64,000 bases of DNA. Origin: Arenicola marina. Taxonomy: Eukaryota; Annelida; Polychaeta; Arenicolidae. The notes beneath the pieces were generated by a model, which made no database searches, was not told the DNA's origin, and saw nothing but the letters and a program-made list of their open reading frames with translations. Positions 1 to 64,000 of this stretch are shown here, one piece after another. Where the stretch lies: contig OZ025261.1 in assembly GCA_964019135.1 (NCBI GenBank), positions 28,876,029-28,940,028 of the forward strand. Reading direction: 5' to 3'. Position numbers and translations under genes: made by a program. Position 1 is the first letter of the stretch, and each line of letters begins with the position of its first letter.

Positions 1-1239
1 TTGGAAAATATACCATTGTTTATGACGCAGCCAATCATGTTTATGTTTAAGGTGATGTTTATGCCGCACCATTTAAAACATTATGTGACGTCACTCCTTT
101 GTCTTAAGTGTTGACTATCCAGAATAATGCATAGGAAAACAGACATAGCCGTGTTTTATTAACGTAACTGTGCGCTACTTAAATAAAGAAGGGACAAACT
201 GTGCATTATCTTGATAATGAACAGTTGTTGGTATTATTGTAATATTGTAATCAGCCGAGACGGGCTGAGCCAAGGCGAGCGGGCCGATGTTGTCCGAACT
301 TGCCAATTTCAAGACAAACTATTTAATGGATAAGTCAATGTTAAGCTCCAAGAAGGCGGGGGTTATATCAGAGAGTTCAAAATATATGGAAATTCGACAG
401 TTATCGACTGCATATATTTCACAAGGCGTTTATAAATGGGGGGCCATCTGACATTGCCATGTCACGTCATTTCTACAGCAGGTATCACATATGTGTTTAA
501 TGATGCAGGATAAATAGTATAAACGACCGATATATATGGATGATTCATTTTAAAGCAGAAGTATTAGAAGTGTTTTCAGGGGGCGATATTTTCAGGAAAG
601 TTAGACGTAATGACTCGACCCTTGCGTGATGATTTAGAAAACACGACTTTCAAAAATCTCTACTTTCTCCATACCGGCATCCTCCCATGACCCCCCCCCC
701 CCCCCTCCCCCCTGGGGCTTCACAAGGACGAACCGTTGTTTCTATCATGCTCGCTCACGTAGTCGAGTCAAGCAGTGCAATTGATACAATAGTTAATTTT
801 TCATGCGTCCAGGCATGAATAAATGTAACGCATTGTTATAACAATTTTAGAAGTACATTAAAAAAAACTCGCTGTCGTGCATTCCACAAATAAACCACCC
901 GAAGCTATGGCGTCTCGTGCTTTATTTTGGCGAATGCACTCCAGCTTGTTCTTTAACTAGCACATCAACTCATCCCCAAAGACGTAGGCATGTGAAAGGT
1001 GTCGAGTATAATCCCAGCTTAAGGAGTCAAACGCTTTTTCGTGGTCAACGAATGTTCATAACGCCTTTAAATAGCGTATACAATTCCATTATTTTCTCTT
1101 GTGAAGCGACTCTTTAAAAAAACTACTCCCGCTAGACCTTCATAGCCCTTTACAATCAACCCTTTTCCATGAAAATCTAGCTAACTGGTTATTTTATTTA
1201 TATAATTTCGTATCGTGAGACTAGACAAATATCTGCTAG
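1..1239. other. No gene seen; AT-rich intergenic DNA with a poly-C tract
   Basis: I find no convincing exon or ORF. The main landmark is a poly-C run (691-705, followed by more C) that could cause assembly or length errors. Short open frames here have no matching copy elsewhere in the window and no recognisable motif. Confidence 0.5.
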
Positions 1240-2310
1240 GCTTCTCCCCTTATTCATAATAGTTGGCTCGGGTTTGTAACCTGGGTTCCTTTATCTTGGG
1301 AGAGCACAGCTTTCTAGCTCAAAAGTTAACTCATCGCGCTTTGCTACAAAATCGACACCCTCCGCTGCATTTAGATCTTTTCTGGTTTCTAGCTTTTCTA
1401 CGTCTTTTTCTATTAACTAAATCTGCTTGTCTAGTGTCATTTTCTTAAACGAAATATAGTTGATAGCTTTACCGCAATTAACGAGTTGGTCGTTAATGAA
1501 ATCCCCACATTGTGTCGCCCAATATTGTTTCTCTTCGTTTGGTGCATAATCCTCCAGGTATCTATGAGTTCTAGTAACTCTAGATTCATATCGTCATATC
1601 ATATTCGGTAGTAACGCTGGCCATTTCATTATTTTCTCTTGTGTAGCCGTGTCTGTCTCGTTCCTGATTTAGTACAAAATTCCAGTGCCAACAAATTAGC
1701 ATGCTGGCATTGTTCATACTATCTAGTTTTTGTTGCTAGTTTTCAAAGAACTCTGGGGAGTCCTTATTTAGACATGAACCATACACAGCGACTAAATTCG
1801 ATACGTACCGATTCAAAGGAACATCCAGTCACGAACGATTACCATGGCGTCAGCAGTCTGAACACCTAGAAACGCGTGCTGTACGCGTTTCGTTATAATG
1901 ATCGCAATGCCCCTAGACTGTGAACAGGACCAATTAAGAAAAAAACTCACAACCCCACTTCCCTTTTAAATTTAAATGAGTTCCTGGATGAAGTTGCACA
2001 TCTTGAAGACGAGAGACAGATAGCTTTTGCCCCATGTAGCCCTTCGCCCACATCTCTTCGTTTTGACGTTGAAGCGATACTGCGTACATTCATTCATCAA
2101 AATTGCATACCACTACTCACAGAGACCATTAATAAATGCCGATACAAGAGCAGCTCTGCAGTATACACGTATTCTCTATACCGTACCTGAAATCTGCAAC
2201 AAATCTCAAGCATAGATGTTGCCCGTGTTCTGCCGAGTTTACACCGTAGAGGTGAATCTGCGATTGATTATTGAACCTGATGGGCACACGAAGCGTACGC
2301 CATGATCCGG
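1240..2310. repeat. Dispersed block R1, copy 1
   Basis: This stretch aligns by eye with 23,560-24,600 and 46,860-47,900 and more loosely with 15,590-16,100. Shared landmarks are ATCTGCTTGTCTAGTGTCAT, GCGCTTTGCTACAAAATCGACACCC and a stretch ending in AATGCCGATACAA(C/G)AGCAGCTCTGCA. It always lies a short way before (in plus coordinates) a vWD gene copy, so it is probably part of the old 8-9 kb amplified unit. In the 23.6 kb and 46.9 kb copies it runs into a LINE ORF1 fragment on the minus strand, so part of R1 may be LINE-derived. I see no conserved open frame. Confidence 0.55.
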
Positions 2311-2521
2311 AGGAAGTCGGGGGTTGGGGGCTAGACGATCGTGATCGGAGAGTAGTTAGGGTTAGGCTGAATACAGGTGAGAAGCACTGCATGCCTTGAT
2401 AATGCCCTCGAATTGCTACAGGAGTTACCTTGTACTAATGTAACATTGCAATGCCAGGTATTGAAAAAAACGCATATGCGAGTAACCGAGAACCAAATTC
2501 GAAGTAAGATTGCTTCAGCCA

Positions 2522-2527
2522 TTTATT
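2522..2527 (-). promoter_or_regulatory. Polyadenylation signal AATAAA of copy A
   Basis: Reverse strand reads AATAAA within TTTAAATAAATGGCTGAAGC, at the same place after the stop codon as in copies B, D and E. Its conservation across paralogues supports it as the 3' end signal of the family, although copy A is a pseudogene. Confidence 0.5.
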
Positions 2528-2664
2528 TAAACTGTCATCGTTACAGTATAGCCATGTTACCAGTCACTTGCCTGAGACTCCTCATGTGGACCATTTGTTC
2601 GGATGGGTGGTCAAAGTACTCAGTACACCGTGGTCTGGACACGAGTTGTATTGTAGCGATGGCT

Positions 2665-4444
2665 CTAGTTGTTCTGGTGCTCGCCGTCCACGCAGGGTTG
2701 CGGCACCCCGATGTTGGTATTCGTACAAACCCCGTCGTCGCCAATGGGGTCGCCGTTATAGTCGCCACACTGCCCTTCCTATAGACCCTTGTAGTTATCA
2801 GAGACGCTGACGATGGCCTTGTCGTTGGTCGCAGCGTCTTCTACGTAGGTGACTTCGATCCAACACGAACCATCAACTCTTCCGGCCGTGATCAGATAGT
2901 TGCCGGCTGCCAACTCTTCAGCACATAAGTACCAAGTCAGGGAATCTGTCTCAATGCATTGCTTGGCCGGGGGGAAGGTCAGTGCTCCCGGTCCCTGTAA
3001 ATGAAAGGTTTCGTTAATACGTGTTCGATGAACGAAGAATTCGACGATGTGTGCGTACGTCAACATTGATGACAATCTTTAAGAAGATTTTCTACTAAGG
3101 CATTTAAGGCTGGAATCGACGTTCTTTGCTAATGATAATTGTGATGGAGAAAAAAAAACACAACTATCAGCTGCTTTTTTCCTACTTCAGGCTAAACCAC
3201 ACCAGAAATAAATTTGACATATTGCGGTGTTCTCATTAGTTGACATAGTGGAGGGTCCGGCGATCATAAAATATTATTGTAATACTTAATGATACGCCAA
3301 TTCTCATAGCAGTGAAACCAATTATGTTCGGTTGGAGTCTTTCATCATAGCCGGGCCCGCGCGCTTCGATCACTCCATCCTTCAGAGAAACCCTAAAGTT
3401 CCTGTCGAATTCATCTCATGGACACCAAATGCCACTCTCATCCAGTCCACCTGGGTTTGACCTCCGTCATCAGCAGTGTCGATCCGGACTTGAAACTACG
3501 CGCGTAACAGGTACGATTAGTATATATTGAATTGGACGGATAATGCGCGACCCATCAGGTTCATAATCTACAAAGATGCCCGTGAACGAGCTTGTGGAGA
3601 AAGTTCGATGTCAATAAAGACTTAGATGCGCTTTTTCCGTTTGGGAAATTCGGGTGTTGGGACCCGTTGATCTATATTTGGGCCACCATCTTACGCAAAA
3701 TAACGCCGAACTGCTGCCTCCAACGTTACTGGCCAATAAATGTCAAAAATTTAATTGGGCGCGACTATAGGTGGTTTCTCAATATTTCGTCGTACGTTAA
3801 TGTGCATGATTCATTTATTATTATCTGACCTTGCAAAGGTGAGCCGAGGTCGGTTGGAAGGTCCAGCCGACGAAATTGTTATCAGAGGCCATGGTGCTCA
3901 CAAAGCCGTCAAAGCTGACCACCTCGTTCGGGGCACCGAAGCCAGCGGTGCACTCGAAGTCGCAATCTGCGTTAATAAGTTCGATCTGTTCATGACGTTC
4001 AAGGCATTCCTTACACATGCCGGCTATTGGATGACGACATGTGTTCACTAGACCTTCCCAAATAGCAACTATGTGTCAAAATAGCACGGTAGGCTATGTA
4101 GGAAATGTGATATACGCCGGATATCACACTGCTGGTCGAACGCTGGCTGGGAAGCACATTGAACATTTTCATTAGTAACAAGGCATATCAGCTGGATCGG
4201 CTTAAATTGATATAGAGCGCCATGTTGGTATATGACACGTAACGTATAATATTACTAATATTGACCCTTTTATTGTTCATAAATACCTCGTACACATGCA
4301 CCCACCTCTTAACACCTTGCTCATATAGTCAGTACACGAGCACCAACGTCTTATCTGGTTCACATACCGATAGCACATGCCCCGATTCCTTACCTGGTTC
4401 ACAGATGCATGAATACTCATAATCACCCCCTTCAGTTTGGTGCA
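2665..4444 (-). pseudogene. vWD-like secreted protein gene, copy A (pseudogene)
   Basis: Leftmost member of the vWD-like array, alignable exon by exon with copies B, D and E. Recognisable exons are exon 5 (2665-2994), exon 4 (3344-3495), exon 3 (3830-3966) and a worn exon 2 (about 4391-4444). Exon 3 is open and keeps the CDFEC and VVSFDGF motifs and its donor. Several lesions argue against function. Exon 5 carries a TAG (2779-2781) just before the CGDYNGDP motif. Exon 4 lacks 10 nt relative to D, which shifts frame, and its donor reads GA instead of GT. The exon 2 acceptor CAG is gone. The promoter and signal-peptide exon are absent: the roughly 1 kb present in D between exon 2 and the upstream block is missing here. 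An AATAAA signal survives downstream. I see a decayed paralogue; the deletion of the 5' end probably came with or before the point lesions. Confidence 0.8.
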
Positions 4445-4449
4445 AGTCT

Positions 4450-5700
4450 CGCACAAGAAATACAAAGATTTTGATAGCATGCTTCAGGCCCATCAATAGG
4501 TAAATGCCAACTGAGGCATGGATATACAGACACTCGAAAAGTGAATTATTCGGGCTCACACGTCATGTTAATTCATTCAATCACAGATGAGGATAATCAT
4601 GATCAGCAGTCGATCGGGGGACAATCAGAATTTGTTATTTCGGCGTCGAATGCCGTAGACATCATACTGTTCAATGGCGATTTCCGGTGAAGGATTCACC
4701 CGTGCGTATCACGTACAACAATGTAGGCGCATTTCTTTAATAGCCCGGTATATCCCTGTGGTAAGAATACGCGCATTACGCATCGGTAAACCGCCCGACA
4801 CTTCTTTAACCCTGGTCTGGGTGCGCGCACATCCATTCGGTATGCCGATGTGCCCCGTTCAAAACAGCACGGGACATTCGGGAGAAGATGGCGGCCGATC
4901 GAAAGGTGATGAGAATAGGTTGGTACCACTGCACCACTACGTAGACCGGAAGTTTCCTGTCACGGGTTGCGGGTCCCGGGCGAGATATCACAGCTGGCCC
5001 ATATAAATGCGCCCTGTGCCGGCCTCGAGTGGCCTTTAAATCAATAAAAAAACATCATCCAGTTTAAAATGCCTAAACTATTCAGCATGGCTACCCCAAC
5101 GTTGTTTCCTTAAATTCACTTATTCTGTCGATGAAGCGATAACCTTCGATAACGCGACAATCGAGTTTTGTCCCCGGCTCAAAAAGGCCGTTTGCTTCCT
5201 CACAATTGTCGAAAAAATGGTCTGGACGGGGTAACTAACGGCACGTGACATGGCCGTTTTTTAAAAATCGATCTCAGACTGACATTAGCATTCATATTTC
5301 GAATGGAAAAATAGAAAATTTCGACACCTAGCCAGTTATCAGTGATTAACAACACACAGGGGGTGACAACGTTATTACAAAAAAAACACAGTGACATGGT
5401 TACATGTACATTATTACATAGCTGTTATGAGACGTTTTTATTGATATTTGTTATGGGTATATATACATAATGAATAACTTTAATGTCATTTTATTTCATT
5501 ATTGAACATTAAGTCCAGTAAATAGATACATAAATACATGAAGGTATTCGTCATCAAACCATGTTAATACAGATTCATCTGAACTAACTGTACGAATAAC
5601 GACAATTCAATTGTGGTATTTTTCATTTTCTTTGATTCGAAAAATGCGAACCTATGCTGAGGGCGTTCCGGTGCATTGTATGATACCCATTTATAATAAT
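4450..5700. other. Upstream flank of copy A; no gene
   Basis: Around 4,670-4,705 the sequence matches the region upstream of copy D at 31,655-31,690 (ATGGCGATTTC(C/T)GGTGAAGG). This marks where the homologous upstream block resumes after the deletion that removed the promoter and exon 1 of copy A. The rest to 5,700 shows no recognisable coding or RNA gene. The 110-codon frame at 4,674-5,006 is not conserved in the D copy and I do not accept it. Confidence 0.45.
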
Positions 5701-6760
5701 AACGCGACTCAAATCGTTTTTATTAGTAACGTCTTAGCAGATAGCAGAATAAATTGATTAACTTCAATATTCAAACATGAAATCGATCAACATCAAGGGA
5801 ATGCGTTCATCAACGACATTAGGACCACTGATTGCTGTTGATAATCTATGAAATGGATATAATTAGACGCCGTAAAGCAATGGACCAGGAGTACGACGAG
5901 GATCGTTATATGCAATTAGCAGTTTTCAATTCATCTGCACTTAATTGTTTCACTTCATCGGTAGGGCTCTTTAGGGTCTCGCAAACAATATAAACATTGC
6001 ATCTGAAATTTTGTGATAAGTTGACATACATTAAGTGGCATGTCTTCCTCTCTAGATATATGTGTAGAAATATTCAGACAAAAGGTTCCTTAGGCCTCCG
6101 CAAATTAATTAATCCGGGAGGATGTGTAATTATCTCTAGTTTGATACATGCAAACGATAACTTGCTGAACTAACAAGGTTCTGTAAGCGTCGTCGCAGTA
6201 CTTCCGTATGCATATATACCCTTACCTTGTAAACGATTTAATGCAGAATTACTGCCGAAATGTGCTTATTAATTTTTTTTTATTGCCAGTGCAAATCTTA
6301 TGCTTTTGGTGTGTTAATGAACAATAAAACTATTTATTTTGCTGTATGCGTTGAGATTGGGCGTGGATATGATATTAAACCCAACTTCCGTTCATAGCCC
6401 TTCGACACTTTGTACCAGAACTTTGTTTTACTAGCATTGTTTGAAACAATATGTTAATGTCTGGACAAGTTGGCAACCGTCGATATAAGGCAAGGCAGTG
6501 TAATTGGTAAGACTCATATGCAGCTTTAAGGGGGTTTAATATGTCAAAACTAGCGTCAGAAGATACATGAACTGTTGCTCGCGGCCACATACAACTGACC
6601 TCAATGACAGTAATTGTTCTCGGAGAGCAGCGGACAACACACATGTTGGGGGCGACATGGGTGGTGATTTATGTTAGACATGGCTACATGTCTGCTTCAG
6701 CAACGTATGCATTCGATCGCAGTGGATTCAAACATAAATGTTGATATAATTAGTAACAGA
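5700..6760. repeat. Conserved flank block R2 of the vWD unit, copy A
   Basis: The block starts near TTTTTATTAGTAACGTCTTAGCAGATAGCAG and ends near GTGGATTCAAACATAAATGTTGA. It recurs, with indels, near each vWD copy: 14,890-15,190 (only the distal part), 20,140-21,240, 31,990-33,760, 43,440-44,570 and 55,300-57,065. It lies upstream of the leftward genes. Indels are not multiples of three, so the short minus-strand frames here (for example 6,375-6,644) are unlikely to encode protein. It could be neutral remains of the amplified unit or contain distal regulatory DNA; I cannot distinguish these. Confidence 0.55.
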
Positions 6761-6815
6761 TACAGCACATTTTATAAAAACCCATGAATGGTCTAATATA
6801 GATAAATCATTCATT

Positions 6816-7028
6816 ATGCTAGCAGGTATTCATAAGAGTTTATCAGGATCAGGTGGCCGTTTTTATTGCCTTTATGTAGATTATGAAAAGGCATTTAATC
6901 GAGTCACCCATGACCATCTGTGGCTAACGCTGATGTCAATTGGTATACACGTCATATGTCTCCGTGTCTTCATAATCTTGGTAATTGTTAAATCCAACAT
7001 GTTAAATTTATATACACATTCAACTTGA
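6816..7028 (+). pseudogene. LINE reverse transcriptase fragment
   Basis: A 70-codon frame includes GGRFYCLYVDYEKAFNRVTHD, which matches the reverse-transcriptase block around the first catalytic aspartate (F-x-D-[FY]-x-K-A-F-[DN]) of non-LTR retrotransposons. Only this short core remains. Neither the YxDD block nor an endonuclease domain follows in frame, so it is a dead 5'- and 3'-truncated insertion. The family looks CR1/RTE/Jockey-like, but I cannot place it to clade from this length. Confidence 0.65.
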
Positions 7029-7239
7029 ACGTCATTTATAACAAGGTCTGGCAGCTGTAGTTTCGTGCCATGCATATGAAAACGCCAAATTGACAGTACC
7101 ATTCTTCGGGCATTTAGCCAATTGTGTATGTTACTTAGATAACCGTGTAATGAAGCCCTGTAGCATGCTGATGGATCAGTTTCTTGACTTAAGGTACCTA
7201 TCAGAGTTGTGTCATCTGCATATAATATAGGTGGTCACT

Positions 7240-7540
7240 GGCCGCACATTAAGAATAGCAGAGGGGCTACCCTACACTAAACAATAGCGGAGGGGCTACC
7301 TCACAATAAACACTAGCGGAGGGGCTTTCTGACAGTAAACAATAGCGGATGGGCTACCTCAAAATAAACAACAACGGTGATGGGCTCCCATATAGTGCAG
7401 AAATAGGGCCGGCGATATCTCACAGTAAAGAATAGCTCAGGAGCAACCGTATACTATACAATATGGGCAAGACTGCCACTCAGTACAAAATTGGCACCCA
7501 GAAACATGACTCAGGAATCACACCCACTATAGCCGCAAGC
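7240..7540. repeat. GGGGCTACCTCACA minisatellite, locus 1
   Basis: About seven degenerate units of roughly 30-33 nt are built on AACAATAGCGGAGGGGCTACCTCACAGTA. The array is followed by a non-repetitive tail (AGTACAAAATTGGCACCCAGAAACATGACTCAGGAATCACACC). The same array plus tail order occurs at 25,800-26,670 and 49,100-49,970. The array and its tail therefore belong to one dispersed repeat and did not arise independently. Confidence 0.75.
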
Positions 7541-7769
7541 AGACATAACAGGTGTCAACTTTGGGGTCTGCAACAGCTACCCTCCCGAGCTCCCAGACGC
7601 ACCCCTATTTATACTTGCGTGAGCTCGTTATCCCACCGTCCATCCCCATCGCGGCCCGGGGGACTTGTCTAAGGGATGGTCTAAGTTAGGCGCGTTAGGT
7701 CTCAAGCCGGCAGCAATTGCTTCGTGCAGTCGCTGCTACGTCAGCTCTCTGCACGATGCAAATGTTCAG

Positions 7770-8335
7770 GTAGCGCACGCGCGTACCGCTGTAAGTCGAC
7801 AGACGACGGGACTGCCTCTCATCGATCGACTTAGGGAGGTGGTCGGGTTAGAGAATATCAAAAAAACAAGTTCATATGGAACTCCTCGCTATCAACACCG
7901 GTCCGAAAGCGCTTGCGACTCGGTTTTTCATAGCGCATGCTATAATGTGATCAGCTTTGCGTATGAGTATGTTTTGAACTGGTGATTTTCGTATTCCAAA
8001 GATATCCGCAAGCTGTTGATTGTTGTTGCCCCCGCTTTCCTTCGTGCTGCTGAGTTATAAATTTCGGGAAAGTGGAAGCTTCTTCGCATTTGTCCGTGTT
8101 GTTGCCATGACGCTCAGTGAGATAATGATTCATAACACCAATATCCATACCTTATATAGCCGCTAAATGTATCTTATGTGTGTGTTATATCAAGAGGGAG
8201 TTTTTTTTCTCAAGATTCTCAAAGCTGCAATGTATACTCTAACAACCTGTGGCAACAGGCAAACATGTTTCACACATTTTAAGTGTGTTATCTAGTCCAC
8301 AGGCGTTATCGCCTGAGTGTCATTCTATTTCTTCA
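7770..8335 (+). mobile_element. Remnant of a pogo/Tigger-like DNA element
   Basis: The left part (7,790-7,850) carries GTAAGTCGACAGACGACGGGACTGCC and GATCGACTTAGGGAGGTGGTCGG. Together with its paralogue these resemble the CAGTAAAACCTCTCTAAGTCAACCG-type terminal repeat typical of pogo/Tigger elements. The segment aligns, inverted, with 61,610-62,165. It runs through CAGTGAGATAATGATTCATAA and TATATCAAGAGGGAGTT to CAAACATGTTT(C/T)ACACATTT and (C/A)AGGCGTTATCGCCTG. No transposase frame is visible. The family call rests only on the terminal motif. Confidence 0.45.
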
Positions 8336-8800
8336 GCCAATCAGCGTGCGCCATTTCGTTACCACATCACATACTTTTTCCACCGTAGACAACAAAACAC
8401 TTAGTCAAGTAATGGTGTTTTCATGCGTTTATTTGAAAAAAGGTCATTCGTTGTTGATGGAGAATATGTAATTCTGATGACCCATACACCGCGAACTGGA
8501 GGGGCCATACATGATCCTTCTCCAAGGTCAAGGAATGAATCTGAGAAGTGTTTACGCAGGACGAAGGCGTGTGGCTGAACGCACAGCAAACAGCGATGTC
8601 TGTTCAGCGAGGCGAGTAAATTTTCATATTCTGGATCCGTTGCCTGAACTATGATGTAGCTTACACTTTGCTGGCAAGGAAATTCGGTTTGTGGGTTATT
8701 AGGTTTAGAATGCAATAGATCTAATGGAAGCATCGACTGAACCGTAGAAAATGATTCTTAAATGGTTTAATCCGGGCCACACGTATCACTATTGACAGCA
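8336..8800. other. No gene seen
   Basis: I find no conserved exon or RNA gene. A 110-codon minus-strand frame (8,401-8,733) has no recognisable motif and no copy elsewhere in the window, so I do not call it. Confidence 0.4.
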
Positions 8801-8807
8801 GCGAGGG

Positions 8808-9240
8808 GAGAGGGGGGGGGGGGGGACTTTGTTTGCTCTTGTTGTACCTGAGCCGAGGTTTTTACTGAAGAACGCTGAAAGAGGGCTATTTTGCATAACT
8901 ATTTGACATGACTTAATTAACTATAAAAATTACATTTCATTCTTCATATCGCTCAAAAGTGATATTTTCGTGGCATATGAGGCCCACCACCATGGCAGTC
9001 ATAGCCATGATCAATGTTCTGTCGTTGGTTCGGGGGGGGGGGGACTTATGTTGTACCTGAGCCGAGGTTTTCACTGAACAACGCTGAAAGAGGGCTATTT
9101 TGCATAACTTTTTGACGTGACTTAATTAACTATAAAAATTACATTTCATTCTTCATATCGCTCAAAAGTGATATTTTCGTGGCATATGAGGCCCACCACC
9201 ATGGTAGTCATAGCCATGATCAATGTTCTGTCTATGGTCC
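8808..9240. repeat. Two-copy tandem duplication of about 210 bp with poly-G tracts
   Basis: GTTGTACCTGAGCCGAGGTTT through CATGATCAATGTTCTGTC occurs at about 8,838-9,024 and again at about 9,051-9,234 with few differences. Each copy is preceded by a G homopolymer (8,812-8,826 and 9,031-9,043). The homopolymers may have promoted the duplication and may have unreliable lengths. Confidence 0.8.
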
Positions 9241-9639
9241 CACAGACCAATGCAGCTTTGTGTTTTGGAGGGTGTTTTTGTTTTTTTGTTGTGAAACTAA
9301 TCAGTGTTTGGTATGTCAGGGAAGGTGAGCCAGAGCTCTATATTAACCTCTAAGAGTAACAGCCAATAAACGCATGTCTTTAGAGTTACTAAGAAATTAT
9401 AGAATAGAAGTGTATGCTTTATTCATCAATATTGATTTACCCCAATATCAAGTGCAAAGGAGTGAAACCAATATTTTTACAGATTCATCAATATATCTAT
9501 ATACCTATTACATTAAGGCTGTTGCACAATTGGCAAGACCCACTGAGGATCCAGACCCAGTGGCAGTGCAGGCTGATGGCAGTGCCCAGACATGCTATAC
9601 AGGAAGACTATTCAATACCAACATGAGAATCATACAGGA

Positions 9640-9920
9640 TGAACACCAATATTTTGACATCATTGTGATATTTCTTTTTTTCTATGCCTTCGCCATTTCT
9701 AGTTTCCATGAAAAATTTCGTCTTATGTCGGTGTGTTCGGTTTGTCTGTCTGTGTGTCTGTGTCTGTCTGTCTGTAAGATAACGCATTATCTTTGGAATG
9801 CCTATCGACTTCCAAATTCACCAAAAGATGCGGAAGAGCAATCGTCAGACTAATTTCGTAGATGTGCCCTGTAGGTCAAAGGTCAAGGTCACAGGAATTT
9901 TCTGAAATTCGCTCAACCAT
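9640..9920 (+). repeat. Dispersed repeat fragment with TCTG microsatellite
   Basis: It contains CGCCATTTCTAGTTTCCATGAAA, an impure (TCTG)n run at about 9,745-9,775, and AGGTCAAAGGTCAAGGTCAC. From general knowledge this combination is common in molluscan and some other invertebrate genomes as an abundant non-coding repeat. It overlaps a 159-codon open frame that I judge spurious. Confidence 0.4.
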
Positions 9921-10850
9921 TGAAAAATAGGATCAAAAATCGGAAACATCGCTATAACGTTCGCAGTTTTCATTTAATTGCGCCTAATTCCTGCAAACTG
10001 GCTGACAGCGTTTCGGCCTATAACCTGATAACTTGGTCGACATTACATGTAGACCATCCCGATCGGCCATAACATGTTGAACGTAGACCTTCCTATTTCT
10101 CTTCGCTAAGCAACTTTCAATAATGGTGAAGTATAGCAATTTGTTGGTGGTTTCATGAAGGCATATTGGAAGGACTGGTATCAGCGCTAAACATGGCATA
10201 CAACGGGCAATCCCAAAAGCCCGATTTTCGTCTTCCTTCTCAACCTATGCTTGATCCTGTCTCGTCTAGTTATTCTCTTGTTGTCGTGGTTAGGTAACAT
10301 ATCAACCACATGAGACTAAGATAACATTTCCATGTGCAGTTTAAAAATAGCTTCATGATTTTCGTAGATTCAGGTTAGGATCGAGGCACTGGAGAGGGGA
10401 CCATTTGTTCCTTCGGGATGTGCCATTGACCTCGAAACTTGAAGTGATATTGCCATGCCCACTATATATCACCAGTGGCCGGTAGCACTGAAAATAACAG
10501 ACAATATCAGGACACTTACAGATATGGCACTCAAAATTTGCGAGCGCGTGCTGGTCCACGCCTCAATTACAAACAAAATGTGTTGGAGAGTGGAGGGGGG
10601 ATTCAAAGATGTCGTACGGTTACCGTGTAGAGTAAAGAAAGATAATTTTCGCTGAACAAAAGGGTGAGTTCAGATCCCCAGGATACGCCGCGCCTTGAAT
10701 TTGGCCCTGAATAAAGCCGTGAACGTTTATTTAGCAAACTTTTTGTGGATCAGAAGGGAAAGAATAGACACCATTCATGCAGTGATAAAGACTTTGCTTT
10801 ACTTGTAACTTGAGCTAGCCAAATATGACGTTCTTGTCACTTGTCACGAG
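9921..10850. other. No gene seen
   Basis: Intergenic DNA between the dispersed repeat and the 3' flank of vWD copy B. The short frames on both strands overlap each other and show no motif or paralogue. Confidence 0.4.
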
Positions 10851-10859
10851 CAAAGTTGT

Positions 10860-11207
10860 CTGTCTAAGTCGAGTTTGTTTCATTTTTTTCACACAAATCG
10901 CCTAATACTTAACGGGTTACTAAAGCCTGAGCCCATGTATACGGAAATTAACACCAGGGTGTTATTAGTCCTCTTTTATTTTATCGAGCAAGCAATCAGC
11001 GCCTACAGGTTTAATCTTCGGTAGCGCATTCACGTTTTCGGTTAGCCGATTTTACCCTGAAGCATTGTGTTCTATATGTACAATATATAAAAAACAATAA
11101 TTTACCTTGTACGATTATGGCATTGCAGTTCGAGCTATTGAAAAACTCATACAAATGCTCATACATGAGTGAACGAGAACCAATTCGAAGTAAGATTGCA
11201 TCAGCCA
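10860..11207. repeat. 3' flank block of vWD unit B
   Basis: TTTTTTTCACACAAATCGCCTAATACT through TTCGGTAGCGCATT aligns with 27,300-27,490 and 50,600-50,790. The following CGAGAACCAA(A)TTCGAAGTAAGATTGC(T/A)TCA stretch is shared with copies A, D and E just beyond the polyadenylation signal. This shows that the amplified unit extends past the gene's 3' end. Confidence 0.55.
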
Positions 11208-11213
11208 TTTATT
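11208..11213 (-). promoter_or_regulatory. Polyadenylation signal AATAAA of copy B
   Basis: AATAAA on the minus strand, about 140 nt past the stop codon of copy B. It is conserved in position and context in copies A, D and E. Confidence 0.6.
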
Positions 11214-11351
11214 TTAATTCGTCAGAGCTACATTATAGCCATGTTGCTGGTCACGTGACTGGGCCTCCCCATCAGGGTGAACTGCCCGGATGGTTGGTCA
11301 GAGTACTCGGTATAACGTGCCCGGATCACTCGTTGTATTGCGGCGATTTCT

Positions 11352-14156
11352 CTAGTTGTTCTGGTGGTCGCCATCCACGCAGGCTTGCGGCACCCCGATG
11401 TTGGTATTCGTACACACGCCGTTGTCGCCAATGGGGTCGCCGTTATAGTCGCCACACTGCCCTTCCAATAGACCCTTGTAGTTATCAGAGACTCTGACGA
11501 TGGCCTTGTCGTTGCTCGCAGCGTCTTCAAGGTAGGTGACTTCGATCCAACACGAGCCGTCAACTCTTCCGGCCGTGATCAGATAGTTGCCGTCGTCTAA
11601 CTTTTCAACGCATAAGTACCAAGAGTCGTCTGACTCAATGCATTGCTTGTCGTCGGGGAAGGTCAGTGTTCCAGGTCCCTGTAAAGGACAGGTTTCCTTA
11701 ATATGTTTACGAAGAAATCAACGAGGTGTGCGTTGGTCAACATTAATGACACTCATTATGAATATTTTCAGCCAAGGCAGTTATCGGTAGAATTAGAGGT
11801 TTGGCTTTGTTGATGATACTTGTAATGGAAAACGTAGAAATGACGTAATTACATTCGACGCATTGAAATCAGCCGCCCTTTTTCCACAAATAACACCTTT
11901 ACAATAAATTTGACATATTGCGGTGTTCTCGTTAGTTGGCATAATTTCGCTAGTGGAGGGTCCAGCGATCATGGAATATTGTGGTGATATTACGTGACAC
12001 GACAGTTCTCATAGCAACGAAACCAACAATTCCTGATTGCTGTCTTACATTGTAGCCTCGCCCGCGGGCTTCGATCCTTCCGTCTTTCAGAGAAACCCTG
12101 AAGTTCCTGTCAAACTTTGCCGAATTCTTCACATGGACACCGAAGGCCACTCCCATCCAGTCCACCTTGACTTGACCTCCATCGTCAGCAGTGTCGATCC
12201 GGACTTGGAACTACGAGACGAACACGCAAGACGTACGATTAGTATAAATCAGATTGGGCTTTCTAAACTAATTTACATCAGGCTGATAATCAACAAAGAT
12301 GCCCGTGAACTTGCAGAAAGTTTCCTGCCAATAAAGACCTACATGCACTTTTTCCCTTGGGGAATCTATGTTTTGGGACAAGCTGATCTATATTTGGTCC
12401 ACCTTCTTAAGCGGAATGACACCAAACTACTCAGCCTCGAACGTTGCTAGTCAATCATTGTCAAAAAGATGATTGGCCGCGACCATCTGTGATGGTAAAA
12501 ACATCCTCAGCCTCTCAATATTTCGTCTTACGTCAATGTGCATTATTTATTTAATATTATCCTACCTTGCAAACGTCATCCGATTTGGGCAGGTAGGTCG
12601 AGATGAGGAACTTGTTGTCAGAGTCCATGGTGCTCACAAAGCCGTCGAAGCTGACCACCTCGTTGGGGGCACCGAAGCCCGCAGTGCACTCAAAGTCGCA
12701 AGCTGCGTTAATAAGTACATCATTATACATTTACTCCAAAATTGGGTTAGCGAAAAGGTAATCACAATACATATAACCTTCAGCCATCATTGAGAAATGA
12801 GTTGCGGTAAATAATATCTCAGCCTAGGACGTGTTCACTGACCTAATTCAAATGTTATGTTCATGAAGTTCAGCACACACCTTATACATGACGGTTTTTG
12901 GTTGGCGACATGTGTTCACCAAGCCTTCCCAGGAAGCAACTACGTATTAAAATGACATAAACAGATCTAGATCGTAGTCTATGCAGGAAATGTGATATCA
13001 CACTGCGTGTCGAACGCTAGCTAGGACACCGCAGCGCCACAGGCGAATCCGTCTTTTAAAATATATTAATATCATCTTCAGAACTGGTTTTCACATAAGG
13101 ATACTATTATATAATCGAACATTCCAACATCGATTAAGGGTTCAATTAGGAACGATTGATAAAAGTATACTATTTAAGCCAATCACTTGTGTCTCTCATT
13201 GAGCATGGAGACTTCACAATTGTGCCAACCACTACTGAACACTATATACCTGTATCACATTTTCCATATTGCTGCTCCATAATGAACATTTTTGTCAATA
13301 ACGAGGCATATCAGTTGGATCGGCTCAAATCTATATAGAGCGCTTCTTCTTCAATAAGGACCTCTTTACTTTACGTAAATACCCAGTACACGTGCACCCA
13401 CCTCTTATTACCGTGCTCAAGCCAAGTGCACGGGCACCCATGTCTTACCTGGTTCGCATACCGATAGCACATGCACTGATTACTTACCTGGTTCACAGAC
13501 GCACGAACATTCACAATCGCCTCCTTCTGTCTCAGTGCAAGTCTGGCCACCTGTGTGCGGTTGTACAAAATCGTATATTATAACATACAGCAATACTGAA
13601 TCGTCAATATCTGTGCAGCCATGGTTTCTAATAGAACCAAAAGAGTAAACTAATATTAGTAACATATGCAGCCGACATGGTGAATAAACTCAATTGGTTC
13701 ATTCGATATTATTATAATGTAGCATTGAAAGTTAATTTGATGCAGTAAACAAACCGTCTGAATGACCTTGCGCCTGCATTGAATTATCGTACTTCAATAA
13801 CCGCAAAGTTGGCTGTGCAGATCAAGACTTCCCACAAATTTAATTCGCCCGTTTCATTAAGTGGCCAATGTAACGTTATCGTTATTGTGCAAAAATATGT
13901 AGCAGAACAGAAAAGCACCAAAAACGAACAAAGACATACCATCTGCTTCTTGTCGATTTCTCTACCAGGGAATCTAAACTGTTTCCGGTGAAACGATGCC
14001 AGACCGACTACGACAATATGCCATCTCATGAGTCTAATGCGTCAGGAAATGAAGCAAATGTGCGTATAAGAAAGAATTGATACGACGCAATACATTACCA
14101 TGGATGCCAAGGCATGCCGTCAGGATTAAGGCCGCCGAGAGGAAGAGTCGCGTCAT
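11352..14156 (-). CDS. Secreted Cys-rich vWD-like protein, copy B (five exons)
   Basis: Joined exons: 14099-14156, 13488-13550, 12566-12702, 12049-12210 and 11352-11678 (58, 63, 137, 162 and 327 nt; 248 codons plus stop). All introns are GT-AG and phases match. Residues 1-20 (MTRLFLSAALILTACLGIHG) are a clear signal peptide. Residues 21-41 hold five clustered cysteines (DCECSCVC). Residues 42 onward resemble a von Willebrand factor D domain: CDFEC, VVSFDGF, KVDWMGVAFGVH, GSCWIEV and CGDYNGDP (about 215-222), the last like the CGxxNGDP motif of vWD. Mature cysteines total 14. The start is the only Met before the signal core and lies about 95 nt below a TATA box. It is probably extracellular; the ligand or role is unknown. 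It ends in DHQNN. It is one of three intact-looking paralogues and diverges clearly from D and E. I know no named orthologue. Confidence 0.85.
13447..13488 (-). repeat. Intron-2 donor minisatellite in copy B (2 donors)
   Basis: Immediately 3' of exon 2 the exon-end/donor sequence GCGAACCAG-GTAAG is repeated 39 nt downstream (donor GTs at 13486-13487 and 13447-13448). In copy B the first repeat reads GGT AAG TAA, so use of the second donor would introduce a stop. A third, badly worn unit follows. Confidence 0.7.
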
Positions 14157-14250
14157 CGTGATGCTGAGTGAAGTCTGTGATACGCTGCAGTGAAGATGAT
14201 ACTTCCAAGTCTCCTTGGAATGTGGTTGAGATGAGGATCCGGGACCGAAT

Positions 14251-14257
14251 TTATATC
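14251..14257 (-). promoter_or_regulatory. TATA box of copy B
   Basis: The minus strand reads GATATAAATTCGG about 95 nt upstream of the ATG. The same element and surroundings (CATCTCAACCACATTCCAAGGAGACTTGGAAGT downstream of it) are preserved in D and E, with a plausible transcription start about 30 nt downstream near 14,224. The start position is inferred, not shown. Confidence 0.65.
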
Positions 14258-14259
14258 TT

Positions 14260-14880
14260 GCAAAACCGCATCGTGCTGAAACGATTTACCACTTTAATGA
14301 CGATGTGATGGTGAAAGTCGACGTGTATTCATAAACGGTCAGATGTAAATACCCATATTGATGATCTATGAGTCATTAACAGTGTACATGGGGTCATTTA
14401 TTTTGTGCTTAACTATACCTTTGTAAGCTACTCAATGTCATTAAAGTGTCATCGAAATTGCTTCTGTGCCTTTATATATCCATATTTCATCTTACGGGGT
14501 TCCAAAATGTCAAAACATTTCATAGGCATTTTCATATGAAAGACGATTTATATTTCAAAGATAAGATGAAGACTCACACTTCCTTAACTGATTGATGCGG
14601 GGCAAATCGATACGGTCGATTTCGGACGAGGGTAAGGATGAACAATTGATGCCAACGGTTCATTTTTTCATACATGCCTTAGGGCCATTGTGCGGTGGGC
14701 GTGTGACTTAGTGTTTGTTTTAGTTTATTTTTGAAGACACTATCGATTTTATCTAAATCTGTAATTGAGCTTGCCCGCTTCCCCACAGTTACCACAGTTA
14801 CCACAGTTCTGATGAGCGTCTGGACGAAGTAAATCGCGATACGCGACTTTAATGTTTTCATAATTGGATATATCCGTCGG
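14260..14880. other. Upstream intergenic DNA of copy B
   Basis: It shares the proximal few hundred bases with copies D and E, including GATGATCTA(T/G)(G/C)AGTC and AATGGGGTCATTT. A short TTACCACAG trinucleotide-like stretch (about 14,787-14,806) is the only low-complexity feature. No exon seen. Confidence 0.45.
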
Positions 14881-14889
14881 TACAAGGCT

Positions 14890-15190
14890 ACGCACTGTAA
14901 TTGATGTCATCAATATGCAGCTGTAATGGTGTTTATGATGTACCAGCTGGCGTTCGAGGATGCACGAACTGTTGCTCGTTTCCAAAATCAATCTGACCAC
15001 AACGACAGTAACACCCGTATGAGCGCAGAGGACAACACATATGTGGCTGCGACATGGGCGGTGATTTATGTTGGACATGGCTACGTGTCAGCTTCAGCAA
15101 AGTATGCCTTCGACCACAGTGGATTCAAACATACCTGTTGACATATGTAGTAACAGATAAAACGCAGTACATAAAGACCCATGAGTGCAG
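14890..15190. repeat. Conserved flank block R2, copy B (distal part)
   Basis: CAGCTGGCGTTCGAGGATGCACGAACTG through GTGGATTCAAACATACCTGTTGACATA is homologous to the end of R2 at 6,540-6,750, 21,100-21,230, 33,530-33,750 and 44,430-44,570. Frames differ among copies because of indels, so I treat it as non-coding. Confidence 0.6.
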
Positions 15191-15589
15191 CGTAACAAAC
15201 ACAGACGACGACGATATCTTCAGGAGGCTATTCCGCCCGCTAACAACGCTCAGAAGGCGTCCATCATGCGACCGAGCCCAGTAAAGAATAGCCAGGCAGC
15301 CTTGGCCACCGACGGGGTGCCCCGAGATGCATGAGAGGTCGGACATTTCCAATGAAAGAGATGCCTCTAGAAAAAGAGTGCGCAGAGATTCTAAACTCGT
15401 CCCGAACACGTGCTTCAAAAGAACGTATAAAAGTCTATTAGGAGTCCGCCGGTCTCTGGACATTTGTTTTTTTCTCCGGTTTTTAATACAATTTGTAATT
15501 TGTGTGACATCTTCTAAGTAATTTTGCTCTTTCATATAGCTTTGAATTTTAAAAAACCTGATTCATGTCACTTCTAGAAGATATAACAA

Positions 15590-16100
15590 CAATTAATTAT
15601 AATATATTCTACAAATTCATTTGCTCGACCAAGATATCATTGGGGTCTATTAACTCGTGTTCATTGCCATCTAGTTTTGATCAATTGCTTTATTTAATTT
15701 CGTTTTGCGAGACTGCACAAATATATGCTAGGCAACTCCCCTTCCCCATAATACCTGGCTTACCCTAATCGGCACTCTCGACTGCATTTGGATCTATTCT
15801 GATATTCCGATATTAACCAAATCTGCTTGTATATTGTCTGTTTCTTAAAAGAACTATTACTGATGAATTTCCATTTTCAGGATTTCGAAAAAAACTGTTC
15901 ATCCTTAATGACATTCCCACCTTTTGTCGCCCTGTATTGTTTCTCTACGTTTGCAATATAGTCTGTAATCGGTCTGACGTATTCTTCATTGTGAGGCAGG
16001 GAAGTAATTAATTTCCAGAACCCCTTCCCTAGCTCCTGTTAAAATGTCTACATCCCTAGTAGTAAGACAATGGTCCTTTCTTTACCCACATCGTATTGTG
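15590..16100. repeat. Dispersed block R1, partial copy
   Basis: It shares CTGGCTTACC..GACTGCATTTGGATCT and AACCAAATCTGCTTGT with the fuller R1 copies at 1.24, 23.56 and 46.86 kb, and ends near GTAGTAAGACAATGGTCC. It is more diverged than the others. No coding signal. Confidence 0.45.
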
Positions 16101-16129
16101 GCACTTTGCGTAGCGGCATGCAGATCAGA

Positions 16130-16775
16130 AGAAGAGGGGTTGTTGAACCCTGAAATGTAACAATCTCCTTCTAATGTAATAACCCGCATATGTAACAGCT
16201 TTTTTTGCTCTAATGTAACACAACCCTCAAATGTAGTAACTTTTTTCCCACAAATGTAAAACCGCCTTTAAATGTAACAAAATATTTCCCTCAAATGCAA
16301 TAAAACGTCAAGCCCCATTTAAAACGTCCTTTCCCTATAATGTAGTAAACTTTGTCAACCACAATTGTAACAACTATTTTGCCCTCTAATGTAACAATTT
16401 CTAAACCCGATTTAAATGTGTTCAGGAAACAAATACTATAATAATGTACAGATTGGTTGAGCAAAATGATGTGTATTGATGCCTGAGATCGTCTCTTACT
16501 TTTCCGCTGCTTGATTGGTTGGTTGTATGTTCAGGACGTTCTAACCACTTTTGGTCATATCGCATCAATGTGAGAGTGGAGCCATGTCCCCGGGGGTAAC
16601 TCCCTACTCTTTGCAAAGAAGGACATGAAATCTTTATCCTGCGACCCCACATACATGGTCACAGCGGGGTGCGAACCACCGATCCACGTGCCGTTAGGCT
16701 CTCAGGTGGCCACAGCACTTAAGGAGGCTAGCGCTTTAACCCACTGAGCTATCGAGGCGGCCCCTTCCCCCTGCT
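16130..16775 (-). mobile_element. Composite tRNA-headed SINE with minisatellite tail, copy 1
   Basis: On the minus strand the element begins with a tRNA-like head. A box A-like ATAGCTCAGTGGGTTAAAGC lies near 16,733-16,752 and a box B-like GGTTCGCACCCC near 16,667-16,680. A central body follows (CCCGGGGACATGG...CAACCAACCAATCAAGCAGC). The tail holds about a dozen degenerate units of TTACATTTGAGGG spaced about 25-30 nt and ends in GGGTTCAACAACCC. The same head, body and tail order occurs at 33,822-34,445 and 57,128-57,750, which supports one mobile family of about 630 bp. Family name unknown to me. Confidence 0.75.
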
Positions 16776-16924
16776 TAAAATTGTTGTACATTTTATTTGG
16801 GGAATTCGCTAGGGGTGCGCGTTGGGAGGACAGATCCTGGCCATTGGTCATTTGAGGAACAACAAAATCACCGCCCCGAAGTGCACCAGTGAAATGCCAT
16901 GTACCGATGATGCTTTGGGTTGTC

Positions 16925-17465
16925 CTCCACAAATAACGACCCTAAGGGTCGATTTTGGACGCGGGTTTTGCATCAGGATCCAATGGACAAATCTGGATCC
17001 GATGGGTCAAATCTGGTTTCGTGGGATCTTATCGGGATTTTAATCGGGATCCGTGGGTTTGAATCAGGAAAGGGGAGTTGAACGGTCAATCTGCATCTTG
17101 GGGTCAAATATATATCCGACGGCTCCAATCAGGTTCTGATGCGTCAATCTGGATCCGACGGGTCCAATACGGATTCCCTGGGTTAATCCGGATAATTGGG
17201 GTCAAACCTGAATTCCATGGGTTCAATCTGGATCTCAGGGGTTTAATCTAAATCTGGTGGGTCCAATCTCGATCTAAGAGGTTAAATATGGATCCGAAAG
17301 ATCAACTCGGGATCTGAAGGATCAAATCAGGATCTGAAGGGTCAATCCGGATCATAAGGAGTCAAACCAGGACCTGGGGGTGAATCCGAATCTGAGGGTC
17401 AATCTGGATCCTACGGGTCAAATCTGAATCGTACGGATCCAATCCGGATCAGAAATGTCAAAACA
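16925..17465 (+). repeat. GGATC-rich minisatellite
   Basis: About 20 degenerate units of roughly 24-27 nt are built on GGATC(C/T)GA(C/A)GGGTCAAATCT. Units are too worn to delimit sharply. No flanking copy is seen elsewhere in the window. Confidence 0.8.
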
Positions 17466-17870
17466 TGGTTAAGTTTCACAGTCGTAGATGTTGAATTACG
17501 ACGGTGAGAGCTTTAACACACAAACAATCCAAAAGGCAAAATTACAAATTTTGAAATCAAACCTAGTATAATACTGATAGTTTTCTAATGTGTGCCAATG
17601 TCCAAAATTAAGACACGCGATTAAGAATAAATCCTCGACTAAAGCAAATATCTTAATATTATTTCTTAAGGGAGAGCCGGGTGCTTCCATCTCGGGTCTT
17701 TACAACTGCACATACATGCGATATGATCTTGCAGTCTGAACACATCCTAAAACGTCCGTTTATCAATTAAGGACAATCATTAATATCAGAGACGAGTCAT
17801 TCGGAAACACGCAAAAAGCATTATCTGGGGCATGTGAGCAAATATAAACGAATACAGATTTTAAAAAACC
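17466..17870. other. No gene seen
   Basis: AT-rich intergenic DNA between two repeat tracts. Short minus-strand frames show no motif or conservation. Confidence 0.4.
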
Positions 17871-17879
17871 AGAACACTT

Positions 17880-18085
17880 TGAAATCCCTTTTTCAAAATT
17901 GTTACATTGTATAGGATAATGGTTGTTACAATTATGGTTGACAAAGTAAACTACATTAGAAAGAAAGCGAGTTTTACATTTGCTGTTGATGTTTTATTAC
18001 ATTTGTGGGAAATGCGTTGTTATATTCGAAGGCGGTTTGACATTTGTGGGAAAAACGTTACGACATTTGAGGGTCTTGTTGCAGA
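17880..18085 (+). mobile_element. Tail-only fragment of the composite SINE
   Basis: It contains GTTACAATTATGGTTGACAAAGT, TTTTATTACATTTGTGGGAAA, GAAGGCGGTTTGACATTTGTGGG and GACATTTGAGGG in the same order as the tail of the full copies at 16.1-16.8 and 33.8-34.4 kb. The tRNA-like head is missing. The frame open through it (17,907-18,188) is a by-product of the repeat. Confidence 0.65.
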
Positions 18086-18207
18086 GTTCTGGTCATTTCC
18101 CGAGACGATCCAAATAACCACAGGGGCATATCCCTCTTCTCAGCTATTACCAAGGTTTTTACTAAGGCAAATAACAATAGACAAGTAGCATGGGCAGATT
18201 TAAACAA

Positions 18208-18360
18208 TAAGCATTATGAAGAAGAAGCCGGATTTAGAAAGGGGAAATCAACCATAGATCACATGTTCGTACTGCAACGTACGGCACATAAATATATTAG
18301 TAAGGCAAGAGGAAGATTTTATTGCACTGTTATTGACTTAGAGAGTATAGCCTTGCTTAG
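18208..18360 (+). pseudogene. LINE reverse transcriptase fragment
   Basis: Reading from 18,213 gives EEAGFRKGKSTIDHMFVLQR, then GRFYCTVIDLES. This corresponds to the QAGFRxGxST-DHIF and GRFYCxFIDFxKAFD blocks of non-LTR reverse transcriptases. The lysine/phenylalanine part after the catalytic Asp is already lost and the frame ends soon after. It is a short dead fragment on the same strand as, and possibly related to, the one at 6.8 kb. Confidence 0.7.
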
Positions 18361-18654
18361 GTCGCGTGTAATAACACCAGATGGGTTAACTGATTTGTTT
18401 GAATACAAGACATATCAAGTCGTTTCTCTTTATTCTGAACTACATTTTAGAAAATATACTCATAGTCAGTGCGGTAAGCATGAGACCGCTCTTTGTCATT
18501 TTCATTTGCCGTGAATCGTTTTCTATATGTACAATTTATGATACCCAATCATTATTCGGAGAGTTTGCGGCGGGGGGTGAAAAAAATTACCAATTCATCT
18601 TTAATAGCTAGACGTATAATAACCCAAATAATGCTGAATATATGTATGCCAGCA

Positions 18655-18673
18655 CATATATATATATATATAC
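18655..18673. repeat. (TA)n microsatellite of unit C
   Basis: A short TA run at the same place, relative to the flanking block, as the long (TA)n tracts of units D (27.63 kb) and E (50.93 kb). It marks the conserved 3' flank of the vWD unit. Confidence 0.7.
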
Positions 18674-18986
18674 AAAGGAGGGCCTGATGATTCAAAAAGA
18701 CATTCCCGCGTCGGGGTAGGTGGGAGGTAAATGGAAAAACTCGCAAGGTTCGGTTGAAAGAGTGAGCAACGGCGTCTGGATCCATTCCCTGCCTGCGAGG
18801 TCGGTCGGCCGAGCCGGTGAGTTTCGGCCAGTCGGAGGATCCGGTCAGGCCACAGGGATTGGCTATTGAACCTCAAAGAACACGCAAAGTGCACGCCGTG
18901 ATCAGGAGGGAGTCAGGGGTTAGGGGCCAGGCGAGCATGATCGAAGACTAGTTAGGGTTGGGCTGAATAGAGGTGTATGCATGCCT

Positions 18987-19758
18987 TTATAATGCCCTGA
19001 TGATAATGGGGTCGTCGTTATAGTCGCCACACTGCTCTTCCAATAGACCCTTGTAATTATCAGAGATCCGGACGCTGGCCTTGTCGTTGGTCACAGCGTC
19101 TTCAAGGTAGGTGACTTCGATCCAACACGAACCATCAACTCTTCCGGCCGTGATCAGATAGTTGCCGGCAGCTAACATTTCAACACATAAGTACCAAGCT
19201 TCTCCGGGGGTGAGGGCAGTGATGGCGGTCCCTGTAAAGGCAAGGTTTCTTTAATACGTGTTCGATGAACGAAGAAACCGACGATGTGTGCATTGCTGAA
19301 CATTGATGACAATCATGGGTCGAAGATTTTCGACCGAGGCATTTTATGGCTCGAAACAACATTGGTTGTTGCTGATAATTGTGACGGAGAAAATTAAAAT
19401 GACACAAGTGTCTACTTCACGCAAAAACCACGGTTGAAATCAATTTGACATAAAGCGGTACGTGCTATCAATAATGGAATGGTGTTGATACAAATTCGCT
19501 AGTGAAGGGTCAACGATCACGCCTATATTACGGTAATAATAAATGATACGCTAGTTCTCATAGCAACGACACCAATTATGCTTGATTGGAGCCCACGCCA
19601 TCGATCACTCCATCCTTCAGAGAAACCCTGAAGTTTTCCTCAAACATTGCCGAATTCTTCTCATAACTTGTTATCAGAGTCCATGGTGCTCACTAAGCCG
19701 TCGAAGCTGATCACCTCGTTGGGGGCGCCGAATCACGCGGTGCCCTCGAAGTCGCAAG
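18987..19758 (-). pseudogene. vWD-like gene, remnant C
   Basis: Two islands of the family survive. At 18,987-19,228 an exon 5 piece reads YLITAGRVDGSCWIEVTYLE and then EEQCGDYNDDP, but ends early because the normal C-terminal tail is replaced. A deletion near its acceptor removes the first conserved Cys region and shifts frame. At about 19,598-19,758 a piece of exon 4 is joined directly to exon 3, with the intron and most of exon 4 deleted. The exon 3 part has an in-frame TGA and lacks the second Cys of CDFEC. Exons 1 and 2 are absent. The 23.3 kb duplication begins just beyond exon 3 at 19,784, so this remnant is not repeated at 43 kb. Clearly non-functional. Confidence 0.8.
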
Positions 19759-20139
19759 CTATGTTAATAAATAAAATATTGTAGATTTACTCAAAAATTG
19801 GGTTAGCGAACAAGTTATAACGACATATATCAACTGAAGAGGGCAGTATGCATTTGTAGAATATAGATGCTATGCGTCAATCATTGCGCCAGCCGTCATT
19901 GAGAAATAAAAAAGTAATATCTCAGCCCTGGACTTGTTCAGTGACCTAATTCAAATGTTATGTTCATGATGTTCAAGGCACGCCTTAAAAAATAAATTTG
20001 TTAGATCACACGTAATTGCTGACTTATAATATTGCCAATATTGACCCTTTTATTTTACATGAATAACCAGTACAAGCGCACCCAACTCTTAACACCTTGC
20101 TCACATACCCAGTGCATGTGCACGATTGGCGATTCAGAT

Positions 20140-21240
20140 AGTTTTTATTAGCAACGTCTTAACAGATAGCAGAATAAATCGATTAACTTCAATATTCACA
20201 CATTCAATCGATCGACACAAAAGGGAATGCGTTCATCAACGACATTATGACTAGTGATTGCTGTTGATAATCTATGAAACGGATATAGTTTGACGCCTTA
20301 AAGCGAGGGACTAGGAGTACGACGAGGGGCTTTATCTGCCATAAACAGTTTTCAATTCATCTGCACTTAATAGTTTCAGTCCATCGTTCGGGTCTCGCAA
20401 ACAATGTAAACATTGCATCTTGCATTTCGTGATGAGTGGACATAAATGGCATGTCTTCCTCTCGTCATATATGTGTAGAAATATAAACCACCAGCTCACT
20501 AAGTCACCGCAAATTTATTAATTTGGGAGTAAGTGCCATACTCTACTGTCGTATGCTTAATTATGTGTCTTTAAATGCCAACAGTAAAAACTTTTTGGTA
20601 AGCCTTTAATTTTTACTATTTTACTTTACGGAATATCCTGGTCATCCACTTTGCCACGAGACACTGACTGCGCTCTGATTGACCGTTTCGTCGGTTTATC
20701 TCTAGTTTGATAGATGCAAAGCGGAAACTTGCTGAACTAGCAAGGTTCTTTAACGCTTCAGCGTAATAACTTTCATATACATGTATATATACCTTACCTT
20801 GTGAACGAATGAATGCAGAATTACTGCCGAAATTTGCTCATTATTGTTCATTGATTGCGAGTGTAAATGTTATGCTTTTGGCTTGTCAATGAACAATAAC
20901 AGCTATTTATTTTGCTGTACACGTCGATGAGTTTGGGCGTTGATATGATATTGTACCTAGCTTCCGTTAATAGACTTTCAACAGTCTATACCAGGACTTT
21001 CCTTCACTAACATTGTTTGAAAATTTTTATTAATATCTGGACAAGTGGGTAACCGTCGGTACAAGGCTACGCGGTTTAATTGATAGTACTCATATGCAGC
21101 AGAGTATGCACGAACTGTTGCTCGTGGCCAAGTAAATCTGACCTCAATTCCCCTCTCAGCGCAGCGGAGAGCACACATGTTGGGGGCGACATGGGCGGTG
21201 ATTTATTTTGGAAACCATGTCTCGAGTAATTTTCATAACG
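20140..21240. repeat. Conserved flank block R2, unit C
   Basis: Homologous to 5,700-6,760 and to the right-copy segment 43,440-44,570. The left copy lacks about 33 bp near 21,100 that the right copy has (CTTCAATGGTGTTGATTATA region). The minus-strand frame 20,978-21,178 is altered by this and is not evidence of a gene. Confidence 0.6.
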
Positions 21241-21359
21241 AACGCTTTATAAAAAGGTCTAAACTTGAAGTCTATAGCTTGGGTTTTTCCATTACATTAT
21301 TACCAATCAATGTTCTTCAAACGTCAGAGAAGAAATTTATCGTGACTGAGTATTAAGAC

Positions 21360-23500
21360 CTAGCCTTATTTCATAGATATTGCGATTCGAAATCGCAAAA
21401 AGCGGAAAGCGGGCATGATCGGCAAACTGTGGCTAACATGCGGATGGGGATAAATGTGATAAATAAGTTGGAAAAGAAGATGTGATTTTATGACTGATTC
21501 TGAAGGTCTAGTCGGTGGTAAAAGCGTGTCGAGAGGCACATTAATCTGGCTTTGCCCTGCAAATATGTTTACGTCCACGACAATATAGGAATGTCCACAA
21601 TAATAGGTCTAACGTTATAATGTCGTAAAATGGATAATAAAAACGCTTCAGGCACACCTGTTTTTGGCATAAGCTCCTACCTAGACACTCAAAGGAAGTG
21701 ACTGGGCGCAGTGAGGCGAGCGGGTGGGGGCACCCCCATTTGACACCCCAAAGATGACGTTCATACGTACATACAAATATATAAGCTATGTCCGTTGCCC
21801 GAAGTTTAATCCGGCCTCGAGCATCTAATTACGATGTCCAAGAGAAATAATTTACACAGTAGGCCAGTGTCAATATATCGATATCTTTACTTACCTCCGA
21901 CAACACAAAAAAATTAGCCTGACAGCGGCTTTTCATCGACATAAAAACTACATGGCAAAAGCAGTACAAACCAATTTGTAATGTGACTAAGCGGCAATAC
22001 AGGTGTCCGTGCATGGTCTTAAATTGCCATTATAGTGAGGGATAGGCGGCTAAGCCACGATAATTGACCGATAATGTGTCCTTGGTCCTGACACCCTTGA
22101 TTGTGCAGTACATCTAAGTCGAGGTCTTGGCAACTAGTAACTGCACCGATCGATCACGACCCCATTAGTTGCACATTGCCACTGCTGGCATCTGCATGGC
22201 TTAATTGTACATCACACAGATTTTTATGTAAAAAAAAAGAACTTGAGTACACCAACATAATATATATATGTACGCCATACGTTGCAGTTTAGTATTAAAC
22301 AAGACCACGTCTAGTTTCTTACCATGCATTTCTTTCAAATAATTTGATAACCATATTAAAATGTGAGTAGATGCTTTATCTAAAATATCCGGAATCTATT
22401 CAGAAAATGGGCGCAGAACGTACACATATAAGTTGTATATATTGTAAGATGTTGGTGCTCGTCGCAACTAAGTATACTTGAAATACAGATGGAAGCTAAA
22501 AATTCAAGAAGTTGGGGAATTGTTATAATTTCTATTGATGAAAGTAGCGTTTTATTTGTCACAATTCATAATAAAGACTTCCGATTCTCCCTCTAAGTGG
22601 ACATAATCCCAGGTGCCGACATCTTGCTATGAAATTGAAAGGAATAAGCTCTCTTGCTTGCAGCTTGTTCCCTATCAATAAAACCAATAAAATCTACGGA
22701 TATTGGAATTTAACGTTGTTTCTCAACACTCATGAGCATGGCCGTTTTTTGTGCATTGCCTACTGGGTTACTAAGCCCCGGCACCGCGGTGCCCCAACAG
22801 TCAATTAAATGTATTCATATCGTCTTGTTGGCGACAAATAAGTTATGTGTACTTTCGCAGCCCCAGCTGAGCTAAACATTCCTCTATATACATGTCATAT
22901 GGTTGATTGTACGATATTAATTGCTCCGGCTAAGCCAAACCTATTTCTTACCATGACCGCGTTAGATGATCCTAAATTACGATGCGTATATTGGTGGGAA
23001 GCATAAGTGGCGTGTAGGTTCTCAGCCCCAGTTGACCAAACACTTCTCACTACAAGATATCTGGTTGACAATATGGTAAGCGATTGGGTCGGCTGAGCAA
23101 ACTTACCAGGCTGCCCGGGCGGCCAGCAAAAATGAAGTAATGAAACTATATCTCGTATTATTGCGAACTGATGCTTGTGTTAACTAGTACAATAGCATTA
23201 ACTCTGAAGGCGGCTAAAATCGTGTAATCTGACCCACGCCGCCCCGTGACCGTTTCAATAGTCAATCGTTGCCATAGTGACATTGCACGGTGCAAACAAA
23301 TTGCCCAGTTGCTTAGTTGCACGCGCCACGTTTCTTGACCACGATATATGGTGTCAAAAAGGCGACTGGCCAACTACATGTGGAAAGGCTTGCGATTTGC
23401 GGACAGTCAGTCGCAAAATTATTAATTATAGTCGATTACTACTGACGTGTAATCATAGAAGATGCATGTTCAGGCCTTAACTTTAGACTCAACTCATAAT
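21360..23500. other. Intergenic part of unit C; no gene
   Basis: Two parts (about 21,565-21,760 and 21,800-22,210) are diverged paralogues of 34,545-34,690 and 35,545-36,030, from unit D. In D a LINE 3' end sits between them. The 22.7-23.5 kb part is almost identical in the right copy. No exon or RNA gene recognised. Confidence 0.5.
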
Positions 23501-23559
23501 GACACTAATATCGCGAGATTTGCTTGGGTGCGTTAGAGATTTTATTGTTTCTTTATTAA

Positions 23560-24600
23560 GCTGTAGCAACCCTTCATTTGCATTAACCTCTCTCGGACGA
23601 ATAATGGGATAGTGCAGCTTTCTAGTTCACAACTTAATTTATTGCGCTTTGCTACAAAATCGACACCCTCCGCTGCGTTTAGATCTTTTCTGATATCTAG
23701 CTTTCCTACGTCTTTTTCTATGAATTAAATCTGCTTGTCTAGTTTATTTTTCTATTAAGCAAATCTGCTTGTCTAGTGTCATATTCGTAAACGAACTATA
23801 ATTGATAGCTTTACCGCAATTGACCAGTTGGTCGTTAACGACATCCCCACCTTGTGTCGCCCTATATCGTTTCTCTACTTTTGTCTTTAAGCAGCCTATC
23901 CTACAATTCAGCGTAAAACATGGACGAATTTAATTTCCAAAACTCATTCCCTCTTTCTTTTATTAAGACGTCTACATTCATCGTAGTAAGACAGTAGTCC
24001 GTTCTATATATAGGCCGTATTGAGACACTTTGCGTTCCGGCATGCAGATTCAGAAGAATAGAGGTAAAACTTCAGCTTCTCTCGCTGCGCTCTACACTGT
24101 TGATTTACGCAGGGAAACGTTTAGTATAACCCTCTAGGTATCTATAATTTAAGATTCAAGGTTCGTTTATTTGACCAAGTATGACGAAAATACAAATACA
24201 GTGAGACAAATAGTGTCGGCTTGGCCGGGAGGCTTGAACTAAGCCCTTAAAGGTCGCTGGCGCTAGAGCCACCCATCATTGTGATTTTTAAAGTGATTTT
24301 AAAGTTCTAGCGACTCATATTCATATCAACAAATCATATTCGGTACCAACGCTAGATGAAGGTGCACATATTGAAGAAAATAGACAAGACAAGATAGCTT
24401 TTGCCCTATGTATAGCCGTTCGCCCATATCTCTTTGTTTTGACGTTGAAGCGATGCTGCGTGCATTCATTCATCCAAATTGCATACCACTACTAACAGAG
24501 ACCATTAATCAATGCCGATACAACAGCAGCTCTGCACAATACACGTATTCTCTATACCGTACCTGAAATCTGCACAATTCTCAAGCATAGTTGTTGCCCG
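23560..24600. repeat. Dispersed block R1, unit D
   Basis: Good match to 1,240-2,310 and an exact-looking counterpart at 46,860-47,900. It ends in a region (24,505-24,600) that is continuous with the minus-strand open frame of the LINE ORF1 fragment. R1 may therefore include the 3' part of that LINE's ORF1 and following sequence. Confidence 0.55.
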
Positions 24601-25310
24601 TGTTCGGCCGAGATTACATCGCCGAGCTGAAACTGACCACACAAAACATTCAGAGATCGTCTCATGAGTAAAGCTATCAAAAGACACTTTTCGGGGAGAG
24701 TGCATCATCTTTCCCTCTTGTAGGTTTTGCCATAGATGATCAGTCTGGTTTCCACCTCGGCCCCCCCCCACCCCCCCCCCTGTCATCCTTCTGGCTGCCT
24801 TCATGATTGTCACCAGATACCGTCGTTCCTCTGGCGGACCGCTTGGGTAGATCTTCACTAATGAAGTTTAAGTGGCCCGCAAAGGTTGCTTCACTTTCCA
24901 GACCTCTTGTCTTTCTAGCAAAAAACGCAAACCTGGCGATAATGGGCCTTGGCTTCTTGCATGGTTGCGGCTTCGCTCCAGGTCGGTGTCTGTCACCTCC
25001 ATTACCCGGGTTATTCATTTTCAGTTTATTCGTCAACATATCCAGGGTATCTTTGTTGCATTTTTCTTCTTCCCGAAACTCCGGCACACCATGAATAAAA
25101 TTGCCACGCCTGCCATAAGATTCCAAGGCCACAACGCTGGCTTATATTTGTACTGTGGCAGCTTTCTGTCTTTCCAGCTGCATTCCAGTTTCTTGCTTCT
25201 CAAGGCCTCTAACCTCTTAAGTTAACTATCCGTTTTCCTTTTCCAAAGCTTCAATATACTTATTTTGATACCCCGAGGCTTCCTTCAAGTTAATCATTTC
25301 GATCTACGAC
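24505..25310 (-). pseudogene. LINE ORF1-like fragment (left copy)
   Basis: The minus strand encodes MALESYGRRGNFIHGVPEF, a Cys/Pro-rich stretch with DRHRPGAK, then PRPIIARFAFFARK and LNFISEDLPKRSA. This order (LESYxRRxN-hhhxGhPE, hHRxG, RPIIARF, hhISEDhPK) is the RNA-binding domain of L1-type ORF1 proteins. Upstream (about 25,180-25,310) a helical, charged stretch could be coiled coil but is interrupted. In the left copy a poly-C tract at about 24,763-24,780 breaks the frame into two overlapping frames. The right copy reads through. No intact ORF2 is adjacent, so this is a 5' fragment of a dead LINE. Confidence 0.75.
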
Positions 25311-25809
25311 AAGTTTATTGCTTGTGGCATTTCTGGAAGAGTGCGTAAAATTAACCCGTACATGTCATCACGATGGGGCCGCTCCATTGTTAGTTTGAGA
25401 AAATATGCGTTAGAATTTGTGCTTCGTATGCACTCATACAAATTATGTATAATTATGAAACTACTTTTGTTATGATTGTCAACTTCGTGCTGCCACGGCA
25501 GTGCGAACAAACGACTTACCTGAGTAAAAGAAACAGCGATAGGCAATACCCTGTCAAAACCAATCGTGTCACCGAACCGATACCTCTCTTCTCTTAATAA
25601 CTGTATACTTACGTTTAAAGAAAAGAACCATTCCTGATATTTAAACATGAGAATGCACTACACCAGCTCAATCTTCTATCTTAAATATGAAATAACATCA
25701 AACCATGGCTTACGGTTCCAATTTGATCCAATGTTATGCTTGTTACGGCAGCGGCTACTGCGGCGTACATAACACACTCTAACCTTCCTCAATCAACAAC
25801 AGCTACCGC

Positions 25810-26670
25810 GCTCTAGGGGATAGAAAAAGGCTACCTCACAGTAAAGTATAGATGGACTACCGGGCACTAGATGGTAGACACCATGCTCCCAAGGGGTTAC
25901 CCCGCATACAATGCCGGTACCATGCATCCCAAGGATGTACAGGGCCTACCGCATAATAACAGATGGATGATACTCCTAATGGGCTAATACGCACTAAAAA
26001 GCATGGGCCGGCACAATGCATCCCCAGGGGCTAAAACATTACCGCACAGTAAGCAATATGAACAGGGCTACCTCACATTAAACAATAGCGACGGGGCTAC
26101 CTCACTTTAAAGAATAACGAAGGAGCTACCCCGCAGTGAACAATAAGCCTACCTATAGTAAGGAATACGACAAGAAGTACTTCGTAATAAAGAATAGCGA
26201 AGGGGCTACATCACTTTAATGAATAACGAAGGGGCTACCCCACAGTGAACAATAAGGCTACCTACAGTAAGGAATATGACAAGGGTTAATTCGTATTAAC
26301 GAATAGTGATGGGTCTACCGTACAGTAAACAATGCATCCACGTGCAGCAGAATACGGAAAAGGCTACCTCACAGTAACGTATATGGAAAGGTGCCCCTCA
26401 CAGCAAACAATAGAGCCAGGGCTATCTCACGGTAAAAGCTAGCTCATGGGCTAACCATATTAAACAATATGGCAGGGCTAGCCCTTAGTACAAAATAAGC
26501 ACACAGAACCATGACTTACGGATCACCCACAGTAAAGAATAGAGCAGGGGCTACCTCACCGTAAAGAGTACCGAAGGGCTACGTCACACTAAACAATATG
26601 AGCAGGGCTGCGACTCAGTACTAAGTAGGCACCCAGAAACATGACCCAGGAATCACACCCGCTATAGCCG
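25810..26670. repeat. GGGGCTACCTCACA minisatellite, locus 2 (left copy)
   Basis: About 25 degenerate units of roughly 30 nt (core GGGCTACCTCACAGTAAACAATA). They end with the AGTAC(A/T)AA..GGCACCCAGAAACATGA tail also seen at 7.48 kb. It has an almost identical counterpart at 49,110-49,970. Confidence 0.8.
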
Positions 26671-27030
26671 CGGCTATATACTGTGGCAAGCACATCTTCC
26701 ATCCCCGTTAATGCTAGCTTGAGCCCCAAGAGTCCACTAAGCACTCTTCGACCAATGGGCGAGAACCAAGACAAACAGAGTTAGTTTTCATGAATACTAA
26801 AGCGCTAGCCCTGGTACATGCCTCTCTGACCACGCCCGTAAACGGAGCTAGTGTGAGAGCCATGCCGCTGACACGGCCGAAAACAAGAAATCGGCAGAAA
26901 TCGCGGACCGGTGGCTCAAGTTGAAGTTCATCACAGAAAAAATATACAGTGCCTACCCGCCTATGTGCGCCACGAGGTTCCTAAAGCTTTTTGGACTTTC
27001 GTCGCACTTTCATTTCTTTGCTTGGTAACG

Positions 27031-27181
27031 TATTTTCTTGTAATCCGGGCGATTTTTTTCACCTCTCGCTTGGTCAACAAACGCCGCCTGGCAGCGAGTG
27101 CTCACGCTAAGTTTGTTTACTTCCGGCGAGCGGCGGAAGATTCAAAATTAAGCGAGAGGTGAAAAAAATTACAAGAAAATA
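27031..27181. mobile_element. Foldback/MITE-like element (left copy)
   Basis: The left arm 27,031-27,070 (TATTTTCTTGTAAT..TTTTTTTCACCTCTCGCT) and the right arm 27,151-27,181 (AGCGAGAGGTGAAAAAAATTACAAGAAAATA) are inverted copies of about 31 bp. The left arm carries a 9-nt insertion. The whole is about 150 bp with a GC-richer centre. Size and terminal inverted repeats fit a MITE. I could not define a clear target-site duplication. Confidence 0.65.
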
Positions 27182-27629
27182 CGGCCGCGGCGATGAAGCA
27201 GCTCTACGACGACGTTTTAACCTCGGCTGGCTGCCCATGAAAAAAAAACACTTTTCATTCCGTCTTAGAGTGCCACCTGTGCGGAAGGCAATGGCTTTAT
27301 TCTTTCTTACATTTAGTGTTACATCATATTTTTTACACAAAACGCCTAATACTATTAAAGCCTGAGCTCCCGTATCTGGAAATTAAAACGATGATAGTAT
27401 GGGTCCACTCAAAACGCGGGAACCGCTCTTGATCATTTCATAAAGCAAGCCATCAGATTTACTTTTCGGCAGCGCATTAAGGTTTTCTGTTACCTCTTTT
27501 TGCATGAATCGTATAATGCACAATCATTATTCGGAGAGCTTGCGGTGAGGGGTGATAAGAACGACAAATGCATCTTGGCGTGTAAAGATTTTAATAGCTA
27601 GACGTATAATAACATAAGTGATGTTAAAT

Positions 27630-27633
<4 letters not shown>

Positions 27634-27687
<54 letters not shown>
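27634..27687. repeat. (TA)n microsatellite, unit D
   Basis: A pure TA tract of about 54 nt. The right-copy tract at 50,934-50,993 is 6 nt longer, which explains the offset change from 23,300 to 23,306 between the duplicate copies. Confidence 0.95.
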
Positions 27688-27689
<2 letters not shown>

Positions 27690-28106
27690 GTGAGTGGACG
27701 GGAAAATGAAAGAATCCGCAATGTTCGGTCTTGAAGGAGTGAGCACTGGCGTCTGGATCGAATGCCTGCCAGCGACCGAGCTGGTGAGTTTCGGCCAGTC
27801 GGAGGGTCCGCTCGGGTCTGGTCCGCAGGGATTGCCTATTGAACCTCAAAGGGCATGCGAAGTGCACGCGGTGATCAGGAGGGAGTCAGGGGTTAGGGGT
27901 CAGACGAGCGTGATCGGCGAGTACTTAGGGTTTGGCTGAAAAAGGGAAGAGAAGCACCGCATGCCTTCATAATGCCCATGAATTACTACAGGAGGAGCAA
28001 TTAGTACATAATTTACTTGTACTAATGTACCATTGCAATTCCAGCAATTGAAAAACGCATATGCGAGTGAACGAGAACCAAATTCGAAGTAAGATTGCTT
28101 CAACCA

Positions 28107-28112
28107 TTTATT
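28107..28112 (-). promoter_or_regulatory. Polyadenylation signal AATAAA of copy D
   Basis: The minus strand reads GCAATAAATGG about 140 nt after the stop codon, conserved with copies A, B and E. Confidence 0.6.
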
Positions 28113-28249
28113 GCAACCGTCAGCGCTACATTATAGCCATGTTGCCAGTCACGTGACTGAGACTCTCCATGAGGACCAAATGTCCGGACGGTTGGTCAAA
28201 GTACTCGGTACATCGTGGCCAGGTCACCCGTTCTATTGTAGCAATGGAT

Positions 28250-30964
28250 CTAGTTGTTCTGGTGCCCGCCGTCCACGCAGGGTTGTGGCGCAGCTGGGTC
28301 AGTATGCGTACAGACCAGGTCGTCGCCACTGGGCTCGCCGTCATAGTCGCCACACTTTCCTTCCAGTTTGGTCTTGTAGTTATCAGAGACCCTGACGATG
28401 GCCTTGTCGTTGGTCGCAGCGTCTTCCCAGTAGGTGACTTCGATCCAACAGGAACCATCAACCCTTCCGCCCGTGATCAGATAGTGACCGCTGGACAACT
28501 CTTCGACACAGAAGTACCAATCAGGGCTTGACTCAATGCATTGCGGAGTGGTCAAGACCAGCGCGCCTGGGGGCTGTTGAGGAAACGTTTGTTTAATACC
28601 TGTTTTGATGAACGAAGAAACCGACGATGACCTCGTTGATGAAAATCATGATGAAAATGTTCAACTAAGGAATCAACGTTGGCGTTGCTGATGAAAATAA
28701 TGATGGAGAAAGTAAACACGACGTAACTACAGTCGATGCATTCAAATCAGCCGCCTTTTTTTTCCTGCACACAAAACCTCTTTTGAAATACGTATCTATT
28801 CCATGACATCACAACTACTCTAGTAGTAATATTATGGTAATAAATGTTACGACGGTTCAAAAAAACATATTAACAAAAATAATTATAGTGGTAACCTCTT
28901 ACACGGTAGCCCCGCCCGCGGGCTTCGACAACTCCTTGTTTAAGAGAAACCCTGAAGTTCCTCTCAAACTTCGCGGAATTCTTCTGATGGACACCGAATG
29001 CCACTCCCATCCAGTCCACCTTGATTTGACCTCCGTCATCAGTAGTGTCGATCCGGACTTGAAACTACGGGGCAACCACACAACACGTATGATTAGTACA
29101 TATCAGATCGGACTTGTTATGCTAATATATGGCAGGTTGCTAATCTACAAAGAAGCCCGTTAATTTGCTCATAGAGAAAGTTTGATCTGAATAGAAAAAT
29201 CTACATATTTTTCTTCCTTTGGTGAATGCGGGCGTTGGGACATGCTGATCTATATTTAGCTCACCATCTTACGCACAATGTCACCTAACTACCACATCCA
29301 ACATTGTAAAAGAGATGCTTGGTCGCCATCAGTTGTGGCATTAAAAACATTATTGGCCTCTCAATATTTCAGCGTTGAAATTAAGTTAGTGCATGATTTA
29401 TTTAATATTATCTGACCTTGCAAACGTCAGCCGAGGTCGGTTCGAACGTGGAGATTAGGAACTTGTTATCGGAGTCCATGGTGCTCTTGAAGCCGTCAAA
29501 GCTGACCACCTCGTTGGGGGCATCGAAGCCAGCGGTGCACTCAAAGTCGCAAGCTGTGTTAATAAGGAAATGATTATACATTTACTCCAAAATTGGGTTA
29601 GCGAAGTTACCGTAATACATATTAACTGGAGGGGGCAATATCCATTTGTAGAATATTGATGCCATGCGTCAATCAGTGAGACAACCATCATTGAGAAATG
29701 AGTTGCGGAAAGTAATATCTCAGCCCTGAACATGTTCGGTGACCTAATGCAAATCAAAATACCATATACATATCTAGATGGTAGTCTATGTAAAAAATGT
29801 GATGGTGGGCATCCGTCCGTCTGCGCAAGACGATGGATTTCGCAGCTTTGTCTCATTTCAAGTGATACGATTTGGGCCGCGGCATTTGCGCTTATGACTG
29901 AATAAGCCTATCTCTGACCGACATAGCTTGCCGCAGTCGTCGCATTGGTGACCTGTCAATAGGTCTTGGTTTGTACTTACTAGGTGCCTAAATTGGTGTT
30001 TCGAGCCTGCGGAACACTATATAACTGTATCACATTGTTCATATTTCTGCGTCTATGTTGAACATTTTCATTGTATCAAGGCATATGAGCTGAATTGACT
30101 TAAATGTATATATAACGGGTTTTCTTCATGTTGTCGCTATGTTATTGTATGTCACGGCATTGCGGTCATAATATTATCAATATTGAGCTTGTAATTTTAC
30201 ATAAATACCCAGTACACGGGCAACCACCTTTTAATACCTTGCTCACACCCAGCACATGTGCACCGATTCCTTACCTGGTTCGCATATCGATAGCACGTGC
30301 GCCGGTTCCTTACCTGATTCACATACCGATGGCACATGCACTGATCTCTTACCTGGTTCACAGACGCACGAACACTCACAATCGCCTCCTTCGGTCTCGG
30401 TGCAAGTCTCGCCACCTGGGTGGGGTTGAACACAATTTTATCTTATAACATACAGCAACACTGAAGCGTTAGTATCTGTGCGGCCCCATGGTTAATAATA
30501 ATACCAAAAGAGCAAACTAATATTAGTAATCATTCGATATTATTATAATGTAGCGTTGATAGTTAATTTTATGCAGCAAATAAAGCGTTTGACTGACCTT
30601 ACCTCTCCACTGAATTATTGTAATGTTTTAATAACCGTATAGGTGGATGTGCAGATCAAGACTTCGCATAAATTTAACTCGTCCGTTTCATGTAAATGGC
30701 CATTGCAACGCTATCGTTTTTGAGTTTGTAGCAGAACCAAAACGCAGCAAAGACATCAGATTTTATCTATGTCGATTCCCCTACCAGGCAGCCGAAGCGG
30801 TTCCCGGTGAAACAAAGCCAGGCCGACAACCATACCCTGACATTTCATATCAGTCTAAGGCGTCACGAAATGATAATTTGGGTGTAAGAAAGAATTGCTA
30901 CATTACCATGGATGCCAAGGCATGCCGTCAGGATTAAGGCCGCCGAGAGGAAGAGTCGCGTCAT
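28250..30964 (-). CDS. Secreted Cys-rich vWD-like protein, copy D (five exons)
   Basis: Joined exons: 30907-30964, 30353-30415, 29417-29553, 28903-29064 and 28250-28573 (58, 63, 137, 162 and 324 nt), 247 codons plus stop, with GT-AG borders and matching phases. Signal peptide 1-20. Five-cysteine segment 21-41 (GETCTETEGGDCECSCVCEP). vWD-like region from 42: CDFEC 42-46, VVSFDGF 56-62, KVDWMGVAF 101-109, GSCW 180-183, CGDYDGEP 214-221. Fourteen mature cysteines allow seven disulfides. It differs from B at many sites, including the NYK-TKLEGK stretch, and ends GGHQNN. It is likely secreted; function unknown. vWD domains generally mediate assembly or binding in mucins, zonadhesin-like and matrix proteins, but this is a minimal single-domain form. 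Exon 2 is followed by two extra in-frame splice donors. Confidence 0.87.
30273..30353 (-). repeat. Intron-2 donor minisatellite in copy D (3 donors)
   Basis: Donor GT dinucleotides at 30351-30352, 30312-30313 and 30273-30274 are exactly 39 nt apart. Each sits in TGTGAA(C/T)CAGGTAAG or a close variant. The two repeats between them stay open in the exon 2 frame and would encode 13 residues each (GKRSVHVPSVCES, GKEPAHVLSICEP), one cysteine per repeat. After the third donor the frame soon meets a stop. Confidence 0.8.
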
Positions 30965-31057
30965 CGTGATGCTGAGTGAAGTCGGTGATACGCTGCAGTG
31001 AAGTTGATACTTCCAAGTCTCCTTGGAATGTGGTTGAGATGAAAACCTGGGACTGAA

Positions 31058-31066
31058 TTTATATCC
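31058..31066 (-). promoter_or_regulatory. TATA box of copy D
   Basis: The minus strand reads GGATATAAATTCAG about 95 nt upstream of the ATG, at the position equivalent to the copy B element, with conserved sequence between it and the start codon. Confidence 0.65.
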
Positions 31067-31924
31067 TCGAAAACTGCATACCGCTGAGACGATTTACCAT
31101 GTTAATTGGTCGTAATCATGAAATTCGACGTGGATTCATAAGCTATCAGATGTAAATACCCATAATGATGATCTAGCAGTCTTTAACAGTTTAAATGGGG
31201 TCATTTGTTTCATGCATAACCATACCTGCGTAGTTTAATAAGGCTCATGAAAGTGTCATCGATTTTTCTTCTGTGTATTATATGATATTGCCACATTTCA
31301 TCTTGCTTTGTTCCGAATAGCTACCAAGGTCACACAAATGAAGAATGAGTAAACCCTGCATGATTACATGGTCAAATTGCTATCAAATTAAATCGCGATA
31401 GTTTAAGTAATTTATATGTGAATATATATGTGTATGTATATTTATTAGCTACATTGTAGCGACGTGCAAATTGCTGAAGCATCCCCGACAAACACATTTT
31501 ATTGGCATTTGTATATCCATTACAATTTATTTCTTTAAGATGTAAATACCGTGCTTAACTGTTTGATACGGGGCAATCTGCAATTGACCCTATCGAGGGA
31601 TAATCAACATTTTCGGTGTCCGCGTTGTCTGATAATGCCGTCGAACTCACATGGTTCAATGGCGATTTCTGGTGAAGGATTCACCCATTTGTACCAAGTA
31701 CAAGTGTGCCATTTACGGGTGGCAATGATATTAATAGAAAAGAACATCACTCCGTTTAAAATATTCATCATGGCTACGGCAAAGGTACGTTATTACGTAC
31801 CTGTTATGAACCGCTTTCTTATTGACACTTAGGGTATATACATGATGAATGAATAACTTGAAGACATTTAAATTTAATAATGTCGTTTAAACCGAGTAAA
31901 TCGTGTCTGCATCAAAGAGTAGCA

Positions 31925-32930
31925 CCATTGATTATGGTTCGAATAATGTCAACTAACTATTCGAATACCGTGATATTTTCATTTTCTTTGATTATCAACT
32001 GCAAACCCATGCCGACGGCGTCTCAATGCATTGAACCATTGAAGCATTTAATCGATCAGCGTAAAGGGAATGCGTTCATCAACGATATTAATACCACTGA
32101 TCGCTGTTGATAATCTATGAAATGGATATAGTTAGACGCCGTAAAGTGATGGATTTATCTGCCATTAACAGTTTTCATTTCAGCTGCACTGAATAGTTTC
32201 AGTTCATTGTTAGGGTTCTTTAGGATCTCGCAAACAATATTAACATCACATCTTAAATTTTGAAATAAGTGGGCATACATTAGGTAGTATGGCTTCCTCT
32301 GTCGATATATCCTTAGAAATACAAACCACCAGCTCACTAATGTCAGCAAATTTCCGGAGGATGTGTATACTCCACTGTTGATTATGGTTCGAATAATCTC
32401 AAATAACTATTCGAATAATGTAGTATTATCATTTTCTTTGATTATCAAATGCAAACCTATGCCGACGGCGTCTCAATGCATTGTATAAGACACATTTAGA
32501 ATGAGAATGCCATTTAAATAACAGACTTGAATTTCAATCAGCAACGTTTTGGGCAGATAGCAGAATAAAATGAGGAAATTCAATATTGAAACATTCAATC
32601 AATCAACATAAAGGGAATGCGTTCATCAACGATATTAGTACCAGTGATTGCTGTTGATAATCTATGAAATGGATATAGTTAGACGCCGTAAAGTGATGGA
32701 TTTATATGTCATTAACAGTGTTCATTTAATCTTCACTGAATAATTTCAGTTCATTGTTAGGGCTCTTTAGGATCTCTCAAACTAATATTAACATTACATT
32801 CTTAATTGTTTAATAAGTGGACATACATATGTAGTATGTCTTCCTCTGTCGATATATCCGTAGAAATACAAACCACCAGTTCACTAATCTCTGCGGGAGG
32901 ATGTGTATACTCCATTGTTTTAAGCACAAT
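31925..32930. repeat. Internal tandem duplication of about 450-550 bp in block R2, unit D
   Basis: TTGATTATGGTTCGAATAAT(G/C)TCAA through the CCTCTGTCGATATATCC(T/G)TAGAAATACAAACCACCAG stretch occurs twice, starting at about 31,928 and 32,378. Units A and C carry the equivalent segment once. The duplication is also in the right copy (about 55,234 and 55,684), so it predates the 23 kb duplication. Confidence 0.75.
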
Positions 32931-33821
32931 TATTTGTCTTTGACCAACAATAGAGCATTTAGGGTAAATCTTTACTTTTGTCCACAGATATTCTGACCAT
33001 TATCTTTGCCATAAAGCACTCACTATGCTGTGCTATGATTGACCGTTTCGTCGGTTTATCTATAGTTCTTCTATACAAATCTCTGAAAATGCTGAAATGA
33101 CAAGGCCCTTTAAAGCGTCATCGCAATAGCTTGCAAACACATATATATTCTTATCTTTTGAATGATTACATGCAGAATATGGAGTCAGGGCAATGACATT
33201 ACGCACATTAAATCAACAGGAAGCTTAACTGGACATATATACGATGTAATATAATGTTATGCAATAATGGTGCTAATTAATTTTCTTTGGCTGCAAGTGC
33301 AAATGTTTTCTGGGTCTCAATGAAAAAAACTACTTTCTTTGCTGTACCTGCCGATGAGCTTGGTCGTTTGTATGATATTGAACCTATCTTCCGTCAACAG
33401 TTATTACCAGAACTTTCCTCCACTAACATTGTTTGAAACAAAACATTAATGTCTGCATGTTTGGCTAACTGTCGGTACAACGCTAAACAGTGTAATTGAT
33501 AACATCAATATGCAGTTTTAGTGTTGTTTATCTTGAACCAGCTGGCGTCAGAAAATGGAAGAACTGTTCCTCGTGGCCAAATAAATCTGACCTCAATGAC
33601 AGTAATTCCCCTCGGCGCGCAGCGGAAAACACACAGGTGGTGGTGACATGGGCGGAGACTTATGTTGGACTTGGCTACGTGTCAGCTTCAGAAATGTAGG
33701 CCTTCGACAACAGTGGATGCAAACGTACCGGTTGACGTATTTAGTAACATACAAAACAGCACAGACTCCGCCTTAAGAGGACGCCAATTACGCTACCGGG
33801 CTCGGTAGAGGACAAGCATGT

Positions 33822-34446
33822 CGCCTTCAGTAGGGTAGCTCAGTAGCTTAGATCGCTCGCGTTGAGTGTCGTGGTCAGGTGATGTGAGCCTAATGTCACG
33901 CGGATCGATGGTGCGAGCCCCGCTGTGGCCATGTCTATGTGGTCGCAGGAAAAAGATCCAATTATTTCTTCGCAGAGAGTAAGGGCTTACCTCCGGGGAC
34001 ATGGCCCTACTTTCAAATCCTTCTCCCATTAACAAAAATGATTAAAGCCTCTTGAGTATACAACTAACCAATCAAGCAGCCGAAAAGCATGAGACGATTT
34101 AAGGCATCCGTAAACACCGTTTGCCCACTTTTTTTTAATGTGGATCTGTTAGTATTAATTTCCTGAACTCCTAAATCTGGCTTACAAATTGCTACATTAG
34201 AAGAAAAACTAGCTGGTACAATTGTGGTTGACAAAGTTGACCACAGTAGAGGGGAAACCGGTTTACAATTGCGGGTGTCGTTTTATTACATTTGAGGCAA
34301 ATATTTTGTTACATTTGAAGGCGGTTTTACATGTGTGGAGAAGAACATTTAATGTTTTTATATTTGAGGGAAAACAAGTTGTTAGATTTGCGGGTTTTTA
34401 CATTAGAAGGAAATTGTTACATTTGAGGGTTCAACAACCCACAAAC
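33822..34446 (+). mobile_element. Composite tRNA-headed SINE with minisatellite tail, copy in unit D
   Basis: Box A-like TAGCTCAGTAGCTTAGATCG lies at 33,836-33,855 and box B-like GATGGTGCGAGCCCC at 33,907-33,921. The body holds CATGTCTATGTGGTCGCAGGA, CCGGGGACATGGCCC and ACCAATCAAGCAGC. The tail from about 34,180 has repeated (G/T)TTACATTTGAGG units and ends GAGGGTTCAACAACCC. The length is close to the 16.1-16.8 kb copy although orientation and locus differ, so tail and head move together. The 85-codon frame at 34,222-34,479 is the repeat tail. Confidence 0.75.
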
Positions 34447-34689
34447 AGGGCCGGTTATAATAGCTTTTCTAACTCCTAGTGCATTCTAGCGGGCTACTCA
34501 GCCGTTGGGCTGCGCGTATATTGACGTCCATGACAACATAAGAATGTCCGCAATAATAGGTCTACCCTATACCCTACTTATAATGGCGCAAAATATGCAC
34601 TAAAACAGATCCTGCCGACACCACTCGTGGTGGTACGCCGCCCCTCCCCACCCCTAGACACCCGAAGGAAGGGATTGGACACAGAGAGG

Positions 34690-35550
34690 GGAGGGGGTAT
34701 CACATTTAACACAGCAATACTGACATACCTGAGTACTAAGCTAACAATTCTGGGCAGATTATGTCGGCTCAAAAATACCGCATTAGCAAAACGCATATTT
34801 GTGGAGCGTCTCTATCAATCCCAGGGCCCAGGGCCAAAGTTTGGGTATATTAGGGACATCATAGAGAATATGAAAAAATTTAATTTAGAAGGAATCGTTT
34901 TTAGGTTCATGGATAACAGCAACTTTCCTAGCAAAGGCGACTGGAAAAAGTTGGTGAGAACGGCCGTGCGGCGCTGGTCGGAACAACTGTTAACCACCAA
35001 ATTGTCCAAACCAAAATACAGACGCCTTGAAATGATTAGAGGGGGAGGTTTTGGCGTAAACGCCATATGGACCTTAGAACACCGTACGCGTGGTCGAAGG
35101 CAACACCTTCGTGACCTAGCTCGTTTGAACTGTGCCGTACACGACACCAAGACATATGCATGCACACACTGTGACCGTGCATATACGGATATTCTCAATC
35201 ACCTTTTCCATTATTGCGTGGCGTACCGTGAGGCCCGTGAATACTTCTGGGCACTAATTGTAAATACATGTGAAGTGCCAATAAGCGCGTATCTATACAA
35301 TCTTGAAGAGATCGAATTAACTCGAATAATGTTAGGCAAGCCTCCTGACATTGAAGCCACCCTAGAGCAGGTTAGCCTTTTAACCCAATGTGCCAACGTT
35401 GGGCAAAGAATGTCATACGACAAAATGTTAAAATTTTACTGACGACCGTTTTCTTGTTTTTGTTTTTTTGTTAGTTATTTGTTCTGTTTTTTGACATGTT
35501 CTAATGCTCACCAGGAAGTGGTGGAATAAAGGAGATTCATTCATTAATTC
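34690..35550 (+). pseudogene. LINE ORF2 C-terminal end with 3' tail (left copy)
   Basis: A long frame (34,627-35,442) encodes the part of a non-LTR ORF2 protein beyond the reverse transcriptase core. It contains LSTKLTILGRLCRLKNTALA, GDWKKLVRTAVRRWSEQ and a zinc-knuckle-like CTHCDRAYTDILNHLFHYC near residues 178-196. The first 20-odd codons come from flanking poly-C/G-rich DNA. The frame stops at a TGA where the right copy has TGG. After it, AATAAAGGAGATTCATTCATTAATTCAT gives a polyadenylation-like signal and a short ATTC-type tail, fitting a CR1/L2-like LINE 3' end. It is 5' truncated. Comparison with 21.6-21.8 kb shows it inserted into older unit DNA. Confidence 0.8.
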
Positions 35551-36470
35551 ATATATAAGCCAATGAGTATGTTGCCGTGAGTCCAAGCCGGCCTCGAAGG
35601 TCTAATTACGATGTCGTAGAGAAATATTTCACCCGGGGTCAATGTACCGATTTCTTTACTTCCCTCCGTCCACACAACAAAATTAGAATGCCAGCTGCTA
35701 TTTTATCGACATAAACGCTGCATGTCAAAAGCAGTTCTTACCAATCTGTAGCATGACCTAGCGACAATAAAGGTGGTCGTGCATGGTATATAATTCCAAT
35801 TAAAGTGAAGGGATAGACGGCTGTGAGTCGATAATTGACCGATAGATTGTCTTTCGTTCCGACACCCCTAGTTGTAAGGAACATCTAAGTCGAGGTCTTA
35901 GCAACTATTAGCTGTATCGATCCCGGCGGCTGTGCGCATCATGTGTTTGGCACGCTCCAGATTTATTTAAACGATCGTCAATCTCGATCCCATTAGAAGC
36001 ACATTACCACTGCTGGCATGCGCATGGCTTAATTGCATCTGACACAGACCTTGGTGTGAAAAAAACAATACTGCAAACACACGTGAACCCACGTTATTAC
36101 TGTTATCGCGAGTAGAATTTATATTCTACTTTACCTCACATATGCGCTAGGCGTTAACATGTCTCCTTGCTTCTTTGGTTTAACTTTCGCATATACAACG
36201 TGAAATGTTTTAAGGCTTACACGTCCTTCCAGATCGTTTGCGCCAGTCGTCTTCTTTACACCATATATCAATTTATCGTGACCAAGAAATGGCCCGCGCA
36301 GCTATGCATACTAGCGAGACGGGCCATTTAAATCCATCACCACCATTTTGTGTTTGTGTGACTTTATGTTTCATTGTTCTGCATCATGTAACTATGGCAA
36401 CGATTTTTTACGGAAGTGGCCACAGGGCGGTTTGTGTCAGATTACAGGATTTTAGCGGCCTTCAGATTTA
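35551..36470. other. Intergenic part of unit D; no gene
   Basis: 35,551-36,060 is a diverged paralogue of 21,770-22,240. The remainder to 36,470 is AT-rich with no motif. The 77-codon frame at 36,238 is preserved only because the right copy is nearly identical. Confidence 0.45.
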
Positions 36471-36478
36471 AAGACAAT

Positions 36479-36716
36479 AGGGCTGTACAGTTCTCGCGGC
36501 TTCTATTTCCGGTTTAGGTCTTTTGGGGACCAACAAAAAAACACGTGCTCTTAGAACGAGTGCGCATCACGCTGGTGCCTTGCTGCAACTGCGTGACTCC
36601 CACTCATTGTAGTCAACGTTTTAGTTTGGGAACCGGCCCGCTGCGCGGTTTGTGCCTAAAGAATCGAGTGGGTGTGAAACTACTTTTTGTTTGCTTTGGT
36701 TCGGGCGTGGCTAACT
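36479..36716. repeat. Dispersed repeat R5, copy in unit D
   Basis: GCTGTACAGTTCTCGCGG, AGAACGAGTGCGCATC, CAACTGCGTGA and CGGTTTGTGCCTAAAGAATCGAGTGGGTGTGAAA are matched with about 80% identity by eye at 42,130-42,352. Length is about 230 bp. It may be a short interspersed element, but I see no convincing box A/B. Confidence 0.6.
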
Positions 36717-36739
36717 ATAAAATCATAATATAATTAAAG

Positions 36740-38290
36740 ATAAGACATTTATCTCTCCATAATGTGGGAGATCCGTTCGATGAGACTGTTGGAAGCGTTT
36801 TATTTTGAGGCAAATCATCCATGTGTATATTTCTGCGACAAACGAAGCCCCAACTCCCCGCCTGGTCAGTCGATATATGGAGCGTTGTTGCGTAACCATA
36901 GGTACCGCGTGCAAACATGCGAGTCAAGATGATCCTTACGTCATACAAAATGGAAAACCCCGGGCAACACATTAGATCGTCTGTCACTGACAGTCACTGA
37001 TGAGACACCCGCATTCTGGTTTATCAACTGAATTAGGGGTCGCCGAGGAAAATATTGAGCTATCGATCTTTACGGAAGTTGTCTATCTAACAAATTCCAA
37101 CACGTTATCAGAACTGCGATTCAGACACCTTACAATTACCCACCCCCTCATTTGCACAAACAGTTGATGAAATTATCAATTGTTGTGACTTTGCATCTAT
37201 GATCATACTAGTATACAATATATATCCATAAATCTACATTAAGTAATATGTATATGTAAAATGACGGGAATATATCTCAATATATATGGTAATACCAGGA
37301 GCCTTGTGGTTAGTGCGGTATTAATTTAGTAACTTTCTGCCACAATGTTAAACAGTCTAGTTACATGTTTCTGATGTTTTTACAGCATGTCGCTGGATTA
37401 TGATGTAACAGAATAGGCTCCAAAATGGGTGGTCATGTAGACCAATTTAGCGCTACTGGTCTTCAAGTGAGGTGATCCCTCTTCGCCAAAAAAAGAGCTT
37501 AGAAAATCTCGTGGAAAATTGTTGGTTTATCTTGGTACTCTGGGTTACTCTTCAAGAAGATTGTTCTCGGAATCTTGCCTGCTGAACAAGTATTTGCCAG
37601 ATGTTGATAAGCTAACACACATAAAATTCATTGCGAGTCTTCGGTTCATGCAGACGTTTCCATGACACGGGGAAACAACGCCGAGAGGCATTGCAGCGCT
37701 AGTTCTAGCTTGGTTCCGCAGCACTAACTTCGCTAACTCAGCAATACTTATATATTAAAACCTCACTCCCGACAACACCCCTAACCCGATCGCCTCCCTA
37801 ACTCGTTCGATTTTTTGCAGTCCCAACTGACGTCCTATGTCTTAGCATTTTTTTTTACATACACTTTATTTATTTTACGAGGTTCACAACAGAGAATTCA
37901 CATAGTAATGTTCACCTCGGATAGAACAAACAGAAGTGTAAATTGATCAACAGCAATGCAAATACAGAAACAAATCAGTCATGTGACATAATTGAACAGT
38001 AGGGCAAGAATCAGTATGACATCTTAGGAAAAGATTATCACGAGAAACGTTTGGTACTGACTATGCAGCGAATAATAGATTGAAACACTGATGTGTTATC
38101 TTCAATGGTAAATGCAGATGAACCGTGGAGGAGCAGGTCGCATAGGATGTCACAATGCCTTAGCATTGCAACCGTATTCTATAACCCGACCACATCCCTA
38201 CTCTGTAAGTCGAACGATCATTATGGCCAGAAGGCCCCATTTCATATTCATAAGTCGGCCGGCTGTCGGCTGGCAGAAGGATTAGTGTCA
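36740..38290. other. No gene seen
   Basis: Intergenic sequence with a counterpart at 60,049-61,599. Open frames are short, overlap on both strands and show no motif. A T run at 37,848-37,855 precedes a stretch of TTTATTTATTTTACGAGG. Nothing else stands out. Confidence 0.45.
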
Positions 38291-38299
38291 CTGGCTAAT

Positions 38300-38493
38300 T
38301 GCAATTAGTAGAACACACACACGCAGGCGATAACGTCTGTAGACTGGATAGCATTCTTGCAAATGTGTAAAACATGTTTGCATGTTGTTAGCGCATACAT
38401 TGTAGTGTTGATGACACAACTCGATACACGTACAATCGGGGGATACCACATGTGAATGGCGTGCGCTTTGATGATTTTGATCAAACAACTCCC
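38300..38493 (-). mobile_element. Truncated pogo/Tigger-like remnant (left copy)
   Basis: The reverse complement matches 8,190-8,335 (CAAACATGTTT..ACACATTT, CTA(C/G)AG(A/G)CGTTATCGCCTG). Homology stops at 38,493-38,496, where the right copy (61,610-62,165) continues into the rest of the element. So this copy has lost its other part to a deletion. Confidence 0.6.
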
Positions 38494-38527
38494 TCTCTAG
38501 CATCTGAAAGGGAATAATAAAAAAATA

Positions 38528-39872
38528 CATTTTGTAAATGGAAATGTTTGTAAACGTAAACAAAAATAATAATTCGTTTGACCTTAGGAACCACTTGGAA
38601 CTTGTTATCATCTGGTAATTGTTGAGTATTAATTGGCAACGATATATTTTGGACTGGTTTTATTCGCATCAGCCGTCTACTGTGCGATAATAGAGAATTA
38701 TCAGCAATAGTGGTGGTGATAATAGATGCACGATATCAATGACTGATAAATTAACGCAAGAAGCAGGTCTTACCTTTTCATTTTCCTTGGAAGGATGACA
38801 TTTCTGGACATTTCTTGTAAAACAAACTTGAAGTTGCTGCCTGTTGACGGCGACACTGTGCAACACCAAGCGCTCACCGTTTGGCGGCGCCACCGGCGAA
38901 CTATTGCAAGGAAATCGCCGTGTGACCTATCTTGGTGTACTAATACATTTGCTGCTTAGTTGCCTGTGCGTGCCGCATTTTGTAAATGGAAATGCTTGTA
39001 AACGTAAACAAAAATAATAATTCGTTTGGCCTTAGGAATCACTTGGAACTTGTTATCATCTGGTAATTGTTGAGTATTAATTGGCAACGATATATTTTTG
39101 ACTGGTTTTATTCGCATCAGCCGCCCGATTCTACTGTGCGATAATAGAGAATTATCAACAATTGTGGTGGTGATAATAGATGCACGATAACAATGACTGA
39201 TAAATTAACGCAAGAAGCAGGTCTTACCTTTTCATTTTCCTTGGAAGGATGACATTTCTGGACATTTCTTGCAAAACAAACTTGAAGTTGATGCCTGTTG
39301 ACGGCGGCACTGTGCAACACCAAGCGCTCACCGCTTGGCGGCGCCACCGGCGAACTATTGCAAGGAAATCGCCGTGTGACCTTTCTTGGTGTACTAATAC
39401 ATTTGCTGCTTTGTTGCCTGTGCGTGCCGCATTTTATAAATGCAAATTCTTGTAAACGTAAACACAAATAATAATTCGTTTGGCCTTAGGAATCACTTGG
39501 TACTTGTTATCATCTGGTACATGTTGAGTATTAAATGGCAACGATATATTTTTGACTGGTTTTATTCGCATCAGCCGCCCGCTTCTACCGTGCGATAATA
39601 GAGAATTATCAGCAATTGTGGTGGTGATAATAGATGCACGATATCAATGACTGATAAATTAACGCAAGAAGCAGGTCTTACCTTTTCATTTTCCTTGGAA
39701 GGATGACATTTCTGGACATTTCTTGCAAAACAAACTTGAAGTTGATACCTGTTGACGGCGGCGCTGTGCAACACCAAGCGCTCACCGCTTGGCGGAGCCA
39801 CCGGCGAACTATTGCAAGGAAATCGCCGTGTGACCTATTTGGTGTACTAATACATTTGCTGCTTAGTTGCCA
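38528..39872 (-). repeat. Three tandem ~450-bp modules with exon-like segments (left copy)
   Basis: Module starts are at 38,528, 38,976 and 39,430 (periods 448 and 454). On the minus strand each module has an open segment ending AAAATGAAAAG-GTAAGA. The first module has a candidate exon at 38,774-38,900 behind a TTTCCTTGCAATAG acceptor-like site. A gap of about 94 nt follows, ending CGCACAG, and then a second open segment containing MRIKPV(Q/K)NISLPINTQQLP. The donor is kept in all five complete modules of both copies. The acceptor is kept in four and lost in the third left-copy module. Joining the two segments keeps a frame (..VLQEMSRNVILPRKMK then SR(R/IG)RLMRIKPV..). I recognise no protein family. 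It may be repeated exons of an unknown gene or simply a satellite with an ancestral exon. Confidence 0.55.
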
Positions 39873-42095
39873 GTCAGTGGAAAAAAAACTTTGATCGTTT
39901 AATGCGGAATAACCCAAACAAGCAGAGTCATGTTATTGCCTTAAATTTAGATTGAATACCTCATAATCATAATAGCGCGAGTTAGAATATTTTATTGGCT
40001 CTTCATTATGCTGTAGCAACACTTCATTTCATTAAGACCCATCGACCCGACTAACTCGTGCTATTGTTATATTGCAATAATGTGACATCATTGCATAACA
40101 GGGGCTGGGGTCCACAATATTTTGATGATCGGGGGGGCGGGGGAGAGTCCACGCCTCAAATGGCCTTGGGTGGGATGTCATTGAAAATAATGCGGGCTAT
40201 TTGCACATCTGAAATGTTGACGCCGGCGCTGGCGCTGGCGTAGGCGTTGACAATGCCGTCATACTATGGTTAAGTTATGGTTAGCTTTTAAAGCTGACGA
40301 TAAACATTAATTTAGCGTTACGCTAAGGAGCACAGTGGCGTTATTGTAACGTAAACATAGAGCGTTAAGACAACGTATCTGCTCTGGTTCATTATACGCT
40401 ATGTTAACTTTGACATGCTTTCTGGATAGCTACCTAGGCCAACAAAGTTTTCGTGGCAAATATGAATCAAGAGCATCCATTCTGACTTGCAGAATGACTT
40501 GAATTTATTTTTGCCAGACAGCGCCATGTCAAGCGATTTCCTGTGGATTCTTGGACATCACTATTATTACCTATAGGTTTGACCTAGCGAAATAGATCAT
40601 GTTCATTTCAACTCGATAATCCCCGTCGGTCATAAAATAGAATATGGATTTCTCTCACTGCATGTCCATACGGTAGGATGTCCGAAGTCATGACTCAAAG
40701 GCATCATGTTTCTTGGAAGTGTCTTGTCCAAATTGAGCCTTCATGTGCACACATGCGGCCAAAAGAGAATCATTTCATTCACGCTGTACGAATAGCTGCT
40801 GTCATTCAGATCGAAAGTATAAAGTAAGTTCACTTGCATTATGACACGCGGATGTTGTGCCAAGGTCGATTGCATTATGACACTTCGGGCTTCGTGTTAC
40901 AGATTTGCGTTATGGATTGCCGCTTTTCTGGCATAGTCATTTTCATTGCATTAGGCCGGTCGGTTCCTTTCAAACAATGGAGGTGAAGTAATGCCGTGGG
41001 CGACGATACATCTATTTATACATCTTCCCTGAAAGAAAATGGAAAAGAGGGAGTTTCGCTTAAACAATTATATTATTTTTGACAATACTGGTCACTTTCA
41101 CATCAGGCAGAAGAACAGATCATGCTCTTTGTCTACTGAGGGTACTTTATTAGGTTATGTGCGTATCGGGTTGTTTTAAATGACAATTCAAGGCCCGTCT
41201 CATGTATATTTCCAGTTAAACTATAGATAATTAGCTAAACATTACACAAAAAAGAATTGTATTTAATCATACATTGGTGAAGTTCCAAGCACTTTAGCAC
41301 GACTACTCACCCTGCCATGGGCACTTTATTCAAGAATGTAACCTAGTCAATTTGGTTGGTCTACTTGATGTGATTACTATAAAACATTACGATATGAATT
41401 CATAAGCATTGAATGACGTACGTTTTATGTTAATTGCGTACCTGTGATTTGGGATTACCTGTTGAATAATCTTAGACATTAATGTATGTGTATGTCATAG
41501 TGTGACCATGTAAGTCACGGGTACATTATGTTTGTGGGCGTGACCAGGTAAGTCACGAACACATTATGATTACCGGGCCCTGGCGAATGTTTTAAACATT
41601 ACCGTGTTAGCAACCTCTGTTGTGTTTATTGACAATAGAAACAGAGGTTGACCTGTCCAGACGTGTTTCGATTTATCGGATCTTTCAAAGATATTGATAT
41701 TAACATAATGGTTTCTATTTTCTTGTATTTAATCTAAATATAGAGAGCAGAGCCTGTATTAAATATTAGTATTAATTATCGGAAGATCGGAGAGTTTTAT
41801 ACAATTGTTTAAGGAGTATATTAAAGTAAAAGTTAAACATGTTGGTTACTATGTCAATGGAGTTAGTCTAAGGGACTATATTATTACAGGCCGATACCTA
41901 CAAACATGGCTACATCGTAACTGATGAAGGATGGCATAGCGTTGTTAGCGGTAGGTTGTAAGGATACTTGAACTCTTATTTAAAGATAAGGTTTAAATGT
42001 TCCAGGAGTAACTAAACCCATGCGGAAGTATTGTCACTATTCATATCAATGGATAATGGCAAATACATTTTATGCAAACAAAGTTGTACTTTTAT
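39873..42095. other. Unique spacer between duplicate copies; no gene
   Basis: No exon or known repeat recognised. Small features are a GGCGCTGGCGCTGGCGTAGGCG hexamer-like run (about 40,224-40,247) and two direct 29-nt repeats GTGACCA(T/G)GTAAGTCACG(G/A)(G/A)(T/C)ACATTATG (41,502-41,530 and 41,540-41,568). There is also an 11-bp inverted repeat at 41,611-41,650. Confidence 0.5.
41611..41650. repeat. Perfect 11-bp inverted repeat (hairpin)
   Basis: CAACCTCTGTT (41,611-41,621) and AACAGAGGTTG (41,640-41,650) are perfect reverse complements around an 18-nt loop. There is no U tract or partner gene that would give it an obvious role. Confidence 0.8.
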
Positions 42096-42129
42096 ATCAC
42101 ATTGCAGCTGCCCAGAAATTCAAGACCAG

Positions 42130-42352
42130 CGACGAATAGAGCTGTACAGTTCTCGCGGGTTCTAGGCCCACTTTAGGTCCTGTAAAAAAAAAACTCTTAG
42201 AATGAGTGCGCATTTGGCTGGTGCCGTGATACATGCAACTGCGTGAGGCACACTCATTGTGGTCAAAGTTTGAGTGTTGGGAATCGGCTGGCTGCGTGGT
42301 TTGTGCGTGAGGAATCAAGTGAGTGTGAAATTATATTTAGTTTGCTTTAAGG
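42130..42352. repeat. Dispersed repeat R5, copy in spacer
   Basis: Diverged copy of 36,479-36,716 in the same orientation. It keeps GCTGTACAGTTCTCGCGG, AGAATGAGTGCGCAT, AACTGCGTGAGGC and GTGAGTGTGAAA. Its divergence is far greater than that between the 23 kb copies, so it is an independent older insertion. Confidence 0.6.
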
Positions 42353-43090
42353 CATTTTCCGTTGGGCGCGGAGGCCTCGTTGTATGCGTTGTTTTACATA
42401 TTTTATATATCAGTCCGTCCCTTTTTGTATCCCCCCACCCACCCCTGCTCATTGGGCTAAGGTCAGGATTGCTCATCGAATCGTCATCGACGTTGCAAAA
42501 ATTATCGGCCCGACGCAGGCCCTTAATTGGCGTGCCTCTATTTGATACGAATTAATACACTCTAGCTTGTGACATCGTGACAACTGAACCTACAGGCGAT
42601 CGATCAATGAAATATTTAATACAGCAACAGCAAATTAGATGTAGGCCAGATGGACTTTATTGACCCATGGCAGTGTAAGCGATAATAGGGATCGGGTCAG
42701 AATGTGCAGGATTACCAACGAATTGTCACTAGGATATGCATGCAACGTGTCAAATGACATAGCGCTTGCACGAAATGTAGATCTAGTAAACTCCAGTAGC
42801 CCTGTGTAGTACGTGTCACTTACTGGAGTACACATGAGAGCTTCAACTTCAGCACTTGCGTAGCCAGCAGAAAATGCATAATGCGTAGGCCCGCACCCGG
42901 CCTCGCCAGCTTTGTCAAAATTAAATAAAATGTATAAGTGCCACCTAAATGGCGAGCGAAGTCTAGAGATCCAAGATTAAAACTTTACATGAATAAGTAT
43001 TTAATTGTGTTTTCAATGTACCTGAAAAATGTATTTGGATTCTCATCAAATATATAGTATGACATGATTAAGTCTTTTGTGGGGCCCCTT
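42353..43090. other. No gene seen; ends at duplication junction
   Basis: Intergenic sequence without recognised motifs, ending GTGGGGCCCCTT at the junction. The GGGGCCCC palindrome (43,081-43,088) abuts the breakpoint. Confidence 0.45.
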
Positions 43091-43439
43091 GATTTACTCA
43101 AAAATTGGGTTAGCGAACAAGTTATAACGATATATATCAACTGAAGGGGGCAATATGCATTTGTAGAATATAGATGCTATGCGTCAATCATTGCGCCAAC
43201 AGTCATTGAGAAATAAGAAAGTAATATCTCAGCCCTGGACTTGTTCAGTGACCTAATTCAAATCTTATGTTCATGATGTTCAAGGCACGCCTTAAAAAAT
43301 AAATTTGTTATATCACACGTAATTGCTGACTTATAATATTGCCAATATTGACCCTTTTATTTTACATGAATAACCAGTACAAGCGCACCCAACTCTTAAC
43401 ACCTTGCTCACATACCCAGTGCATGTGCACGATTGGCGA

Positions 43440-44570
43440 TTCAGGTTTTTATTAGCAACGTCTTAGCAGATAGCAGAATAAATTGATTAACTTCAATATT
43501 CACACATTCAATCGATCGACACAAAAGGGAATGCGTTCATCAACGACATTATGACCAGTGATTGCTGTTGATAATCTATGAAACGGATATAGTTTGACGC
43601 CTTAAAGCGAGGGACTAGGAGTACGACGAGGGGCTTTATCTGCCATCAACAGTTTTCAATTCATCTGCACTCAATAGTTTCAGTCCATCGTTAGGGCTCT
43701 TTCGGGTCTCGCAAACAATGTAAACATTGCATCTTGCATTTCGTGATGAGTGGACATAAATGGCATGTCTTCCTCTCGTCATATATGTGTAGAAATATAG
43801 ACCACCAGCTCACTAAGTCACCGCAAATTCATTAATTTGGGAGTAAGTGCCATACTCTACTGTCGTATGCTTAATTATGTGTCTTTAAATGCCAACAGTA
43901 AAAACTTTTTGGTAAGCCTTTAATTTTTACTATTTTACTTTACGGAATATCCTTGGCATCCACTTTGCCACGAGACACTCACTGCGCTCTGATTGACCGT
44001 TTTGTCGGTTTATCTCTAGTTTGATAGATGCAAAGCGGAAACTTGCTGAACTAGCAAGGCTTTTTAATGCTTCAGCGTAATAACTTTCATATACATGTAT
44101 ATCTAGACCCTTACCTTGTGAATGAATGCAGAATTACTGCCGAAATTTGCTAATTAATGTTCATTGATTGCGAGTGTAAATTTTATGCTTTTGGCTTGTC
44201 AATGAACAATAACAGCTATTTATTTTGCTGTACACGTCGATGAGTTTGAGCGTTGATATTATATTGTACCTAGCTTCCGTTAATAGACTTTCAACAGTCT
44301 ATACCAGGACTTTCCTTCACTAACATTGTTTGAAAAAATATATTAATATCTGGACAAGTGGGTAACCGTCGGTACAAGGCTACGCGGTTTAATTGATAGT
44401 GCTCATATGCAGCTTCAATGGTGTTGATTATATACCAGCTGGCGTCAGAGTATGCAACTGTTGCTCGTGGCCAAGTAAATCTGACCTCAATTCCTCTCTC
44501 AGCGCAGCGGAGAGCACACATGTTGGGGGCGACATGGGCGGTGATTTATTTTGGAAACCATGTCTCGAGT
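43440..44570. repeat. Conserved flank block R2, right copy of unit C
   Basis: Matches 20,140-21,240 with visible substitutions and a 30-bp net length difference. It is the more complete of the two C-unit copies. Confidence 0.6.
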
Positions 44571-46850
44571 AACTTTCATAAAGAACGCTTTATAAAAAGG
44601 CCTAAACTTGAAGTCCATAGCTTGGGTTTTTCCATTACATTATTACCAATCAATGTTCTTCAAACGTCAGAGAAGAAATTTATCGTGACTGAGTATTAAG
44701 ACCTAGCCTATTTTCGCGATATTGCGATTCGAAATCGCAAAAAGCGGAAAGCGGGCATGATCGGCAAACTGTGGCTAACATGCGGATGGGGATAAATGTG
44801 ATAAATAAGTTGGAAAAGAAGATGTGATTTTATGACTGATTCTGAAGGTCTAGTCGGTGGTAAAAGCGTGTCGAGAGGCACATTAATCTGGCTTTGCCCT
44901 GCAAATATGTTTACGTCCACGACAATATAGGAATGTCCACAATAATAGGTCTAACGTTATAATGTCGTAAAATGGATAATAAAAACGCTTCAGGCACACT
45001 TGTTGTTGGCATAGGTTCCTACCTAGACACTCGAAGGAAGTGACTGGGCGCAGTGAGGCGAGCGGGTGGGGGCACCCCCATTTGACACCCCAAAGATGAC
45101 GTTCATACGTACATACAAACATATAAGCTATGTCCGTTGCCCGAAGTTTAATCCGGTCTCGAGCATCTAATTACGATGTCCAAGAGAAATAATTTACACG
45201 GTAGGCCAGTGTCAATATATCGATATCTTTACTTACCTCCGACAACACAAATAAATTAGCCTGACAGCGGCTTTTTCATCGGCATAAAAAATACATGGCA
45301 AAAGCAGTACAAACCAATTTGTAATGCGACTAAGCGGCAATACAGGTGTTCGTGCATGGTATTAAATTGCCATTATAGTGAGGGATAGGCGGCTAAGCCA
45401 CGATAATTGACCGATAATGTGTCCTTGGTTCTGACACCCTTGATTGTGCAGTACATCTAAGTCGAGGTCTTGGCAACTAGTAACTGCACCGATCGATCAC
45501 GACCCCATTAATTGCACATTGCCACTGCTGGCATCTGCATGGCTTAATTGTACATCACACTGACCTTCATGTAAAAAAAAAAAACTTGAGTACACCAACA
45601 TAATATATATATGTGCGCCATACGTTGCAGTTTAGTATTAAACAAGACCACGTCTAGTTTCTTACCATGCATTTCTTTCAAATAATTTGATAACCATATT
45701 AAAATGTGAGTAGATGCTTTATCTAAAATATCCGGAAGCTATTCAGAAAATGGGCGCAGAACGTACACATATAAGTTGTATCTATTGTAAGATGTTGGTG
45801 CCCGTCGCAACTAAGTATACTTGAAATACAGATTGAAGGTAAAAATTCATGAAGTTGGGGAATTGTTATAATTTCTATTGATGAAAGTAGCGTTTTATTT
45901 GTCACAATTCATAATAAAGACTTCCGATTCTCCCTCTAAGTGGACATAATCCCAGGTGCCGACATCTTCCTATGAAATTGAAAGGAATAAGCTCTCTTGC
46001 TTGCAGCTTGTTCCCGTTGTTTCTCAACACTCATGAGCATGGCCGTTATTTGTGCATTGCCTACTGGGTTACTAAGCCCCGGCACCGCGGTGCTCCAACA
46101 GTCAATTAAATGTATTCATATCGTCTTGTTGGCGACAAATAAGTTATGTGTACTTTCGCAGCCCCAGCTGAGCTAAACATTCCTCTATATACAGGTCATA
46201 TGGTTGATTGTACGATATTAATTGCTCCGGCTAAGCCAAACCTATTTCTTACCATGACCGCGTTAGATGATCCTAAATTACGATGCGTATATTGGTGGGA
46301 AGCATAAGTGGCGTGTAGGTTCTCAGCCCCAGTTGACCAAACACTTCTCACTACAAGATATCTGGTTGACAATATGGTAAGCGATTGGGTCGGCTGAGCA
46401 AACTTACCAGGCTGCCCGGGCGGCCAGCAAAAATGAAGTAATGAAACTATATCTCGTATTATTGCGAACTGATGCTTGTGTTAACTAGTACAATAGCATT
46501 AACTCTGAAGGCGGCTAAAATCGTGTAATCTGACCCACGCCGCCCCGTGACCGTTTCAATAGTCAATCGTTGCCATAGTGACATTGCACGGTGCAAACAA
46601 ATTGCCCAGTTGCTTAGTTGCACGCGCCACGTTTCTTGACCACGATATATGGTGTCAAAAAGGCGACTGGCCAACTACATGTGGAAAGGCTTGCGATTTG
46701 CGGACAGTCAGTCGCAAAATTATTAATTATAGTCGATTACTACTGACGTGTAATCATAGAAGATGCATGTTCAGGCCTTAACTTTAGACTCAACTCATAA
46801 TGACACTAATATCGCGAGATTTGCTTGGGTGCGTTAGAGATTTTATTGTT
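44571..46850. other. Right copy of unit C intergenic DNA; no gene
   Basis: Counterpart of about 21,230-23,550. It lacks 42 bp that the left copy has near 22,672-22,713 (TATCAATAAAACCAATAAAA and onward). Nothing coding recognised. Confidence 0.5.
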
Positions 46851-46859
46851 TCTTTATTA

Positions 46860-47900
46860 AGCTGTAGCAACCCTTCATTTGCATTAACCTCTCTCGGACG
46901 AATAATGGGATAGTGCAGCTTTCTAGTTCACAACTTAATTTATTGCGCTTTGCTACAAAATCGACACCCTCCGCTGCGTTTAGATCTTTTCTGATATCTA
47001 GCTTTCCTACGTCTTTTTCTATGAATTAAATCTGCTTGTCTAGTTTATTTTTCTATTAAGCAAATCTGCTTGTCTAGTGTCATATTCGTAAACGAACTAT
47101 AATTGATAGCTTTACCGCAATTGACCAGTTGGTCGTTAACGACATCCCCACCTTGTGTCGCCCTATATCGTTTCTCTACTTTTGTCTTTAAGCAGCCTAT
47201 CCTACAATTCAGCGTAAAACATGGACGAATTTAATTTCCAAAACTCATTCCCTCTTTCTTTTATTAAGACGTCTACATTCATCGTAGTAAGACAGTAGTC
47301 CGTTCTATATATAGGCCGTATTGAGACACTTTGCGTTCCGGCATGCAGATTCAGAAGAATAGAGGTAAAACTTCAGCTTCTCTCGCTGCGCTCTACACTG
47401 TTGATTTACGCAGGGAAACGTTTAGTATAACCCTCTAGGTATCTATAATTTAAGATTCAAGGTTCGTTTATTTGACCAAGTATGACGAAAATACAAATAC
47501 AGTGAGACAAATAGTGTCGGCTTGGCCGGGAGGCTTGAACTAAGCCCTTAAAGGTCGCTGGCGCTAGAGCCACCCATCATTGTGATTTTTAAAGTGATTT
47601 TAAAGTTCTAGCGACTCATATTCATATCAACAAATCATATTCGGTACCAACGCTAGATGAAGGTGCACATATTGAAGAAAATAGACAAGACAAGATAGCT
47701 TTTGCCCTATGTATAGCCGTTCGCCCATATCTCTTTGTTTTGACGTTGAAGCGATGCTGCGTGCATTCATTCATCCAAATTGCATACCACTACTAACAGA
47801 GACCATTAATCAATGCCGATACAACAGCAGCTCTGCACAATACACGTATTCTCTATACCGTACCTGAAATCTGCACAATTCTCAAGCATAGTTGTTGCCC
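46860..47900. repeat. Dispersed block R1, unit E
   Basis: Practically identical to 23,560-24,600 and diverged from the 1,240-2,310 copy. Same relation to the downstream LINE ORF1 fragment and vWD gene. Confidence 0.55.
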
Positions 47901-48610
47901 GTGTTCGGCCGAGATTACATCGCCGAGCTGAAACTGACCACACAAAACATTCAGAGATCGTCTCATGAGTAAAGCTATCAAAAGACACTTTTCGGGGAGA
48001 GTGCATCATCTTTCCCTCTTGTAGGTTTTGCCATAGATGATCAGTCTGGTTTCCACCTCGGCCCCCCCACCCCCCCCCCCTGTCATCCTTCTGGCTGCCT
48101 TCATGATTGTCACCAGATACCGTCGTTCCTCTGGCGGACCGCTTGGGTAGATCTTCACTAATGAAGTTTAAGTGGCCCGCAAAGGTTGCTTCACTTTCCA
48201 GACCTCTTGTCTTTCTAGCAAAAAACGCAAACCTGGCGATAATGGGCCTTGGCTTCTTGCATGGTTGCGGCTTCGCTCCAGGTCGGTGTCTGTCACCTCC
48301 ATTACCCGGGTTATCCATTTTCAGTTTATTCGTCAACATATCCAGGGTATCTTTGTTGCATTTTTCTTCTTCCCGAAACTCCGGCACACCATGAATAAAA
48401 TTGCCACGCCTGCCATAAGATTCCAAGGCCACAACGCTGGCTTATATTTGTACTGTGGCAGCTTTCTGTCTTTCCAGCTGCATTCCAGTTTCTTGCTTCT
48501 CAAGGCCTCTAACCTCTTAAGTTAACTATCCGTTTTCCTTTTCCAAAGCTTCAATATACTTATTTTGATACCCCGAGGCTTCCTTCAAGTTAATCATTTC
48601 GATCTACGAC
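47806..48610 (-). pseudogene. LINE ORF1-like fragment (right copy)
   Basis: Same ORF1 RNA-binding signature as the left copy (RRGNFIHGVPEF, RPIIARFAFF, FISEDLPK). Here the shorter poly-C/poly-G tract (about 48,062-48,080) keeps a 208-codon frame open (47,806-48,432). The reading-frame difference between copies therefore hangs on a homopolymer length and could be a sequencing error in either. Residues after the poly-Gly stretch are not clearly ORF1. Confidence 0.75.
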
Positions 48611-49109
48611 AAGTTTATTGCTTGTGGCATTTCTGGAAGAGTGCGTAAAATTAACCCGTACATGTCATCACGATGGGGCCGCTCCATTGTTAGTTTGAGA
48701 AAATATGCGTTAGAATTTGTGCTTCGTATGCACTCATACAAATTATGTATAATTATGAAACTACTTTTGTTATGATTGTCAACTTCGTGCTGCCACGGCA
48801 GTGCGAACAAACGACTTACCTGAGTAAAAGAAACAGCGATAGGCAATACCCTGTCAAAACCAATCGTGTCACCGAACCGATACCTCTCTTCTCTTAATAA
48901 CTGTATACTTACGTTTAAAGAAAAGAACCATTCCTGATATTTAAACATGAGAATGCACTACACCAGCTCAATCTTCTATCTTAAATATGAAATAACATCA
49001 AACCATGGCTTACGGTTCCAATTTGATCCAATGTTATGCTTGTTACGGCAGCGGCTACTGCGGCGTACATAACACACTCTAACCTTCCTCAATCAACAAC
49101 AGCTACCGC

Positions 49110-49970
49110 GCTCTAGGGGATAGAAAAAGGCTACCTCACAGTAAAGTATAGATGGACTACCGGGCACTAGATGGTAGACACCATGCTCCCAAGGGGTTAC
49201 CCCGCATACAATGCCGGTACCATGCATCCCAAGGATGTACAGGGCCTACCGCATAATAACAGATGGATGATACTCCTAATGGGCTAATACGCACTAAAAA
49301 GCATGGGCCGGCACAATGCATCCCCAGGGGCTAAAACATTACCGCACAGTAAGCAATATGAACAGGGCTACCTCACATTAAACAATAGCGACGGGGCTAC
49401 CTCACTTTAAAGAATAACGAAGGAGCTACCCCGCAGTGAACAATAAGCCTACCTATAGTAAGGAATACGACAAGAAGTACTTCGTAATAAAGAATAGCGA
49501 AGGGGCTACATCACTTTAATGAATAACGAAGGGGCTACCCCACAGTGAACAATAAGGCTACCTACAGTAAGGAATATGACAAGGGTTAATTCGTATTAAC
49601 GAATAGTGATGGGTCTACCGTACAGTAAACAATGCATCCACGTGCAGCAGAATACGGAAAAGGCTACCTCACAGTAACGTATATGGAAAGGTGCCCCTCA
49701 CAGCAAACAATAGAGCCAGGGCTATCTCACGGTAAAAGCTAGCTCATGGGCTAGCCATATTAAACAATATGGCAGGGCTAGCCCTTAGTACAAAATAAGC
49801 ACACAGAACCATGACTTACGGATCACCCACAGTAAAGAATAGAGCAGGGGCTACCTCACCGTAAAGAGTACCGAAGGGCTACGTCACACTAAACAATATG
49901 AGCAGGGCTGCGACTCAGTACTAAGTAGGCACCCAGAAACATGACCCAGGAATCACACCCGCTATAGCCG
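49110..49970. repeat. GGGGCTACCTCACA minisatellite, locus 2 (right copy)
   Basis: Same unit number and order as 25,810-26,670, with only one or two substitutions seen. A minisatellite this stable in two copies points to a very recent common origin. Confidence 0.8.
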
Positions 49971-50330
49971 CGGCTATATACTGTGGCAAGCACATCTTCC
50001 ATCCCCGTTAATGCTAGCTTGAGCCCCAAGGGTCCACTAAGCACTCTTCGACCAATGGGCGAGAACCAAGACAAACAGAGTTAGTTTTCATGAATACTAA
50101 AGCGCTAGCCCTGGTACATGCCTCTCTGACCACGCCCGTAAACGGAGCTAGTGTGAGAGCCATGCCGCTGACACGGCCGAAAACAAGAAATCGGCAGAAA
50201 TCGCGGACCGGTGGCTCAAGTTGAAGTTCATCACAGAAAAAATATACAGTGCCTACCCGCCTATGTGCGCCACGAGGTTCCTAAAGCTTTTTGGACTTTC
50301 GTCGCACTTTCATTTCTTTGCTTGGTAACG

Positions 50331-50481
50331 TATTTTCTTGTAATCCGGGCGATTTTTTTCACCTCTCGCTTGGTCAACAAACGCCGCCTGGCAGCGAGTG
50401 CTCACGCTAAGTTTGTTTACTTCCGGCGAGCGGCGGAAGATTCAAAATTAAGCGAGAGGTGAAAAAAATTACAAGAAAATA
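50331..50481. mobile_element. Foldback/MITE-like element (right copy)
   Basis: Counterpart of 27,031-27,181 with the same arms, and with the same 9-nt insertion in the left arm. Confidence 0.65.
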
Positions 50482-50929
50482 CGGCCGCGGCGATGAAGCA
50501 GCTCTACGACGACGTTTTAACCTCGGCTGGCTGCCCATGAAAAAAAAACACTTTTCATTCCGTCTTAGAGTGCCACCTGTGCGGAAGGCAATGGCTTTAT
50601 TCTTTCTTACATTTAGTGTTACATCATATTTTTTACACAAAACGCCTAATACTATTAAAGCCTGAGCTCCCGTATCTGGAAATTAAAACGATGATAGTAT
50701 GGGTCCACTCAAAACGCGGGAACCGCTCTTGATCATTTCATAAAGCAAGCCATCAGATTTACTTTTCGGCAGCGCATTAAGGTTTTCTGTTACCTCTTTT
50801 TGCATGAATCGTATAATGCACAATCATTATTCGGAGAGCTTGCGGTGAGGGGTGATAAGAACGACAAATGCATCTTGGCGTGTAAAGATTTTAATAGCTA
50901 GACGTATAATAACATAAGTGATGTTAAAT

Positions 50930-50933
<4 letters not shown>

Positions 50934-50993
<60 letters not shown>
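50934..50993. repeat. (TA)n microsatellite, unit E
   Basis: A pure TA tract of about 60 nt, 6 nt longer than the one in the left copy. Confidence 0.95.
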
Positions 50994-50995
<2 letters not shown>

Positions 50996-51412
50996 GTGAG
51001 TGGAAGGGAAAATGAAAGAATCCGCAATGTTCGGTCTTGAAGGAGTGAGCACTGGCGTCTGGATCGAATGCCTGCCAGCGACCGAGCTGGTGAGTTTCGG
51101 CCAGTCGGAGGGTCCGCTCGGGTCTGGTCCGCAGGGATTGCCTATTGAACCTCAAAGGGCATGCGAAGTGCACGCGGTGATCAGGAGGGAGTCAGGGGTT
51201 AGGGGTCAGACGAGCGTGATCGGCGAGTACTTAGGGTTTGGCTGAAAAAGGGAAGAGAAGCACCGCATGCCTTCATAATGCCCATGAATTACTACAGGAG
51301 GAGCAATTAGTACATAATTTACTTGTACTAATGTACCATTGCAATTCCAGCAATTGAAAAACGCATATGCGAGTGAACGAGAACCAAATTCGAAGTAAGA
51401 TTGCTTCAACCA

Positions 51413-51418
51413 TTTATT
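51413..51418 (-). promoter_or_regulatory. Polyadenylation signal AATAAA of copy E
   Basis: Same context as in copy D, about 140 nt downstream of the stop codon. Confidence 0.6.
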
Positions 51419-51555
51419 GCAACCGTCAGCGCTACATTATAGCCATGTTGCCAGTCACGTGACTGAGACTCTCCATGAGGACCAAATGTCCGGACGGTTG
51501 GTCAAAGTACTCGGTACATCGTGGCCAGGTCACCCGTTCTATTGTAGCAATGGAT

Positions 51556-54270
51556 CTAGTTGTTCTGGTGCCCGCCGTCCACGCAGGGTTGTGGCGCAGC
51601 TGGGTCAGTATGCGTACAGACCAGGTCGTCGCCACTGGGCTCGCCGTCATAGTCGCCACACTTTCCTTCCAGTTTGGTCTTGTAGTTATCAGAGACCCTG
51701 ACGATGGCCTTGTCGTTGGTCGCAGCGTCTTCCCAGTAGGTGACTTCGATCCAACAGGAACCATCAACCCTTCCGCCCGTGATCAGATAGTGACCGCTGG
51801 ACAACTCTTCGACACAGAAGTACCAATCAGGGCTTGACTCAATGCATTGCGGAGTGGTCAAGACCAGCGCGCCTGGGGGCTGTTGAGGAAACGTTTGTTT
51901 AATACCTGTTTTGATGAACGAAGAAACCGACGATGACCTCGTTGATGAAATTCATGATGAAAATGTTCAACTAAGGAATCAACGTTGGCGTTGCTGATGA
52001 AAATAATGATGGAGAAAGTAAACACGACGTAACTACAGTCGATGCATTCAAATCAGCCGCCTTTTTTTTCCTGCACACAAAACCTCTTTTGAAATACGTA
52101 TCTATTCCATGACATCACAACTACTCTAGTAGTAATATTATGGTAATAAATGTTACGACGGTTCAAAAAAACATATTAACAAAAATAATTATAGTGGTAA
52201 CCTCTTACACGGTAGCCCCGCCCGCGGGCTTCGACAACTCCTTGTTTAAGAGAAACCCTGAAGTTCCTCTCAAACTTCGCGGAATTCTTCTGATGGACAC
52301 CGAATGCCACTCCCATCCAGTCCACCTTGATTTGACCTCCGTCATCAGTAGTGTCGATCCGGACTTGAAACTACGGGGCAACCACACAACACGTATGATT
52401 AGTACATATCAGATCGGACTTGTTATGCTAATATATGGCAGGTTGCTAATCTACAAAGAAGCCCGTTAATTTGCTCATAGAGAAAGTTTGATCTGAATAG
52501 AAAAATCTACATATTTTTCTTCCTTTGGTGAATGCGGGCGTTGGGACATGCTGATCTATATTTAGCTCACCATCTTACGCACAATGTCACCTAACTACCA
52601 CATCCAACATTGTAAAAGAGATGCTTGGTCGCCATCAGTTGTGGCATTAAAAACATTATTGGCCTCTCAATATTTCAGCGTTGAAATTAAGTTAGTGCAT
52701 GATTTATTTAATATTATCTGACCTTGCAAACGTCAGCCGAGGTCGGTTCGAACGTGGAGATTAGGAACTTGTTATCGGAGTCCATGGTGCTCTTGAAGCC
52801 GTCAAAGCTGACCACCTCGTTGGGGGCATCGAAGCCAGCGGTGCACTCAAAGTCGCAAGCTGTGTTAATAAGGAAATGATTATACATTTACTCCAAAATT
52901 GGGTTAGCGAAGTTACCGTAATACATATTAACTGGAGGGGGCAATATCCATTTGTAGAATATTGATGCCATGCGTCAATCAGTGAGACAACCATCATTGA
53001 GAAATGAGTTGCGGAAAGTAATATCTCAGCCCTGAACATGTTCGGTGACCTAATGCAAATCAAAATACCATATACATATCTAGATGGTAGTCTATGTAAA
53101 AAATGTGATGGTGGGCATCCGTCCGTCTGCGCAAGACGATGGATTTCGCAGCTTTGTCTCATTTCAAGTGATACGATTTGGGCCGCGGCATTTGCGCTTA
53201 TGACTGAATAAGCCTATCTCTGACCGACATAGCTTGCCGCAGTCGTCGCATTGGTGACCTGTCAATAGGTCTTGGTTTGTACTTACTAGGTGCCTAAATT
53301 GGTGTTTCGAGCCTGCGGAACACTATATAACTGTATCACATTGTTCATATTTCTGCGTCTATGTTGAACATTTTCATTGTATCAAGGCATATGAGCTGAA
53401 TTGACTTAAATGTATATATAACGGGTTTTCTTCATGTTGTCGCTATGTTATTGTATGTCACGGCATTGCGGTCATAATATTATCAATATTGAGCTTGTAA
53501 TTTTACATAAATACCCAGTACACGGGCAACCACCTTTTAATACCTTGCTCACACCCAGCACATGTGCACCGATTCCTTACCTGGTTCGCATATCGATAGC
53601 ACGTGCGCCGGTTCCTTACCTGATTCACATACCGATGGCACATGCACTGATCTCTTACCTGGTTCACAGACGCACGAACACTCACAATCGCCTCCTTCGG
53701 TCTCGGTGCAAGTCTCGCCACCTGGGTGGGGTTGAACACAATTTTATCTTATAACATACAGCAACACTGAAGCGTTAGTATCTGTGCGGCCCCATGGTTA
53801 ATAATAATACCAAAAGAGCAAACTAATATTAGTAATCATTCGATATTATTATAATGTAGCGTTGATAGTTAATTTTATGCAGCAAATAAAGCGTTTGACT
53901 GACCTTACCTCTCCACTGAATTATTGTAATGTTTTAATAACCGTATAGGTGGATGTGCAGATCAAGACTTCGCATAAATTTAACTCGTCCGTTTCATGTA
54001 AATGGCCATTGCAACGCTATCGTTTTTGAGTTTGTAGCAGAACCAAAACGCAGCAAAGACATCAGATTTTATCTATGTCGATTCCCCTACCAGGCAGCCG
54101 AAGCGGTTCCCGGTGAAACAAAGCCAGGCCGACAACCATACCCTGACATTTCATATCAGTCTAAGGCGTCACGAAATGATAATTTGGGTGTAAGAAAGAA
54201 TTGCTACATTACCATGGATGCCAAGGCATGCCGTCAGGATTAAGGCCGCCGAGAGGAAGAGTCGCGTCAT
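51556..54270 (-). CDS. Secreted Cys-rich vWD-like protein, copy E (five exons)
   Basis: Joined exons: 54213-54270, 53659-53721, 52723-52859, 52209-52370 and 51556-51879, each the copy D exon shifted by 23,306. I found no coding difference from D, so it should encode the same 247-residue product: signal peptide 1-20, five-Cys segment 21-41, vWD-like region with CDFEC, VVSFDGF, GSCW and CGDYDGEP. Introns show rare substitutions only (for example near 51,950). The promoter and polyadenylation signal are duplicated too, so both genes could be expressed and double the dose. If the two 23 kb copies are really alleles placed in tandem by assembly, D and E are one locus. Confidence 0.87.
53579..53659 (-). 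repeat. Intron-2 donor minisatellite in copy E (3 donors)
   Basis: Same three GTAAG donors 39 nt apart as in copy D (GTs at 53657-53658, 53618-53619 and 53579-53580), with two in-frame 13-residue repeats between them. Confidence 0.8.
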
Positions 54271-54363
54271 CGTGATGCTGAGTGAAGTCGGTGATACGCT
54301 GCAGTGAAGTTGATACTTCCAAGTCTCCTTGGAATGTGGTTGAGATGAAAACCTGGGACTGAA

Positions 54364-54372
54364 TTTATATCC
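54364..54372 (-). promoter_or_regulatory. TATA box of copy E
   Basis: GGATATAAA on the minus strand, identical in position and context to copy D. Confidence 0.65.
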
Positions 54373-55299
54373 TCGAAAACTGCATACCGCTGAGACGATT
54401 TACCATGTTAATTGGTCGTAATCATGAAATTCGACGTGGATTCATAAGCTATCAGATGTAAATACCCATAATGATGATCTAGCAGTCTTTAACAGTTTAA
54501 ATGGGGTCATTTGTTTCATGCATAACCATACCTGCGTAGTTTAATAAGGCTCATGAAAGTGTCATCGATTTTTCTTCTGTGTATTATATGATATTGCCAC
54601 ATTTCATCTTGCTTTGTTCCGAATAGCTACCAAGGTCACACAAATGAAGAATGAGTAAACCCTGCATGATTACATGGTCAAATTGCTATCAAATTAAATC
54701 GCGATAGTTTAAGTAATTTATATGTGAATATATATGTGTATGTATATTTATTAGCTACATTGTAGCGACGTGCAAATTGCTGAAGCATCCCCGACAAACA
54801 CATTTTATTGGCATTTGTATATCCATTACAATTTATTTCTTTAAGATGTAAATACCGTGCTTAACTGTTTGATACGGGGCAATCTGCAATTGACCCTATC
54901 GAGGGATAATCAACATTTTCGGTGTCCGCGTTGTCTGATAATGCCGTCGAACTCACATGGTTCAATGGCGATTTCTGGTGAAGGATTCACCCATTTGTAC
55001 CAAGTACAAGTGTGCCATTTACGGGTGGCAATGATATTAATAGAAAAGAACATCACTCCGTTTAAAATATTCATCATGGCTACGGCAAAGGTACGTTATT
55101 ACGTACCTGTTATGAACCGCTTTCTTATTGACACTTAGGGTATATACATGATGAATGAATAACTTGAAGACATTTAAATTTAATAATGTCGTTTAAACCG
55201 AGTAAATCGTGTCTGCATCAAAGAGTAGCACCATTGATTATGGTTCGAATAATGTCAACTAACTATTCGAATACCGTGATATTTTCATTTTCTTTGATT

Positions 55300-57065
55300 A
55301 TCAACTGCAAACCCATGCCGACGGCGTCTCAATGCATTGAACCATTGAAGCATTTAATCGATCAGCGTAAAGGGAATGCGTTCATCAACGATATTAATAC
55401 CACTGATCGCTGTTGATAATCTATGAAATGGATATAGTTAGACGCCGTAAAGTGATGGATTTATCTGCCATTAACAGTTTTCATTTCAGCTGCACTGAAT
55501 AGTTTCAGTTCATTGTTAGGGTTCTTTAGGATCTCGCAAACAATATTAACATCACATCTTAAATTTTGAAATAAGTGGGCATACATTAGGTAGTATGTCT
55601 TCCTCTGTCGATATATCCTTAGAAATACAAACCACCAGCTCACTAATGTCAGCAAATTTCGGGAGGATGTGTATACTCCACTGTTGATTATGGTTCGAAT
55701 AATCTCAAATAACTATTCGAATAATGTAGTATTATCATTTTCTTTGATTATCAAATGCAAACCTATGCCGACGGCGTCTCAATGCATTGTATAAGACACA
55801 TTTAGAATGAGAATGCCATTTAAATAGCAGACTTGAATTTCAATCAGCAAAGTTTTGGGCAGATAGCAGAATAAAATGAGGAAATTCAATATTGAAACAT
55901 TTAATCAATCAACATAAAGGGAATGCGTTCATCAACGATATTAGTACCAGTGATTGCTGTTGATAATCTATGAAATGGATATAGTTAGACGCCGTAAAGT
56001 GATGGATTTATATGTCATTAACAGTGTTCATTTAATCTTCACTGAATAATTTCAGTTCATTGTTAGGGCTCTTTAGGATCTCTCAAACTAATATTAACAT
56101 TACATTCTTAATTGTTTAATAAGTGGACATACATATGTAGTATGTCTTCCTCTGTCGATATATCCGTAGAAATACAAACCACCAGCTCACTAATCTCTGC
56201 GGGAGGATGTGTATACTCCACTGTTTTAAGCACAATTATTTGTCTTTGACCAACAATAGAGCATTTAGGGTAAATCTTTACTTTTGTCCACAGATATGCT
56301 GACCATTATCTTTGCCATAAAGCACTCACTATGCTGTGCTATGATTGACCGTTTCGTCGGTTTATCTATAGTTCTTCTATACAAATCTCTGAAAATGCTG
56401 AAATGACAAGGCCCTTTAAAGCGTCATCGCAATAGCTTGCAAACACATATATATTCTTATCTTTTGAATGATTACATGCAGAATATGGAGTCAGGGCAAT
56501 GACATTACGCACATTAAATCAACAGGAAGCTTAACTGGACATATATACGATGTAATATAATGTTATGCAATAATGGTGCTAATTAATTTTCTTTGGCTGC
56601 AAGTGCAAATGTTTTCTGGGTCTCAATGAAAAAAACTACTTTCTTTGCTGTACCTGCCGATGAGCTTGGTCGTTTGTATGATATTGAACCTATCTTCCGT
56701 CAACAGTTATTACCAGAACTTTCCTCCACTAACATTGTTTGAAACAAAACATTAATGTATGCATGTTTGGCTAACTGTCGGTACAACGCTAAGCAGTGTA
56801 ATTGATAACATCAATATGCAGTTTTAGTGTTGTTTATCTTGAACCAGCTGGCGTCAGAAAATGGGAGAACTGTTCCTCGTGGCCAAATAAATCTGACCTC
56901 AATGACAGTAATTCCCCTCGGCGCGCAGCGGAAAACACACAGGTGGTGGTGACATGGGCGGAGACTTATGTTGGACTTGGCTACGTGTCAGCTTCAGAAA
57001 TGTAGGCCTTCGACAACAGTGGATGCAAACGTACCGGTTGACGTATTTAGTAACATACAAAACAG
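55300..57065. repeat. Conserved flank block R2 with internal duplication, unit E
   Basis: Counterpart of 31,990-33,760, including the internal tandem duplication. Several single-base differences from the left copy are visible here (for example around 55,595, 55,660 and 55,850), more than in the vWD gene itself. Confidence 0.6.
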
Positions 57066-57127
57066 CACAGACTCCGCCTTAAGAGGACGCCAATTACGCT
57101 ACCGGGCTCGGTAGAGGACAAGCATGT

Positions 57128-57752
57128 CGCCTTCAGTAGGGTAGCTCAGTAGCTTAGATCGCTCGCGTTGAGTGTCGTGGTCAGGTGATGTGAGCCTAAT
57201 GTCACGCGGATCGATGGTGCGAGCCCCGCTGTGGCCATGTCTATGTGGTCGCAGGAAAAAGATCCAATTATTTCCTCGCAGAGAGTAAGGGCTTACCTCC
57301 GGGGACATGGCCCTACTTTCAAATCCTTCTCCCATTAACAAAAATGATTAAAGCCTCTTGAGTATACAACCAACCAATCAAGCAGCCGAAAAGCATGAGA
57401 CGATTTAAGGCATCCGTAAACACCATTTGCCCACTTTTTTTTAATGTGGATCTGTTAGTATTAATTTCCTGAACTCCTAAATCTGGCTTAGAAATTGCTA
57501 CATTAGAAGAAAAACTAGCTGGTACAATTGTGGTTGACAAAGTTGACCACAGTAGAGGGGAAACCGGTTTACAATTGCGGGTGTCGTTTCATTACATTTG
57601 AGGCAAATATTTTGTTACATTTGAAGGCGGTTTTACATGTGTGGAGAAGAACATTTAATGTTTTTATATTTGAGGGAAAACAAGTTGTTAGATTTGCGGG
57701 TTTTTACATTAGAAGGAAATTGTTACATTTGAGGGTTCAACAACCCACAAAC
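57128..57752 (+). mobile_element. Composite tRNA-headed SINE with minisatellite tail, copy in unit E
   Basis: Duplicate of the element at 33,822-34,446 with the same box A, box B, body and TTACATTTGAGGG tail, shifted by 23,306. Not an independent insertion. Confidence 0.75.
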
Positions 57753-57996
57753 AGGGCCGGTTATAATAGCTTTTCTAACTCCTAGTGCATTCTAGCGGGC
57801 TACTCAGCCGTTGGGCTGCGCGTATATTGACGTCCATGACAACATAAGAATGTCCGCAATAATAGGTCTACCCTATACCCTACTTATAATGGCGCAAAAT
57901 ATGCACTAAAACAGATCCTGCCGACACCACTCGTGGTGGTACGCCGCCCCCCCCCCCCACCCCTAGACACCCGAAGGAAGGGATTGGACACAGAGA

Positions 57997-58857
57997 GGGG
58001 AGGGGGTATCACATTTAACACAGCAATACTGACATACCTGAGTACTAAGCTAACAATTCTGGGCAGATTATGTCGGCTCAAAAATACCGCATTAGCGAAA
58101 CGCATATTTGTGGAGCGTCTCTATCAATCCCAGGGCCCAGGGCCAAAGTTTGGGTATATTAGGGACATCATAGAGAATATGAAAAAATTTAATTTAGAAG
58201 GAATCGTTTTTAGGTTCATGGATAACAGCAACTTTCCTAGCAAAGGCGACTGGAAAAAGTTGGTGAGAACGGCCGTGCGGCGCTGGTCGGAACAACTGTT
58301 AACCACCAAATTGTCCAAACCAAAATACAGACGCCTTGAAATGATTAGAGGGGGAGGTTTTGGCGTAAACGCCATATGGACCTTCGAACACCGTACGCGT
58401 GGTCGAAGGCAACACCTTCGTGACCTAGCTCGTTTGAACTGTGTCGTACACGACACCAAGACATATGCATGCACACACTGTGACCGTGCATATACGGATA
58501 TTCTCAATCACCTTTTCCATCATTGCGTGGCGTACCGTGAGGCCCGTGAATACTTCTGGGCACTAATTGTAAATACATGTGAAGTGCCAATAAGCGCGTA
58601 TCTATACAATCTTGAAGAGATCGAATTAACTCGAATAATGTTAGGCAAGCCTCCTGACATTGAAGCCACCCTAGAGCAGGTTAGCCTTTTAACCCAATGT
58701 GCCAACGCTTGGCAAAGAATGTCATACGACAAAATGTTAAAATTTTACTGGCGACCGTTTTCTTGTTTTTGTTTTTTTGTTAGTTATTTGTTCTGTTTTT
58801 TGACATGTTCTAATGCTCACCAGGAAGTGGTGGAATAAAGGAGATTCATTCATTAAT
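57997..58857 (+). pseudogene. LINE ORF2 C-terminal end with 3' tail (right copy)
   Basis: Same as the left copy: GDWKKLVRTAVRRWSEQ, then CTHCDRAYTDILNHLFHHC. Here TGG replaces the left copy's TGA, so the frame runs on to 58,838 (301 codons from 57,933), ending near the AATAAA and ATTC tail. TGG is therefore probably the original state and the left stop is new. It is 5' truncated in both copies and lacks the reverse-transcriptase core. Confidence 0.8.
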
Positions 58858-61600
58858 TCATATATAAGCCAATGAGTATGTTGCCGTGAGTCCAAGCCGG
58901 CCTCGAAGGTCTAATTACGATGTCGTAGAGAAATATTTCACCCGGGGTCAATGTATCGATTTCTTTACTTCCCTCCGTCCACACAACAAAATTAGAATGC
59001 CAGCTGCTATTTTATCGACATAAACGCTGCATGTCAAAAGCAGTTCTTACCAATCTGTAGCATGACCTAGCGACAATAAAGGTGGTCGTGCATGGTATAT
59101 AATTCCAATTAAAGTGAAGGGATAGACGGCTGTGAGTCGATAATTGACCGATAGATTGTCTTTCGTTCCGACACCCCTAGTTGTAAGGAACATCTAAGTC
59201 GAGGTCTTAGCAACTATTAACTGTATCGATCCCGGCGGCTGTGCGCATCATGTGTTTGGCACGCTCCAGATTTATTTAAACGATCGTCAATCTCGATCCC
59301 ATTAGAAGCACATTACCACTGCTGGCATGCGCATGGCTTAATTGCATCTGACACAGACCTTCGTGTGAAAAAAACAATACTGCAAACACACGTGAACCCA
59401 CGTTATTACTGTTATCGCGAGTAGAATTTATATTCTACTTTACCTCACATATGCGCTAGGCGTTAACATGTCTCCTTGCTTCTTTGGTTTAACTTTCGCA
59501 TATACAACGTGAAATGTTTTAAGGCTTACACGTCCTTCCAGATCGTTTGCGCCAGTCGTCTTCTTTACACCATATATCAGTTTATCGTGACCAAGAAATG
59601 GCCCGCGCAGCTATGCATACTAGCGAGACGGGCCATTTAAATCCATCACCACCATTTTGTGTTTGTGTGACTTTATGTTTCATTGTTCTGCATCATGTAA
59701 CTATGGCAACGATTTTTTACGGAAGTGGCCACAGGGCGGTTTGTGTCAGATTACAGGATTTTAGCGGCCTTCAGATTTAAAGACAATAGGGCTGTACAGT
59801 TCTCGCGGCTTCTATTTCCGGTTTAGGTCTTTTGGGGACCAACAAAAAAACACGTGCTCTTAGAACGAGTGCGCATCACGCTGGTGCCTTGCTGCAACTG
59901 CGTGACTCCCACTCATTGTAGTCAACGTTTTAGTTTGGGAACCGGCCCGCTGCGCGGTTTGTGCCTAAAGAATCGAGTGGGTGTGAAACTACTTTTTGTT
60001 TGCTTTGGTTCGGGCGTGGCTAACTATAAAATCATAATATAATTAAAGATAAGACATTTATCTCTCCATAATGTGGGAGATCCGTTCGATGAGACTGTTG
60101 GAAGCGTTTTATTTTGAGGCAAATCATCCATGTGTATATTTCTGCGACAAACGAAGCCCCAACTCCCCGCCTGGTCAGTCGATATATGGAGCGTTGTTGC
60201 GTAACCATAGGTACCGCGTGCAAACATGCGAGTCAAGATGATCCTTACGTCATACAAAATGGAAAACCCCGGGCAACACATTAGATCGTCTGTCACTGAC
60301 AGTCACTGATGAGACACCCGCATTCTGGTTTATCAACTGAATTAGGGGTCGCCGAGGAAAATATTGAGCTATCGATCTTTACGGAAGTTGGCTATCTAAC
60401 AAATTCCAACACGTTATCAGATCTGCGATTCAGACACCTTACCACTACCCACCCCCTCATTTGCACAAACAGTTGATGAAATTATCAATTGTTGTGACTT
60501 TGCATCTATGATCATACTAGTATACAATATATATCCATAAATCTACATTAAGTAATATGTATATGTAAAATAAGGGGAATATATCTCAATATATATGGTA
60601 ATACCAGGAACCTTGTGGTTAGTGCGGTATTAATTTAGTAACTTTCTGCCACAATGTTAAACAGTCTAGTTACATGTTTCTGATGTTTTTACAGCATGTC
60701 GCTGGATTATGATGTAACAGAATAGGCTCCAAAATGGGTGGTCATGTAGACCAATTTAGCGCTACTGGTCTTCAAGTGAGGTGATCCCTCTTCGCCAAAA
60801 AAAGAGCTTAGAAAATCTCGTGGAAAATTGTTGGTTTATCTTGGTACTCTGGGTTACTCTTCAAGAAGATTGTTCTCGGAATCTTGCCTGCTGAACAAGT
60901 ATTTGCCAGATGTTGATAAGCTAACACACATAAAATTCATTGCGAGTCTTCGGTTCATGCAGACGTTTCCATGACACGGGGAAACAACGCCGAGAGGCAT
61001 TGCAGCGCTAGTTCTAGCTTGGTTCCGCAGCACTAACTTCGCTAACTCAGCAATACTTATATATTAAAACCTCACTCCCGACAACACCCCTAACCCGATC
61101 GCCTCCCTAACTCGTTCGATTTTTTGCAGTCCCAACTGTCGTCCTATGTCTTAGCATTTTTTTTTACATACACTTTATTTATTTTACGAGGTTCACAACA
61201 GAGAATTCACATATTAATGTTCACCTCGGATAGAACAAACAGAAGTGTAAATTGATCAACAGCAATGCAAATACAGAAACAAATCAGTCATGTGACATAA
61301 TTGAACAGTAGGGCAAGAATCAGTATGACATCTTAGGAAAAGATTATCACGAGAAACGTTTGGTACTGACTATGCAGCGAATAATAGATTGAAACACTGA
61401 TGTGTTATCTTCAATGGTAAATGCAGATGAACCGTGGAGGAGCAGGTCGCATAGGATGTCACAATGCCTTAGCATTGCAACCGTATTCTATAACCCGACC
61501 ACATCCCTACTCTGTAAGTCGAACGATCATTATGGCCAGAAGGCCCCATTTCATATTCATAAGTCGGCCGGCTGTCGGCTGGCAGAAGGATTAGTGTCAC
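58858..61600. other. Right copy of unit D/E intergenic DNA; no gene
   Basis: Counterpart of 35,551-38,290, including an R5 copy at 59,788-60,025. No coding or RNA gene recognised. Confidence 0.45.
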
Positions 61601-61609
61601 TCGCTAATT

Positions 61610-62165
61610 GCAATTAGTAGAACACACACACGCAGGCGATAACGTCTGTAGACTGGATAGCATTCTTGCAAATGTGTAAAACATGTTTGCATGTTGTTAG
61701 CGCATACATTGTAGTGTTGATGACACAACTCGATACACGTACAATCGGGGGATACCACATGTGAATGGCGTGCGCTTTGATGATTTTGATCAAACAACTC
61801 CCTCTTGTTATAGCACTCAGGTAAGATACCAGTAGCTTCTATATAATGTAAGAATATTGGTCTTATGAATCATTATCTCACTGAGCGTCAAAGTAGCAAT
61901 ACGGAAAAATGCGAAGGAGCTTCCACTTTTACGGAAGGTAGAGGGCAAGAGCGATCAACAGCTAGCTTGCTGATATGGTTGGCAGTTCGAGGCGAATGAA
62001 GAACCGAGTCGCATCGCATTCAGGCCTTGTTGATAGCGGGGAGTTACAATGTGCCATATGGACTTAGTTTGTTGATATTCTGTAAACCGACCACCTCCTT
62101 AAGTCGATCGATGAGCGGGCAGTCCCGTCGTCGGTTGACTTAGAGAGGTTTTACTGTAAACCAGC
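61610..62165 (-). mobile_element. Pogo/Tigger-like remnant (right copy, fuller)
   Basis: The reverse strand begins ACAGTAAAACCTCTCTAAGT at about 62,161, a good pogo/Tigger-type terminus. It continues through GACGACGGGACTGCC, CAGTGAGATAATGATTCATAA and AACAAGAGGGAGTTG to the segment shared with 8,190-8,335. Alignment to the 7.8-8.3 kb copy is continuous. No transposase frame is visible, so it is a non-autonomous or decayed copy. Confidence 0.5.
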
Positions 62166-63025
62166 GGTGGTACCAGCTTACGCTAGTTACAATGCTTTCG
62201 CCATGGAACGCTGTTGCATTAAGCGACAATTGTCTTTATTGGCATGTACTAGTTTTAACACGACGATCAGCTCGTTATAATTGTGGCTTTAGATTTAAAC
62301 GGCTCGCCAAGCTGCTTAGCAAGATATTAATACGCCAAGATAGGTCATACGGCGAGTGCCCATTGCAAAATGTATAATGCGACGAGTAGTGCGGCCAGCG
62401 CGTAATATTGAGCAGCCACAGCGCTGACGATGACGCAGTCGCGTGATCAACGGCGCCCTGTGAGCTACAAATTAGATCTTAGCGCTATTTATCCCGTTGA
62501 TGTAAAGCCTGGTGGTGTCTTTTCATGATTTTAGTTGTATTTTGCATTAAATTTACATATTCTTGTATTTTTATGCGGCAATAAATAATTCTTAGTTCCA
62601 TAAATGCGTCATATTCCGAGAACGTCATTCACTGGCAGACAACTGTTTAGCTCCCCTAACTTGCTGGTTTAAAACTAAAATGAACCATGGACTGGTCGAT
62701 TATAAAACGCAACAACGTCATAATTATTATTCAGCATCGACGTCACTGCAAACACACGCCAAACACTTGTATAACAACCACCAAGACGCCCGAAGTTCAG
62801 AGATATAGGCCTATTTTAAGCTAAATATTAGTGATAAATCATGCAATAACAAAAACAATGGACATTTTTTAATACAACAATGAAAACTTCAACACGATTA
62901 CTCATTTCTACATCTCATTTCTCATCTCCCTAAGACATGAGCAGCTTTAAGAAATATAAACTACTTCAGCTGATACGGATACTGGACTTATTCAACAAGC
63001 ATTTCCTTATAGCACCGACCACCCA
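62166..63025. other. Sequence present only in the right copy; no gene
   Basis: Part of the 1,223 bp absent from the left copy. No conserved frame, repeat or RNA motif is recognised apart from the adjoining transposon remnant. Confidence 0.5.
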
Positions 63026-63059
63026 TCTCTAGCATCTGAAAGGTAATAATAAAAAAATA

Positions 63060-64000
63060 CATTTTGTAAATGGAAATGCTTGTAAACGTAAACACAAATA
63101 ATAATTCGTTTGGCCTTAGGAACCACTTGGAACTTGTTATCATCTGGTAATTGTTGAGTATTAATTGGCAACGATATATTTTGGACTGGTTTTATTCGCA
63201 TCAGCCGTCCACTGTGCGATAATAGAGAATTATCAGCAATAGTGGTGGTGATAATAGATGCACGATATCAATGACTGATAAATTAACGCAAGAAGCAGGT
63301 CTTACCTTTTCATTTTCCTTGGAAGGATGACATTTCTGGACATTTCTTGTAAAACAAACTTGAAGTTGATGCCTGTTGACGGCGACACTGTGCAACACCA
63401 AGCGCTCACCGTTTGGCGGCGCCACCGGCGAACTATTGCAAGGAAATCGCCGTGTGACCTATCTTGGTGTACTAATACATTTGCTGCTTAGTTGCCTGTG
63501 CGTGCCGCATTTTGTAAATGGAAATGCTTGTAAACGTAAACAAAAATAATAATTCGTTTGGCCTTAGGAATCACTTGGAACTTGTTATCATCTGGTAATT
63601 GTTGAGTATTAATTGGCAACGATATATTTTTGACTGGTTTTATTCGCATCAGCCGCCCGCTTCTACTGTGCGATAATAGAGAATTATCAACAATTGTGGT
63701 GGTGATAATAGATGCACGATATCAATGACTGATAAATTAACGCAAGAAGCAAGTCTTACCTTTTCATTTTCCTTGGAAGGATGACATTTCTGGACATTTC
63801 TTGCAAAACAAACTTGAAGTTGATGCCTGTTGACGGCGGCACTGTGCAACACCAAGCGCTCACCGCTTGGCGGCGCCACCGGCGAACTATTGCAAGGAAA
63901 TCGCCGTGTGACCTTTCATGGTGTACTAATACATTTGCTGCTTCGTTGCCTGTGCGTGCCGCATTTTATAAATGCAAATTCTTGTAAACGTAAACACGAA
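63060..64000 (-). repeat. Tandem ~450-bp exon-like modules (right copy, cut by window end)
   Basis: Module starts are at 63,060, 63,508 and 63,962, the third cut by the window edge. Both complete modules keep the AAAATGAAAAG-GTAAGA donor (GTs at 63,304-63,305 and 63,758-63,759) and the CGCACAG acceptor-like site before the MRIKPV frame. Confidence 0.55.

Follow-up and report, generated by a model that had tools for sequence, protein, structure and literature searches.

A tandem family of genes for short, secreted single-VWD proteins in Arenicola marina and its turnover

Von Willebrand type D (VWD) domains, best known as a module of mucus and clotting proteins, have mostly been studied within giant mucins and VWF. 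A stretch of 64,000 nucleotides of the Arenicola marina genome (C14:28876029-28940028 of 867 Mb in 762 contigs), referred to here as the window, was analysed for genes in which such a domain makes up nearly the whole protein. The mitochondrial contig of this genome (C762, 15,942 bp) had its protein genes on one strand in the order cox1-cox2-...-nad6-cob-atp6-...-nad5-nad4L-nad4-...-trnV-...-nad1-nad3-nad2, which is typical of annelids, and was open under code 5; cox1 was identified by profile, one tRNA (trnV) was found, and the other genes were assigned by eye from the translations. Five gene copies, A to E, were found head-to-tail on the minus strand. The preliminary description had claimed five copies in one orientation and had placed the array ends exactly, 2665 being the stop of A and 54270 the ATG of E; a sixth, exon-less scrap (F, 43092-43434, minus strand) had been overlooked. 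F matched only intron 2 of D and was the duplication partner of 19784-20127, the stretch upstream of C. The array extended past the window, with 16 last-exon matches at C14:28.66-28.93 Mb. An Rfam scan of the window gave no match at the gathering score.

The genes B, D and E were intact, as had been described, with five exons each of 58, 63, 137, 162 and 324-327 nt. Gene B (11352-14156, minus strand) encoded 248 aa in exons 14156-14099, 13550-13488, 12702-12566, 12210-12049 and 11678-11352. Gene D (28250-30964, minus strand; exons 30964-30907, 30415-30353, 29553-29417, 29064-28903 and 28573-28250) and gene E (51556-54270, minus strand; exons 54270-54213, 53721-53659, 52859-52723, 52370-52209 and 51879-51556) each encoded 247 aa, so the 247-residue product described earlier held for these two and not for B. 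All four introns were bounded by GT..AG, and the reading frame was maintained over the joins. A “TATAAA” was read from the sequence 99 nt upstream of the ATG in B (14250-14255, minus strand) and D (31058-31063, minus strand) and also lay at -99 in E, in agreement with the TATA box reported for the intact copies. The exon joins rest on the conserved splice sites, the frame and the intronless paralogs, which encode the same protein without splicing. An alternative exon 4/5 join of D, with an acceptor 26 nt upstream and a donor 2 nt upstream, was also in frame; the resulting 255-aa reading was dropped because the 247-aa join corresponds in position to the join of B. Across the five exons in order, B and D were 77-100% identical in nucleotide sequence and their splice phases agreed, which excluded a chance likeness; the introns were 61-82% identical, and intron 1 (82%) was more similar than exon 5 (77%).

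The products of B, D and E began with a signal-peptide-like sequence (judged by eye), followed by a five-cysteine segment and one VWD domain, with 14 mature cysteines in each; the signal peptide and the cysteine count had both been proposed before. In the predicted structure of a paralog, the VWD β-sandwich fold was found, and pLDDT was below 50 at residues 1-42 (the cysteine-rich N-terminus) and at nearly all of residues 231-250. VWD was the sole family in a Pfam scan of five proteins. Three of them scored above the curated cut-off of 22.9 bits for PF00094 (27.6, 30.2 and 31.6), and D (20.2) and the paralog L020 (20.7) scored below it, with E values of less than 0.001 for each. The single short vWD-like domain claimed earlier was thus supported by the predicted fold and by the Pfam scores of three of four intronless paralogs; in the profile search proposed at that time, D itself scored just below the cut-off. 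A scan of two proteins with NCBIfam, which is built for bacterial and archaeal annotation, gave no family. A phmmer search of the PDB with D returned six matches, the best with an E value of 0.45, which were taken for chance; the search with the paralog L012 returned one match, vitellogenin (E 1.3), and no homolog.

The stop codon came directly after the VWD domain in B, D, E, the five-exon gene L050 and 11 intronless copies, and also in a paralog on C6 and another on C20, both of which kept the exon 3-4-5 layout. The C8, TIL and E modules were absent after VWD from the sequences read. The first cysteine of the “CGLC” motif was missing in all 11 aligned sequences, which had EGxCG, TGxCG or KGxCG at this position. 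The “GDPH” motif before the TFDG strand was also absent, being APNE in B and D and GPNT, GRNT, GRDT or GRDI in the aligned paralogs. The worm protein therefore differs from the D assemblies of MUC5AC, MUC2 and VWF, since it has no C8, TIL or E after VWD, no CGLC and no multi-domain chain. Mucins and VWF polymerise by way of C8, TIL and CGLC. Because these are missing, the worm protein would act as a monomer, or would join other chains via its N-terminal cysteines. VWD without C8, TIL and E also occurs in the C-terminal VWD of FCGBP, in RGMB and in MUC4, the last two with a GDPH motif that is cleaved (PMC10880436). The worm VWD resembles these three in its missing modules; unlike them, it is not inside a larger protein but is nearly the whole secreted protein, and it has no GDPH.

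Selection on the coding sequence was estimated by NG86 with a codon bootstrap of 1000 resamplings. Comparison of B and D gave a dS of 0.381, a dN of 0.134 and a dN/dS of 0.352 (bootstrap 95% 0.232-0.535; maximum 0.69), and the ratio stayed below 1 both for the complete CDS and for all four exons in which it could be computed. The values were below the ratio near 1 that had been named as counter-evidence to selection on a secreted product, and by this codon comparison the coding sequence was shown to be under purifying selection. Among the five exons, exon 5 had the highest dN (0.225). Exon 1 was identical in B and D, silent sites included, which may reflect conversion or extra constraint.

The broken copies showed how the array had changed. 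In copy A (2665-4452, minus strand), remnants of four exons were left: exon 2 at about 4452-4394, exon 3 at about 3966-3830, exon 4 at about 3495-3344 and exon 5 at 2994-2665. Deletions had removed 1 nt from exon 2 and 10 nt from exon 4, and exon 5 contained a TAG. When the promoter and exon 1 of B were used as the query over 174 kb, only four B-type genes, D and E were matched, and no A-type copy had a match nearby. The frame of A was thus broken and its promoter and signal exon were not found, in line with the description, whereas the splice sites, also said to be lost, were missing at only two of seven places in exons 2-5 (exon-2 acceptor and exon-4 donor) and kept at the other five. Copy C (19005-19758, minus strand) was a gutted remnant, as the preliminary description had it, with pieces of exon 3 (19758-19665), exon 4 (19664-19601) and exon 5 (19198-19005). 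Over the 174 kb compared for block structure (C14:28786001-28960028), the order of A-type copy, B-type gene and remnant recurred, and three more exon 4-5 remnants lay near C14 28.811, 28.842 and 28.868 Mb. The CDS of B was identical to that of Bc (C14:28862736-28859932), the remaining B-type pairs were 1-6 nt apart, and the 3.3 kb surrounding the other three B-type genes were 98.2-98.5% identical to B. All three A-type copies lacked the exon-2 acceptor, carried both the 1-nt and the 10-nt deletion and had GA instead of GT at the exon-4 donor. The exon-5 TAG was present in the A of the window and absent from A2, and A1 ended before that position. Since its main lesions are shared by three copies beside four near-identical B genes, A is read from these sequences as having died first and been copied afterwards within the amplified block. 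Live and dead copies thus stand side by side, as the birth-and-death claimed earlier would have it, and by these comparisons the array was shown to turn over through multi-gene block duplication and decay. Weak matches to reverse transcriptase (RVT_1) were also seen between the gene copies at 6750-7028 (plus strand, E 0.045) and 18071-18514 (plus strand, E 0.0017), both below the cut-off; these stretches are perhaps LINE remnants.

A second block contained D and E. A 23.3-kb tandem duplication (19784-61805) repeated 19784 to about 38496 as 43091-61805, with D in the first copy and E, 23,306 bases away, in the second. The two copies were 99.6% identical over 15.8 kb and the CDS of D and E were identical, so the three intact genes described amount to two independent sequences, and D and E were counted as one observation. 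Such identity would also be expected if two haplotypes had been set in tandem by the assembly, which would make the array smaller than it appears. This explanation is unlikely, because a haplotype difference would be uniform, whereas the number of mismatches per kb changed in steps along the duplication (22-25 over the initial 3 kb, 0-2 over the following 9 kb and 3-8 over the 6 kb after that), and the upstream B-type genes likewise recurred every 25-30 kb. The stepwise divergence fits a duplication followed by conversion better than it fits a pair of haplotypes. Past the end of each copy, a tandem repeat with a period of 454 bp and 95% matches was located at 38528-39871 (3.0 copies) and 63060-63996 (at least 2.1 copies, reaching the window end). 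Each copy also held one long open frame, of 302 aa (34534-35442, plus strand) and 332 aa (57840-58838, plus strand), respectively. Neither frame matched Pfam at E of 0.1 or less, and their C-terminal part resembled a non-LTR retrotransposon protein by eye.

Two whole-genome protein searches gave at least 152 and at least 155 matches; 150 of 736 initial candidates were scored in the first search and 150 of 718 in the second. Counting the listed matches that covered the last exon, and leaving out second-search rows that duplicated first-search rows and a partial row at C14:10480577-10480804 that adjoined another match, at least 176 last-exon matches were found, in 27 clusters (400-kb rule) spread over 13 chromosomes; the number is a lower bound of exon matches rather than of proven genes, and the three exon 4-5 remnants mentioned above are outside it. 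The row used had no stop in 143 of these matches, and five of them were in the window. In the last exon, the identity of subfamilies to the query was as low as about 35-70%, and several arrays consisted of identical or near-identical copies. The strands alternated almost perfectly (+-+-+-) at C14:15.28-15.45 Mb, C14:22.89-23.42 Mb and C18:18.01-18.09 Mb, perhaps because inverted pairs were amplified as units; the array in the window had one orientation. Stops were found in 12 of 14 last-exon matches at C9:26.68-27.32 Mb, 7 of 15 at C13:26.20-26.38 Mb and 4 of 5 at C14:39.99-40.09 Mb, and some arrays may be mostly dead.

One branch of the family was shown by its alignments to be without all four introns and to have been duplicated itself. 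At least 13 intronless matches ran in one frame from residue 3-5 to the end, of which 11 were open and two contained a stop, and a further intronless copy on C8 (L047) was frameshifted; intronless copies were present on C1, C3 and C8. L050 (C14:22.89 Mb) had five exons, with its four introns at homologous places; it was 60-93% identical per exon to seven intronless copies, and in one tree, which had no support values, it fell inside the clade of intronless copies. Its identity to these copies was 88-93% in exon 5 and 60-83% in exons 1-4, hinting at gene conversion confined to the last exon. Because all four introns are exactly absent, we infer that a spliced mRNA was reverse-transcribed to give rise to the branch, an origin that would need germline transcription; no obvious poly(A) tract was found in the intronless copies read. 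The putative LINE remnants between the gene copies are a conceivable source of the machinery. dN/dS was 0.25-0.38 for three intronless pairs and 0.19 for L050 against L020 (bootstrap upper bounds 0.28-0.59), and 0.22-0.35 for six intronless pairs in an earlier alignment. With these ratios, and with a TATA-like sequence no more than about 100 nt from the ATG in the copies read, the intronless copies look alive. At C1:68734669-68747749, L018 and L019 formed an inverted intronless pair with identical proteins, flanked on either side by broken copies in mirror order as a palindrome-like block.

That these genes form a secreted single-VWD family in active turnover is very probable. The use of so many copies is less certain. 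The spiggin nest-glue genes of sticklebacks are tandem secreted VWD genes said to permit copious production; spiggin B on ChrIX has lost its introns, which the authors link to LINE-1 retrotransposition, and some spiggins have only a truncated GLCG motif (PMC4989455). The spiggins derive from MUC19, with four VWD and three C8 in spiggin B (1852-1869 aa) and two VWD, two C8 and one TIL in spiggins C1 and C2 (616 and 639 aa) (PMC4989455). The worm family shares with the spiggins a tandem array with turnover and an intron-free relative, and differs in that its protein has one VWD with no C8 or TIL found, belongs to an annelid and has far more loci. The parallel favors a role in which a disulfide-locked VWD module would be secreted in quantity and the copy number would serve the dosage of a structural component of mucus, tube or adhesive; we hold this role tentatively, at somewhat less than even odds. 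The joint reading, a secreted single-VWD family in turnover with a structural dosage role, is given a probability of about 0.5, weighted to the part that was shown.

The copies might instead serve diversity, for recognition or immune binding of foreign or self glycans or proteins. The at least 176 last-exon matches, the divergence of the subfamilies and the high dN of exon 5 would suit such a role, but the dN/dS of B and D was below 1 for the CDS and for the four exons computed, and the arrays of identical or near-identical copies suit dosage better; we consider it improbable. Inheritable retroposition requires germline transcription, so that a reproductive role in egg coat, jelly or sperm-egg contact, with germline expression, would also account for the at least 13 full-length intronless copies; since any low germline transcription would be enough for this, the reproductive role seems slightly less probable still. 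VWD-fold matches outside the mucins, a soluble green pigment protein from Tettigonia cantans (PDB 9kue) and the luciferase of Cypridina (PDB 24ne), bring to mind an enzyme or small-molecule binder, which is very unlikely here. The solved luciferase chain has 516 residues, twice as long as the 247 aa of the worm protein, and neither entry was matched in the PDB sequence searches with D and L012, whose searched copy may not include them. Compared with these alternatives, a structural role driven by dosage remains the preferred reading.

Neither the domain nor the mode of evolution is new in kind. Among the matches listed by a literature search, with subscription papers mostly outside its reach, none was seen to name this family or to describe a free-standing single-VWD layout of such extent together with re-amplified retrogenes. 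A term search for von Willebrand and VWD gave nothing in the main text of the Alvinella genome paper or of a comparative-genomics paper on annelids, and in the Paraescarpia tube paper, “von Willebrand factor” refers to VWA. The family size and the intronless, re-amplified subfamily were beyond the reach of the preliminary description. They raise the possibility, which we put below even, that this annelid VWD-only secreted family, with hundreds of loci, is among the largest VWD expansions known, and that its retrocopies acquired functional promoters, remained under purifying selection and started their own tandem arrays, retroposition being followed by local re-amplification. The intronless branch would then offer a datable case of such re-expansion. 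The array itself is a clear snapshot of birth and death, in which dead copies hitchhike in amplified blocks. A 247-residue secreted protein with only VWD provides a minimal natural test of the domain acting alone and, if the product is a component of mucus or tube, it would be a candidate biomaterial module.
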